A DNA stretch of 64,000 nt from Ulota crispa (lineage: Eukaryota > Streptophyta > Bryopsida > Orthotrichales > Orthotrichaceae), in the NCBI GenBank assembly GCA_963920765.1, contig OY987246.1, forward strand, positions 15,620,868 to 15,684,867. Direction: 5' to 3'. Below, piece after piece: positions 1 through 64,000 of this stretch (its first letter is position 1; every line of letters begins with the position of its first letter). Under the pieces are notes generated by a model that saw only the letters and a list, made by a program, of their open reading frames with translations, was not told the origin of the DNA and made no database searches. The translations under genes and the position numbers were made by a program.

Positions 1-534
1 CAATCAACTATTTTTTGGTTGCTGCCCTTTTTTGTAGGCTACCCAAAATGAATTTTTTTTGTTGAAAAAATTAAAAATATTTTCATACATGAAAACAAGT
101 CTACTTTCCAACCTAGTTTGAATCATGTCAATCTAAGTTAAAAACCACCAACGAGAATTTTTCAAAGACAAACACTTCAATATTTTCTAGTGTTACAAAA
201 TTTACTATTACGGGAAATTAATGATGTCCTCTCCATAAAAAATATTGCATTTTTGAACTTTCCAATAGAATGTCTATTTTCAGCCAATCACACCAAATTC
301 TAAAATCAATGAATAAATTTTGTAATTTTGATTAATATTAAATGGTAAATGCTTCTAAATTCATTAAATAAGAGTAAAAACTTTTTTTTGAATGTTTGAA
401 CGTATGGGTAATTACTAAACATCATGATTTTTGGTTTTCCTTTTTAAACAAACTTCATTGAAGTTACAAAAGTATCATTTTAAAGCGCATTTATGTTTTG
501 CCCTTACCCCTTTAATTGGGCATTTAGGGGTTAA
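1..534. repeat. AT-rich DNA ending in a lone TTAA-element terminus
   Basis: No gene is visible. Bases 518-530 read GGGCATTTAGGGG and are followed by TTAA at 531-534, which matches the right terminus of the TTAA family seen many times below. No matching left terminus (TTAACCCC) occurs upstream, so the left half lies outside the window or is lost. Confidence 0.5.
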
Positions 535-1886
535 ATAATCCATAGCAATTGATTTTAGTACTTTTTGGGCTGATACACTTTAAATATATGGAGCATCCAT
601 GTTTGTATAACCATAATTTCATTTCCCCAAATACTATCAAACAAATTTGTAGTTTGGATGAATCCTTTACTTTATTTTGTTGAAATGAGATAGTATTGGA
701 ATTTTTCACAAAAGCACTCATCTAGACATGATAACATCCCTCATTTATAAACACAAAAATTCTACAAACTTACAAGTATAAGCATGTTATTTTCAAAACG
801 TCAACGTCATAGCAATATCTATCAAGGCTTGATAAATAGGAGAAGTATCGTAAGCAAAGCCAAATCACAGTCATGTAGTCTTTCTGGGTACCCTGATCGT
901 GCCATCACCCAAGTCTCAAATAGCAAAGAAGTGACTGAAAGGCTTGAAGCCATAATTAAACCTTTATTGCAGTAGATCCAAGCCATAATTCTCCACAAAA
1001 GTCCGAGTAGAAGAGGATTAACTTGTCGTAATGAGGTAAGAGTGCGATCAAAAAGCAACCCTCAGTCTAGAAGCAATTCAGGTGAGTGCATTCGTTCCGC
1101 ATTGTTCTTCCTAGGGGAAGACTCACTGGGGGGACACCTCGCCTCACTGCTGCCAGAACTCTCTTGTCTTCGCACTAAGTTACTGCTCAAACCCGCCCGT
1201 AGAACTTGCGATTTTGACACTACTGCCCAGTGCAGAACATTTGACATTACTGCCCAGTGGCTGCTGCCCGTGTCCTTGTGAGCGCCGGGCCCAATGTTAG
1301 CTGCCCGTGTCTTTGTGAGCTCCCTGCTCAGTATCTGCTGCCTGAACCCGCCGGTTGAACTCGCGATTTCCCAATATTTACCCCTTGTGAGCACCCTGCG
1401 CAGTGTTTCACCCGGTAGGTTCCATGCAGGGATAATAGTGATAATTTGTTCCCTAAATTTTTAATGTTCAATTATAATTTACTCTAAGGTCCTTCAACTA
1501 AGCAAGGTCCCAAATTCAATCGCTAGATCAGATGGTAAAATTCTGAAATCTCAAACAAATTGAAATGCAAAAAAGCAAGCTTTTCCACCTGGCCCCACAC
1601 CGCGAAACAGGACGCAGGGCAGTCGCAGGGGGGAAATATAGTTGTTTACCGACGTCACCTCGCCTCGCCTTGCCTCGCTGCTGCCACTTGCCCAGAACCG
1701 TCTTTTCTCCTCATTTCTGACCGAGCACGCTGCCACCGGTGCTCTGCTACCTCTCTGGGTGGCGCTTCGCCTCAGCTGGGCAATGCTCAAAAAGTACTTG
1801 TTGATGGCTGGGGACCTGGGGTTACATGACATGCCATTCAGCGAGGCCAGGGTGACCAATTTTCAGAGTTTTTTACAAACAAAGTA
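535..1886. other. intergenic, two GC-richer patches, no supported gene
   Basis: Two patches at about 1040-1420 and 1560-1860 are richer in GC than their surroundings and hold only short overlapping open frames on both strands, none with a recognisable domain. The first has imperfect internal repeats (CTTGTGAGC three times, CTGCCCAGTG twice). Bases about 1000-1095 resemble parts of the tandem array at 5137-5925 and its flank at 5990-6090 (shared AGAGGATTAACTT, GAGTGCGATCAAAA and AGAAGCAATTCAGGTG). Confidence 0.4.
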
Positions 1887-2468
1887 CTCCCTCTGTCCCA
1901 ATATAAAGCTCCAAATTAGGCATAGTTCTTGTCCCACTAAAAAGTTCCCTTTTGCTAATTTCAATTCTTGAGTAAGCGTTTGTCATGTCCAATGATCTCA
2001 TGGGGGCAAGTTAAGCAATTAAAGAGCATTCCTCTCCTAACAAGCTTGGCCTTGCCCATATGAGGTACCATTGTTGCTACTAATCTTTAAATCATCAATA
2101 ATGAGGAGCTTGCAACATGTACAATTATGATATTTTTTGCATGGAATTTGGGTGCCCAAATGGCAACATCAAAGTAGGAGATTTTGCACACACTTGGTAG
2201 ATGGTATATTGATTCTAGAATGCATGTGTCATTATTACAAAGACTAAAATAATGAGGAGCTGGCAGCCTTAACAAATTATGCACAAATTTGATACCTTTG
2301 GCATGGAGTTTTGGTGTCTAAATGACAACATAAAAACTTGAGGTTTTGGATGTATTTGGTAGGTGGTATATTGATTCTGGAATGCATTTGTCACTAGCAT
2401 AATGACTAAAAATACAATTAATTCCTTGTGGAGAAATTTTTTGGAGCTTTATAATGGGACAGAGGGAG
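1887..2468. mobile_element. Stowaway-like MITE
   Basis: The left end reads CTCCCTCTGTCCCAATATAA after TA at 1885-1886. The right end is the near-complement TTATAATGGGACAGAGGGAG followed by TA at 2469-2470. A CTCCCTC terminus with a TA duplication is the signature of Stowaway MITEs of the Tc1/mariner group. At about 580 bp the copy is long for the family, so it may carry inserted DNA. No coding capacity. Confidence 0.75.
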
Positions 2469-2549
2469 TACAAAACTTAGGTACTTGAGATGTTCAAAGT
2501 GTTTTGAAATTTTAAGAAATGTATGCTCATGTGAATTATTAACACCATA

Positions 2550-2830
2550 TTATGTAATCTCAGAAAAAGGGTACTTTTTGGGACTTTTGAAAGTTCTAAG
2601 TGATCACCTAAAACCGAGCTCTAGCATTTTTTTGGTACACGTGCCCTCACCAAAGAGGAGGAATTTGAGAGGGAAAAAATCTTAGTGGCCCAGACTGAAT
2701 CTGATACCTTCAAATCTGGTTTAAGGTAACCTTTTGGGTTGAGTACAAAATGGGACCCCCCCTTTTTCCCACATTACATAATATGGTGTTCATTCCTGTT
2801 TACCTTAAACAAGCTGGATTTCAAAATCAA
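2550..2830. repeat. dispersed repeat, copy 1 (second copy at 30860-34990)
   Basis: About 2560-2790 matches 30870-31044 joined directly to 34938-34985, with shared strings such as GAGAGGAGGAATTTG, GGGAAAAAATC and GAGTACAAAATGG. In the second copy a large TTAA element sits at the point corresponding to about 2744 here, so this copy approximates the unoccupied site. Confidence 0.6.
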
Positions 2831-4020
2831 AATATGCATTCAGCTTTGGATTTCTAATGTCTTAGATGATTACGGTTAAATGTATTTTATTTTGTATCAT
2901 GAATCTGCGAATCTGCGTTGTTTATAAAAGCAAATGTTTATCAAATAAAACCATGATTTACAAACAAGCATAAATACATGTTAAGTCTGTATTGAATTTC
3001 AAGGAAGATCATTCAACGAGTCACAGTTCTCTTCTTTCTTACTATTAGGTAGTTAAAGTACTAAGATAATAATTTAGTTTACTTCTTTTTACTCACTACT
3101 CAAAAAAAGATGATCTCATCAATTAAATTTGGAGGGGTCATTTAGGAGTGGGCGCCTGGGCGTCACAGTTGGAAGTTGAAGGAGAAGGTAACGTTGCTGG
3201 TTATCCCTTATCACACATGGCATTTTAAGAGAGACAATCTAAAATGTTTCTTTGATGTCTCTTACTATTGAAAGCTGGCAACCTCAAATTTATGTTACAA
3301 AAGGTGACAAAGCAACCACAAGCAAAGCTGCACTACAAAAACATCCTGAAAATGTTAAAGATTCTCAAAATGTATTCAATGAAGGAGGAGCATTTTGAGA
3401 AAGCCCAAAATTTCATAACTTTTGGCCATATAAGTGGTTGCTCTTAAAATAGGGCTTCTTTCTGAAAGCTTGAAGTTGAATCTCTTGATTGAACTCCCAA
3501 CTCTGACGCCTCCTAATGGCAAGTGACCAATTCACCAATTACTGTGGAATTCATAAATCTCCACTCCACATAAATTATACATTTTGTAAGTCACAAATAG
3601 CACTTTAGTCATAAATCAATCTTTATTGCACTAGATCCAAATAATAATACCTCATGCAAATGCAAAACTACACGCTTCTATATAGAATACCATTGCAAAA
3701 CCACGAAATCCTTTCTGCCTCTACAGGATATCAACAGGTAAGGACGTTAGGTACGATAATCCAAATTTATCCAAGCTCCAAAACCGCCACTTGATTAGTT
3801 CTTCAGCTAGTGTCCACCCCGTTCGATTCTTTGAGGGTACCTGTTATAGAGATTTGATTTTAGAGCATTTGCAAACAAAAATATGGTCTTTTGTAGCTTT
3901 TCTCAACAATACTCAAATAATGCATTTCTCGGTGCACTGGAATCGTTTTTCAGTTCTCAACATATTACTTTAAATTTGACCACTTTCTCAACAGGAGCTG
4001 AGGATCCGGAACAAATTAAC
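2831..4020. other. intergenic, nothing recognised
   Basis: AT-rich sequence without a long open frame. CACTACAAAAAC at about 3332 resembles a CACTA-type terminus but no partner end was found. Confidence 0.5.
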
Positions 4021-5136
4021 TGAGTGACGATTTTGGGCGCACTTACGTTGCAAAAGAGAATTGCATCAGTCAATCGATCCTGGGATGGATGTGGCAGCCT
4101 GGGTTGCTCTTCGTGGGCATCGGGCTCTGCAAGCCAGCTTCAATGTCAAATCCTGGTCCAAAGTCAGGTTGGTCAGGGGCCTCAGGGCCTCCTCTCAAGT
4201 TGGGGTTGGCGGGGCCTGCCACGGCATCAGCCGCCAACAGTGCCGCTCCTCCGTCAACTGGCGCTAACAGTGCTGCTCTATCGTCAGCTGGCGCTAACTC
4301 GCGGCCGTTTGGGCCTCCGTGAGCTGCTCGCACCATCGCCAGGGCCTTTGAGATAGTTGAACCCATTGATTGATGTTCCGCCTCCAACAACAAAAATGTT
4401 TGTCCTGTCACACGCAACTTTAGCAAAATTCATTCACAACAGGACACGAACCACTACCGACTCTGCCTTGCTTGATAAAATCCATACACCTGAAAAGGTG
4501 GCAATCGAGCTCCCAGCCTCGCTATCCGCACCGTCTGTTTATTTCCACGATCATTCACAATTCAATACCTGCTAACGCTGCTCAGGCCAAAAGACTTTTT
4601 GCATTCACTTATAATGGGATGTGTACCCTCACAACTCCTTGACACAAAAGGGCGGTAATTGTGGACTGAAACACCCAGACTTGCTAGTACAGTCAAATGA
4701 TCCATTTTCAACAAACACCAAAACTAAACACCTGTTGACGCACCGCACGTCCAAAGCACATCGATTGTCCGCGAGCTAGAGAGGCAAGCAAATTTGTACT
4801 CAGCACCTTCCGAACAAGAAGAACTAGAGGTTGCAGCTAGTATTGCGATAGTGTAGCTAGCCGATGCATTAATTCTATCCGCTAGAGCCTAGAGGAGGAT
4901 CGCCTGTTGAGCCAAATGCTGGCAGATCAGGCAGACATCGCACATGGTCAGAGAATCGGGACCCGCAGCGCGCGTTTGGGGGAGGTGCAGCCTAGCTTCA
5001 ACTTGCTTTCAAACAGAGGAAGGATATTCACACGACTCCCTTCGAGTGTGAAAATAGCTAATCGATGTTCAAAAAAAAAAAAAAAAAAGAACTGAAAGCT
5101 GCAGCCCGAGTACAAAAGTAATAACTTGCCGATAAA
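4020..5136. other. GC-rich patch with overlapping short open frames
   Basis: The patch is GC-rich from about 4080 to 4340 and has open frames of 70-118 codons on both strands. The longest (minus, 4070-4426) encodes an Ala/Gly/Pro-rich stretch with three tandem versions of a short unit (LAPADDRAAL, LAPVDGGAAL, LAADAV). I recognise no domain. It may be a 5' exon or promoter remnant or simply a GC-rich repeat. A run of 18 A lies at about 5070-5087. Confidence 0.25.
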
Positions 5137-5925
5137 GGTAAGCAAGCGATCAACAAAACAACCCGCACACTACAATCAATTCCGGTGAGTGTTATCGCAG
5201 CGCCACCACCGCAAGGCGCTCCGGTGAGACACTTGTGCGACAACTGACGATTACTCGTCGAAATGAGCTTAATGAGGTAACGAAAGCGAGATCAAAAACA
5301 TGTTGCACACTAGAATCAATTCCGGAGTGCAATTGCAGCGCCACAAGGCGCTCCGGTGAGACACTCGTGTGACAACTGACGATTACTCGTCGAAATGAGC
5401 TTAATGAGGTAACGAAAGCGAGATCAAAAACATGTTGCACACTAGAATCAATTCCGGAGTGCAATTGCAGCGCCACAAGGCGCTCCGGTGAGACACTCGT
5501 GTGACAACTGACGATTACTCGTCGAAATGAGCTTAATGAGGTAACGAAAGCGAGATCAAAAACATGTTGCACACTAGAATCAATTCCGGAGTGCAATTGC
5601 AGCGCCACAAGGCGCTCCGGTGAGACACTCGTGTGACAACTGACGATTACTCGTCGAAATGAGCTTAATGAGGTAACGAAAGCGAGATCAAAAACATGTT
5701 GCACACTAGAATCAATTCCGGAGTGCAATTGCAGCGCCACAAGGCGCTCCGGTGAGACACTCGTGTGACAACTGACGATTACTCGTCGAAATGAGCTTAA
5801 TGAGGTAACGAAAGCGAGATCAAAAACATGCCGCACACTAGAATCGATTCCGGAGTGCAATCGCCGTGCCATCCCAAGGCGCTCCGGTGAGACACTCGCA
5901 GCAAGCGCACATCCAAAAACTCCCG
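5137..5925. repeat. 132-bp tandem array
   Basis: CGAAAGCGAGATCAAAAACA begins at 5281, 5413, 5545, 5677 and 5809, an exact 132-bp period. The four units from 5281 to 5808 look identical by eye. The flanking units (about 5137-5280 and 5809-5925) are diverged. Because 132 is divisible by three, the minus strand stays open for 226 codons (5192-5872) and would encode a 44-residue repeat containing FDLAFVTSLSSFRRVIVSC. The frame has no recognised domain and is probably a by-product of the period. Identity between units indicates recent amplification. Confidence 0.85.
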
Positions 5926-6858
5926 CACACTAGTTAGAAACAATTCCGGTGAGTTCATCAAGACGGGCATCAAAATGGAAACTACTGCAAGCTGAACTCG
6001 ACTACACGAGGATTAACTTACCGAAATCTGAGAAGAGTGCGATCAAAATACAATACACACACATAGAAGCAATTCAGGTGTCTGAGTGCATTGCGCTGGT
6101 TACCTCAACATGGCTGAAAGCAAGACGTCTCGCTGCTTCAAGTGGCTTCAAGTCACGAACCGGTTGCTGCGCGGGTACCGACCACCAGTCGCTAGTCGCC
6201 GCTGTGGACGCCGCTAAATCAGGGTTAAATTTTTGTATCTTCGCTGGTAGAGCGACACGCACCCCACAATGGTAGCTCAGGTAAGGAAAATTTGGACAGA
6301 GTTGGATAGAATTCGTGGATTGTGCTTATTCATCCATATAAGTTTCTAATATTAGTAACTTCCATCCAAAGACGAATCTGGACTTGACTGAGGGAGGGGT
6401 TTGGCCACTTCATCCAATTTATCACTCATTTTTTATAGTGTTGTGATCGCCAGTTGGTTTTTCAGGGAAGATTTAGGCGAAATTTCTCCCTGCCGCTAAC
6501 TGCGTCGGATGATGTACCGGGCAGTGTTCGAGGAGAAATTTTGATTTCACCCGCTAAAAACCGGCATTTCAACAAAATTTGAAACGACTCAACATTATTT
6601 TTTAATATCAACCTATCTTGCAAAGTTCGAAAAATTGGTTGTCTTTCAACCCTCTTGCAAATCCCTAGAGCTTCCGGGTTGAAAAAACAATACTCCTCAT
6701 GTTAGGATAAACTTGGATATTTTATTTCAAGATGGCAATAAATGAACTTGGGGGCTACTACACCTAAACAACCTGTTTCCATTTTTCTTTGACTTGATCG
6801 ATTTGATCAGAAACCGAAAGACGATTGAGCAAATGGTCTTTGCAAAAACAAGCGTCTC
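5926..6858. other. array flank and intergenic DNA
   Basis: Bases about 5990-6090 are a diverged relative of the array and of 1000-1095. A plus-strand open frame of 108 codons (5949-6275) overlaps this repeat and has no recognised domain. From about 6280 the sequence becomes AT-rich and shows nothing further. Confidence 0.35.
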
Positions 6859-6862
6859 TTAA

Positions 6863-7811
6863 CCCTTAAAGGACCAATTGTCCACTCGGGGGACAAATGG
6901 ATTTTGGGCATGTACCTATAGCTAATTTATTTTTTGTGATTTTTTGAAAATTTTAATGAAGGTGGAGAATCCAAAGATCTACGTGGGCATCTAATTTTTT
7001 CTTCATTCCGACATTTATTGAAGAAGTTATGCATGAATTTCTGAAAAAGGGGGAGGGCGGGTAGCCGAACAAAAAAACTAAAATTGTATTTTTTAAAATA
7101 AATTTTGAAATTGGTTCTTTAGATTTTTATATATGTGAAAATCTTTGATTCATTGAATTTTAATTGATGAGATGAAAGTTATGAGAAGTATTAGTTTGCG
7201 GGTAGTTATGGGACTCCCAAACCATTCTTTTTGCCCCTTGAAAACTTTGTTACTTTACTTTTATGAGCTCTTTATGTTTTTTTTTTTTTTGACATTTTGT
7301 TTTTCCAAGTTGTAATAGACTAAGATTCCTTGGATTTTGACAGTTGGATCAAAGTAATTTAGATGTCTCAATTTTACATAAATTCTCCAACTTTGCCTAG
7401 TGTATATGCAAATTTCATGGCCTTATGGCATTGCAAGATTTTACAAAGTATGATTCACACCTCTAGTTCATTTGAAAACTCTCCCACATTTACCTAACTT
7501 GGTCTTCTACATGGGAAAAATAAACCTCAACTTTGCATAGAGCAATTTTTTTGATATAGGAGCCATCAAAGGCTTTTGAAATTTTTGGGCAACAGGGAAA
7601 AAAACTTTTTTTTTCACTTTAGATTTCAATATCTCACTCCTCTACTTCTAGGATGAGCTGAAATTTTTCCCACAAATACCTCCCATAGTCTATGGCAAGA
7701 TCTTACAGTTAAATTTTCAAAGAAACTTTTTTTCCTACCTTTCTATTCATTCCCCCAAAAGTGGCAATTTTCAGTGATTTTTAAAGAAAAAAGGGCTTGG
7801 TCCCTTAGGGG
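6863..7811. mobile_element. TTAA element B (subfamily 2, 949 bp)
   Basis: Flanked by TTAA at 6859-6862 and 7812-7815. Left terminus CCCTTAAAGGACCAA, right terminus the complement of CCCCTAAGGGACCAA. A subterminal palindrome (GTCCACTCGGGGGAC) lies near the left end and recurs in copies G and I. No coding capacity. The right TTAA is shared with the next element. Confidence 0.8.
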
Positions 7812-7815
7812 TTAA

Positions 7816-8468
7816 CCCCTAAATGCCCAAGCCACCAGATTTGGGTCTTTACAAAACTTTGAAGATGAATAAAACCTTATTGAATCATTAATTTCAGTAC
7901 TTTTTTTCAATATAAGTTTGTTTTGAGGTCTACTTTCAACATCAAAAATCTGATTTTGAAAATGAAAGTTGATGATTTTTCTACTCAAGATTTTGTACAA
8001 GGGTGTCCCTTGCAATCTTGAGTTTTTTTAGTGTAGGAAGATCTTGAAAATAAGCCTTAAATACACTAGAGCTTGGAGAAAAATCCACATTAGAATTCCA
8101 TTTAAAAAAATGTAGGAGTAGATTTTTAAAACCGTAAATTGAATAGAGTTAAACATGTAATGACCTTAAACCTCCTATTTTTTTAGTGACCAACTTTTCA
8201 TATTTGACATGTGAAATGAGGATTAGAAAGCTTTAAGTCACTTTTGCACTTTTAACACCCTCATGTTCAAACATTATAATCTTTCAAACTAAAAGTGATT
8301 TAGTGATATTGATGTGTTTTTCTTTTTCCATGTAATCTCTAACATGTTTAGTTTAAATTTGTATGCTTACAATTGAAAAAAACTTGATGGGATTTATGAA
8401 AAGGTTGATTGATTGTTAAGTTTCATGGAAAGTCCAAGAAGCCCAGATGGGGCTTGGGCATTTAAGGG
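7816..8468. mobile_element. TTAA element C (subfamily 1, 653 bp)
   Basis: Begins CCCCTAAATGCCCAAGCC after TTAA at 7812-7815 and ends GGCTTGGGCATTTAAGGG before TTAA at 8469-8472. Its interior matches element D at 9727-10369 in the same orientation. Non-coding. Confidence 0.85.
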
Positions 8469-8472
8469 TTAA

Positions 8473-9434
8473 ACATTTTTCTTGCTCTTCAAGGCTAGTG
8501 TAGTGTTTTTGTTTTGGCATCCTTATGGTTGTGTGCAGCTAGGATGCAAACCCGGTTTTGAAGATTTCGGATAGTTTCAAGGCATTGGAGGCCTTAAAGC
8601 CATGGAAACTCTAGCTTGTTGAGGTGTTGGGTGTGCTAGTTGGATTTCTTTGCACTTGGGCGGGCCGGGCTGGAAAAAGAAAGATACTCTTGCGCTAAGT
8701 GGAGTTTGCATCAAGTGCGGGTCAAGGGCGTTGGTGAGAATGAAAGCATGTAAAAGAATGTTGAATCAACCAAAGATTATGCGAGGCCCGTGTTGGCAAC
8801 TGCGTATTGCAGGGCAAAAAACACTCACCTCTAGATTGCTTCTAGGATGGGAGTACCCAAAATGACCCCATCATATAGTTTCTCAAGGTTTGATTATAAG
8901 TGGTGGTTATAAGTCACCGGCACTGACGTGGCGTTCTTCCAGTAATGAAACCATTGTCTTGTGACTGCAAATATTAAGGGTTTGGTTTGATTGTCAAATA
9001 TTGAGTAAGGTAGTGTGCTCTAAAAGCGATGTGTAAGGGCTGGTCTCCCTTTTCATGGGCTTTTTAAGACAAGAAGATTTTTTTGCCTAATTTTCAGATA
9101 AAGAGAAATAGATGTCAAAATGTAACACAATATTTTTCATCTTTTTTTAAGTATTATTGAATTGTTTGATGAATTTTCAAAATTTTTTGTATTAGGTACC
9201 TGTTTGTGGCACGTAGGTCTCCCAAAATTTGTTCCCATGTAACTTGTAAAGAAATGAGGTGAAACTAAGGAATATGATTGGCTCTTGCAATTTAATACAC
9301 CTTAGTTTTCTTCTATGACTAAAGAGGTTCATTCAAGAACCACTTCATATTCATTCTTGAGTTACCTATATGGATGCTTTATATGAGAGGGTTGCAACTT
9401 GGGCACACGACCTTAAACTTACAACAATGTCCTT
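8473..9434. other. intergenic, nothing recognised
   Basis: A plus-strand open frame of 71 codons (8650-8865) has no recognised domain and no support as a gene. The rest is AT-rich. Confidence 0.4.
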
Positions 9435-10545
9435 TGTACAGTAGGGTACACTAATCTTACCAATTGCCCTTTTCAGTCATTCAATTTTTCTAGTGAAATG
9501 TGGATTATGATTCGTATATTTTTGTCAAAAAAATTATCATTGCAACTTTATGCAATCCCAAGCTCCCATGAAAGCTCCATTTGTGGTGAATTATTTTGTA
9601 AGAAATTCACGGTTTTATATGATAATTGAATGAAAAACATTGGTGATGAGTTTTTGAGATTGGATTCTGCAGATATGTAGGAAAAATCCATACACACATC
9701 TTCCATGCTAAAACAAACCCCCTTAACCTCTAAATGCGCAAGCAACCACATTTGGGTCTACAAATCTTTGAAGATGAATAAAACCTTTTCAAATCACTAT
9801 TTTCAGTATTTTTTTTCAATATAAGTTTGTTTTGAAGTTTGTTTTCAACATCAAAAATCTGGTTTTGAAAATTAATGTTCATGATTTTTCTACTCAAGAT
9901 TTTGTACAAGGGTGTCCACTGCAATCTTGAGTTTTCTAGTGTTGGAAGATCTTGAAAATGAACCTCAAACACACTAGAGCTTGGAGAAAAACCCACATTA
10001 GAAATCCATTTAAAAATTGTATAGGAGTAGATTTTTAGAGCCATAAATTGATTAAAGTCAGACATGTAATGACCTTAAACCCTCATATTTTTTGATGACC
10101 AACTTTTTAGACTTGACATGTGAAATGAGGATTAGAAGATTTCAAGTCACTTTTGCAATTTTAACACCCTCATGTTCAAACCTTATAATCTTTCAAACTA
10201 TAAGTGATATTGATGTGTTTTCTTTTTCCATGTAATCTCTAACATGTTTAGTTTTAATTTGTATTGTTACAACTGAAAAAAACTTGATGAAGTTTTTGAA
10301 AAGGTTGGTTGATTGTTAAGTTTCATGGAAATTCCAAGAAGCTCAAATAGGCCTTGGGCATTTAGGGGGTTAAGTAACAAAAATTTGATTTACAAATGAT
10401 TTTGATGAAACTTGTGATAGGCCCAAAATTTGTAAAATATGTATTTTTCTATGAAAATCAAATTTTGTTGTTTAGTTCATGTATTGTAACTAATATGTAT
10501 CTCTAAACATGATACATTGTTTACTTGATGAATAGCTAGTTTATA

Positions 10546-10583
<38 letters not shown>

Positions 10584-10953
10584 ACAAAATTTGAGCCTAT
10601 CATGAGTTTCACTAAGTCTTTTGTAGATCATATTTTTGTTACTTAAGGGGGGTTTTTTAGCATGGAAGATGCCAACAAAGAATGTTTCCTACATATCTAT
10701 GGAATCCAATCTCAAAATTCATCACCAATGTTTTTCAATCGATTCTAATAAACTATGAATTTCTTACAAAATAATGCACCAGAAATGGAGCTTTAGTTTT
10801 TAGGAACTAACATTTGGTAAGCTTACTTGGGATTGCATAAAGATGCCATGATAATATTTTTAACAAAAATATACTAATCATAATCCACATTTCATCAGAA
10901 AAATTGAATGACTGAAAAAAGCAATTGGTAAGATTAGTGTACCCCATTGTACA
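9435..10953. mobile_element. long-inverted-repeat element (TGTACA termini) hosting element D
   Basis: The left arm starts TGTACAGTAGGGTACACTAA at 9435. The right arm ends with the near-complement (TTAGTGTACCCCATTGTACA) at 10953. The arms run about 290 bp to the TTAA at 9723 and continue after element D (GTAACAAAAATTTG at 10374 pairs with the sequence ending GTTAC at 10642). The loop holds an AT microsatellite at about 10556-10582. Related arms occur at 18090-19130, 22680-23045 and 23103-24002. No transposase is visible. Confidence 0.75.
9727..10369. mobile_element. TTAA element D (subfamily 1, 643 bp)
   Basis: Begins CCTCTAAATGCGCAAGC after TTAA (9723-9726) and ends CCTTGGGCATTTAGGGGG before TTAA (10370-10373). 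It lies in the left arm of the palindromic element 9435-10953. The matching position in the right arm (10643-10646) has a single TTAA, which is the unoccupied site. Confidence 0.9.
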
Positions 10954-11761
10954 TTACAATTCCAGTGAAGCAAAGCAACATCAAGGAATAAAGTTTAGCT
11001 TCACAAACTAAAATTCAGCATTTCCCATTTTCAATCAATTTTTTTCCTAAATTGCATAATACACTTCCTCTATTAATATAGTAACATACAATGATCAGTT
11101 TTTTTTAATAAATCGATTGAATATTTTAACCGATAGTTTAAATTTCAAACAATTTTTTGCAATATCAAACGGCCAGCAATACGCTAAAATGCCAGATCAC
11201 CCCAACATTGGAGCAAAATGTAACCCACCCTTCATATCATAGGCCACCCACTTGCCATGTCATATGCCACGTGGGATCGGGACCCCTGATGAATTGCGTA
11301 TGAGGAAATGAACCCTCACATAACATTCAGTAGCGCTACCAGGCGATGCACTCCCTCCAGATGAAAATGGTGTGGAATTTTCCACACCCATCTTTAGCTA
11401 TGGGGACACTTGGCTGAATTAGTTAGAGAGTTTATGATAGAGAGGCTCAGTTTAGTGCACATACGTTGATGTGGAGATCACCCATGTCAGAAAATTAAAA
11501 TGAAAAAACAAAAAACAAAAAAAAAATCTTTTGTGTTAAGATGAAGTTCATGGGTGATACCTGAAGAGAGGAAAAGGCAACATCTCTTCAAGCTATTGAA
11601 TGTTATGTAGCATCATCAATGCAACCTTGTATTGTACAACTTTGAAGATTTGGATTTGCATCTCAAGACAAATCACTTATCATTGGTGAAGAATCTTTGC
11701 CACAAATTGCGCACAATAGTTTGTTTCCCTTGATTTGATTTTCAGAACATGTACACAATGT
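10954..11761. other. intergenic, repeat fragment only
   Basis: No gene. GGCTCAGTTTAGTGCACATA at about 11445 matches a terminus of the element at 40086-40603, so a fragment of that family is present. The rest is unassigned. Confidence 0.4.
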
Positions 11762-11765
11762 TTAA

Positions 11766-12418
11766 CCCCTAAATGCCCAAGGCCTATTTTGAGCCTCTAG
11801 GAATTTGCTCTAAACTTAACAAAAAGCCAACATTTTGATAAGTTGTATCAATTTATTTGAAATTATAACTATACAAATTCAAACGAGATATGTTAGATAT
11901 CAAATAGGAAAATAAAACACAACAATATTGCTTATGGATTGAAAGATTATAATGTTTAATCAAGAGGGTGTTAAAACTACATAAATGACTTCAAGTCTTT
12001 CAATCCTCTTTTCACATGTCAAATCTAAAAAAATGGTCGCATAAAAAAGATGAGGTTAAAGGACATAACATACATAACTCCAATCCATTTACAACTTTTC
12101 AAAATCTCTTTTTCAATTCTTTAAAATGAATTTATAGTGTGAAATTTTCTTCAAGATTTAGTGTATTTGAGGCTCATTTTCATGAGCTCTCAACACTAAA
12201 AAGTTAAGATTGCAATGGACACCTGTGCACAAAATCTTGAATAGAAAATTCACAATTAATAACTTTCAAAATCAGGTTTTTGATGCTAAAACTAGACTTC
12301 AAAAAGAATAATTTCAAAATACTAAATACTAAAATAGGCTAAATAGCAGATTAGTTAGGTTTTATTGAACTTCAAAATATTGTCGGCACCAAAATGTGGT
12401 GCCTTGGGCATTTATGGG
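11766..12418. mobile_element. TTAA element E (subfamily 1, inverted, 653 bp)
   Basis: Starts CCCCTAAATGCCCAAGGCC after TTAA (11762-11765) and ends GTGCCTTGGGCATTTATGGG before TTAA (12419-12422). The interior matches C and D in reverse orientation. Non-coding. Confidence 0.85.
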
Positions 12419-12500
12419 TTAAAGGTGGCATTTAGGATTGCAATTTAGGATTGCAATCTAGGAGTAAAGGTAATCAGAGTCATAATAAATAACTATGCTA

Positions 12501-13004
12501 AGAGCATCTCCACCGGTTGGCTGGTGGAATGACATGCCATATGGCTCAACCCAGCCCCTTCATGGAGAATTGGCTTGTTATATAATTCCTGTGTCCACCA
12601 AATTGAGTTTAAGAGGATGCATTACAAGATTTGGAATTAAAAGCTATGCCAAAAATAGCTGCAATTTTTTGATGTTGCAAGCATCTTTGCCATGGTAGCA
12701 TGGGATGCTCTAGGCATCTTTGCCATGGCAGTATGGGCAAGTCAATAGTTTAGACTTTAGAGAACTGATGGCAAACAAATTGTGGCCTCACCAACCATTA
12801 AGGCAATAAATATAAATGTCAGAGCCATGATTCCAGCACGAAACAAATGAAAACTACCACGGCAGTTGAAAGTGCCCAGAGCCTTCTTTGAAGCAGCTGG
12901 GCAAAAAAATTCCATCACCGTGTCAATGCTAGACACTCTAAAATCAAAAAAGACCCTAAGACCATGGTAAATCACAGGCCGAAACCAACCAATGGAGAGG
13001 CTCT
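12501..13004. mobile_element. MITE with AGAGC(A/C)TCTCCA termini
   Basis: Left end AGAGCATCTCCACCGGTTGG, right end the complement of AGAGCCTCTCCATTGGTTGG: a 20-bp inverted repeat with four mismatches. About 500 bp, no coding capacity. Superfamily not determined. Confidence 0.55.
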
Positions 13005-13398
13005 AAGAGCATCATCAACTTGGAGACGATGGACAAGTTTGTAAACATGTCGCTTTTGTGTCTCCCTTTTCTTTAAAAAACTTAAAATCCCAATAACAAA
13101 TCAATTTTGCCCACTTTTCTTGCAATTCGCAAGAGGGTGGCTTAGGCAATGTTGTGGAGAAGCTGTGAAGTATAGCAAACATTGTGGCGTTTGAGTAGAC
13201 ATTATAAGAGAAGTTCAAGGGCACCAAGAAACAAGAAAATTTGTAATGAGGGAAGGTTAATTTGATGATTCTTGTCTTAGTTTTGCTTCTCGTGGTTTCA
13301 TTCGAGGCATAAAAGTGCCTCCAACTCCCACATAATTAGTCCTATTAATACAAATAATATTATATTCTCATTCATTGTCTTGGGTTGATGATGCTCTT
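13005..13398. mobile_element. MITE with AAGAGCATCATCAAC termini
   Basis: AAGAGCATCATCAACTTGG at the left pairs with GTTGATGATGCTCTT at the right. It directly abuts the preceding and following MITEs. About 394 bp, non-coding. Confidence 0.55.
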
Positions 13399-13399
13399 A

Positions 13400-14553
13400 A
13401 AGCGTCTCCAATGGACCACGCTAGCAAGTCCAATATATTTTGTTTGGTTTTTAATAGACAATAAATTTAACCCCTAAATACCTAAGGCACCACATTATGG
13501 TGTTGACAATACTTTAGACTTCTATAAAATCTAACTAAGTTGTTATGTTTAGTAGATTTTGTCTTTTAACTATTATATCTAAAGTCCAGTTTTAGCATCA
13601 AATTTTGATTTTGTAAATGATTGATTATGATTTTTTTATTCAAGATTTTGTGCGCATGTGTCCATTGCAATCTTGACTTTTTAGTGTTGAGAGCTCTGAT
13701 TTGGAAATGAACCTCAAATACACTAAACCTTGGAGAAAATTTTACACTAGAAATTCATTTAAAAAAAATTGTAGAGGAGATTTTGAAAAGCCTTAAATTG
13801 AGTGGAGTTGTGTATGTTATGTCCTTTAACCCCATATTTTTTATGTGACCATTTTTTTAGATTTGACATGTGAAAAGAGGATTGAAAGATTTCAAGTCAT
13901 TTTCACAATTTTAACACCCTCTTGATCAAACATTATAATCTTTCAATCCATAAAAGATGTTGTTGTGTTTTATTTTCCTATATGATTTCTAAAATATGAA
14001 GTTTGATTTTGTATGGTTACAACTCTAAAAGAAATGATACAACTTATCAAAAAAATTCTTTTTGTTCAACTTAGAAAAAATTCCTAGAAGCTCAAAAAGT
14101 GTCTTGGGCATTTAGGGGATAAGCATAAAAAATTTATACTTTGAAGGGCATGAAAAACATTGTTGTAAAATGTAATAAAATTTGGGTTTGAGCATTGAAT
14201 AATTTAGATATATCCCATTAATGTTAAAGAACTTCCAAAAATTTAAAGATTTCTCCAAATCAAGCCTAAATAAAGAAAACTCAGCCAAAAGGACAACAAT
14301 GGTAGTACTCTGTTGGCTAAAGTTTCTTTATTTGAACTAGATTTGGAGAAAATTTTGTATTTTTTGGAAGCTAGCTAACATTTGATGGGATGCATCTAAA
14401 TTACCCAACGCCCAAACCCAAATTTTATTAAGTTTTCACAACAATATTTTTAATGCCCTTCAAACCATAAAAGTTTTATGTTTAAATTTATTGTCTACTA
14501 AAGATCAAACAAGATATATCAGGCATGCTTGCCGGGTCCATTGGAGATGCTTT
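13400..14553. mobile_element. palindromic MITE hosting element F
   Basis: Left terminus AAAGCGTCTCCAATGGACC pairs with GGTCCATTGGAGATGCTTT at the right end. Internal arms also pair: GACAATAAATTTAA at about 13457 with TTAAATTTATTGTC at about 14483. Element F interrupts the left arm. Confidence 0.65.
13471..14118. mobile_element. TTAA element F (subfamily 1, 648 bp)
   Basis: Starts CCCCTAAATACCTAAGGC after TTAA (13467-13470) and ends TCTTGGGCATTTAGGGG. The right flank is ATAA, a one-base departure from TTAA. The interior matches elements C, D, E and K. The host palindrome's other arm keeps the unoccupied site at about 14480. Confidence 0.85.
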
Positions 14554-14823
14554 AAGAGCATCATCAATCCAACCCTCCAAACAACTCATCAAACATATTA
14601 CATTTTCTTTTTTGGTGTAAAATAAGAGCGTTTGATTATAATCATTGAAAGAGTACAAAAAGACTCCTTGAAGTAAATAAAATGATATACGGATTTGAAG
14701 ATTGGACATAGCCCATGGAATGCAAGTTAGAAGACAATAGAGATGGCAAATCATGATGAATGGTAATAGAACACCAGATTTTGAAAATCTAATGTTTCAT
14801 TACCATGGTTTTCCGTTTCTTAA

Positions 14824-16557
14824 CCCCTAAAGGCCCAAGCTCATTTTTATGTGAAAGTCACTAAAAACTGCCACTTTTGGAGGAATGAGTAGAAAAGTAG
14901 GAAAAAAGTTTTTTTGAGAATTCAACCATAGAATCTTGCCCTAGACTATGAGAGGTACTTGCTTGGGGAGTTACTCTTCAATTTTTAGTAAACTACGTGA
15001 GATAAAAATATGGTCAATTTTATTCATTGGAGGTAAATTTTATATTTTTGTTAGAAATACCATAGCATCAAAAATATGTCTCTTACTTCATTACATGTAA
15101 AATAGGGTGGTGAATAATGCCTTCATTTTAGAATTCAGTAGGAAAAAATAGGGTAGGAAATATAGGATCCTCTAGAGAGTATTTAGTAGGATGAGTTTGA
15201 TTATTATTGTTTGACAAGTTTGAATGAGAAATTAAGTACATTCTGTCCAAGTTTTAAAAAGAATGGAGGGAAATTTGTTCAAAATTACTTAAATAGCTAG
15301 GCGGGAGCATGCAAGCTTGTGTGTGATATGGAATTGTGATAGGTTCTTTGCTTAAGCTTTTGTGTGGTAGTGGAGTGTAATTGGTTGTCTGCATAAGATT
15401 GTGTGCGGTATAGGACTAATTGGTTGTTTGCTTTAGCTTCATGTTGTTTGCTGCGTTTTCTCTTTCAAAGGTGTTTTTTTGTAATTCAAATGCTTGTAAG
15501 GGCCAAAGCCTTTTATAAACCCATTGTATGCACATAATTTTTTCTTATGATACTTTGTGTTTGTAAAAAAAAATAGGGCCTAAAAAATTAGGTCATATAA
15601 CCATTTAGAAATAAGCATAAGGTACCTTAAAATACACTAAAGTAGCTTTTTATCTAAAGAAAGGGAGGGAAAAATTACCCTAAAAAATCTAAATACCCCC
15701 CATTTAATTACCCTATTATTGCAAGTGGTATCCAATTGTAAAAAGGTGTGACCCCCCCAAGGGTACTTGTGGGAAAAAACTAGCTCATTTTAGATGTAGA
15801 AGAGTGAGATATTGACATCTGAAGTGGCAAAAAAAGTTTTTTTCTTGCTGCCCAACAATTTTAGAAGCCTTTAACCACTCTTATAGGAAAAAATTGCTCT
15901 ACACAAAGTTGAGGTTTAATTCCCTCATGTAGAAGGTCAAGTTAGGTATAGGTTGGAGAATTTTCAAATCAATTGGAGGTGTACAACATACTTCAAAAAA
16001 TCTTTGAATGCCAAAAGGCCATGAAATTTGCAAATACACTAGGCAAACTTGGAGGCTTTTTGTAAAATTCAGAAATTTGAACTACATTAGTCTAAGTTTT
16101 GAAAAGCAAGGGCTCTTACCCTAGTGCAATTTGGAAGAAAAAATGATTAAGAAACAAATACTCAAACTACTCAGAAAACTAAAGTGCCAAATTTTACAAT
16201 GGGCAAAAGGAATGGAGGTTTGGAGTCCCTCAAGAGAGGCACCTTCCATTCCATTGCCCTTTGCCCAAGTGTCCACGCCTTGTGCCTACAAGGGCTGACC
16301 CTCTTTGGAGTCAATACCCACTTATAAAGAAGAGGCCTTGCTTAAACTGTCCCTTCTCCCCTAGTTTTAGAAAAATTCTTGATAACTTCTCAATTGAATG
16401 TTTGATTGAAACAAAAATTAGACGCTCGCATAGATCTTGGAATTCCCCACCTTCAATAAAAATCTCACAAAATCACACAAACTAGTTTAGTTATAGGTTT
16501 ATAGGTACATGCCCAAAATCCATTTGTCCCCTGAGGGGACATTTGGGCCTTTAGGGG
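14824..16557. mobile_element. TTAA element G (subfamily 2, inverted, carries an insertion)
   Basis: Starts CCCCTAAAGGCCCAAGC after TTAA (14820-14823) and ends GGGCCTTTAGGGG before TTAA (16558-16561). Its interior is the reverse of element B. Removing the 800-bp insertion and its 8-bp duplication leaves 926 bp, close to B (949). The palindrome GTCCCCTGAGGGGAC lies near its right end. Confidence 0.8.
14962..15761. mobile_element. hAT-like non-autonomous element nested in G
   Basis: Flanked by the 8-bp direct repeat GGTACTTG (14954-14961 and 15762-15769). Its ends CTTGGGGAGTTAC and GTGACCCCCCCAAG are imperfect inverted repeats. Element B has one uninterrupted GGTATTTG (minus strand, about 7670) at the same place, so the insertion is clear. 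An 8-bp duplication suits hAT, but the termini are not the common CAGGG type. The interior has short repeats around GTGTG and ATTGGTTG. Confidence 0.7.
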
Positions 16558-16561
16558 TTAA

Positions 16562-17523
16562 CCCTTTAACGCTCGGTCAACTAGTTCTTGGTCAATTTTT
16601 GCCTTATTCAGCTAGTAGGGAGTGTATGACATGGAATTAGGGAATGAGACAAAGGGGACGTGGGTTGAGAATTTGATAACAAATGGTTTGGAAGAGTGAG
16701 CGTGGTTTTTTGAGCTGCCATGTGGTCAGAGGTTTGAAATAGTGAGGGTTGACTGGCTGAAAATACAGCAAAGAATGGAGAAAGATGGTCAGGGGTCGTA
16801 TAAGGTAAGAGGCTCGTAAACCAACCATCTAAGAGCTGAAATTGACTTTTGGGGTGGTGGAACTTCTTGAAATATTTTTTTGTAAATTTTCCTTGAAAGA
16901 CAAGAGGAATTGGCATCTAACTCAAGTTATTTTGTATTTTTTAGAGTAATGTGGAATTAGTTATGAAATATTGAAGTGGAAAGGTCCTAGGGCTTTAAAA
17001 TGGTGCACCTCCTCAAATGTACGTCTACTGTACATTATGGAAAGGCTCTGAATAAGACCTACTGACAGGGATCATATGGGGAGATGAGTGGAATTAGTGC
17101 CCTAACGGAGTTCAAGCCTCCAACCTTAGAATGTGGATTTGTACGTGCTAAATGGGAAGATGTGATTGCCATTGTGGCCCATGCGAGACTGCGAGCCTGC
17201 TTATTCCCCTAACACTCATAAAACCGCTAAAGATTGCCCACGTGGACCACTCTAAATGTAGAAGAGGAACTCGTAAAGAAATACGGGCCAGGAGCATAGC
17301 CCGTCCACCGTATGTATACAAAAATGTATACAATTGTAAAGATACTTGCTTTGGATTGTAGGAAATTCTAAAAAAATGATGCATACCACTAATCCTAGTA
17401 AACCCAGTTCCATTATTATGGTTGGATTTTTGGTAGACCACCGCATACTCTGGTAAACCCATTTTTCCCAAATGTGCAAATATAGCCCCGCCCACCCCAA
17501 AATCAACCATGGTCGTTAAAGGG
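16562..17523. mobile_element. TTAA element H (962 bp)
   Basis: Begins CCCTTTAACGCTCGGTC after the TTAA shared with G (16558-16561) and ends GACCATGG-TCGTTAAAGGG-like sequence before TTAA (17524-17527). The CCCTTTAACG terminus is close to vertebrate piggyBac-type termini as I know them. Short open frames of up to 127 codons inside show no transposase motif. Confidence 0.75.
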
Positions 17524-17526
17524 TTA

Positions 17527-17925
17527 AGCATGGTTTGCCATATTATTTGGCTTTTAGCTTGCTTACAATGGGCTCTATTTTTGTTGTCAAATTTCTTAAT
17601 CCCTATAGTATTTTGTTTATTTGAAGACTTTGTTTAATATACCCTTTCAATGGTATAATGCAAAACAACATAATGCAACAAAGACCTAATAACCATATGA
17701 GTTGTTCATGATACCCCTCAATAAATTGAAACTTTTTGTACCTATAAGCAAGATGATTTTAGGATAAAAGTCACAAAACAAACTAGAATTGTTGCTTGCC
17801 AATTTTTTTTAATGACAATCAGAGTTGGCTACTACTTGACATTTTTGTCCAAAAAGTTGTTGATATATAGTGTCTAGCACTATAAAGTGTACAGATTCTA
17901 ATTTTACACTAGGCAAAAAATAGTA
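17527..17925. repeat. diverged relative of the long-inverted-repeat element at 29677-30348
   Basis: GCATGGTTTGCCATATTATTT at the start and ACACTAGGCAAAAAATAGTA at the end resemble the two ends of the right arm at 30150-30348 (GCATGGCTTGCCGTGTTGTT and ACACTAGTCAAAAAATAGCA). The middle is expanded and diverged. Confidence 0.45.
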
Positions 17926-18089
17926 ATATATTTGGCTAGTTGTTTAAGGTGTTAAATTGATAATGCTCTAAAATTGTGGAGAAAATTTATCTTAATTTTT
18001 TTTTCTAGGTGATCAACCATACGTTGGTCTAGTGGACGTTGCATTCCAACAAACATAAAACATCCTATTATGCCATTCAAAGAATTTGG

Positions 18090-19160
18090 CCTAAGATAGA
18101 ATATAATTGACATTTTATTGTTTTGTATCATTCATGTATAATTATTATGCAATCCCAATCAAGCATGCCAAATTTTGGTTTATAAAACCTACAACTTCAT
18201 TTTTGGTGAATTGTTTTGTGTAATATTTATGATTTTACTTGACGATTGATTTAAAATCATTAGTGATGAATTTTAAGATTTGATTGCATGTAGAAAATAT
18301 CCAAATGCACATTTTCCACATTAAGAAAACTCCCAATAAGTAACAAAAATATTATCTATAAAGAATTCAATGTGAGGTCTAGTATGACCAAACTTTGTAG
18401 AAATTTTATTTTTATTTTTTAACTACCTTAAATATCATATTTGCGTTGCCCCACACTAATTTCTTAACATTTTAGACTATATAAATACTTATTGATACTA
18501 CAATAGTTTTCATCAATAATTACTACAATGATAAATTTGTAAACGGCTAAGCAACAACAGAAGAGTGCAAAATAACAAATTAATGCAATCCAAGTTGTAA
18601 ATAATGTAAAATCCTAGTATATATAGACAGTGCATGGGCCTCTAAGTGGCCAAGCATTGAGTCTTGAAGTAACTTTCTAGGGTAAGGCAACCCAATTGTT
18701 AAAACAATCTAAAAATGTAATATTCAAGTTAGCCTTTGGCAAAGTAAACATATTATTGTGCTCAAAGGCACAAACTTAATCATAAAATAAGAGTCAAATA
18801 ACAAAATCTAATCACCATATGGAGATATCTACTTTACTAAATTTGGTCATGATCATCCTAACACTAAAATCCCTATAGAAGGAGTTTTGAAGCTTTTTGG
18901 AGATTGTTATAAAAAGGATAGATGTGCATATGAATGTTTCCTACCAATCCATGCAATCAAATCTCAAAAGTTCATCACCAATGTCTTTTGATAGATTATC
19001 AAGTTCAAGCATGAAATTATCTAAAATAATTCACCAAAAATATGGTTTTGATTTTTGGAACTCAAAATTTGGTGTGCTTGCCACTAAGATTGTGTAAGAA
19101 TCACATACTAGTGACACAAAATAGAAAAATGACAATTGTATTCTATAAAATGCTAAATTC
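18090..19160. mobile_element. long-inverted-repeat element related to 23103-24002
   Basis: A left arm at about 18130-18420 and a right arm at about 18820-19100 are inverted copies (TTTTTGGTGAATTGTTTTGTG pairs with AAATAATTCACCAAAAAT). Both match the arms at 9435-10953 and 23103-24002. Ends are degenerate and boundaries approximate. Confidence 0.6.
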
Positions 19161-19579
19161 ATTTAATGGTAGAATGGGGTAGGTGTAAAGATATGCAAGA
19201 CACATTACATATGAGTAAGAAATCTCTTGAAACATAAACCTTGAATCCCTTACTGCATATTTGCATTTATATTGTAAAATTGTCATGCATGAGTTTTAGA
19301 AAATTTTGGCCCTAGTAATCATTTTTAAATAATTTTGGATGTTATGACCTTCTTCATCTATATATAATAAATTAGGTTATATGTTGGTCGGTATTAGTTG
19401 GAGCACAAATAACCCAATCTATTATATAGATAGATAAATGGAAACTTACGGGTAAAAAAACTTGCATATGGAAAACATGCTTTTTAGCTTTTGAAAGTAC
19501 TTTTGTAGGATACATGGTCAAAGTGTGACATGTTAGCCCATAAGTCACTCTTGTGACGAAGTGGTTGTTGCTCACTTAA

Positions 19580-20345
19580 CCCCTAAGCCTCTTGCTAAGA
19601 AAATTCAGCATACCTCCAACATGAAACCTTCAACACATTCTTCAAGTTTTTGGAAAGTTGAACAAGTAATCACATAATTCAGACCGGTCATTCTATACCC
19701 AACTGTAAATCAAATGTTTTAAACCGATTTGATTTCAAATCCAAGTAAATCTGCAAAATCCCACCGTTGAGAATCTCATATTTTCCAATTTGGGCAACAA
19801 TTCAAAATATGGATTTTGGACTTTCTTGTAATATTTTCTCAAAAAAAAGATTTACTTAATGGCTAATCTCATGAGATTGTGTCTTGCTATACTTGATGGA
19901 AAAAAAACTCCACAAATGGAAAAAAACTCCCAAAGATATGGTCACTCAAAGTAGCTAGATTCCACTAGCTCCTTACTTTAGAGCTATAAAAACCTTGCCC
20001 AAATCAAGAAAAAAAAAGTGACACATCACCAAACTTCTCCCTTGTACAATACAAGACATGAGAGCACCCATCCCATCCGCTCTTTAAGCCGCTCCCTTTG
20101 TTTTCCCAAAGACATTCTTCTCCTAATTGTTGAAAAAATAGAACATTTTCCATATTCCATGTAAAATCTAGAGCAAAGGAGGCGCTTCAGGGAACAACAA
20201 GCCAATTAGAAAATTTTCTTGAATTAACAACTCCATCTGGTCTTGAATGGCAGACCAAAATTTGAATTAAAAATGCCTCTTTTGTATACTTTCACACCTC
20301 CAAGCACCCCCTTTGGCCATAATGGGCTCTTTGGTCCTTTAGGGG
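19580..20345. mobile_element. TTAA element J (766 bp)
   Basis: Starts CCCCTAAGCCTCTTGC after TTAA (19576-19579) and ends TTGGTCCTTTAGGGG before TTAA (20346-20349). The two ends share only about eight terminal bases, so it may be a diverged copy or an internally rearranged member of subfamily 2. Confidence 0.65.
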
Positions 20346-20349
20346 TTAA

Positions 20350-21582
20350 AAAAAAAATTCTTTTGCAAAGTGAACAATAATTGAGAATTGGATGCGGGTG
20401 AAATTCCCGCCAATGGTTGAGATGTTTAGTCAATTCTCTTCCCTTTGAAGGAGGTTTGGCAGTGTCTGAGTTAGAAGTAAGCAAAAAATGGAGGACGAAA
20501 GAGGCCTTGGTGAACCACTATAAGTAAACAAGTGTAAGCTTTGTTGCTTGACAGTATCAACGCTTTTTTTTTGGTGTCGGCGGTTATCGTCAAATTTCTC
20601 TATGTCCACATGCAATTGGCTGAAAAAAGGAGGAACCTCGCACCAGTGGCTCAAACCTGTCAAAGTTTTTGACAGACTAGCTCCATATTGCCAAAAAAAA
20701 ATGCCTTGGACAGTTTCAAGTACTGATCAAACTGAGAGACTGCATGGGTGAAAAATGGCATGTGTAAAAAAAATCATTTGGTAAAAAGTCAAAAATGTAA
20801 TAAAATTGCATGGATAAAAAACAAAAAATATAAAAAATTGCGTGAATGATTAAAATAATGATGTTCCTTTTATTGTGTGAATAAAAAAACATTGTGGGTA
20901 TAAAACAAAAAATGCTTTAATGTAAGAGAATGTTTGCTAAACAAAAACAAATATTTTTCTACATGGGTAACATTTGAAATTGGAGTGTCTGGATTAAAAG
21001 TAAGAATTATAATCTTGCAAGGGAAACGCTTTGCATAATTGGGCCTGAAATGATTTTGTATCCCATTGGACTGACTGGTGCTTGTCAGTTTGTATTAGTT
21101 TATCAAGCAATTCAAGTTATGAGCATAGTTAAAGATGGATTGAGAGCTCAAGTCTTGAAATCAAGAGTGTCCATAGGACACAAGGCATACTAGTTGTACT
21201 ATAGTAAGTTTATATGACCCCTATTTATCAAGACTAATTTATGAATAATAATTTCTACTACCTAACATTTTTACATACTCTAATTTATATATTAAAATAT
21301 AATGTCTTTCATGATTCATTTATTTCAAAAAATCAAAATTTATACAATGTATCGTTTAGCCCACTTAGTTTTCTAATAAATTACCAGCTATTTCCCGGAG
21401 AATATCATCCAAAAATTTCACTAAATTGGAACAGGTGACACTTGATCTTAAGGAGAAAATCAAGAGATTTCTAACGACTCACGAGCTTGTTCCTTTGTCC
21501 TTCACTGTTGTACGTGCACAAAGACTAATTTGAGCTTGGTTCCTCCCTAGTGCATTGTAGTGAGTTCTGACCAATTTTGTGT
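20350..21582. other. intergenic, nothing recognised
   Basis: AT-rich with short open frames of under 80 codons and no domain. Confidence 0.4.
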
Positions 21583-21586
21583 TTAA

Positions 21587-22218
21587 CCCCTATATGCCTG
21601 TTGCATCAAATTTTGGTGTTTATAATATTCTGAAGCTCAATAAACTTAACTACGTTACTATTTTTAATAGTTTACATTTTGGATTTATTCTTTGTGAAGT
21701 CTAATTTTAGGATCAACAATTTGATTTTGAAGATGATCAATTATGAGTTTTTTATTCAAGCTTTTGTGCGAGGGTCTCGACTTTCTCTAGTGTTGAGAGA
21801 TCTTGGAAATGAGCCTCAAATACACTAAATCTTGGAGAAAAACTAACATAAAAAATTCATTTGAAAAAATTGTAGAAAATATTTTGAAAATCTATAAAGT
21901 GATTGGGGTTATGTATGTTATTTCCTTTGACCTTAAATTTTTTGATGATCATTTTTTTAGATCCAACATGTAAAAAGAGGATTCAAAAGCTTCAAGTCAT
22001 TTTTGTAGTTTTAACACCCTCATGATCAACATAATAATCTTTCAATCCATTAGTGATATTATTGTGCTTTCTTTTCTTGTGTGACCTTTAACATATCTCG
22101 TTTGAATTTGTACATTTACCATTCAAAAGAACTCGATACAATTCATTAAAATGTTGCTTTTTCATTCAATTTGAAAACAAGTTCCTAAAAGCCCAAAAAG
22201 GCCTCAGGCATTTAGAGG
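21587..22218. mobile_element. TTAA element K (subfamily 1, 632 bp)
   Basis: Starts CCCCTATATGCCTGTTGC after TTAA (21583-21586) and ends CCTCAGGCATTTAGAGG before TTAA (22219-22222). The interior aligns with element F in the same orientation. Non-coding and more diverged than C and D. Confidence 0.8.
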
Positions 22219-22679
22219 TTAACTTGAAATCCCAAATTTAAGACTTCACATCAATTTAAGAATATTATAAAGCCAAAGCTTAAAAAGCCTACATCCAACT
22301 TACACTCTCAAAACATAAGAATTTATCGAAAATTGTTCACGTAATAATAAATGCTAGCGTCAAAATTTCTTTGTAAGTATTTTTAGTGATTGGTCACTCA
22401 ATATGCAAGTTCAAGTTTTATTTTTTCACATTTCATATATAAACAAACATCACATGGTTACTTCTACTTTCGTTTTATGAGTTTGTAAGTTTTGTTATTT
22501 TTACTTCTTAGTTTGCACTTGAATTTGCCTCAATCCAAACCTATTGTACTGTACAGTATCCGGAGCAAAACATACGTACTTTTTATATCACATTAACATC
22601 TCTCCACTCACCTATCATTCCTTGTGATTATAATTTTTTTCTATTTTACTCATACATTGAGACTAAGTTTTTACCTTTG
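22219..22679. other. intergenic, nothing recognised
   Basis: AT-rich. ACTGTACAGTATCC at about 22550 resembles the TGTACA terminus of the neighbouring long-inverted-repeat family but has no clear partner. Confidence 0.35.
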
Positions 22680-23045
22680 AGCATGATGTTATGATTAATT
22701 GGTGAAAATTTAGTTGAAAAATAAAAATATCTATTTTACAAAATTTGGACATATCACAGGTCATATTAAGTTTTTTGTAAATCAAATTTTTGTTACCTAA
22801 GGGGTTTGTTTAACATGGAAGATGTGTATATGGATGTTTCCTACATACTCATGCAATTAAATTTAAACAAATCATCACTAATGTTTTTCAATCAATTATC
22901 ATGTAAAACCATGAATATATTACAAAATAATTCACCAAAAATGGGATTTAGGATTTTTGGAACTAAAATTTGGTATGCTTATTTGGGATTGCATAAGAAT
23001 TACAAAACCATGATGCAAAATAAGAAATTGCCAATCATACTTTAT
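22680..23045. repeat. right-arm fragment of the TGTACA long-inverted-repeat family
   Basis: From GTTACCTAAGGGG at about 22793 the sequence follows the right arm of the element at 9435-10953, where the same point reads GTTACTTAAGGGG. Here the site reads CTAA rather than TTAA and is unoccupied. No left arm is visible. Confidence 0.55.
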
Positions 23046-23102
23046 ATTATGCAAGTTCTTTAAAAAGCAAAACAGGTGGTGCATGTGTTTCTTTCCGGGT
23101 AT

Positions 23103-24002
23103 TGTACAATACCCACAAGAAAGAGTACACAACACCATTTTATGGCATCCAAAGAAGTATGTATAACTCATGTATAACAAAGAATCTAAGTGACATTTCA
23201 TTCTCACATTTTTAATATGTGATCCTCATGCAATCTTGATCAAGCATATCAAATTTCAGTTACTAAAACCCAAAATTCTATTTTTGGTAAATAGTTTTGT
23301 GTCAAAATCATGGTTTTACAAGAAAGTTGATTAATAAATAGTGGTGATGAATTTTTGAGATTTGATTGCATGGATATGTAGGAGACATCCATACAAACAT
23401 CTTCCTTTTAAACAAACATTTCCAAAAAAATTCAAAATTCCTTCTGTAGAGATTTAAGTGTTAGGGTGATCATGACCAAATTTAGTAAAATACATATTTC
23501 TTCATGAAAATTAGTTTTTGTTATTTGACTCAAGACATTGTGATTAAGTTTGTAACTTTAAACATGATAACATGTTTTTTTTGCCAAAACCTAATTTTCA
23601 TGAAGAAATATGTATTTTACTAAATTTGGTCATGATCACCCTAACATTTAAATCTCTACAGAAGGAATTTTGAATTTTTTTGGAAATGTTTGTTTAAAAG
23701 GAAGATGTTTGTATGGATGTCTCCTACATATCTATGCAATCAAATCTCAAAAATTCATCACCACTATTTATTAATCAACTTTCTTGTAAAACCATGATTT
23801 TGACACAAAACTATTTACCAAAAATAGAATTTTGGGTTTTAGTAACTGAAATTTGATATGCTTGATCAAGATTGCATGAGGATCACATATTAAAAATGTG
23901 AGAATGAAACGTCACTTAGATTCTTTGTTATACATGAGTTATACATACTTCTTTGGATGCCATAAAAGGGTGTTGTGTACTCTTTCTTTTGGGTACTGTA
24001 CA
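23103..24002. mobile_element. 900-bp near-perfect palindromic element
   Basis: Left arm 23103-23514 and right arm 23591-24002 are 412-bp inverted copies with few visible mismatches, separated by a 76-bp spacer. The termini are TGTACAATACCC and GGGTACTGTACA. No coding capacity. A transcript through it would form a long hairpin. High arm identity suggests a young copy. Confidence 0.85.
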
Positions 24003-25394
24003 GTACACCATTGTAAAGCTCAATATCCCTCAAGTTTCAAAAATTCTAATCACTATACCACTCTTAAAATAGTTCAAAATTTAAATTTTTAGTAAATGTC
24101 AAAATTATGTAAACATTCTTCTTTTCCTGTTATCAAGCCCAACTCACATTGTATTAATGAGCTCATTCAACTCTAGAGTTTAGGAATTTGGTAGATTCAA
24201 TTTATCCAATTCATTACCTTAATCACAACAAGACCAGATGGCACATAAAACATTAAAATAATTTGCATGGCCCTAGCAGTAGTAAACTTGAAATAAGGCT
24301 TTGAAAGTATGAGCACGTACTGTATTATTGACCCTACCTAAATATCAACAATTAAATACAAGTGCCTAATAGAACGTCAGATTACATACTTTTTAACATG
24401 CCTTGTGCTTAGAATTTTAAATCATGCATCAAATCATACATAAGTGGTGATTATGGGTGCGCATCAGCATTCTTTTTTTGGTTTTTTTGTTGGGAATAGC
24501 AAGCCCTAAGTTGTCCTCTGTTCAGTAGAGAATATTTAGAGGGAAGTAGTTTCACTGACCCATATATGTCCCAGATGGTAAAACTTTGCAAAAGAAAAAA
24601 AGCACCGGTGCCCATACCTTCTTAGTTGCGTTTCATGCTTTTCATGAATCAACCAAAAAAAAAAAAAACACATAACACACACACAACAAGGCTCTTCCAC
24701 AATTTGTGTAGAACATATCATTAAACTAGGACATCAGAAACAATAAGTCATTTCAAGCCCCAATTAGTACGCTTTTATCGATCATCGTGATCTCAACACT
24801 GCAATTCATTATCCAAGTACTAGCTTATTAGAGGTACATGATTTCCAGCTTTCCAAGAAAACTACTACTCACACAACTTAACCTAAGAATAAGCTAAACA
24901 TTTGGTAAAGACATGTGCAAGAAATTGCAATTCAAAATCTGGAGAGTAACATCTGATGACACCAGCATCTGGATACCAGGTCTTCTGTACCCAAGCATTC
25001 TGGTTCGAAAGACCAGAACCTGACTTGAATACCAGAAAGCCTAATCTGCGAGAAATTCGACAGATGCACTGTGGTCCAGCTTCAAATAAGATGGTCAGAT
25101 TTCTGAAAAAGCAACCCTGAGCGACAGTGGTGGTCATTTTGCAAACATGAAAATCTTTTCACCATAGTGGTCCTACACTACATGCTATCTCAAAAATATG
25201 GTGCAATGTGCCTCAACCGTACTCCCTCACTGGCCGCCAAGGGAGATAAAAAGAGTGATTCTCACTGTCATAGACTTGCAGACGTTGCAATATCTCTTGA
25301 TCAACCCAAACAGGGGGTTGCATGTACAAAAACACACATGCTCAACTAGCTCTGTCAGTTACACTCAAAAAAGGAGATATAACGTGGATGTGGA
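24003..25394. other. intergenic and STT3B 3' flank
   Basis: No gene. From about 25200 to 25394 lies the probable 3' untranslated region of the minus-strand STT3B gene. An A-rich run followed by CACACACAC is at about 24656-24686. Confidence 0.4.
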
Positions 25395-28300
25395 TCATGG
25401 CCGATTCACGGGAGGTTTCACTTTGTATATACGCACGATCCAATTTGCAGTAGTAAAAGCCTCTTCAACGTGCTTCAATTCAATGTCCTTGTTCCCAATC
25501 TCAACACCTCGGGCACGGTCAAATCTGCAGTTATGCCATCCATGGTACTTGCAGAGTTAAAAACCTCGTAACGAAGACATCAAATCTGTAAAAGCTGAGG
25601 AAAAATCGTAGGGAACATGTGAGATGAACTACGGGCAGAATAAACAGATGGTTGTGAAGTGCAAGGGATTCACCCAGTAGGTCTGCTATGATCTGTATGC
25701 ATTTCTCCAAACCTGTAGTAACAGAGTTTGTACCTGCTCAAAAACCACAAAACTTTTAGAGACATTAACTTACATTGATTATGATGAATCATGTAAATTC
25801 CTGCACACGTTCAAGATATTACTTATGTTTTCCGATAGGTCAAAACATATAGATAGTTGAATCAATGGAGCAGCTCAAGGGCTATGTGAGATTCTACCAG
25901 TACCATAAACAAGACTTTCAAATTAGTTTGCATGTGTTAAACGAATAAAATTCCAAGTGCTTAATGAGCAGCATGAAACAGAAACAATCAAAGGAAGTCA
26001 CGTACATTAGACACTGGAGCATTTTGGGCGCTGCATCCTTGTCTATGCGATATTCGCCATTGTTGAGATAGTCAGCTTCTTGTATTACAGGGAAGACACC
26101 AGATCCAATTCGAACCATCCAGAGAAATCTGAAAATACATTGAAACAAAGAGATAAAACTTTCAACACAATTCATATCCTCATCGAGACATATTCTATGG
26201 CTACCAAAGACATGAACAGAAAATTTATACATACAACGATAAGCACAAAATGATAAGACAGATTGTTCAAAAAGTTGCATTGAATGTCCATATATGCAAC
26301 AGCAAGGTTCAGATGCCCATACTTGTTAATATCATCAGAAGAATAGCCTGTTAAACCCCCAAAAACCACCAGCACGTAGTCAACATCGAGCTCCCTCATG
26401 ATCTCATACGCATCGTCTTCATTTGAAGCCATAGCACGCCCAACAGTTGCAATATGTGTGTTGTTCCATGTATTATTGTCCACAATCACAGTTCGGTTTC
26501 CCATGGCAGTAATCTGATAACCGTAATCCCACCAGGACATAACCTTGGCATCTGGAGGTGTATTGTGCTGAAGCCAAAAGTAAGCCTCTCGAAAATCATC
26601 AAAGATCACACGTTCACCGTTAGACTGACGAGCTGCCAGAACAATGGATGGTGAAGAGTAGGCTTCTGAAGTGACCCATGTACAATGTAAACCAAAGTTG
26701 ATCAATAGGTACAGACTGCCCAGCAGCAGTAGGAGGGCTCCTTCTTTCTGAAAGGGTAATGGCTGGTCAGCCCCGGTCTGCATAGCAATACAAAGGATCA
26801 GTTGCAAGATTAGAAACAAAGAAAATGAATACAAGCACATCCTGATGTGTACAAGACAACCAATAAGAAATATAGTTCAGACAGCACTTTGGCCATGATG
26901 CAAAAACTCCCTAAAAGAATAAAAGTTGCTTAAAAATGCAATCTGACTGCAGAATGCACATTTAAACACACAAGAATAAGTCAATGGTAAGCGAGCATGA
27001 GTTTGATGAGCAGTGCCTTCGCTGAAGCCTTTTGCTTGGCTGTAATCTTTGTAGAAGTGTATACGGGTGCCTTCTCCCTCAACAGTACAGAGAAGTTCTT
27101 CAGCGTAGCTGACACCGCAATAGCGCTAATCAAGCAGACAGCTGGAGTGGCCACCAGAATAAGCCGCACCATAACACCGGCAAAGTACAAGCTCGTCATG
27201 CCATAGATGATGATGAAGATAGTCCCATCGGTCAAATTCTTGAAACAGAAATAAAGACCGGCTGGAAAGAGGATCAAGAGAATATGGAAGTCAAACATGA
27301 AAGATGACCACGCAGTCGGTTGGTGCTCCGAAACTGAAGCAATAATGGGAATGTGAATCTTGGCGTACGTTGGATCAAGGAGCGAGTAGAACCGTCCTGT
27401 CCACGGAGAGATGTAACCCGTGGCCAAACCCACTATGAAAGCCAAAGCCCCCACACCCACAGCCAGAGTGACTGTGACCCTTAGAAACGCCTTGAATAGT
27501 TTGGGGTCACCAAGCTGCTTCTTCACATACTCAACAAGGTAAAACACCTGCCAGAAGAAAATTGCTTTTTTAAATGCTCCATCTGAGCGACATGAATACA
27601 TCAATCATGTTAACAAAAGCGGCAATGTATTGCCAAATTGAACTTATATAGGAGAAAATCAGTAGAACTAGAAATCAGTCAGACAAAAAACAAACCAAGA
27701 GCCTAAGAAACGGGGATGCTTCACTATTTCAAACTTCCGTATACACTGCAATCACATCGATCAAAGCTGATTTCGTGAAGTAGGTGATTACTAAGAGAAA
27801 CAATCGACCCTCTCGGTTGGAATCGGTGCTTCACGAAGTGTTATAGATCGCTCCGATCCATCATCCGCATAGAAAATCGAACTTCGATTTGTCCTCTGAA
27901 ATGGTCTGGTCTTTCCATGTTCAAATTTGACATGACCTAACTGTTGTGATCAAGGACCTGGTCGAGTCTCCTACATTGACCCCTGTTCTCATCTATTCAT
28001 ATACGGTTGATCGTATTAGCAAATGGTGTGCGCATGACTTGGTGAAACGTCTATGGCCACTGATCTTTCTATCACTTATAACGGGTTACAACCTCCCCAT
28101 TCGGAATTTCATACGAAATCCATGCGTTATGATGAAAAGTTTGATCTCTAAAATTTGGCTCTTGCACCCTAAAGATCTCATCATAGCTTCATACTAATGT
28201 CCAAAGAAGAACGCTCCTCCACGAGTTAAAATGCTAAAATATCGCAAAAAACATTCCCTACCTTAGAAAATGAGCACAGATAAGCGGGTTGAAGTGTCAT

Positions 28301-29518
28301 TAACGTAGCTTATGAGAAATCTTCTCTGTGATGATCAGGATGTAAGGTAGGTTTCTATAGAATCGGCTCTTAGATCAACTAAAAAGCAGCTACTGTTGCC
28401 AACGATCTTCCAGCTCAAAATCCGAACTTTTGAACAGGGAATGGTAAACCCGAACATCAGGCAATCTGTGAGCTTCCTAACAATATACACAAGGCCAATC
28501 GCACAATAAGCAAGAGCAAAAAAAACCGTACCTGCATTAAGAAGAAGACTCCCATTGCTGCCATATGCTCCCCAGATTGCACGTGCTGGTAGCCAACAAA
28601 CCGAATCTGCATCGCCAGAAGCATGCCGATGATATACACGGTGCTGTAAGCGATGTACAAACGAAGGGAGTATCGGCCAGTCACCAAGAGCACCAAGGCA
28701 TAAATCGGCAAGAGGTTGATAATGAAGATATATCCTCCCCATGCAGACACCATGTAGAAATACCCGAACGCCGAAGCAAGCGACCACGCCAAGGAGCCCG
28801 TGTTCACAGCTTTCACAAACAAGTAAAATGTAAGCAAGAGGGCGAAAATCGCCACAGCCTCATTGTCGTACGAGCCCGCCACAGAGCGCGAGATGTAACC
28901 CGGGCAAATCGCCAGCAAGATGGCAGCCACAAGCCCCGTGCTTCGATCCCGAAGCTCCGTGCCGAAGAAGTACGCCACCATGGCGGTGTTGGAAGCGAAG
29001 AAGGGTGCCGTCAGGACGCACACATCTTTGATATGCACCATGATGCTGAAGAACCGCAAGGTCCAGTACATCAGGGCCGCCGTGACCATGAGCCCCGGGT
29101 AGAGCGTGCCACCGACAATGCGCCCCAGCGGATACCAGCTTTCGTAGTCGAACCAATTCCAGAACTCATAGAAGCCCTTCTCCGTCAAGTAGAGCGTGGT
29201 GCGGTAATTGAAGTAGGGATCGAACTCGTGGATGACGCTCTCATAGCGCAGCACGCTGAAGAGCCGCGTCGCGAACGCCAGAACGTAGATGAGCACCAGC
29301 ACGGCGATGCGCAGCAGCAGCTCCTGTTGCTTGGTTTTCAGCTTGAAATTCTTGACGGAGGTCAAGATGGACTCCCACTGCAGAGGCGCCGATGCAGCGA
29401 TCGCAGCTGCAGGTGGTGTCGCCATCGTCGTCGCTGCTGCCGACTTCCCGGATTGCCCGTCCAGCGTCTCCCTCGCCACCCTGGTCGCCATCCCTGGAGC
29501 CTGGCTATGGCGCAACAA
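25395..29518 (-). CDS. STT3B: oligosaccharyltransferase catalytic subunit, STT3B type
   Basis: STT3 transfers the preassembled glycan from dolichol to Asn in Asn-X-Ser/Thr sites in the ER lumen. I resolve six exons on the minus strand: 28532-29518, 27017-27547, 26323-26777, 26006-26128, 25674-25733 and 25395-25524, giving about 761 residues, near the usual plant STT3B length. Visible motifs are the catalytic DPYFNYR (about residue 100), SVSEHQP in the external loop (about 400), WWDYGYQIT (about 588) and the DK-type DDINKFLWM across exons 3-4. [17 protein letters not shown] and [17 protein letters not shown] favour the B over the A isoform. Many hydrophobic helices fit a polytopic membrane protein. 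Exon joins 1-2, 3-4, 4-5 and 5-6 are canonical and in phase. The exon 2-3 join lacks a GT donor at the expected place (see findings). The start at 29518 is the first Met; a second Met follows at 29491 and could be used instead. Confidence 0.95.
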
Positions 29519-29676
29519 GCTCCTTTACCAGTGTGCCCGCCCTCCCCCCCGACAACAACAAACGTGCGCTCGCCCTAAGTTAGTCCCGACCCTGCCTCGA
29601 GCCTGAATTCGACGTGCTCCCGAACCTCTCTAATATCACATCCTCTGTTCCTCCGAACCAAACCCTAGGAGTAGAT
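29519..29676 (-). promoter_or_regulatory. STT3B upstream region
   Basis: The 158 bp between the start codon and the neighbouring inverted-repeat element must hold the 5' untranslated region and core promoter unless transcription starts inside the element. It is GC-rich at the gene end. I see no clear TATA box. AAACCCTAG at about 29660, on the plus strand, resembles a plant telo-box. Confidence 0.35.
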
Positions 29677-30348
29677 GGGACTGGGACGGCAAAAACACTG
29701 CTATTGCTATTTTTTGACTAGTGTATAATTAGAAAATGAGATTACTATCATTGGAAGCGTATATAAAAATTTGTCAAACAAATAAAAGGACATACGGTAT
29801 TGGAAATTGGACAAACAAACTAACACCCATTGAAAAATTAGTTAAAGGACAAACAACATAGCAAACTATGCCTAACAAACTATAATTAGATAGTGGCACT
29901 CCAAATTTTAAAAATTTAGAGTGCCACTATCTAATTATTTTTTACTAATTTATGTACCCGTTGTACCAAAGGAAGTATTAAATAGAAAATGTAAAAGGTG
30001 CAACAATAAAAAACGTAAAACGTGCAACTTGTTAAATAAAGAAAATGTAAAAGGAGCAACTTACATGCATGGAATGTAACTCATAGTTGCACTCAAACTC
30101 TTTACTTTTCATCCAAAATGGAGCCTTGGGATTCATTTATAGATATAGATTAGGCATGGCTTGCCGTGTTGTTTGTCCTTTAGCTATTTTTTCAATGGGA
30201 GTTAGTTTGTTTGTCCAATTTCCAATACCATAGGTCATTTTATTTGTTTGACAAGTTTTTGTATACGCTTCCAATGATAGTAATCTCATTTTCTAATTAT
30301 ACACTAGTCAAAAAATAGCAATAGCAGTGTTTTTGCCATCCCAATCCC
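29677..30348. mobile_element. long-inverted-repeat (Mutator-like?) element upstream of STT3B
   Basis: Arms 29677-29875 and 30150-30348 are each 199 bp and nearly complementary, with termini GGGACTGGGACGGC and GGGATTGGGATGGC. The interior has a separate hairpin at about 29884-29937 (ATTAGATAGTGGCACTC and its complement). No coding capacity. Terminal inverted repeats near 200 bp recall Mutator-like elements, but I found no clean 9-bp duplication. It begins 158 bp upstream of the STT3B start codon. Confidence 0.75.
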
Positions 30349-30394
30349 CTCCCAAGTCCCCGTGCTGGATTGATGATGCCTTGAGAACTTAGAA

Positions 30395-30760
30395 CTCCCT
30401 CTGCATATAATAGGGAACTTCAAACATAAAATTTGGTCTATAAGTTTCTCATCTCACAAGTCCCTGTTCACTGCAGTAGCGAACAGCAAGGTGACTCACC
30501 TCTAGAGTTCACTCCTAATGTGATTCATATAAGGAGTGAACTTCATAAACTCACTTTGGCACAGCTCAAACTTATGGGTGTCTCAAATGCTTAAACCCCT
30601 GACTTGTGCACAAAATCCTAATTGCAAACTCACGTGTATGTCAAACTTTGGGCATGTAGGTGTACAAAAATAATTCACTATAATAGTGAATTCACGGAGG
30701 TGAATTGCGATATGAGTCACCTAAAAAACTTGATGTTTGAAGCCCCCTAATAATGTTGTC
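30395..30760. mobile_element. small inverted-repeat element
   Basis: TATAATAGGGAACTTCAAACAT at about 30396 is an imperfect complement of ATGTTTGAAGCCCCCTAATAAT at about 30733. The left flank CTCCCTCTGCATA recalls Stowaway ends. Degenerate, boundaries approximate. Confidence 0.4.
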
Positions 30761-31852
30761 CCATGATTTCAAATTTCCTTTAAATTTTAAGTGCTCAAGC
30801 TATAAATAAATAAAAAGTGGTAACTTGTTTAAAAATCTAATAATAACTCATTATTTGTTAAATTGGGAAAAAGCTTACATATTGGAACTTTTGAAGGTTT
30901 CAGGAGGCCTCCTGAAATCAAGCTTAGCGGTTTTTTTTTGTACACGTGTCCTCACTTGAGAGGAGGAATTTGCGAGGGAAAAAATCATAGTGGCTCAAAC
31001 TGAATTTGATACCTTTGAATCTGATTTAAGGTGACTTTTTGGGTTTAACCCCTAAAGGACTGTTGTCCCTTCGGGGGACAAGTGGGAGTTTGGGCATGTA
31101 CCTTTGGATAAGTCACTTTGTGTGATTTTTTGAAACTTTTATTGAAGGTGGGGAATTCAAAGATCTACGTTGGCATTTAATTTTTTCCTCATTCCGACAA
31201 TTACTGAAGAAGTTACGCAAGAATTTCTGAAAATTTGGGGAGGACTGCCCGCCTGGGCAGCCCAAAAAACTTCTTTAAATTTAATTTTTTTTAAATTAAT
31301 TCTTTTTAAAACTAAATACTTTTTAAAAATTAATTGAATCTTTTTAGAATTAAATTTTGAAAAATTGGCTCTTTACATTTTTTTATAGGCAAGAAGCTTT
31401 GAATCATTCAATTTCAATCAATGAGATCAACATTATGAGGAGTTTTTGTTTGCGGGTAGTTATGGATTCTCTACTTTAAAATAAGCTTTGAAGTCCTTTA
31501 TTTTACTCAATTTTCATTAATTTGGAAAAAAATTAAACCAAAGGAAGTAGATTGTTTATCACAACATTTAGACCATTAGGATTGGCAATTTTCATATTAA
31601 TAATTAAATTCTTAACAATTTAGTGATTTGACTCATTCTCTACTTCTTTTTACTTATTGATTTTTCTTATGTGTTTTGTAGTTCCAATTGATTTGAAAAT
31701 TCTCCCACACATACCTAATTTGATCTCCTACATGGAAAAAAAAAAGCACAACTTTGGGTAGAGCAACTTTTTAGTTATAAGAGTGGTCAAAGGCTTCTGA
31801 AAATTTGGGGCAGCATGAAAAAAAAAATTTCTTTTCACTTTAAATGTAAATA

Positions 31853-34751
31853 CACTAGTAGAAAACTCCATCCAAAACTACAGAAAACCAACAGTTTCTT
31901 GTTGTTTTGGGAACTTGCCCACGCTAATTGACTAATTTAACAAAATTTTGTAAAAAACTAAATATGTTTTGTTGATTCTTTGAGAATCTTTAGGGAATCT
32001 TTAGAGGATCTTTTAAAAATCTTCTTGGAATCTTTAAGAATCTTTTCAAGATTTCTAAAAATCTTTAAGAATCTTTTCAAGATTTTAGAATCTTTGAGAA
32101 TATTTGAGAACATTTGAGAATCTTTGAGAATCTTCTTGGAATTTTTGAAAATCTTTTATGAATCTTTGAGAATTTTTGGGAATCTTCATGAATCTTTTGG
32201 GAATCTTTTTGGAATCTTTGATAATCTTTGAAAATCCTTGAGAATCTTTGAGAATATTTTGGAATATTTGAGAATCTTTGGAAATGTTTTAGGAATTTTG
32301 AATTCTTTTGAGAATTTTGGAAAATCTTTGAGAATCTTCTTGGAATCTTCTTGGAATCTACTCAAAAGCTTTGAGAAGCTTTGAGAAGCTTTAAAAATCT
32401 TTGAGAATCTTTGAGAATTTTCAAGAACTTTTTTGGAATCTTTGAGAATCTCTTTAAAATCTTTATGAAATTTGTTAAAATACTTCAAAATATTTATAAA
32501 AACAAAATCTCTTAGACTAAATTAGAGTCCTTTTAGAATCTTTTTGTAATTCATCAAAGTATTTTAAAATGTTTTTTAATAAAAAAACTATTAGAATAAT
32601 TTAGGTTTGTTTTTGAAATCTTTCTAAAATCTTTTTGGACTTCATTAAAATGTTTTGAAGTTTTAAAAAATAAAAGAAGTTTTCAAAAAAATTAGAATCT
32701 TTTAGAATTTTGAGTGGACATTGACTAGTTTTATTTTCTTTATTTTTCACAATTTGGTTAGATTTAAAATTAGCAACCGTTAAAGTCAAATAAAAACATG
32801 ACCATAATAACAAAAAAATCAACAGTTTTCTGATGATCTGGACACTTTGGTCACAACTTCACTAATTCAAAAAAAATTTATATAAAAAGTACAATATCTT
32901 GTTGTTTTATATACCACAATTTCTTTACAAAAAAATATAAAACATGCCCCTCAATTCTTTGAAAAAATCATATATGTCCCTCAAAGATTAAAAGTACCAA
33001 AAATATCTTTCTTTTTTGTGTGAATATCAACAATGCTTCTAATATATTGGGAAAATATTAAAAATGCTCCTCAACTATTTTAAATTATTTATATCTTTGT
33101 GTTATATGATAACCAAGTGTATAGTTTAATGCACATTCTTACAAAAAACCAAAGGTGATTTTTACATTTCAAATAACACAAGGATATATTTAACATTTCC
33201 AAATAGAAGAGCATTTATATTATTTTTCCAAAACAATAGGAATATAATTGATATTCCTACAAAAAAAACAGGAATATTTTTTATGTTTCAAATATTTTCG
33301 GCATAAACTTGATATTTTGAAAGATTTAAAGAGCGTTTTTAGTATTTTTCCTTCTATTACTAACCAAATGAATTAAAAAGAAAAAATCGTATAAAATATT
33401 TTTATAAGCTTTAAAAGATGGAAATTGATATGTGTACCACACCCTTCCAATTACTATACCACATTCCAAGGTAAATTTTAGATTTCTACCATCAAAAAGT
33501 TGAATTTGAAAATTTTGAATTCAAATTTGGACTTAGAGACCATGACAATGTCTAGAACCATAAAAAAGTTGTAGTTCAACCACTCAATGAAAAGGTTTAG
33601 TTAGGGAGAAAATTATTACTTTTATTTTTGTTTGTAAAAAAAATAAGCTTTTTCATTGGGTGTTGTTGAATTGCAATTTTTTTATATGGTCCTAGACAAT
33701 ATCATGGTCTCTAAGTCCAAATCTGAATTCAAAATTCTCAAACTCAAATTTTTGATGATATAAATCTAAAATTTACCTTGAGATTGTGATATAGTAGTTC
33801 AAAGGGTGTGGTACACATATTAATGCCATTAAAAGTGTCCAAAATTATTCAAAAGTCTATAGAATTTTGATTTTATAATTGCAAAGTTTTTATTCCGTAA
33901 CTTTTCACAATTTCGTGTTATTTAAAGCTATCAAACTATGGAGGTTATTTTAACAGAATAAGGTTTTTTTACAAAAAAAGTTAGCACTAAAAATTATATA
34001 AAAATGAATCCAACCTTCACCTACAGCAATCCTTTTGAGATTTGTGAATTTCAATAAAAATTTATAAACAAAATCAAAAGGATGGAAATAAACAATTTTT
34101 TTAAATTTTCTAAACACCTTCTCTGACTTCAGCTCATAACTTTTGATAAAAAGATTGAAATCCAAAAAAAATAATCGGAGGTGAAAGTATAATACATTTA
34201 CCAACTTTTCTTAGTTCTAAGTTTTTTGAAAAAAAGTACTTTAATAGGCCAAAATAACCTCCAAAGTCTATTGGCTTGAACATTTAATGTACAAATAGAA
34301 TCATGATTCTATTGTGCACATGAGTGAGTGCATATGTGCTATTGGTTGTGAGTGGTGTTATAGGCATGTGGGGTGTGAGCCCGGAGGTGGGGAAATCGAA
34401 CCTCTCTGCCCGGCCCTTCTCGGTGGCAACCCTATGGCTATTGGGGAGCGTCCTATCCTAGCAAGAAATCATTTTTATTTTTTTATTAAAAAAATATCAA
34501 AATTTTATGAAAAATATATATTTAATTTTTTTTTAAAAAGTGAACAACATAAAACAAGTAAAAAAATAACAAAAAATCAACAAAAAATTAACAAAAAGCA
34601 ACAAAAAATTAACAAAAAGCAACAAATAATCAACAAAAAATCAACATACTCTTGTTGAAAAGTACCCAAATCAACTTGACCAAATCAACAGAAAAAATCA
34701 ACAGTTTTTGGTTGAAATTTTGTTAATTTTGTGCAAAAATTTCTACTAGTG
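31853..34751. mobile_element. non-autonomous CACTA (En/Spm-type) element
   Basis: Left end CACTAGTAGAAA, right end TTTCTACTAGTG, with the 3-bp duplication ATA on both sides (31850-31852 and 34752-34754). Subterminal AACAGTTT-type motifs occur at both ends (about 31889 and 34697). The 2.9-kb interior has a degenerate array of GAATCTTTGAGAATC-type units at about 31970-32490, a CAACAAAAAATCAACA-type array at about 34560-34650 and a nested fold-back element. No transposase open frame is present. Confidence 0.9.
33420..33828. mobile_element. fold-back MITE (TGATATGYGTACCACACC), copy 1
   Basis: GGAAATTGATATGTGTACCA at the left pairs with TGGTACACATATTAATGCC at the right, and long internal arms pair (AATTTTGAATTCAAATTTGG with its complement). 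A second copy lies at 35021-35430. This copy sits inside the CACTA element, making a third nesting level. Confidence 0.75.
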
Positions 34752-35020
34752 ATATCTCACTCATCTCCATCTAGAATGACCTGATTTTTTTTCCACAGGT
34801 ACCTAATCTAGTCTAGAACAAGATCCTATGGTTGGATTTCCCAAATTTTTTAAAAAAAAACTACCTTCTTACTAACCCCCCCAAAAGTGGCAATTTTGAG
34901 TGATTTTCATTGAAAAATTGGCTCAGTCTTTTAGGGGTTAAGGTGGAGTACAAAATGGTACCCTCATTTTTCCCGATTTAATGAATAAGGCTTTTAATTG
35001 TTTATCGTGAATTTCAAAAT

Positions 35021-35430
35021 GGGAATTGATATGCGTACCACACCTTCTTGACTATTCCACCACACCTCAGGGTAAATGTTAGATTTCTACCACCAAAAAC
35101 CTGAATTTGAGAATTTTGAATTCAGATTTGAATTTAGAGACCTGGATATTGTTTAGAACCATAAAAAAAATGTTGTAATTGAACAACACCCAATGAAAAA
35201 GCTTAGCTTGTGGGAAAAGTATAACTTTTACTTTTGTTAATAAAAAAGATAAGTTTTTTCATTGAATATTGTTCAATTAGAACTTTTTTGTGATTCTAAA
35301 CAAAACCACGGTCTCTAAATCTAAATCTGAATTCCAAATTCTCAAATTCAGGTTTTTGATGTTAGAAATCTAAAATTTACCCCGGGTCTGGTGGGCCAGT
35401 CAAGAAGATGTGGTACGCATATCACTTCCC
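35021..35430. mobile_element. fold-back MITE (TGATATGYGTACCACACC), copy 2
   Basis: GGGAATTGATATGCGTACCA at the left and TGGTACGCATATCACTTCCC at the right, with internal arms as in copy 1. Non-coding. Confidence 0.75.
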
Positions 35431-35663
35431 TTTCAAAATATGTTGTTTCTGTTAAATATGTACGCTATGATTTCATCTCATCTTTTATGCATATTTTTGT
35501 TGTTCTTGAATATATTTACACGACTTCCAGTACCATCAGCTAATTTTGACCCTTTTGACAAACCTTCGATTACGATAACGACATTTTCACCAGAAGTTTG
35601 TCTTGTCACATGTAATTTGAGCTCGGACTACGTGTTAATATAAACCTTTTTGAATAAAAATGT

Positions 35664-35980
35664 AAGGAAAAATTTCATGGATACCCCTGAAGTTTGCAAT
35701 GTTTTCATATAGATATCCCTGCTTTTTCAAAAATTTCACAAACAGACTTGGACCAAAAAAATTTAGACATTTGTTTTGTTGTGCGTGTCAATTTCCTTCT
35801 TCCTTTGTGCGTACACTTAACAAAAAAAAAAGAAATGTGCACATATAGGGAGAAGGAAGCAACATGCATAACAAAATAAATGCCTAAAATCTTTGGTCCA
35901 GGGTATTTGTAATATTTCTGCAAAAGCAGTGGTGTCTATGAAAATATTGCAAAATTTAGGGGTATTCATGAATTTTTTCA
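35664..35980. mobile_element. fold-back MITE (TTTCATGGATACCCCTGAAG), copy 1
   Basis: AAATTTCATGGATACCCCTG at the left is an imperfect complement of GGGGTATTCATGAATTTTTT at the right. The arms extend about 140 bp around a short centre (TTGTTATGCATG-type sequence). Related copies lie at 42380-43050 and, split, at 46389 and 48679. Confidence 0.65.
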
Positions 35981-35999
35981 TAAATATAAACTTGCCAGT

Positions 36000-37764
36000 T
36001 GTAGAGGAGTTTAAAACATGGTATGAGTGGCAATAAATGTACCTCCCATCCCATAGTTGAAAGCTCATTCACACAAAAGGGAGAAATGTAAGCTTCAAGG
36101 GATGAATGTGGAATAAAAGCACCCCCACCTTCTCCATGGGGATTAAACACCTTCACTGATCCCTTCCAACATTTCAATATTTTGAAGATTATAATCAGGA
36201 ACAAAATGTAACCTTTACAATGTTGAAATATGACCCACCTGCCATGCCATATGCGACATTGGATCAATGTTAAAATTATATCCATTGATGTAAACACTCA
36301 GTGAAAGTTTGAAATCTTAATCTCATAAGTTTCATGTTTCGCTTTTGGTGTGAACGTACCCTTAGGGGTTCAAGAAGTTTGGGTAATATACAAACATATC
36401 ACCTCTCCACTCCAAATGTGTGCTAAGCTTTTCTATCTGGCGTTCATGATTTTTCCTGTAGGACAAGCACCAAATTCTAGTTATGTCGAGTGAGTACAAT
36501 CTTGAGCATTCGCATGCTGCTGTGACTGGAATGTTTTCCTCGAAACTATTTTGTACACCAAGCGGGACAGCGTCGCGGTGATGTCCTTCTGCTTCAAATT
36601 TTATCCCATAAAGACGAGCAATTTCATTGGTGCCTCTATCCCAGAGTTTACGAGGCATTTGAAGTAATTCTGGGTTTTGCAATTCAAGATTTGTCTGTTT
36701 TTCTCTCTCTTGCGAGGTATTTTTATTAGTTTGTAATAGTACACATGGTTGCAGTTTAAACAGCCTTCACTGGACTTGGCAACTGGCCACGGTGTTAGTC
36801 AGAATGTAATATAGCATTCAATGGTAAGAAAATATGAGGCGTCTGTCAATATGGAAGAAGTGAGCAATACCGACATGTTTCACTTTCAGTGTGAGAGTCA
36901 AGCACTCTGTTTCAAAGCCAGCGTTGACTACACTTGCGCAGTTGAGGGCTATGGCCGAGGCTATGGCAATGGATAGTTTGCTGAAAACCTGCCAATTTCA
37001 GTTGAAACAGAGGATATTGAAACTCCTTTGTTATGGACTAGGTATCCTTTTCAACAGTTCCGAACAAGAGCGAATTTAACAAGCGCTACAGTATTTAGCC
37101 AAGCCAATCAACAAATCTCATCCGTTTCCATTACGTACAACCACATTAATTTTTGGATGCTACCTAAAAATCGCCCTACTTAAAAATTTCTTCTGCAAAA
37201 CCAAATTCCTGTACAGCTGTCTACCAGGGCATGAGGGTATCTTACGCAAACTACTGAAAGTTGCTTTTCGAAGCTTATTCATTACCATGAATATTGACTA
37301 ATGCCGCTAGTAAATTAGGGCACAAAACCGTCCATGATCCAGTGACTCCATAGAAACCGAAGTACGTACCTCCAAGGGAACTTAATACCGTATAGTTCTC
37401 AATAGCTATGGCTTTCACTGCAAGGGCATCAACATCATGCTACAAGTGTTTACTTCGTATAATGTAGCATTCCAGGATTAAAAGAGTACTGCCATCAACA
37501 AATATGAACAACTAAGAACAGATGGTACATAAACGAAGCTAAAAAGCAATGACCACGTGAACAGGACTGCCTAGCTAGCTTAACCAATTCAATCTACCAC
37601 TGGCTTTGAAAGACTCCCGGCTACACCTTTGTTCCTGTACCTGTCCACGCGGGCATGCACGAGGAGATCAAGCTATGACCCGGTGACCCAATTTCAAAAC
37701 CCAATGTTCGATTTTTGCGTCGGTAAGCTTGGGATTGAGCAGATGTAGATTTTCAAACCAAGGC
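36000..37764. other. downstream flank of the AP2/ERF gene, no supported gene
   Basis: A minus-strand open frame of 106 codons (36362-36682, containing PRKLWDRGTNEIARLYGIKF) lies in less AT-rich sequence. I recognise no domain and would not call it a gene. CCCTTAGGGGTTCA at 36358 resembles a degraded TTAA-element end. Confidence 0.3.
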
Positions 37765-38868
37765 TCAAAAATTGCTACACTGGAAGGGTGACCAGGATTG
37801 CTGCTGATGTGGCTGGTAGCCATTGAGATTGTATCCATAAGCAGACGACATAGCAACAGGCGGCATCTGATTCCAGTTATACTCATTGGGCTCATACTCA
37901 GAGTCGTCGACTTGGGGAAATACCGGAGGGGGAACCTCACTGTAATAACACCCGTTGGTTCTGTACTCAGTACTTGCTGGCTGATAGTCATTGTAAACGC
38001 CGCTCGATGCGTAGTCAGATATGGCAGGTTCATAGCTGCTAGTAAAATAAGTGGACCTAGTGGGCTCAAATGAGAAAGGGACGGCCATCTCGAAGTCGAA
38101 TGGAGTATCGTGATGGAAACTCTGAGTCTGATCCACTGGAAAGGAATCTGGGATGTCATCCCAATCAATCTCCGCAGCAGCGTCTCGTGACGTCAACACG
38201 TACTCCTCTTGTTGCTGATCAGGAGAGTCGGTATTGTAATGATCATCGTTTGCGTCGTTACACGATGTTGATGCTTCTTCGTCTTCCTGGCGATGACAAG
38301 ACTGTCTCCCGGACTGTATCCCGGACTGCATGGCCAGCTTGCCATACTCCTTCACCACCTTGCGCAGCTGCACAGCAAAGTCCTGTTTTGGCAAGTTGGG
38401 TGGGATGCGGGGGATCTGGCGGTAGACTGGATGGCCGTCGAAGTTGAGCGACGTCTTGCTGCCGAAGTAGGTGATGGCCACGTCGTAAGCGTAGGCTGCT
38501 TCTTCAGCGGAGCCGTACGTGCCCAGCCACCAGGTCTTGCTCAGTTTTGGCGGGCGGATCTCGGCCACCCACTTGTGCTGTTCGGAGCGGAAGCGCACTC
38601 CCTTGTAATTCATCGAGGTGCTGCCATCGTACGAGGTGGAATTGCAGTCTCCAGGTACTGGCGGGGTCGAATTAGAGCGGGAGCATTGTCCCCTCCGTGC
38701 ATCCCCACCGCGGTGCACGTTCATGTGGCCCCCCAACGACTGGCCCGAAGTGAATCCGTTGCCGCATACTTTGCACGTGTATGTCCGAGCTTGCGAGTTG
38801 GAGCGTCCGCCAGGGGAGCCATAATTGCTTTCGCTGCTGTCGCTGCTGCCGGAGTCCATTCTTAACAT
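37765..38868 (-). CDS. transcription factor with C2H2 finger plus AP2/ERF domain
   Basis: An intronless 367-residue frame. Residues about 32-54 form a plant Q-type C2H2 finger: CKVC, twelve residues, then HMNVH, with QSLGGH in place of the usual QALGGH. Residues about 88-145 form one AP2/ERF domain: YKGVRFRSEQHKWVAEIR, then WWLGTYGSAEEAAYAYDVA and a closing LNFDGHP. In ERF numbering the domain has Val at position 14, as in DREB proteins, but Pro rather than Glu or Asp at 19, so it fits neither DREB nor ERF neatly. The long C-terminal region is acidic and rich in Tyr, Ser, Pro and Gln (for example DIDWDDIPDSF-like and PFDFEM), suggesting an activation domain. It probably acts in the nucleus as a sequence-specific regulator; targets are unknown. 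I know no standard family name for this finger-AP2 order. The start is the first Met; a second Met lies three codons on. Confidence 0.85.
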   Translation of the reverse strand: MLRMDSGSSDSSESNYGSPGGRSNSQARTYTCKVCGNGFTSGQSLGGHMNVHRGGDARRGQCSRSNSTPPVPGDCNSTSYDGSTSMNYKGVRFRSEQHKWVAEIRPPKLSKTWWLGTYGSAEEAAYAYDVAITYFGSKTSLNFDGHPVYRQIPRIPPNLPKQDFAVQLRKVVKEYGKLAMQSGIQSGRQSCHRQEDEEASTSCNDANDDHYNTDSPDQQQEEYVLTSRDAAAEIDWDDIPDSFPVDQTQSFHHDTPFDFEMAVPFSFEPTRSTYFTSSYEPAISDYASSGVYNDYQPASTEYRTNGCYYSEVPPPVFPQVDDSEYEPNEYNWNQMPPVAMSSAYGYNLNGYQPHQQQSWSPFQCSNF

Positions 38869-40085
38869 TGGGAGGGGAATCTGCTGGCTTGTGCTACGAT
38901 TATCGAATCTTCTCAGTACTGGACTTTGTAACTCTTGCAGAGTGGTCGAGCTAGTAGTACCTTATGAACCTTGGAGGGCTGGAATAACAGACCGGGCTAC
39001 TTACTGCCTCACCATTGATACTCAATTGTGTGTGGCGAAAACTGAATGCAAGAACCACATGGAACTTGCAGATTCCAATATCCTTCGATCTTGCCTCCCA
39101 TAAACGCATGTGATGACTGGATGAGAGAGTATGACGGATTGTTACCAAATGGAGGGACTGAGATGAGCAGCCTGCTTGAGACTGCTGTACACTACGAATT
39201 TGACGGATAAGGCAATCGTCTGATCAATTGGAGTCGGTACGACTGCGAGATGGGTCGCCTGTGATCTCTCTTCTTACGAGGTTTGAAATGCACGCTAGCT
39301 ATTGCCTGCAAATGAACAATGTGCAAACTAGATTCCGTCAAGTTCTGATGCTGTTTCAGCTGCGGTTGTTTACAAAGCAAGGCATTTATCAAGAAACTAT
39401 AGCACAAAATTAAGCCTGCTCCCTTGTTGACTGATTCCTTTAGAATTGAAATCTTCAATTACAGCTTCAAGAACGAGCCAGCTGTTATCGATTCCGACAT
39501 GAACACGAACTCTAAGATCGAGCGAATCATTCCTAATATCATCGCTATAGATTGACGGAGTAACAACTATCTGTACGTCCCATGCTCAAGTCGAAAACAT
39601 AATTTTCCGACAATCACCGAATCTTGCACAAACCGGGTGATCAAGTTTCGGTATTCTACACAACACATTGGACCAGTTATTTGAATAAAGCGCAGCAATA
39701 ATCGACTAACTTACAGCTTCGATGTGAGGCTCGTTGATTCTTGAAACTCCGGGCGAACCAGCAGCTTCTCACACAAAATCACAAGCAGCAGAAACAAGTC
39801 ACGTCGACGACACAACCGAGGCGGAAATCTCACCGCCAGGCAGACTCTCTAAGGTTGGTTGCCGCCACAACCACAATGCTCTAATGTCAACTGCTGCTAA
39901 AAAACTGCACTTTGCGACAAGGCAGGAGTTGGATGGGGGCGGAGGCTTTAAATCTCGCACTTGGGGTTCACTGATTTACCTCACAACTGCAGACATACAT
40001 AAAACCGGAATCGGAACCAGCAGCGCGCCTTCATCTGAACGAACGGAGGCTGGAAGGAATCTTCCCCTTTGCCCCTTCACAAGGA
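38869..40085 (-). promoter_or_regulatory. upstream region of the AP2/ERF gene
   Basis: About 1.2 kb of unique, moderately GC-rich sequence. A TTTAAA motif at about 39953, read on the minus strand, could be a TATA-like element, implying a leader of about 1 kb, possibly with an intron. A 159-codon plus-strand frame (39734-40213) overlaps it and runs into a transposon, with no recognised domain. Confidence 0.3.
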
Positions 40086-40603
40086 TGAACTTCAAAAGGG
40101 CTCAGTTTACTGCACATATGTCGATGTGGGGCCAGGGTGGAAAAGCACTGGATATTTACCATCGGGTGATTGATTTTGAGAATTTTGAATTTATAGTTAG
40201 ATTTAACCCCTGAACGCCTAGAGTTATTTTAAGATTTAGGAGAAAATGAGAGGTTTAATGGCCACTATAGCTTGGAAAATTACATTTAGAAAAAGTGACC
40301 GTAGGATTTGAAAAAGGACTACCTTCTTTGCTGATGGGGACCAGTCATGACTGTTTTCACAATACAAATTAAGAAAAAAAATGAGATAAAGTTGTGGGCC
40401 CAACAACAAGATCCTGTTGTTGGAGCGCTTAAGGGTTAAACATCTTGCTTCAGTTTAGGATCTTGGAAGAGGATACAATTGAGCAACAAAAAAAATAAGG
40501 GGTAAATTATAACTATTACCCTTGTTTGGAAAAAAACTTGACCCTTTCCACCTTGATCCCATATTGAAATAATCATGTGCGGTAAACTGAGCACTTCAAA
40601 AGG
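40086..40603. mobile_element. inverted-repeat element hosting element L
   Basis: CTTCAAAAGGGCTCAGTTTA at the left pairs with TAAACTGAGCACTTCAAAAG at the right, with about 55 bp of imperfect complementarity. A fragment of the same family lies near 11445. Element L is inserted at its TTAA. Confidence 0.6.
40207..40435. mobile_element. TTAA element L (subfamily 3, 229 bp)
   Basis: Starts CCCCTGAACGCCTAGAG after TTAA (40203-40206) and ends TTGGAGCGCTTAAGGG before TTAA (40436-40439). Element Q at 41737-41957 is an inverted copy. Confidence 0.8.
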
Positions 40604-40792
40604 TGGTAGAAGAGACATCAATGATCCCAAATATGATTTCACTTTTAGCACAAGTGGCTAAAAACTCCGACTGCTAAATAAGCTAAAAATTCAAATTTAA
40701 CAAATTTAACACATGATAGTTTACATTTTTTTAGCTGCAAGAAAATAATTTTGTTACAATGAAAGCAATCTTGCAAAATTTAGCTAGTTTAA

Positions 40793-41027
40793 CCCTTGAA
40801 GGGTCCTTGGGCTATAGAGATACAGTACCAATACGGTTGCAATTAATATTTAGAAGTTTGAATTAGCTGGAAATTAAGTGTTACAACCATACATATTAAA
40901 GGGTTGTACGATGGTGGGTGCATGATTTTTTTTGGAAAGCCCTCAGAGCAGCTCAAATACGGCTGTATATACGGCTGAATATACGGCCATACATATAGCT
41001 AGAGATGGCTGATGGGCCGTTCAAGGG
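40793..41027. mobile_element. TTAA element M (235 bp)
   Basis: Starts CCCTTGAAGGGTCC after TTAA (40789-40792) and ends GGGCCGTTCAAGGG before TTAA (41028-41031). The interior differs from N, O and P. The right TTAA is shared with N. Confidence 0.75.
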
Positions 41028-41031
41028 TTAA

Positions 41032-41266
41032 CCCTTGAACAACTGAGCAACCCTTTGCGACGAGTATAATACGGGGTATTTTTTTGTATTTGGAGTGCAT
41101 CTACACCTTTATTACATTTGAGATCAACAAAGAAGTTAGAATATAGATCAATGCGGTTCTAGTGAGGTAGTCAAGATCCCAAATTAAAAAAGAAAAAATT
41201 GGTAGCAAATGCCAATTATACAATAGCATACATAGTATGTATTATAGTAGCTTGGTTGTTTCAAGG
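41032..41266. mobile_element. TTAA element N (subfamily 4, 235 bp)
   Basis: Starts CCCTTGAACAACTGAGC and ends GCTTGGTTGTTTCAAGG. It shares TTAA 41028-41031 with M and TTAA 41267-41270 with O. Confidence 0.8.
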
Positions 41267-41270
41267 TTAA

Positions 41271-41500
41271 CCCTTGACCGACCGAGCTACTACAATACAT
41301 AGTATGTATGTTGCTGGCATTTGCTACCAATAAAGAGTTTCAATTTGGGATCTTGACTACCTCACTAGAACACCATTGATCTATTTTGTAACTTTTTTAC
41401 AATTGATCTCAAATGTAATAAAAGGTGTGGATGCATTCCAAATACAAGAAAAATACTCCGTATTGTACTAGTCGCAAAGGCCTGCTCGGTCATTCAAGGG
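41271..41500. mobile_element. TTAA element O (subfamily 4, inverted, 230 bp)
   Basis: Starts CCCTTGACCGACCGAGC and ends GCTCGGTCATTCAAGGG. The interior is the reverse of N and P. It shares TTAA 41501-41504 with P. Confidence 0.8.
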
Positions 41501-41504
41501 TTAA

Positions 41505-41964
41505 CCCTTAAACAACCAAGGAGCCCTTTGCGGCCAATACAGTATTTTGTATTTTCTAGTATTTGGAATGCATCCACACCTTTACTACATTTGAGATCAA
41601 CAAATAAGTTAGAATATAGATCAATGTGGTTCTAGTGAGCTAGTCAAGATCTCAAATCAAAAAATATATATATTGGTAGCAAATGCCAATTATACGGCAG
41701 CGTATTTACTATGCAATACATAGAGTGGTTGTATAACCCTTAAGCGCCCCATCGACAGTATATTGTTGATGGGGCCCACCACTTCATCTTTAAAAAAAAA
41801 AATTGTATGGTGAAAACAGACATGGTTTATCTCCATCAATAAAGAATGTAGTCTTTTTTCAAATCCTATGGTCACTTGGATGTAGTTTTCCAAGCTGTGG
41901 TGGCCATTAAACCCCCATTTTCTCCTAAATTCAACAATAACTCTGGGCGCTCAGGGGTTAAGGG
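41505..41964. mobile_element. TTAA element P (subfamily 4), interrupted by Q near its right end
   Basis: Starts CCCTTAAACAACC after TTAA (41501-41504). From the left end the expected right end is GGTTGTTTAAGGG. The sequence instead reads GGTTGTATAA, then element Q, then TTAAGGG, then TTAA (41965-41968). Q therefore lies in the TTAA inside P's own right terminus, and P ends at 41964. Confidence 0.75.
41737..41957. mobile_element. TTAA element Q (subfamily 3, inside P's terminus)
   Basis: Starts CCCTTAAGCGCCCCATCG after ATAA (41733-41736) and ends CTGGGCGCTCAGGGG before TTAA (41958-41961). Inverted copy of L. Confidence 0.75.
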
Positions 41965-42379
41965 TTAAAGAACTCTGAGAAGACTGGGCTGTGCGAATAA
42001 TTATTCTGGATTTGGAGACAGAGCCAGCGCAAGGATCAGGTCTGCCGACGAGCTCAGGTCAGCCAGCGAGGGTGGGTTCGTCGGCAGGGCCGAATTCTGG
42101 TGGGATGGACAATCCACAAAGCAGGCAGCGATTTGAACAGAAAATCAAAAACAAAACAAAACAAAAGAGGCTGGCTGCATTCACGTAATTCTAGTCATGA
42201 AGCTTCTTTGCTTCTTCTTTGTAGCTTCGAGTCGTTGGTGCCACGTGTAACTTACTGGGTAAAGAATTTCTTGACTTTGAGCTCCGCCCTTTTTCCTTGA
42301 AGTGGGACACTCTTCCGGAAACTCCTAGGAAGATGTTTTCATTAAAAACCCCTAAATGAGTGCAAACTTGGTTTATCTC

Positions 42380-43050
42380 AAGGGAAAATTTTATGGATAC
42401 CCGTGAAGTTTGCCATAAACTTATTTGTACAAGGGAAAGTTTCATGAATACACTTGAAGTTCGCAATATTTTCATTGGTAAGCTTACCCTTGCTTTTTTA
42501 GAAATTTCACAAATATCCGTGGATTGTAATTTTCAAACATTTGTTTTGTTGTGCATGCCATTTCCCTTTTTCTTGTGTGTGCACATTGCTTCTTTTTTGT
42601 TTCATTACATTCCCTTCTTCAACATTGGTCACAAAAGGAGAATAAGCACAACAAATAAACGCCTAAAAATTATGATCCAAGGGTATTTTGTGCAATTTCT
42701 GAAAAAGCAAGGGTATCTATGAAAATATGGCAAACTTCAAGGGTATCCATGAAATTTTCTCTTTGTATAAATACTTTCAGATTTTTAGAAACTGCACAAA
42801 TACCCTTGGACCATAATTTTCAAGGGATTTTTCTATTGCGCATGCCACTTCTTTTTCTCTTGTGCGTAAGTTGCTTCTTTTATGTTCTGTTGCACTCTTT
42901 GCTTTAACATTGGTCATGAAAGAAGTAACTTGCATAACAAAACCAATGTTGGAAAATTATGGACCAAGGGTAACTGTGTAATTTCTGAAGATCCAAGGGT
43001 ATCTATGTAGATATGGCAAACCTCAGGAGTATCCATGAAATTTTCCCTTA
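42380..43050. mobile_element. fold-back MITEs (TTTCATGGATACCC family), two adjacent copies
   Basis: One copy spans about 42380-42761 with a partly duplicated left end (42380 and 42432). The second runs about 42755-43050 with a truncated left end. Both right ends read (A/G)TATCCATGAAATTTTC. They share arms with 35664-35980. Confidence 0.6.
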
Positions 43051-43195
43051 TTTCAAATAGCGTAACAAAATAAAACCATTTCATACTTTGCATTAGTAAT
43101 GTCCATATTAATGGTTTTTTAGAATCATTGTATGTTTGCGGTTTTGCAATGGGATTCAAAGTTTGGGGGTTTTTTTTTTCATACTTAAGGTTTAA

Positions 43196-45648
43196 CCCCT
43201 AAAGTTCTTTGATTGTGTTTCATCAAAAAAAATCTTAGAATGAATTGTTTTGATAGCAAAGGCAAAAGATCAATGACGAATGGTGTAATTTGCCACACAA
43301 TCTAGTAGTAGACTACTTCACTGTGTTAAACTAAAAAGATGATAAATATTTGCCTCAAAAATTGTGAGGTTATAGGGTTTGAACTGAGGAATAGTTTTTT
43401 TGGGGGGCATTGAAATTCTAGGCAACTCTAATTTGGGGAGAATTATGTACTAGTTAATTTTCAGTTTTTTGCTTGAAAGATTTAAGATTGACTTGTGTAA
43501 TAGAGCTGGTCATTTGCCTAAAAGATTCCATAACATTTTGAATTAGAGAATACATAATAAAATTTATTGGAGGAAACTAGCTTCAAAAATTTCTCATAAT
43601 GAAAGCTTTTTTTTCAACACTTTTTAGAGTCCTCATACAAAAATATTTTCACATTGTGAATGGTGGAGCTTTATATTTTAGCTAGCTTCAAAAGAAAGAA
43701 ATTGAAGGAGATTTGCAAAAAGTTGCGTCTTTGACAAGCTTGATTAACATATGGCCACTTCCATCAAAGGTGAAGTAAAGGGTAGTAAGCACATACAATT
43801 TCCTTCATGGAATGAGGTTGGATCAAGATCTGACAAAGAAATCACTTTGCCCCTCAATCACTAGACAAGATCCCAAAATTTTAGTTGCACTATAAGTAGT
43901 TATGCTTGTCTTGTACAATTAGCAAGTAAAACCACATTTTCCATCCTACCTTTTTTTGTACACATTGAAATCGTTTGAAATTTATTGCATTGGAAAGATA
44001 TTCCTTGGACACATACCCCCTAATTTTCTGAGAAAAAATATTTATTTTTTTAACAAGTACTAGCCTACCCAAAACTCAAACAAGCACCTTCTCTCTCATC
44101 TTTTGAAAATAAATAAAAAAGTTGTTGATACAGTGATTGTATGTAGATTGTTGGTAGACTTGTGGTGATTTCAAGGGTCCTCTTATAGTAACTTAAACAT
44201 TTTCTTTATTATTTAAAAGTGCAATTGCTTCCTCTTGCTTAATATTGTACACCTCAAATTTTAATACCTCTTTGTTTTCTATTCTTAACTTGAGAAATTT
44301 TAATTATATTTAGATTTGTGTAGGAAGAATCCAAGAGACGAGTAAATCTTATTGGATTGATCATTACACGCAAACTTCTCAAGTGTGACCTTCTTTGAAA
44401 TGACATTCTATAACATGCCATGCACAAGCCATAAATTTGTTGGTTATAATACATTCGATATGCGCTTAAATTGTGTCATTAAGAAAATTATAACCCTATA
44501 TAGAAAATTTAAAGAAGATTAAACATAATCATTCATAACTCTTTGTAGATTTTAGAAAACTTACAACTTTTTTTTAAAGTATCATCACCACTTATACTTG
44601 TAATAACGCATTATTACATTCAAATATTTTTTTGCGTTAACACCCAATCTTAAATGATTAGAATCTTCTTTCCACAAGAATAAATATACCTATTCATATC
44701 CAAATTTGTCGGTGCTTAACTTTGATTTTGGATCATTTTCAAAAATTCTATCAAATATTATTAATCTCGTCAAAATAACTTAGATTCAACATGGAATCAT
44801 ATTCAATTTAAAGTACTACTTTTTCAATTATTTGCATATAAACTTGTCATATATGTTGCTTTTATAAATGATAGTTTCAAATCTAAAGTCTTGTAATTGC
44901 GTCTACAGTTCTTATGAAAATGACAAAAACAAATTCCTTAAAAAATTTAATTTTTGGTTAAACATAATCATTACTATGATTATGTTAAAGATGTTATATT
45001 ATTTTGGTTGCACGTATATAAAGACATGCACTAACTTATAACGTTAAACATCATTTGATGAGGTTTCAGCATTGTACATTTAAATTTGATCTTTGAGCAA
45101 ATCAAAATTTTGAATATAGTATAATGAATGCTTAATTAACGACAATACATTTGAAGAATGCATTAATATAAATATGAAGGAAGTTGAAACAAAAACTAAA
45201 CGAAAGTAAGATCTTTTTATCCTCATGTTATTCAATTTGGTTCCCTACAAATTTACGGATTCCAAAATTTCTATGTGCAAGCTTTAAGATCCTATCATTA
45301 AAAGTAAATAAAATAACAGTTTTTTGTTTGTAATGTTATTCATAATTCTACAATAATTTTAATAATTTTAAGTTTCGTTGTTTCATTTTTTGAAGAACCA
45401 AATTCCTTTGTACCTTTCAAATATGATTCTTCCTATGTACCTTTTCATTCATTTATAGGCTTTAGGGAGGAGGCTTTCCATAAAAGAAGCTACTTTGAGA
45501 AAGTTTAAGTATCTTACTTAAACATTTAGCCAATATTATAGGGATAAAGCTTCTAGTAACATAGCTCCTTGTTCATTTTTCACTTACCTCTATACTCAAT
45601 TCATAAATTGTATTACTTCAAATTTCCATGGCAAAGATAATGATTGAC
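43196..45648. other. lone TTAA-element left end followed by AT-rich DNA
   Basis: TTAA (43192-43195) is followed by CCCCTAAAGTTCTTTG, a typical left terminus, but I find no matching right terminus before element S. Otherwise AT-rich without a gene. Confidence 0.4.
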
Positions 45649-45652
45649 TTAA

Positions 45653-45890
45653 CCCCTAAAAGATGTTGTTGTTTTGTATACGGACTCCCCTATTGTATAC
45701 GGATGGGGTATTTGGATAGCACGTGAATCCCATTGGAGTTGTAAATTTCAAGCCAAGTCAAAAACATAATATTAGTCAACTTGGATTTTTTGGGGAATTT
45801 TTGATATTTGTTGTAAAAAAAATTTTCAAGTACTAAATGGTTCTCCTACAAATACATACATCACTTTTGGTAGGCAACATGCTTTAGGGG
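45653..45890. mobile_element. TTAA element S (238 bp)
   Basis: Starts CCCCTAAAAGATGTTG after TTAA (45649-45652) and ends GCAACATGCTTTAGGGG before TTAA (45891-45894). Inside the left end GTATACGGACTCCCC is followed by GTATACGGATGGGG, a short direct repeat. Confidence 0.8.
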
Positions 45891-47910
45891 TTAAATAAGA
45901 CTAGACTCTCATAAATGCATCAACATCAAAATAAAACTTGAATATCCCAATTTTGAATTCATTAGAATTTGCCCTAGCAAATTACACAAGCCATTTCAAT
46001 TATTGCTACCCACACTATTATGTTAGCTTGCACTAATTCAAAGAATAAGTGCATTTGAGAGGCGCACTAATGAAGTAATCAACAACAATCTAGGATAATT
46101 CAACATGCTATGAGCTACGATATTAAGATACTGTTTTAAATATTGTGACTTCCATCATGATTTTGATGGGCTTTTTAAACCATTTGGAACTTCAAATATG
46201 TACAATGAAGAAGTCAGCCATAACATCAACAAAGTCAATTGAAGCCTGGAATAAATTTCCACTTCTATGGGTTAATCACATTTGAATTTACAGCTCATCA
46301 AACCATTGAAATAATTACCCCTTGAAATAATTACAAGAACCCTAGACCGAGGTCTTGCACTAAACAGACTCTTGCACCAATTGAAATAAGGGAAAATTTG
46401 ATGGATATCCTAAAAATTTGCAGTATTTGTACATATGTCCTTAGTTTTTCAAAAACAACACAAATACCGTTGATATGTTTTCATAATTGCCAAAATACCC
46501 TTCTCCATAGTTAATAGGGACTATTTTTGTGGATCTCTTGGATGTCCTAGAGTTGGAGGGGTTCAACAAGGTTTTTTCTTTGGCGTCACAGTGATATGTT
46601 GTCCCTCCACTGGAGCATATTTGGAGGGAAGGAAGTTCAGTGGCCAAAACTTGAGACTTGTTGCCAGAAAAGAAAAAATTGGGCTTCAAAGGGGTGAATT
46701 GGAGGCTCTTGGAGGGTTTGGATCCGCTGAAGCTTTCTGTGGGAGAGACTTGGAGGGAGGGCCAATTTGAAAATGTGTGAGTTTTTCTCAAAATCAGTCT
46801 CTTTTAAATTTATCGTCTCTTCTTACAAAATTTGATTAAAACTTAACTAATAAAATGAGTAAGTTACTTGAGTCAAAGTTATGCAAAAAAAAATATTTTT
46901 TTATTGTTAATATTTTCTAAAAAAATTCATACACAAGTTTCATACATCTGGATTTCAATATACAAATTTTTGTTCATGAAGAAAAAATTTAATTAATAAT
47001 TTTATATCTTTTTTTTCTACAATTAGAGCTTTTGCACCTCAGCCACTAGGTTGGGTTTTGCTTCTTGACAAGTAGCCGGGTGGGAGCAACAGCACGCTAG
47101 CATTGTGAATCAAACACCTCCACCGTGGGCAAGGGTTTGCAACACCGCCCCATTCAAATGTCATTGCCCCCTACTAAACAACCACTGCCATTGAGCCACT
47201 TTTCTTCTCCAAATTGATTCTTTTAGCTCCATACAAATTCATTTCTTAAGTAAATAGGATCATGTCATGTATCAACCATTGATTGGCTTGTAGCCCCAAC
47301 ATTTTCCCTCTTTGCTTGCCAAAGGGAGGAGAATGTTGGAGCTGCAACACCTTGGCCATCAACTCACCCCCTTGGCCTAATGTTGTCAACACTAAGTGGA
47401 TGGCAAGCTCCCCTCACCCACCTAACCGGTGTTGTGGGCCAAGGTGGAGATGGTCTTATACTCTTACTAATTGTACCCATGTTTTTTTCTTTTTTTCTTT
47501 TTTCTAAGATAAGAATTCTTAAGTTAGAATAATAGAAGCAATTTAATAATTTTCATGTATTAGCTTAAATTACTTAAGAGTTTAATAATGATTTGTTGGG
47601 TGTTTTTGTCAAAAAAAGAATAATTAACAAATATGTTGGTATTTCATATTTATTCAAAATATATATAAGTATTTCAATCACATTAAGTATTGAACATTAC
47701 ATGTTGTGATAAATGTTTTGTATCTAAAATGATTTTTCTATTTTAAAATTTATTAAAAAATACAAAATTTAATGCCACATGTTGCATGGGGGCTTGTTTA
47801 AGATAGGGGTCCAACCTTCCAACCCTCACAAAGCCTAAAACTAGAAATTGGATGTGAAATTAGAATTAGAGAGAATCTTGGACCCCATCCAACATAGAAA
47901 GGACTAGTGT

Positions 47911-48076
47911 GGATCTAAGGGCCTCCTTCCATGTGAGATCGGTAGCCGGTGGAGGTAACTGTAGCTCACCAATAATTGGTCAGATGGGAGTTCTTGTATT
48001 TCTAGAATCCCATCCGACCGATTATCGGTGAGCTTCACCGGCCACCAATCTCACATGGAAGGAGGCCCTAAGATCC
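47911..48076. repeat. short-loop hairpin repeat
   Basis: GGATCTAAGGGCCTCCTTCC at the left and GGAAGGAGGCCCTAAGATCC at the right begin arms of about 70-80 bp that pair almost throughout, with a centre of about 17 bp. The shape is that of a small hairpin MITE. Confidence 0.7.
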
Positions 48077-48107
48077 CGTCTAATGCCCCCCATGGCAACA
48101 TGCTCTT

Positions 48108-48583
48108 AGGTGTGCATGTCATTCACTTTTGGACAAGACTTGTACTATGATCAACTAATAAATTGAGGGTCTTGATACTACCACCCCATCTCTTTTAAAG
48201 CTTTGTTTAGTTCTTAGTTGTTTTTTGGGACAATTTTTTTTTAATTTAGAATTAAATATGTATAAAAACCAAGTGATTTTTTGTTGGTGATTTCCAAAAT
48301 TATAAACTACAAGAAAAATTTTTGATAAGAAAAGATAATAGAGTGTTATCATTTTTTCATCAAAAAAATTTGATTGCAATTTATCATTTTGAAAAATACC
48401 AACAAATAACAAATATCACTTGGTTTTATACATATTTAATTCTAATATTGTTATTTTAAACAATCTCCAAAATCCACTAAAAATGGAACAATGATGTAAA
48501 AGAGGGGATGGCAGTATCAAGACCCTAAATTGATACGCTAATTATAGCACACATCTTGTCCAAAAAGTAGGTGACATGCACCT
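48108..48583. mobile_element. fold-back MITE (AGGTGNGCATGTCA termini)
   Basis: AGGTGTGCATGTCATTCACT at the left is an imperfect complement of AGTAGGTGACATGCACCT at the right, with arms of about 95 bp (GGGTCTTGATACTACCACCCC pairs with GGGATGGCAGTATCAAGACCC). Confidence 0.65.
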
Positions 48584-48679
48584 CTAATAACTATGGATAA
48601 GGATATTTCAACAATTATGAAAATATGTCAATATGTACAAATATTGCAAATTTCAGAGATATCCATCTAATTGTCCCTT

Positions 48680-49535
48680 GAAACAATCTGTGTAATTCTG
48701 CATATTTCTCCCAATAAATTTCTTTTCAACACCATCTATTTAAAGAAATATAAACTGTCAAACACAATTGAAAAACACTGGAAAACAAATTAAATTGGGG
48801 CTAAGCCAGTCGCCAAACCTCATTCAAAGATAATTGTTCGCTTACTGACTCTTATAAAAGGGACTTCAATTGCGAGTTAGTGGTATACATCAGCATTTAC
48901 TTTCACACGAGTACCACTAGTGCAGACGACAAACATAATCAACACACAATCACATCTCAAATTAAGTACAAAATACCAGAAAAAGGAAAACTTGGTTTTC
49001 GGTGAGTGACGGAAAAGTCTGGACACATCCGCAAGAATTACAACATGAGCTCGGCGGACTAGGAGATGAATTGCCTCTATACTCGGTAACACTAGTCCAG
49101 GTAATAGTACCTCCTGAGACAACCCGTCAAGATCTCTATCAAACAGCTAGCTTCTGGCACCATCTCTCTCTTTCTTCCCTTGTCTTGATCGATACCATGA
49201 ATCCAGCATCAAGGAGTTCTGCTTCGATTGCTTAAAAACAATGCACAGGAGCATTGAAAGCAAGAATGGCATAGAAGTACCTGGAAATTGATTTTCAAAA
49301 ACTGCTCGAGCTGCTTTCCTGGTCCAGAGCTTGGCAACAGTAGGGAGCATGTTCTCGGCAAAAGAGATCAGGAAAAAACACTACCAACAGCTCGAATCAG
49401 TGCGGAACAAGGAACTATTCCACAAACATGACCACAGAGGTTGTACCGCTCATGACTTCTGTTTTCCTTATATGATTCCAGGGAGTACACATGGAACCCA
49501 AAAATTTGTCGCTCCACCGAGCTGTTGTTCTCAAG
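48680..49535. other. CPL gene 3' flank
   Basis: No gene. The stretch from about 49000 to 49535 is less AT-rich and likely includes the 3' untranslated region of the minus-strand gene ending at 49536. Confidence 0.35.
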
Positions 49536-52500
49536 TCACGGAATTGGTGAAAGATTTCTCGATTGTCTTCTAGGGGACAGCCTTGACCTGCTCCCCCGTA
49601 CAGGAGAGAGACTAGAAGATACCCCTCGATCTTTAAATGACTCTAACGTTCGCATTCGTTTGCTACTTCCTGGTGACCTGCAAAGCAAAGACAATTCAAG
49701 CAGATATTCTCACGTCGATTTCAAACAGCTCGTAATACTCCGAAAGAGGAACTACCATCACCGAGATAAACTACAGAAGTATTAAAGGTCATTTGAATGC
49801 CTGAAAGAACGGTGAAAATAAGGAAAACACTCAGTACCTTGGTGGCCCACTCCCTCGCTTATGTGGCCGTAGTGACATTTCCACCTGCACATACGCTTCT
49901 TTTGCTGCCTGTGTAACATGCAGCAGAAAAATTCCATGTATGAGAAGAAACCTACTCCATAAGATGCTTTTGTTGAAAATGGTGACCAGGCATTCATGAA
50001 TAAAAAGCACCAGTCATTGCGATGGGCTGAAACCAAAGAGAAGCTTTCCAAAATATATACACTTACTTCTTGCTTGGCTTCGTTCCAAGTAGGACCGCTA
50101 CCCCTACCCAACGTTCGTCCACCAACCTCAACTTGACAACGAAACGCTTGTCGCTGCTGCCCAGCCCCACTTGTTGGAAGTGCTTTAAATTGAATATTAA
50201 TAGCTTCTCTAGTACACTGCGAGCACATCCAGCCACCCATTAGATACAGGCGAAAAATTTTAGCCGATACACAGAAATCAGAAAGTACAATCCAGTGGTT
50301 TGACCAAGCGAAATAGTGAACTGTTATTAATTCTTTAGTATTTAAACAGCTATGTTCTGAATCCAGATATGGTCAGAACATAGACAAAAAACAGCTCGTT
50401 GATAATCTTCTAGTTAGAAATCATCCGACTGGATACAACTTCGACAATGTAAGATTTTAAGACAATGAAGGACTCACCAACTCTTTAAGAGCTTCAACAT
50501 GATTATACGGCACTGGCTCCTCATTTGAATGATAACCGCTCGAGGGAACATGTCCTGAAGTGCTTGCAACTGGACTGTCATCATCCCTATCCCTATCCCT
50601 AGGCAATGGTGCAAGACCAGCCGACAAACGGGGATCCCTAGGACCACGAGATACCCGGACCTCTTTCACTGGCTCTGGCACAGGAGTTGTAGCAGCAGGT
50701 GCTGCAGATACCCCATTCGCTTTGTCTGCCAGACATTAAAAGAATATGATGAAATTAGACCCAAAAGGTACATGTTCCGAACTAGAATAATCCTTCACGA
50801 ACACCAAAGCAAGTGATAAGCATAACCTTAGTTTCTGTACACATGGGAGTGAATACTTGTTCAGAACTGAACATTGAGGTGACCAACCGAAACTAGGTAG
50901 AGCTAAATTGAAATGGTAGATCAAGTGCTCAAAAGCCAGAAAGTCAAATTTGAGATATTATTATTTCAAGCAAAACATTTACTTGCTAGAAAGAGTAGAG
51001 CCGACTCAGCAGCATTGTATTTGGCTTCTTTTCTGGTCCTGCCTATGCCCTCTCCCACCTTTTCACCACCAAACATGACCTGGCCAGAATAAATTAAAAT
51101 AGATGGTTAGCACACAGCATATCTATCAAGAATCTTTCCACTCTATCTTGAAGATTCTGATAACACTACACGCTTTAAACATCCAGATCGTAAGTAAAAA
51201 ATTTGAACGGATGGAGATATAGATATATCAATATACAAATATGCATCTGTTGTCATTATATAGATACATCTATATACCTATGTGTGCTTATATGTGTTCA
51301 CGAAGAAAGCAAAGATATAAACGGTAATAGATGATGCATTGTTTCAATCAAAGTATCAAACCACAACCAGAAACCACAGAGCATCAAAAACAGTTCATAC
51401 ACTGTAGACTTGGACCAAATCAAACACACTGCTCAATCACGTTCCCAGAGGCTTCGGTACTACTAGTATAGGTAAGGAAATCACACCTCAACAGTGACTC
51501 CAAGATGTGTGGAACTTCTTATGTCTGTGCGATATTGTACCTGATAACCCCCGTCATTAACAACGTCTAGGGGTAAACAACATTTACTGAAGCACTTCCA
51601 CAAAGTGATTCAACAGAGATGTCAAAATCACAGACTGCAATCCTCTTCACAGTACGTCATGAAAACTGAAATAAAGGAGTGACGGAGGCACCAAAAGTTG
51701 GAACTTACAGTTCTTTTCACTTTTTGCCCTACTTCATGCAAAGCGCTAATTGCATTAACAGCAACTGGAGGAAAAGCTGGCCGGGATGCATTGAATGGCT
51801 CCTTGGAACCCCCCCGTACAAAACTGGCATTTTCTTCATCTGGTAATCACCACGACTAACTCAGAAAAAAAGCACTCGTTTCCAAATAACAAAATGACCA
51901 ATACAGGAAATTGTACAATTTCAGGAAAACGATAGTCACAGCTTAAGTAAACAAAGTTTTTCAGCTCCGTCAAATACCTGAAAGGGAAGACGCCTCCAGT
52001 TGTGATCGACCTTCTCCAAAGAAACCCTATTCACATTCCCCACCATAACAATAGCAGTAAAAGTGAGATTTTAGAGAAGTAGCTTCCTTTGCTCATTTCT
52101 TGTAAAAACATCTCGGAATGGGATAATCTACTGGATCGGTTGAAAAGTCTCTTTCGACGCTCAAATAAAAAACCTCACCTCTTCCTCATTACGTTGTCTT
52201 CTTGATGCTTCCCTAATCAGCTGTTGCTCTCGAATATAAGGATTCTCAAATCCAGGAGGTGCAGAACGATCAAAAGAAGGAGATTCAGGTTCCAAAACTA
52301 ACTCCGGGGATCTCCTACTTGGTCGGAGAGGGCTCATTTCCTCTTCTATACCAAGCCACCCTCCTCCAGGGGCAACCACAGGAGGAATCTGGACCTGTAA
52401 TGGTGCGGTAGATGCAGCAGGTTTGCTTGCGTCTATACCATGCTGTAATATCAGTAGTCGCCTACGAGTATCTGGATCAATGTCCGTTTCAGGAACCTCT

Positions 52501-55500
52501 CCTTCTTCTCTGCCCGGAGAACCTTGGAAACTACCATCAGGTAACCTAGTAGACACAGGAACTACATGTCTTCTAGGAATACCGGGAGGGTAAGGCATAC
52601 TCTCGGTACTTGATGGATAAGTAGCTCCATCACTTGGAATAAACATGGTAGGATCTACATTGGAAGAGTCCCCAAGGAACTGTGGGCGTGATCGGCCAGT
52701 AGAATCTGGAACTAGAAGATGAGGTTGTTGTGATGGTGGAGGTTGTTGTTGCTGCTGCTGTAAAGGTTTTTGAAATGGTTGCTTAAGAGTCGATCTTAAG
52801 TCGTCATCCATAGAGAAGCTTCGGGTGTGAGCTAGCCCATTGGTACCCTTGTGACATGGAACTCTAACTTCAGTGCAAAGTCATACAGAAAGCAAAAATA
52901 GTTTGCTAAACTAATCACATGAATAATCCAGATTTGACGCCCTAAATACTTGCAGGAAAATTACCAGAATACAATATCGTTTTATACTGTTCTCACAAAC
53001 AATTGCACGACTGCTATTAGAGCAAAAATAAACACTGAACAAACCGCACTCTGATGTTCCTTACCGTGTGCAGTACACGAACGAAGCAGATTAACATTAT
53101 GGTTGGCAGCGTAAGGGCAGTATCCTAGAAACTCACCGGTGTTTTCAAGCCCATTTCAACTTCCGCATTCGCCATGCCATCACCGAAATCCCTAACACCA
53201 TTTGATGCAAAACTTGGCATCACTTCCTCCTGCATTACCTGTAAAAGAGCATGTGAACTGCTTAGGAGCAAAAATCAAAGAACTTGAGAAGGATAGCACG
53301 AGCATAATGAATAACAAGACAAACCGTTCAACGCTCTAACCCAGATCCTTCTGGCGGAAACTAATTTGTGGAATACAACTTTCAAACTTCACATGACCAC
53401 CATGATGAGTAGGATGAACATAGAAGAACTGTTTCACACCTCTGGGATGATGTAACTGCTCACATCAGGAGCTCTAGGCAATGTGTGGATTTCTGTATCA
53501 AACTTCACTTCCATCATCTGCTGCGTCAGCGTTTCATCCAACTCCCTGGAGGAAGCAGGAATAGTCCACATTACTCTCGTTTAGACAAATTCAAATTCCT
53601 CATCCAAGTACAAACACTATCAGTAACTTGGAGAAACATATCGTAAAGGTGTTTCGATATGAAACACCATGTTGCAAGAACGAACATGAGAGAGTTAGTC
53701 ACAAAGGGAACGATTGTGAGACCTCGGGTGTATCAGTTTCATGAGGACCAGAATGCACTTACTTGAAAAAATAGCCTCTAACATTGCAGGCTATATTTCT
53801 TGCAATACAAAGGGGTGGTAGTTCCTTCATGGTCTGTGCAACAAAGCGATCAATCATTTAATCAGAAAACCGGAACAAACTCGTACTGGTCCAAACAGAC
53901 AAGAACGGCGGAGTAGTAAAAGAAAGCAGGAGAAACATCCATATCGCTACGAGTAAACAAAAGAGAATGAACTCAAAACTCACCTCTGCTTTTGGATCTG
54001 TATAAGGCATAAATGGTTGCACTTCATGCACACGAGGTTGATCCGTTTTATCCCAAACGGGCAACCGATCGTCAATCACCATTGCCATCTTCGGATGACA
54101 GCAGTGACGTGGAAAACAATCTTTCAGCATTTTCTTCGCATCTGAAATAAGAAGCCTTTTTTGTCAGACAAAGATGACGAATTCTTTGATACCAGCCGAC
54201 ACTTGTTGCAATATATAAGTACTAGACAACCAGAGCAAGCAAGACACGGTTGTAGACTAAACATAAAAAAACCTTGACAAAAGTGTTGGAACAGTTCAAG
54301 GCTTCAAACAAATGTCTTAATACGTCCAGAAAACATTCCCGATATCTAGAACAGGCGAATATAGGAACTGCCATACCAGACTTCACACAGGTGACTCTTT
54401 CATTCAACTCTCGAGGATTTATGAGACGTGCATCGGGATCCAACAGCCGCCACATCTCCAGGGCATAATCCCTCTCCGACATAGTGCAAATAAAAGCTTC
54501 AAATCGCTTGCGGCCTTTCGCCAACAAATAGACCTTCAGCTCGTCCCAGTTTGGTCTCAATCTCACCAGCACACTCGTATCTCTCACCTGCGCAATCAAG
54601 TTATGTTCAGGAAATCTATCATTCCAACTCAGAAATAACTTCTCAAGCTATAAGTATCCAGCTAATAAATCCTAAAAGGCTGAAAGATTCAATCCTTTCA
54701 TAAGCGACTCTACGAATTCAATTGCAATGAGAAACAGAAAGGTAACTAGAAGTACCGCTGGATTGATTCGTGTTAGAATAACATTTCGCTCCGGCAGCCG
54801 AACTATAGGTCGTATGAGCAGAACTGCACCGTCAGCCACAGGAGGAACCACCTCTGGCTGGGCCTTGTAAAGTTTCCCATTGTCAAACACTTGATCTGTC
54901 TTTATGTACTGCTCTAAAATAGCCTTGTCTTCCTGAAACCGTTTCAGCGTTGCCGCCAGAACAGGATCCTCTCGATTGACTAAGCGGCGATTCAAAACCT
55001 CAATTCGGTCGTCAAAGGTCTTTGAGGTGTTAGCCACGATGAGAGTCTCATCAAGGTCAAGTACCATGGCTAGGCAACGAAGGTTCAGCATGGCAAGGCA
55101 GGAGTCATACATCCCTTCAACTACAACGAACCCCCAGAAGCAAGCTTCTGCCCTACCTTCCAATATTTGTTTTTGTGATGGAAGCATGGCTACTAAGTGT
55201 AATTGAAGGCCACCATTAATAGAAGCTACCGCCGTCTGCAACCATTCATGCAGGAACAGAGGTATCAGTGCTAAGTACATCCCGAAACTGAGCTGACGGC
55301 AAGACATCTAAACCCTGCAATGAGAAGCCTTAATAAACACTATTAAGAGTAGTAAAAATTAGACGAATAACACAAGATTAAGCCTGAGATTTCCACTTCA
55401 AGATCAGAATACGGTTCGATACAACAATGTGACGAGAATCCAATAAGTCAAGTTTTTTGGATAAATCACAAAAAAGATGAGTGTGTTTGAGAAGAAGCGA

Positions 55501-55983
55501 CTGAAGAGAAGCAACGAAGAGAATGAAAAAGTATATAAAAATCAAGGTGTTTGTTCCTGCCAATAATTAGTGACATAAGGATTAGTGACAAGAACACAAG
55601 ACTGTGTGTCGTACATGCGAGAGACGAGATCATCAACGAAATACCTTGTTTTCATGGAGACAGGATAAGTGTAAGGCTTGGAGCGCAGGAAGATTCGAAG
55701 CTTTATGGCCATCGGGAGGCTCTAGCTTGAATGCAACTCCAGAAGCGACGGTGTGAAGCACCAGCAGAGGCAAACACCTTTCACTTGAAGTAGAAAAAGA
55801 CATTATCCGAAGTTCGTTCCCATACACTTGAGACCAGTAATCATCCAGGGATTGTGGAGACAGAACCATTTCTCCGAGGCGCTCATTCTTATTGTACAAA
55901 TTTGTAAGGAAGGAGTCGCTGTGGCGAGTGATTGTTGTTGTGGCGTGTGTCGGGGAGTAGATTAAGGGCAGATCGGAAGCCAT
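49536..55983 (-). CDS. CPL1: RNA polymerase II CTD phosphatase-like protein, CPL1/CPL2 type
   Basis: CPL1/CPL2 dephosphorylate the RNA polymerase II C-terminal domain in the nucleus. Minus-strand exons: 55645-55983, 54756-55235, 54377-54587, 53984-54141, 53763-53833, 53440-53545, 53137-53238, 52179-52781(?), 51978-52026, 51709-51839, 51487-51540, 50983-51079, 50478-50725, 50067-50216, 49838-49908, 49536-49677. Together they give about 1003 residues, close to Arabidopsis CPL1 (967). The FCP1-type catalytic motif DLDET lies at about 173; further family blocks are [18 protein letters not shown] and [18 protein letters not shown]. Exon 8 encodes Gln-rich sequence and [19 protein letters not shown]. 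Two double-stranded RNA-binding domains follow, at about 727-800 ([21 protein letters not shown]) and 875-945 ([24 protein letters not shown]). The C-terminus is short and SR/SP-rich. Most joins are GT-AG and in phase; the exon 7-8 join is uncertain. An in-frame upstream ATG at 56082 would add 33 residues. Confidence 0.93.
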
Positions 55984-56043
55984 TTCTGCGGCGCCGAACA
56001 ACGGGCGACAAAAGAGCCGCGCATATGAGGCAAGCGTAGAAAA

Positions 56044-56326
56044 GCCTTGCGACGTCGACGATGTCGGATATGAAGGCCACACCCTGCGGGTTTGCTCTCT
56101 GGCGCCCTCACCTCACGGCGCAGGGTTTACGGGATATGAGCTTGAAGCTCCTGTGGTTTGTTTTCTCTCTCTCTCATTCTCCACCTGCTGCTGCGAGAGT
56201 AGGAGGGAGGGAGGGAGAGCCTTGTGACGTCGGGCCACGCCCTGCGGGTTTGCTCTCTGGCGCCCTCACGGCGCAGGGTTTGCGGAATAAGCTTACGAGC
56301 TTGAAGCTCCTCCTGTGGTTTGTTTA
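56044..56326. repeat. duplicated promoter segment upstream of CPL
   Basis: Copy 1 (56044-56163) and copy 2 (56219-56326) share CCTTGYGACGTCG, CCCTGCGGGTTTGCTCTCTG, GGCGCCCTCAC, GGCGCAGGGTTT and AGCTTGAAGCTCC. Each carries a GACGTC core, a possible bZIP site, and a GC-rich palindrome. The block is directly upstream of the CPL start, so transcription factor sites may be doubled. Confidence 0.75.
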
Positions 56327-56628
56327 AGACTCTCCTTCTGCCCCTGCGACATGCTTCTACCAACTTCACACAAATTCAACTCGTCGTCGTCGTCTCTGTT
56401 GTTAGAACAGAGAAGAGAGAGACAGGCTCTTCTCTCGTCTCCTGCAACGCAGAGCCTCTTTCGGGACAGAGAGTTAGGGTTATGACTTTAGGTGACATTA
56501 TGGAGCCATCCTAGAGGGCATATTAGCACGAATGCTTTGCTTATGAAGGAAAATGATCATTCTCCACTGATTCAATAGAGAGGTAAGGGTAGGAGCATTC
56601 AATATCAACAATGTATTTAATAGCCTCA

Positions 56629-56762
56629 CTCTTTATACAAGGTGTTTATTCTAAAACTTAAATTTAGGTAAGTAAGAGATAGCTTATCATTTTAGTAAAC
56701 AACAATAAGTTACCTATGACTTACCTAAGTTTAAGTTTTAGAATGAACACCTTGTGTAGAGA
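56629..56762. repeat. short hairpin MITE
   Basis: TACAAGGTGTTTATTCTAAA at the left pairs with TTTAGAATGAACACCTTGTG at the right, arms about 60 bp around a short centre. Non-coding. Confidence 0.65.
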
Positions 56763-58086
56763 ATGACGTTATTAGGTACAGTGTTGGTATTTGGTGTTCC
56801 TACTTTAAGGGTGATTCTTCAAGTTTAAAAGAGGGAGTGGACAAAGGGGGCTTTAAAGTTTCTTGTGGACATGTGCAAGAAAAATACTGAGAGTTTGACT
56901 ATTACAAACCCTTCAAGTAATCAAATTAGGTGTTTTTTTGCAAGGCGGCTCAATACTCAATTCCTAAACAATGCTTAGAGGACTTAGAAGCAAACGCATG
57001 ACAAGTGGTGGGGAAAGATGAATGTGATATTTATAGAAAAAATCCAAGTGATTGACTGAAAAGATTTCTAAGTGAATGTTTTTTTGTGGAAGGTTGAAAT
57101 TGTTTCTTGTTTTGCAACTAAGGCCAGTACTTGTAAGAATAAATTTTTGGTAATATTAGGAACAAGAAATTAAGAAACTTGTAAATTAACATTCACTCTC
57201 TATTATATATGAATTGTGATTTATTCCTCCAAGTCAATTAGACAAAAAGACTTTAATATTTTAATCTCTCTCACTCGGTTAAGTTAGTTTAGAAAAAATC
57301 TCCCTATTATTAAGTCCAATAGACTTTGTAAATTAGAATTACCTCTTTCAATTATGAAATTCAAATTCAAGTTATAAATAAATGACAAGGGAAGTAAGAA
57401 TTAACACTTAATCAAAGCAAATCTCCCAATGGTCTTATCCTCTTTCCTTGACTTTTTGGTCTTAATCCTCAACCATTTGCTTTATATTTTGTTATTTAAA
57501 CAATCACACATGCAAATAAGTACAATCTACATCAACCATTAAGTATGTAATTTAAAATAGAAAATGGAGAAAGAGTTACAAATAACTACTTGGAAGTAGA
57601 TTAGTTCTAAAGATGATCAATTATATGGAAAACCTCCCATACTTCTTTTTACAAATATGTGTCATTGTTCATATTCTACATAAAATTTACTTTCTACAGA
57701 ATTTGGTTAATTTGGTTAAAAAATTTCTCCTCACTTTTCCTATTTCCAATCAATTAACATAATCACATGCGCATGTATTTTATAAAATTTAATTTTGGAT
57801 TTTCATTTTTTTAAAACTTCATTTTACTATTTCATTGAGAAATTTCCTTATCCAATATTTTTGACCAATTTAAATCTTTGCTCTCACTTATTTAAACTCT
57901 ATAATGGATAGTGTTGAAGTAACCTTCATAGTCCGATTAACCATGTCTTAGACTTTAATCGCATTCAAATCTTTTGAGTTATTTAACTAAAAAATAATTC
58001 TAATACAATTAGGTTTCAATTAAAATTTTAAATTATTTTCATTTAAAATTTGTTTTGTTCATATTATAAAAGACTTTATGAAGCTG
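56763..58086. other. AT-rich intergenic DNA
   Basis: No gene or recognisable repeat with defined ends. Confidence 0.5.
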
Positions 58087-58223
58087 CACTACAAGAAAAC
58101 AATGTCCAAATTGACTAAGCTTGTCCAAATTGATAAAAAAGTGTTCAAATTGCCAAAAAAGCGTCCAAATTGACACATCTAAATCTACAAAAAATTACCA
58201 TGTTGACTACATTTCTTGTAGTG
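58087..58223. mobile_element. miniature CACTA-type element
   Basis: Starts CACTACAAGAAAACA, the common plant CACTA terminus, and ends TTTCTTGTAGTG. Length 137 bp. The flanking triplets (CTG and ATA) differ, so a duplication is not preserved. The interior repeats GTCCAAATTG(A) about four times. Confidence 0.7.
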
Positions 58224-59546
58224 ATACTTTGTCAATTAAATATTGGTACATTTCATCTTTAATTCATACATACAATCAATTTGACATTGTTTTTCATTTT
58301 TATATTACCACCTTTATTTTATTTCAAAAATTACCAATAAAACTTAATTCAAATTTTGATGTTCATTTCCGATGTTTCAAATATTTAAAATTGATTAGAT
58401 TTTTGAGAATGTTTTCTTTTTTTTAATTTATTTTTGTCATATAGATTTTTGCTATTAATCATAAATCCTACAAAAGTATTCAAAACAAACTTTAAAGGTT
58501 TCAATTATTTCTCTTTTTTTTGTACAAACAAAAAACAATAAATTTGACATTAAAGCGCATACACATAAAATTAAAAAGAAGAAACTACAAAGATAACACC
58601 TCTCAAAAACATTCTCTCAATCAATTATAAAATTTGCATTTGCTTGTATAAAATTTGAAAATTTCTAAGCTTAAAACATAATTTTCCATTAATATAGTCT
58701 ATTGATTTTGTTCTTTACTTATTTATATATTTTGTTGTAAAAGCATGGTTTTTCATGTTTTAAGTGAATTACATTATTTTAGAAATAATATATAACTAAG
58801 GATGTTTTTCTTTATATCTTTTCAAATTTAGTTATTAAAATGAAATGCAATCATATTGAAAGACAATTTTGGAAAAAGTTGTTTTTGCACTGTAATGAAA
58901 TTTATAAATCCAAAAGAAAGTATCAAACAAAGATAAACTGGAGCATTACCTTCTACTTGGACATTATGATACAAAGGATATGATGAAAAGTTTAATAGTA
59001 TTACCAAAATTCACGTTGTGCATAATAGTATTGACTAGAGAGGTTAATTGGAACATCATAATGTTTGTATTGTTAATGATAACAATCTAGACATTTTACC
59101 TAATACTCCTTCTTCTTCCAACTTGAAATTTTACTTCATCTATATGACGATTGCGCATACAAACAACAATCAATGCAAATATGATAAACAAATGAATAAA
59201 AGTAGAAAACAAATTCTTGTAAAAGATAAATCCATTGCCTCAACCATAATGATTTTTATAATAAAATTTTATAGGTAAATAAAATAAAATTTCAATATCT
59301 TGAAAACAAAACATAAAAAATGGGGGAATTTTTTTGATAAGCTAATATGAAAATACACCTTTATTTGTTGAAATTTTAAAGATCAAAAGCTTTTAAAAAA
59401 CTACAAGTAGATATTACTAATTGATTGTTGTTTACCTTTAGGATTTTAACTTTTCTAAAAAGTTTTTTTCAATTTTGTATGAATTGTTTTATATTTTGAT
59501 TTGAAATTTTTATATTTGTACAAAATTTTCATGAAATAAATACTAA

Positions 59547-59593
<47 letters not shown>

Positions 59594-60783
59594 TTGATAT
59601 TAGTCAAAATATAGATAAGATGTAAAATATTTATAACTACAATCAATTTTCATTAAGGACTCTAAAATTCATTAAAGTTTTATTTTTTCCTTAGTCATTC
59701 TTCTATACATTTTGTTTTTTTTCATTCTCTAATTAAATATATTTTTTCATTTTTAAATTTAATAAGTACATGTATTTGCAATCTTGCATTAATCACACAA
59801 AATGCTAATTGATTTCACAATTTACACTGGTTATTTGACCAACAACATACTATTGTAATCTCAATTGCTTTGTTAGTCTTATATTTAAAATCTTTGGAAA
59901 TTTTGTTTATTTATCAAAGTGTTAATTATTTGATTAATGACTATTCATCTAGAATTTATGAAATTGTAAAAAAAGAACTTAAAAAACTATTGAGATCCTT
60001 TCAAGTGTTTATTAATTATGTAAGCTTAAAGTAGGTATCATTTCCAATCAAATGTGGTGTATTGCATACTTCTAATTTAAATTATTGATTTTAAATAGTT
60101 TCACTAATCTTCAAAATTTTGTACAAATTAAATATATTCAACTGATCTTAGTTATGAACGCTTTCTACTTAGCCGACATATACATTCCAAAACCTCTTTT
60201 GTAAATTTTAAATGAAACATAGAATATTAAAATGAAATGCTTACATATTGAAAACATCACTAACCAGTAATGTCACCAATTAGCTTAAATTTTTTACTAA
60301 AGATATTTGTATCTTATCAATTGCACCCCATATATTAAAAAAAATGGTGAATTTTTCAAAAATTAAAATCATATTTTGAAGGCAATTTTCATTCAAAATG
60401 CTAATACAACAATTAAATAATTTATTTTTATCTATAAGTATGTTTGGAACTATATTTACATACATTTCCATGGTTAGAAGTTTAATTTTGTGTCTATCTA
60501 CCATATGCTTTGAATTATATTTATAAACTAATTTATAAAGCATACATGCTACAATTTTTTAATTTTTATTTGTAGCCTAACATGATTCACATGTTCATTT
60601 TTTTTAAATCAAACATATTCAACAACTTTTTTATAAAATCAAAACTCATTTTATAAAACTTTTAAAATTTGTTATAATGCATTTTTCACTTCATCTTCAC
60701 ATTGTTTTATATGAGTAGTTGCTTTGTATTACTTTTTTTGATATTTCATATATATTTTTTGCAATGAATAGCAATAAAATCAT
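58224..60783. other. AT-rich intergenic DNA with a TA microsatellite
   Basis: A (TA)n run lies at about 59551-59590. The stretch has no gene and no other repeat with defined ends. Confidence 0.5.
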
Positions 60784-61839
60784 GGGGAGTGCACTTTTTT
60801 TTTTTTTTTGTATATGTGCAATCGAATGAAGGGTTGTTGTAGTTGCTTTGGTCCTAAATTTTTGACTTGGCTTTATAAAAGTAAGCATTATTGAAATGGG
60901 TGTGGGCTCTTTATAAATAATGAAAGGTAGGGCTTAATAATGAGAATCATAAATTTTTTAGTTGTACAATAGCCTTGCCAATATCCAAAAATCAAAATCT
61001 ACAGTTTTGTTGGATATATTATAATTATTTAATGGTTAGCTAAAGTATCCCATGTTTTGAGTATGACAAAGTATCCAATGTCAGCTATAGCAGTAGCTTA
61101 GGATTGTAGGGTTAGTAAATGATGTACAAGTAATGATACAAGATTGGACACATGGATGAAGCTTTTGTTGATGTTCATTTATGGGCTTGTGGCTAGGGCT
61201 TATAATTAGCCTAGGGTTTGAAGGTTGGGTTGTGATTTAGCAACTCCTGCTTGTACGCTTGCATGTTTTGTGGTTTTGATTGCATGGTTTATCTCATATT
61301 TTGCAATAATGCTTACTATTCGCACGCGATGTTTGGACTTTGTAAGGGTTTAGGTGCAACGCTATCTTTGCGCTTGGGTTCATTTCCCATGTTTTTTCTT
61401 ATTTCTTTGCTTGTTCAACTTAAACGGGGTTTGTGGTTGAAGTGGCGGAATGAGTTTCAATATTTTTTCCTTCATCCTATATTGAATTTACAAATCTGCT
61501 CTGAGATATACTATATGCTTTTCCATGCTTTGTGTTTTCTTTCAAGTTTTTGTTTGAAATATTATGTGATTGGTTAGAATTTATGTTTTGAAATGTTTGG
61601 TCTTTGATTACATGTGTGTAGTTTTGTTTATGCCATTGTGTATTTATAATGAACACAAGGTATACAAAAATATTACAAGAATGTAATTCAAATGAAGTTT
61701 AGGGTACATGAAATTGTCAAAATTTAGAAATTTAGGTAAATATAACCTTATAGAATTCAATTTTTTTACCTACATAGCCCCCATTTTATAAGGGCTTGAA
61801 TGCATGCTACCCACGAATATCATGTATAGTGCACTCCCC
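60784..61839. repeat. segment bounded by GGGGAGTGCAC inverted repeats
   Basis: GGGGAGTGCAC at 60784 is the exact complement of GTGCACTCCCC ending at 61839. A 108-codon plus-strand frame inside (61251-61577) is Cys- and Phe-rich without a recognised domain. It may be a degraded DNA element; two 11-bp matches alone are weak support. Confidence 0.3.
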
Positions 61840-63256
61840 GTGAATAAAACAAATAAATATATACTAATTGAAGTTCTTATGTTCAAATTAAAAATCTTCT
61901 ATGCTTTTCATTTGTAAATTGTAGAGTTAGTCATTGTTACAAATAGTATGATTTACAAAATTACAATAATTACAAGCATTAAAGAACACTAATTTTTAAT
62001 TGTCAAGTTGTAAACTTAGTTAGTTCAAGATGCAATGGTCTTTGGCTGCTCGCCAATCTAAGTTTAAAACCAATTGAACTTGTTGAACGTTTTAAACGGC
62101 CCATAGCTTGGCACATTAATGAGGCAAAAAATCAAATCAACCATTTCACTATCTCCTCCATCCAAAGCTGTGCATGTAACAAATTGGTGCAATACCTATA
62201 TATTAATTGACATTCATTTGCCTTTAAACCATGATTACTATTACAACTAACCCATTTTGTCTCAAATTTTTACTTATTAAAATTTAAACATATCAATATA
62301 AAATATGCATATGTATGTAATGGAAGAAATTTCATTAAGACAATAGTTGGATTGCCAACAAAATGAGGTGGACAAGACAATAAAAAAAACTGATTTCAAA
62401 AAAAATGTAAACTAAACTTCAAAAAAAAAAGTCAAATGGCCCCATCTACTTTGACATATAATTGCAACACGCTTAATTCATTTTTAACATGTTTATAAAA
62501 TATTTCATTTTTTGTTAAAAAGTGCTTATCAAGATTGCAATGAGGGTAACATTTTGCGTAGAGTTCATTATTGGTTAAACAATTGGTTCAAGTACCTTAA
62601 AAACAAATGAAGATAGGATAGGATTTATACAATATCACATTACATATAAGAATTTTGAATTTATTTGATATTTTGATGTGTGTAGTATATTATTTATTTT
62701 GAGACAACAAAATATGTTGTAATTTGATGTTATTGTTTTATTAATTGGTATAGATTTGTATTTTAAAAACTTCAATAATAACATGTTAATTATGAAAACA
62801 TCAAGTCCTAATTTACAAATTCTTAAATTCAATTTCTATATTTGAAAACATCAACGTTTTAGTATTTTTTTTATATTGAATTTTTTTATTTAATCAAATA
62901 ACTAATTTTTAAAATTTTTAAAATTTAAAACTCTTTGAAATTTGCAGAAAATAAGCTTACAAAAAAATAAGTCTACAAGTGAAAATGGAAAAAAAAAAAA
63001 AAAAAAAAAGATAAAATTTATAAAAATCTATGAAAAAATATCAACAAGATTAATAATTTTTTTATCACAAGACCTAGTCTTGTGCATAGATTTTTTATTA
63101 TATTTGTAAATTAAAATTTTTTTGACAATTTTATTTTAATAAATTCAAAAAAAAAATCTCTTCATTCATGTTTCTTGACAAAATCAATAAAGTTGCAGAA
63201 ACATAAACAAACTAGCAACATTTAGGTCATAAACCATGTGAAATCCTAGTATTTAG
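61840..63256. other. AT-rich intergenic DNA
   Basis: No gene. A run of about 20 A is at 62990-63009. Confidence 0.5.
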
Positions 63257-63409
63257 CACTAGAAGAAAACCGTGTCCTAAATGACTAGTTCACAACAACT
63301 ACAAACGTCCTAAACAACTAAACAACCACTAAATTACAATCAAATTGAGTTGTTTAGGACATTTTTAGTCGTTGTGAACCAATTGTTTAATGCAAGATTA
63401 CTTCTAGTG
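63257..63409. mobile_element. miniature CACTA-type element with TAG duplication
   Basis: Starts CACTAGAAGAAAACCGTG and ends ATTACTTCTAGTG, flanked by TAG on both sides (63254-63256 and 63410-63412). The interior includes complementary arms (GGTTCACAACGACTAAAAATG-type sequence). Length 153 bp. Confidence 0.8.
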
Positions 63410-64000
63410 TAGAGAATTGTATGTGCCTCCAAGCATCCAAGCGGTGAGTCACAAGGTAACTTTCCCAAAGTAAGACAACCTAATTGTTAAGGCAACTTAA
63501 ATATAACATTTTGTGTAGAAGTTTTATTTAATATATCCCCTAAAGCACTAAGCTCAAGTTTTCACCAAAACCGCTCCAAGACTGCCATTTCTAGTACAAG
63601 TACCAAATTTTAGAGAACAAAACTCTTTTTGACAAATGTAGCCATAAGATCTTGTACTATACTAATACAAAAATATGTGGAAAAAAATTTAGGAGTTGTC
63701 ACCATGTAGATTGTTAGATATTTGGGTTTGAATTGACAAAAAGCCATTTTTGTCTCTGCAAAATTTGGGCAGCTGCACTTCACAAAGTCATACATGTATT
63801 AAAAAAACTCCAAAATTGTTGTAATTTTTTGGATTTGTTCTTCAAAGAAAGTTGGATACTCAATGAAAATTTTCAAATCATTTGGAATTGTACAACATAT
63901 GGAAAAAAAAAGTAAGTAAAAAGATGTAGAGTATGATTCAAACCACTAAATTGTTAAGAACTTAAATAAGGAAATGAAAAATTCCAATCCCAATGGTTGT
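63410..64000. other. AT-rich intergenic DNA
   Basis: Nothing recognised. Short open frames of about 60 codons on both strands have no domain. Confidence 0.4.

Follow-up and report, generated by a model that had tools for sequence, protein, structure and literature searches.

The window (G000:C5:15620868-15684867), the whole 64,000-nucleotide stretch of Ulota crispa DNA analysed here, encodes an STT3 subunit (28457-29524, minus strand) and, also on the minus strand (37765-38961), a protein whose AP2 and C2H2_6 domains fit a plant. It further contains 17 two-ended elements (B to Q and S, given without strand), which occupy 13,257 bases or 20.7% of its length. The window contains the string TTAACCC 34 times, against an expectation of 10.14 ± 2.78, and none of 100 dinucleotide shuffles reached 34. 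Genome searches covered 275 Mb in 157 contigs.

Comparison within the window resolved four sequence groups. Elements C (7812..8472, 653 bp, TIR of the CCCCTAAATGCCCAAG group), D (9723..10373, 643 bp, 88% identical to C), E (11762..12422, 653 bp, orientation opposite to C), F (13467..14122, 648 bp) and K (21583..22222, 632 bp) constitute one group with identities of 70-88%. B (6859..7815, 949 bp between its TTAAs, TIR of the CCCCTAAAGGACCAA group), which has the TTAA at 7812-7815 in common with C, forms a second group together with G (14820..16561, 1734 bp including inserted DNA, orientation opposite to B) and J (31045..34941, 3889 bp). The third group consists of L (40203..40439, 229 bp) and Q (41733..41961, 221 bp), the fourth of N (41028..41270, 235 bp), O (41267..41504, 230 bp) and P (41501..41736, 228 bp); O has one TTAA in common with N and the other with P, and N has its left one in common with M (40789..41031, 235 bp). 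H, I, M and S (45649..45894, 238 bp) matched no other window element at E 1e-6. The original prediction had placed I with B and set J apart from them, and both placements had to be revised. I (19576..20349, 766 bp) was rejected as a B-group copy because it has no alignable similarity to B, the likeness being confined to its right tip CCCCTAAAGGACCAA, and it stands as a group of its own. J is a B-group copy holding about 3 kb of other DNA; with no open stretch longer than 119 aa, it was rejected as an autonomous element.

Re-reading the 17 copies gave exactly TTAA in 31 of 34 flank readings; six flank tetramers are common to neighbouring elements, and 26 of the 28 distinct tetramers are TTAA. 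The deviating flanks are an ATAA to the right of F and a single ATAA common to P (right) and Q (left). Neighbours share a TTAA four times in the window vs 0.55 expected and five times at other loci vs 4.48 expected, which indicates no general preference for such sharing. Termini of the form 5′-CCC...GGG-3′ with a short TIR, as in piggyBac, were found throughout with the exceptions of D, which begins CCTC, K and N, which finish GAGG and AAGG, respectively, and P, whose right end is decayed and lacks GGG.

None of the open stretches inside B, C, G, H, I and J, the longest of which has 125 aa, is transposase-like. Transposase pieces of the three lineages introduced below (T1-T3) gave zero matches in the window, in agreement with the earlier statement that it holds no transposase. 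Thus, the short elements show no capacity to encode a transposase and would depend on a transposase supplied in trans.

Such transposases exist elsewhere in the genome. A search with PF13843 (DDE_Tnp_1_7) returned at least 120 matches over the curated cut-off, with a best E value of 1.3e-73, from 116 scored of 528 candidates, and these were spread over contigs C1-C11. Stops lie inside 110 of the 120 listed matches (157 TGA, 252 TAG and 61 TAA), so they do not imply that the elements move today. Sequence was read at three loci, L089 on C4 (lineage T1), L090 on C2 (T2) and L091 on C5 (T3), and re-scoring against DDE_Tnp_1_7 gave E values of 8e-60, 4e-67 and 3e-59, respectively. Identity among the three is 31-39%, and that of L089 to T. 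ni piggyBac is 25%. The catalytic aspartates of piggyBac, which we take to be D268, D346 and D447 in T. ni numbering, have recognizable counterparts: the equivalents of the first two (D212 and D297 of L089) lie in invariant DE and DN pairs in 4/4 aligned sequences, and at the position of the third L089 has N (GVN..DQ), with GVD..DQ in L090 and the second L091 piece. A profile of the three sequences, searched against PDB at E<=1, found only piggyBat 9c0f (3.2e-37) and T. ni piggyBac 6x67/6x68 (1.2e-30). An additional N-terminal exon has no Pfam match; its identity is 64-69% between copies of T1 and 29% to T2. The C-terminal cysteine-rich domain of piggyBac may have a counterpart in a tail of L091 that appears Cys-rich by eye, likewise with no Pfam match.

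The T1 lineage is linked to element H (16558..17527, 962 bp), which includes a 328-bp insert belonging to another repeat family. At the right end, L089 (TTAA CCCTTTAGCGACCATGGTTGATTGG) and H (TTAA CCCTTTAACGACCATGGTTGATTTT) are identical at 25/30 positions after the TTAA. At the left end, L089 lacks the terminal CCCTTTAA and its ungapped identity to H is 9/30; its left subterminal sequence resembles that of H by eye if a deletion is allowed. The final 436 bases of L089 were found again at three further places, two of which give whole elements of 5.7 kb. The first, C9:10039205-10044938, ends in TTAG|CCCTTTAAGGCTTGG and TTAA|CCTTTTAGCGTC, contains the PF13843 match C9:10040946-10041956, and agrees with H at 23/30 positions on the left and 21/30 on the right. 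The second, C7:1348077-1353808, ends in TTAA|CCCTTTAACGCTTGG and TTAA|TCCTTTAGCGC and agrees with H at 22/30 and 23/30 positions, respectively; it carries the N-terminal exon only, with no PF13843 match among the matches listed. The third, on C8, has the right end TTAA|CCCTTTAGCACC, and no left end was found in the 2,001 bases read there (L093). Since an element containing a DDE_Tnp_1_7 match thus agrees with H at both ends, as the original prediction had proposed should be checked, its membership in the piggyBac superfamily is confirmed. The H copy in L060 lacks the 328-bp repeat, and the most fitting interpretation of H is a T1-type element that underwent an internal deletion and would itself have been interrupted by this repeat.

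For T2, the 1.9 kb downstream of L090 served as a query and recovered 42 matches besides its own (40 of 81 candidates scored). Twenty-six of these begin exactly at query position 362, eight within four bases of it, and eight are inner pieces. Seven of the 26 were read over 70 bases each, and TTAA directly precedes CCC(C/T)TTAG in 7/7; the flank of L090 itself at this end is CCAT. In two of the seven, C1:12154085 and C1:199414, the match extends to DNA adjoining the transposase frame, with no PF13843 match at either place among the matches listed. Another copy, C2:21311256-21311678, ends 1.64 kb downstream of the PF13843 match C2:21309041-21310042 in the right orientation.

The terminus of the C group is connected to T3. 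The DNA downstream of L091 (L107) is homologous, at 79%, to that downstream of the transposase C4:5936056-5937153 (L108), and in L044 a homologous copy extends 132 bases farther before terminating at TTTA|CCCCTAAATGCCCAAGGGTGTTTTTC; the first 16 bases of CCCCTAAATGCCCAAGGGTGTTTTTC are the C-group terminus. Allowing N at one place, the CCCCTAAATGCCCAAGGGTGTTTTTC end occurs 246 times genome-wide (control 0), and 11 of its 13 places on C1 below 7.1 Mb were also seen, by eye, in the list of C-group termini preceded by TTAA. Among 15 T3-type downstream copies in the listed range, four have the CCCCTAAATGCCCAAGGGTGTTTTTC end 133-139 bases outside and 11 lack the exact sequence there. Two placements beside transposases, both in the right orientation, complete the picture: a CCCCTAAATGCCCAAGGGTGTTTTTC end at C2:36767924-36767949 lies 1.94 kb downstream of C2:36765124-36766008, and CTAA followed by the 16-mer at C4:5939175-5939194 lies 2.04 kb upstream of C4:5936056-5937153, for which we estimate about 0.07 coincidences from 100 listed sites. 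These links of the C group to transposases were noticed after the fact, in coordinate lists compared by eye. The right end of T3 was not reached in L107, including a 500-base downstream extension of L091, and a 200-base stretch at C4, homologous to the T3 3′ region, did not contain it either. Searches with the L091 downstream DNA are dominated by a 405-bp palindromic repeat. Based on position and homology among separately compared pieces, the assignment of the C-group terminus to piggyBac, by way of the T3 transposase lineage, is well supported, and the proposed search for a DDE_Tnp_1_7 gene with matching ends thereby gave a positive answer for the TGCCCAAG terminus, too.

A DDE_Tnp_1_7 transposase was therefore found in elements with the same ends for H, and by position and homology for the C group. 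The remaining elements invite a different reading, in which piggyBac would account for H and the C group only, and another superfamily for L/Q, M, N/O/P, S, I and possibly B. Kolobok and Sola3 also use TTAA. TTAA alone is compatible with either of them in the groups that gave no end-match to a transposase (B/G/J, I, L/Q, M, N/O/P and S), and the lineages whose ends could be tied to window elements number only two. Against this, the tips of B and the small groups keep the CCC(C/T)T pattern of T1-T3, the common B tip CCCCTAAAGGACCAAG differs from the C tip at just 2/16 bases, and the at least 120 DDE_Tnp_1_7 matches provide candidate partners for the unlinked groups. We consider this division of the elements between superfamilies improbable. 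The AAGGACCAA group and the small groups would be placed in piggyBac by their TTAA flanks and CCC ends; we consider the assignment very likely in the case of B and likely in the groups other than H, C and B.

Genome-wide flanks bear directly on the length of the duplicated target. The exact 16-mer CCCCTAAATGCCCAAG, the C-group terminus, occurs 3,244 times (1,593 + 1,651; backwards-read control 0), a lower bound like all our pattern counts, which take exact matches only and list about the first 100 places of each pattern, with comparisons between place lists made by eye. TTAA directly precedes this 16-nt TGCCCAAG-group terminus in 2,742 cases (1,351 + 1,391); the 502 termini without it comprise 123 with [ACG]TAA (60 + 63) and 379 with other changes. 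The outer T is hence present in 2,742 of 2,865 NTAA cases (95.7%), which identifies the duplicated unit as TTAA, not TA or TTA. Individual copies gave a corresponding picture. Elsewhere in the genome, at least 40 matches of B share 85-89% identity with it, from 40 scored among 7,530 first-look candidates; for C there are at least 42, of which 39 reach 88-93% and three, which are partial, 75-87% (40 of 3,284 scored). The first-look numbers of our searches (7,530; 3,284; 2,922; 4,276; 1,715; 81), from each of which 40 were scored, are not copy numbers. Counting mutated, shifted and unequal flanks and the window's own copies (L001, L029), the B copies have TTAA on the left in 25/29, on the right in 21/27 and equal flanks in 22/27 with both read, and the C copies have it on the left in 26/31 and on the right in 23/31, with both flanks equal in 22/31. 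At locus L056, a C-group copy is nested in another with TTAA on each side of the insert, and the uninterrupted copy, element C of the window, has a single TTAA at the insertion place. Equal four-base flanks other than TTAA also occur: CTAA/CTAA in L002, TTAT/TTAT in L003 and ATAA/ATAA in L031. The four-base TTAA target duplication of piggyBac was thus found in the count of termini, in the nesting at L056 and in 31/34 window flanks, and the claim that CCC-starting elements are flanked by TTAA holds for the window and, in the C-group termini and the B and C copies read, across the genome.

These flanks are decisive for two further explanations. A Tc1/mariner (Stowaway-like) family with TA duplications and ACCC ends that happened to prefer TTAA would leave filled sites that look identical on paper, and other short repeats of TA-type appearance are present in the genome. 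A TA duplication leaves the outer base free at every end, and the T stands before TAACCCC in 2,742/2,865 cases; moreover, the CTAA/CTAA, TTAT/TTAT and ATAA/ATAA duplications span four bases and the ends are common to DDE_Tnp_1_7 elements. We therefore reject a TA duplication because of the fixed outer T (95.7% of NTAA cases) and regard a Tc1/mariner origin as scarcely credible. A PIF/Harbinger (Tourist-like) origin, with which three of the four flank bases agree, is just as implausible, since TTA or TAA duplications predict a free outer base at half of the ends and the T is missing in only 123/2,865 NTAA flanks, so that this duplication was rejected as well. The original choice of TTAA over TA was accordingly correct; the genome flanks checked fit TTAA and not TA or TTA, and no other transposase family with these ends was met, DDE_Tnp_1_7 being the family searched.

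Taken together, the TTAA flanks and the ends common to DDE_Tnp_1_7 elements (H and the C terminus) support the original inference of a piggyBac superfamily. We hold it highly probable that the 17 elements are non-autonomous, MITE-type piggyBac members moved in trans by DDE_Tnp_1_7 transposases. According to the portion of PMC7351741 available to us, piggyBac transposases bind the element ends, cut via hairpins that include the TTAA and join the ends to another TTAA. By analogy, longer elements elsewhere in this genome (5.7 kb in T1) would encode transposases acting on the short elements, which would be cut and pasted into TTAA sites; the transposase would bind the ends, a hairpin would form on the TTAA overhang, seamless excision would restore the donor site, and the ends would be joined to a new TTAA (PMC7351741, as available). 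The anatomy appears to fit the visible part of this mechanism, and from it we infer that binding, excision and present activity could take the same course. Beyond this, we lean modestly towards the view that the plant has its own old and diversified set of piggyBac lineages, characterized by a larger element and by an extra, conserved exon at the N-terminus, that these seeded thousands of TTAA-flanked miniature elements, and that, in one land-plant genome at least, piggyBac has been a main force among DNA transposons.

Accounts of piggyBac usually treat it as a superfamily of animals, fungi and protists. The original prediction called it absent or rare in land plants, of which "absent" is too strong: in the parts available of the respective surveys, PiggyBac is tabulated as a superfamily present in every group surveyed, land plants included (PMC4438587), and plants are mentioned as hosts of piggyBac-like elements (PBLEs; PMC8086355). 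It is also named as a MITE superfamily of angiosperms (PMC10004981) and as a superfamily of plants (PMC10794571), and repeat tables give 1,230 PiggyBac elements for Ceratopteris (PMC6890710) and one for Stipa (PMC8319324), again as far as these sources were accessible. In their accessible parts, the plant records in the cited works are mostly table entries, and those in PMC6890710, PMC8319324 and PMC10004981 differ from the present case in offering counts or names without end-matched transposase elements. Among the titles and abstracts listed, which include few subscription journals, none described a land plant whose TTAA miniature elements had been matched to piggyBac transposases, and this silence is weak evidence of novelty. 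The case stands out for its scale, for the diversity of its lineages (31-39% identity to one another) and for plant miniature elements whose ends match those of transposase-bearing partners. A single plant genome here combines more than 100 recognizable transposase matches, at least three lineages and thousands of TTAA-flanked termini. It allows the spread, silencing and reduction to MITEs of piggyBac to be studied in a plant and makes native plant ends and transposases available for comparison with the animal-derived tool.

The motifs TIDE/TVDE, DN(W/F/Y)F and GVD..DQ are common to piggyBac and piggyBat transposases and to those described here. Unlike T. ni piggyBac, which measures about 2.5 kb, the elements reside in a plant host, reach about 5.7 kb in T1 and possess a conserved N-terminal exon without Pfam match. 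Like T. ni piggyBac (6x67/6x68) and piggyBat (9c0f), they combine a TTAA duplication and CCC...GGG ends with a DDE_Tnp_1_7 transposase. They likewise resemble the piggyBac MITEs of animals, described for Helicoverpa (PMC9033116) and a coral (PMC2872659), which in the accessible parts of these reports are short elements attributed to piggyBac; unlike those, they populate a plant genome, and with thousands of termini.

Element H, whose two ends resemble those of the T1 piggyBac elements, carries a 328-bp repeat (window 16801-17128) with the ends TAAGGTAAGAGGCTCG...CCTTA, which is probably a TA-type MITE. A copy of H that does not contain this repeat is present at another genome locus, L060, and the repeat itself has at least 40 further genome matches (the best 40 of 2,922 candidates were scored).

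At window 40789-41961, the miniature elements M, N, O, P, and Q form an unbroken row of five, each pair of neighbors having one TTAA/ATAA in common. An excess of TTAA common to neighboring elements was looked for in other loci and was not found. Additionally, the window holds a long foldback (window 23099-23520 and 23585-24006), with arms of 422 nt that are 98% complementary and a loop of 64 nt. Element J includes a low-complexity, tandem-like stretch with repeated KDSQRFSKI-type frames (window 31962-32521). A near-palindromic repeat of ~400 bp was located at window 33470-33780 and 35066-35386; the same family is also inserted downstream of the T3 transposase L091, and a genome search returned 4,276 first-look candidates, a figure that is not a copy number.

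Within the 120 listed genome matches to the piggyBac transposase domain DDE_Tnp_1_7 (PF13843), we tallied 252 TAG and 157 TGA stops and only 61 TAA. Methylation at CG and CHG sites followed by deamination would give such a TAG/TGA-rich, TAA-poor pattern and is a candidate cause. The transposase gene also has a conserved N-terminal exon (L089:225-572 in lineage T1 and L090:4868-5077 in T2; also in L095, L093, and L097), with conservation of 64-69% among T1 vs 29% between T1 and T2; in L089 and L090, the longer frames enclosing this exon had no Pfam match. Two DDE_Tnp_1_7 matches, each in two pieces, are free of stops: contig C1:1180709-1181995, with an open frame of 563 aa, and contig C8:19570986-19572215, with one of 472 aa. 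Possibly, these represent domesticated genes or intact divergent elements.
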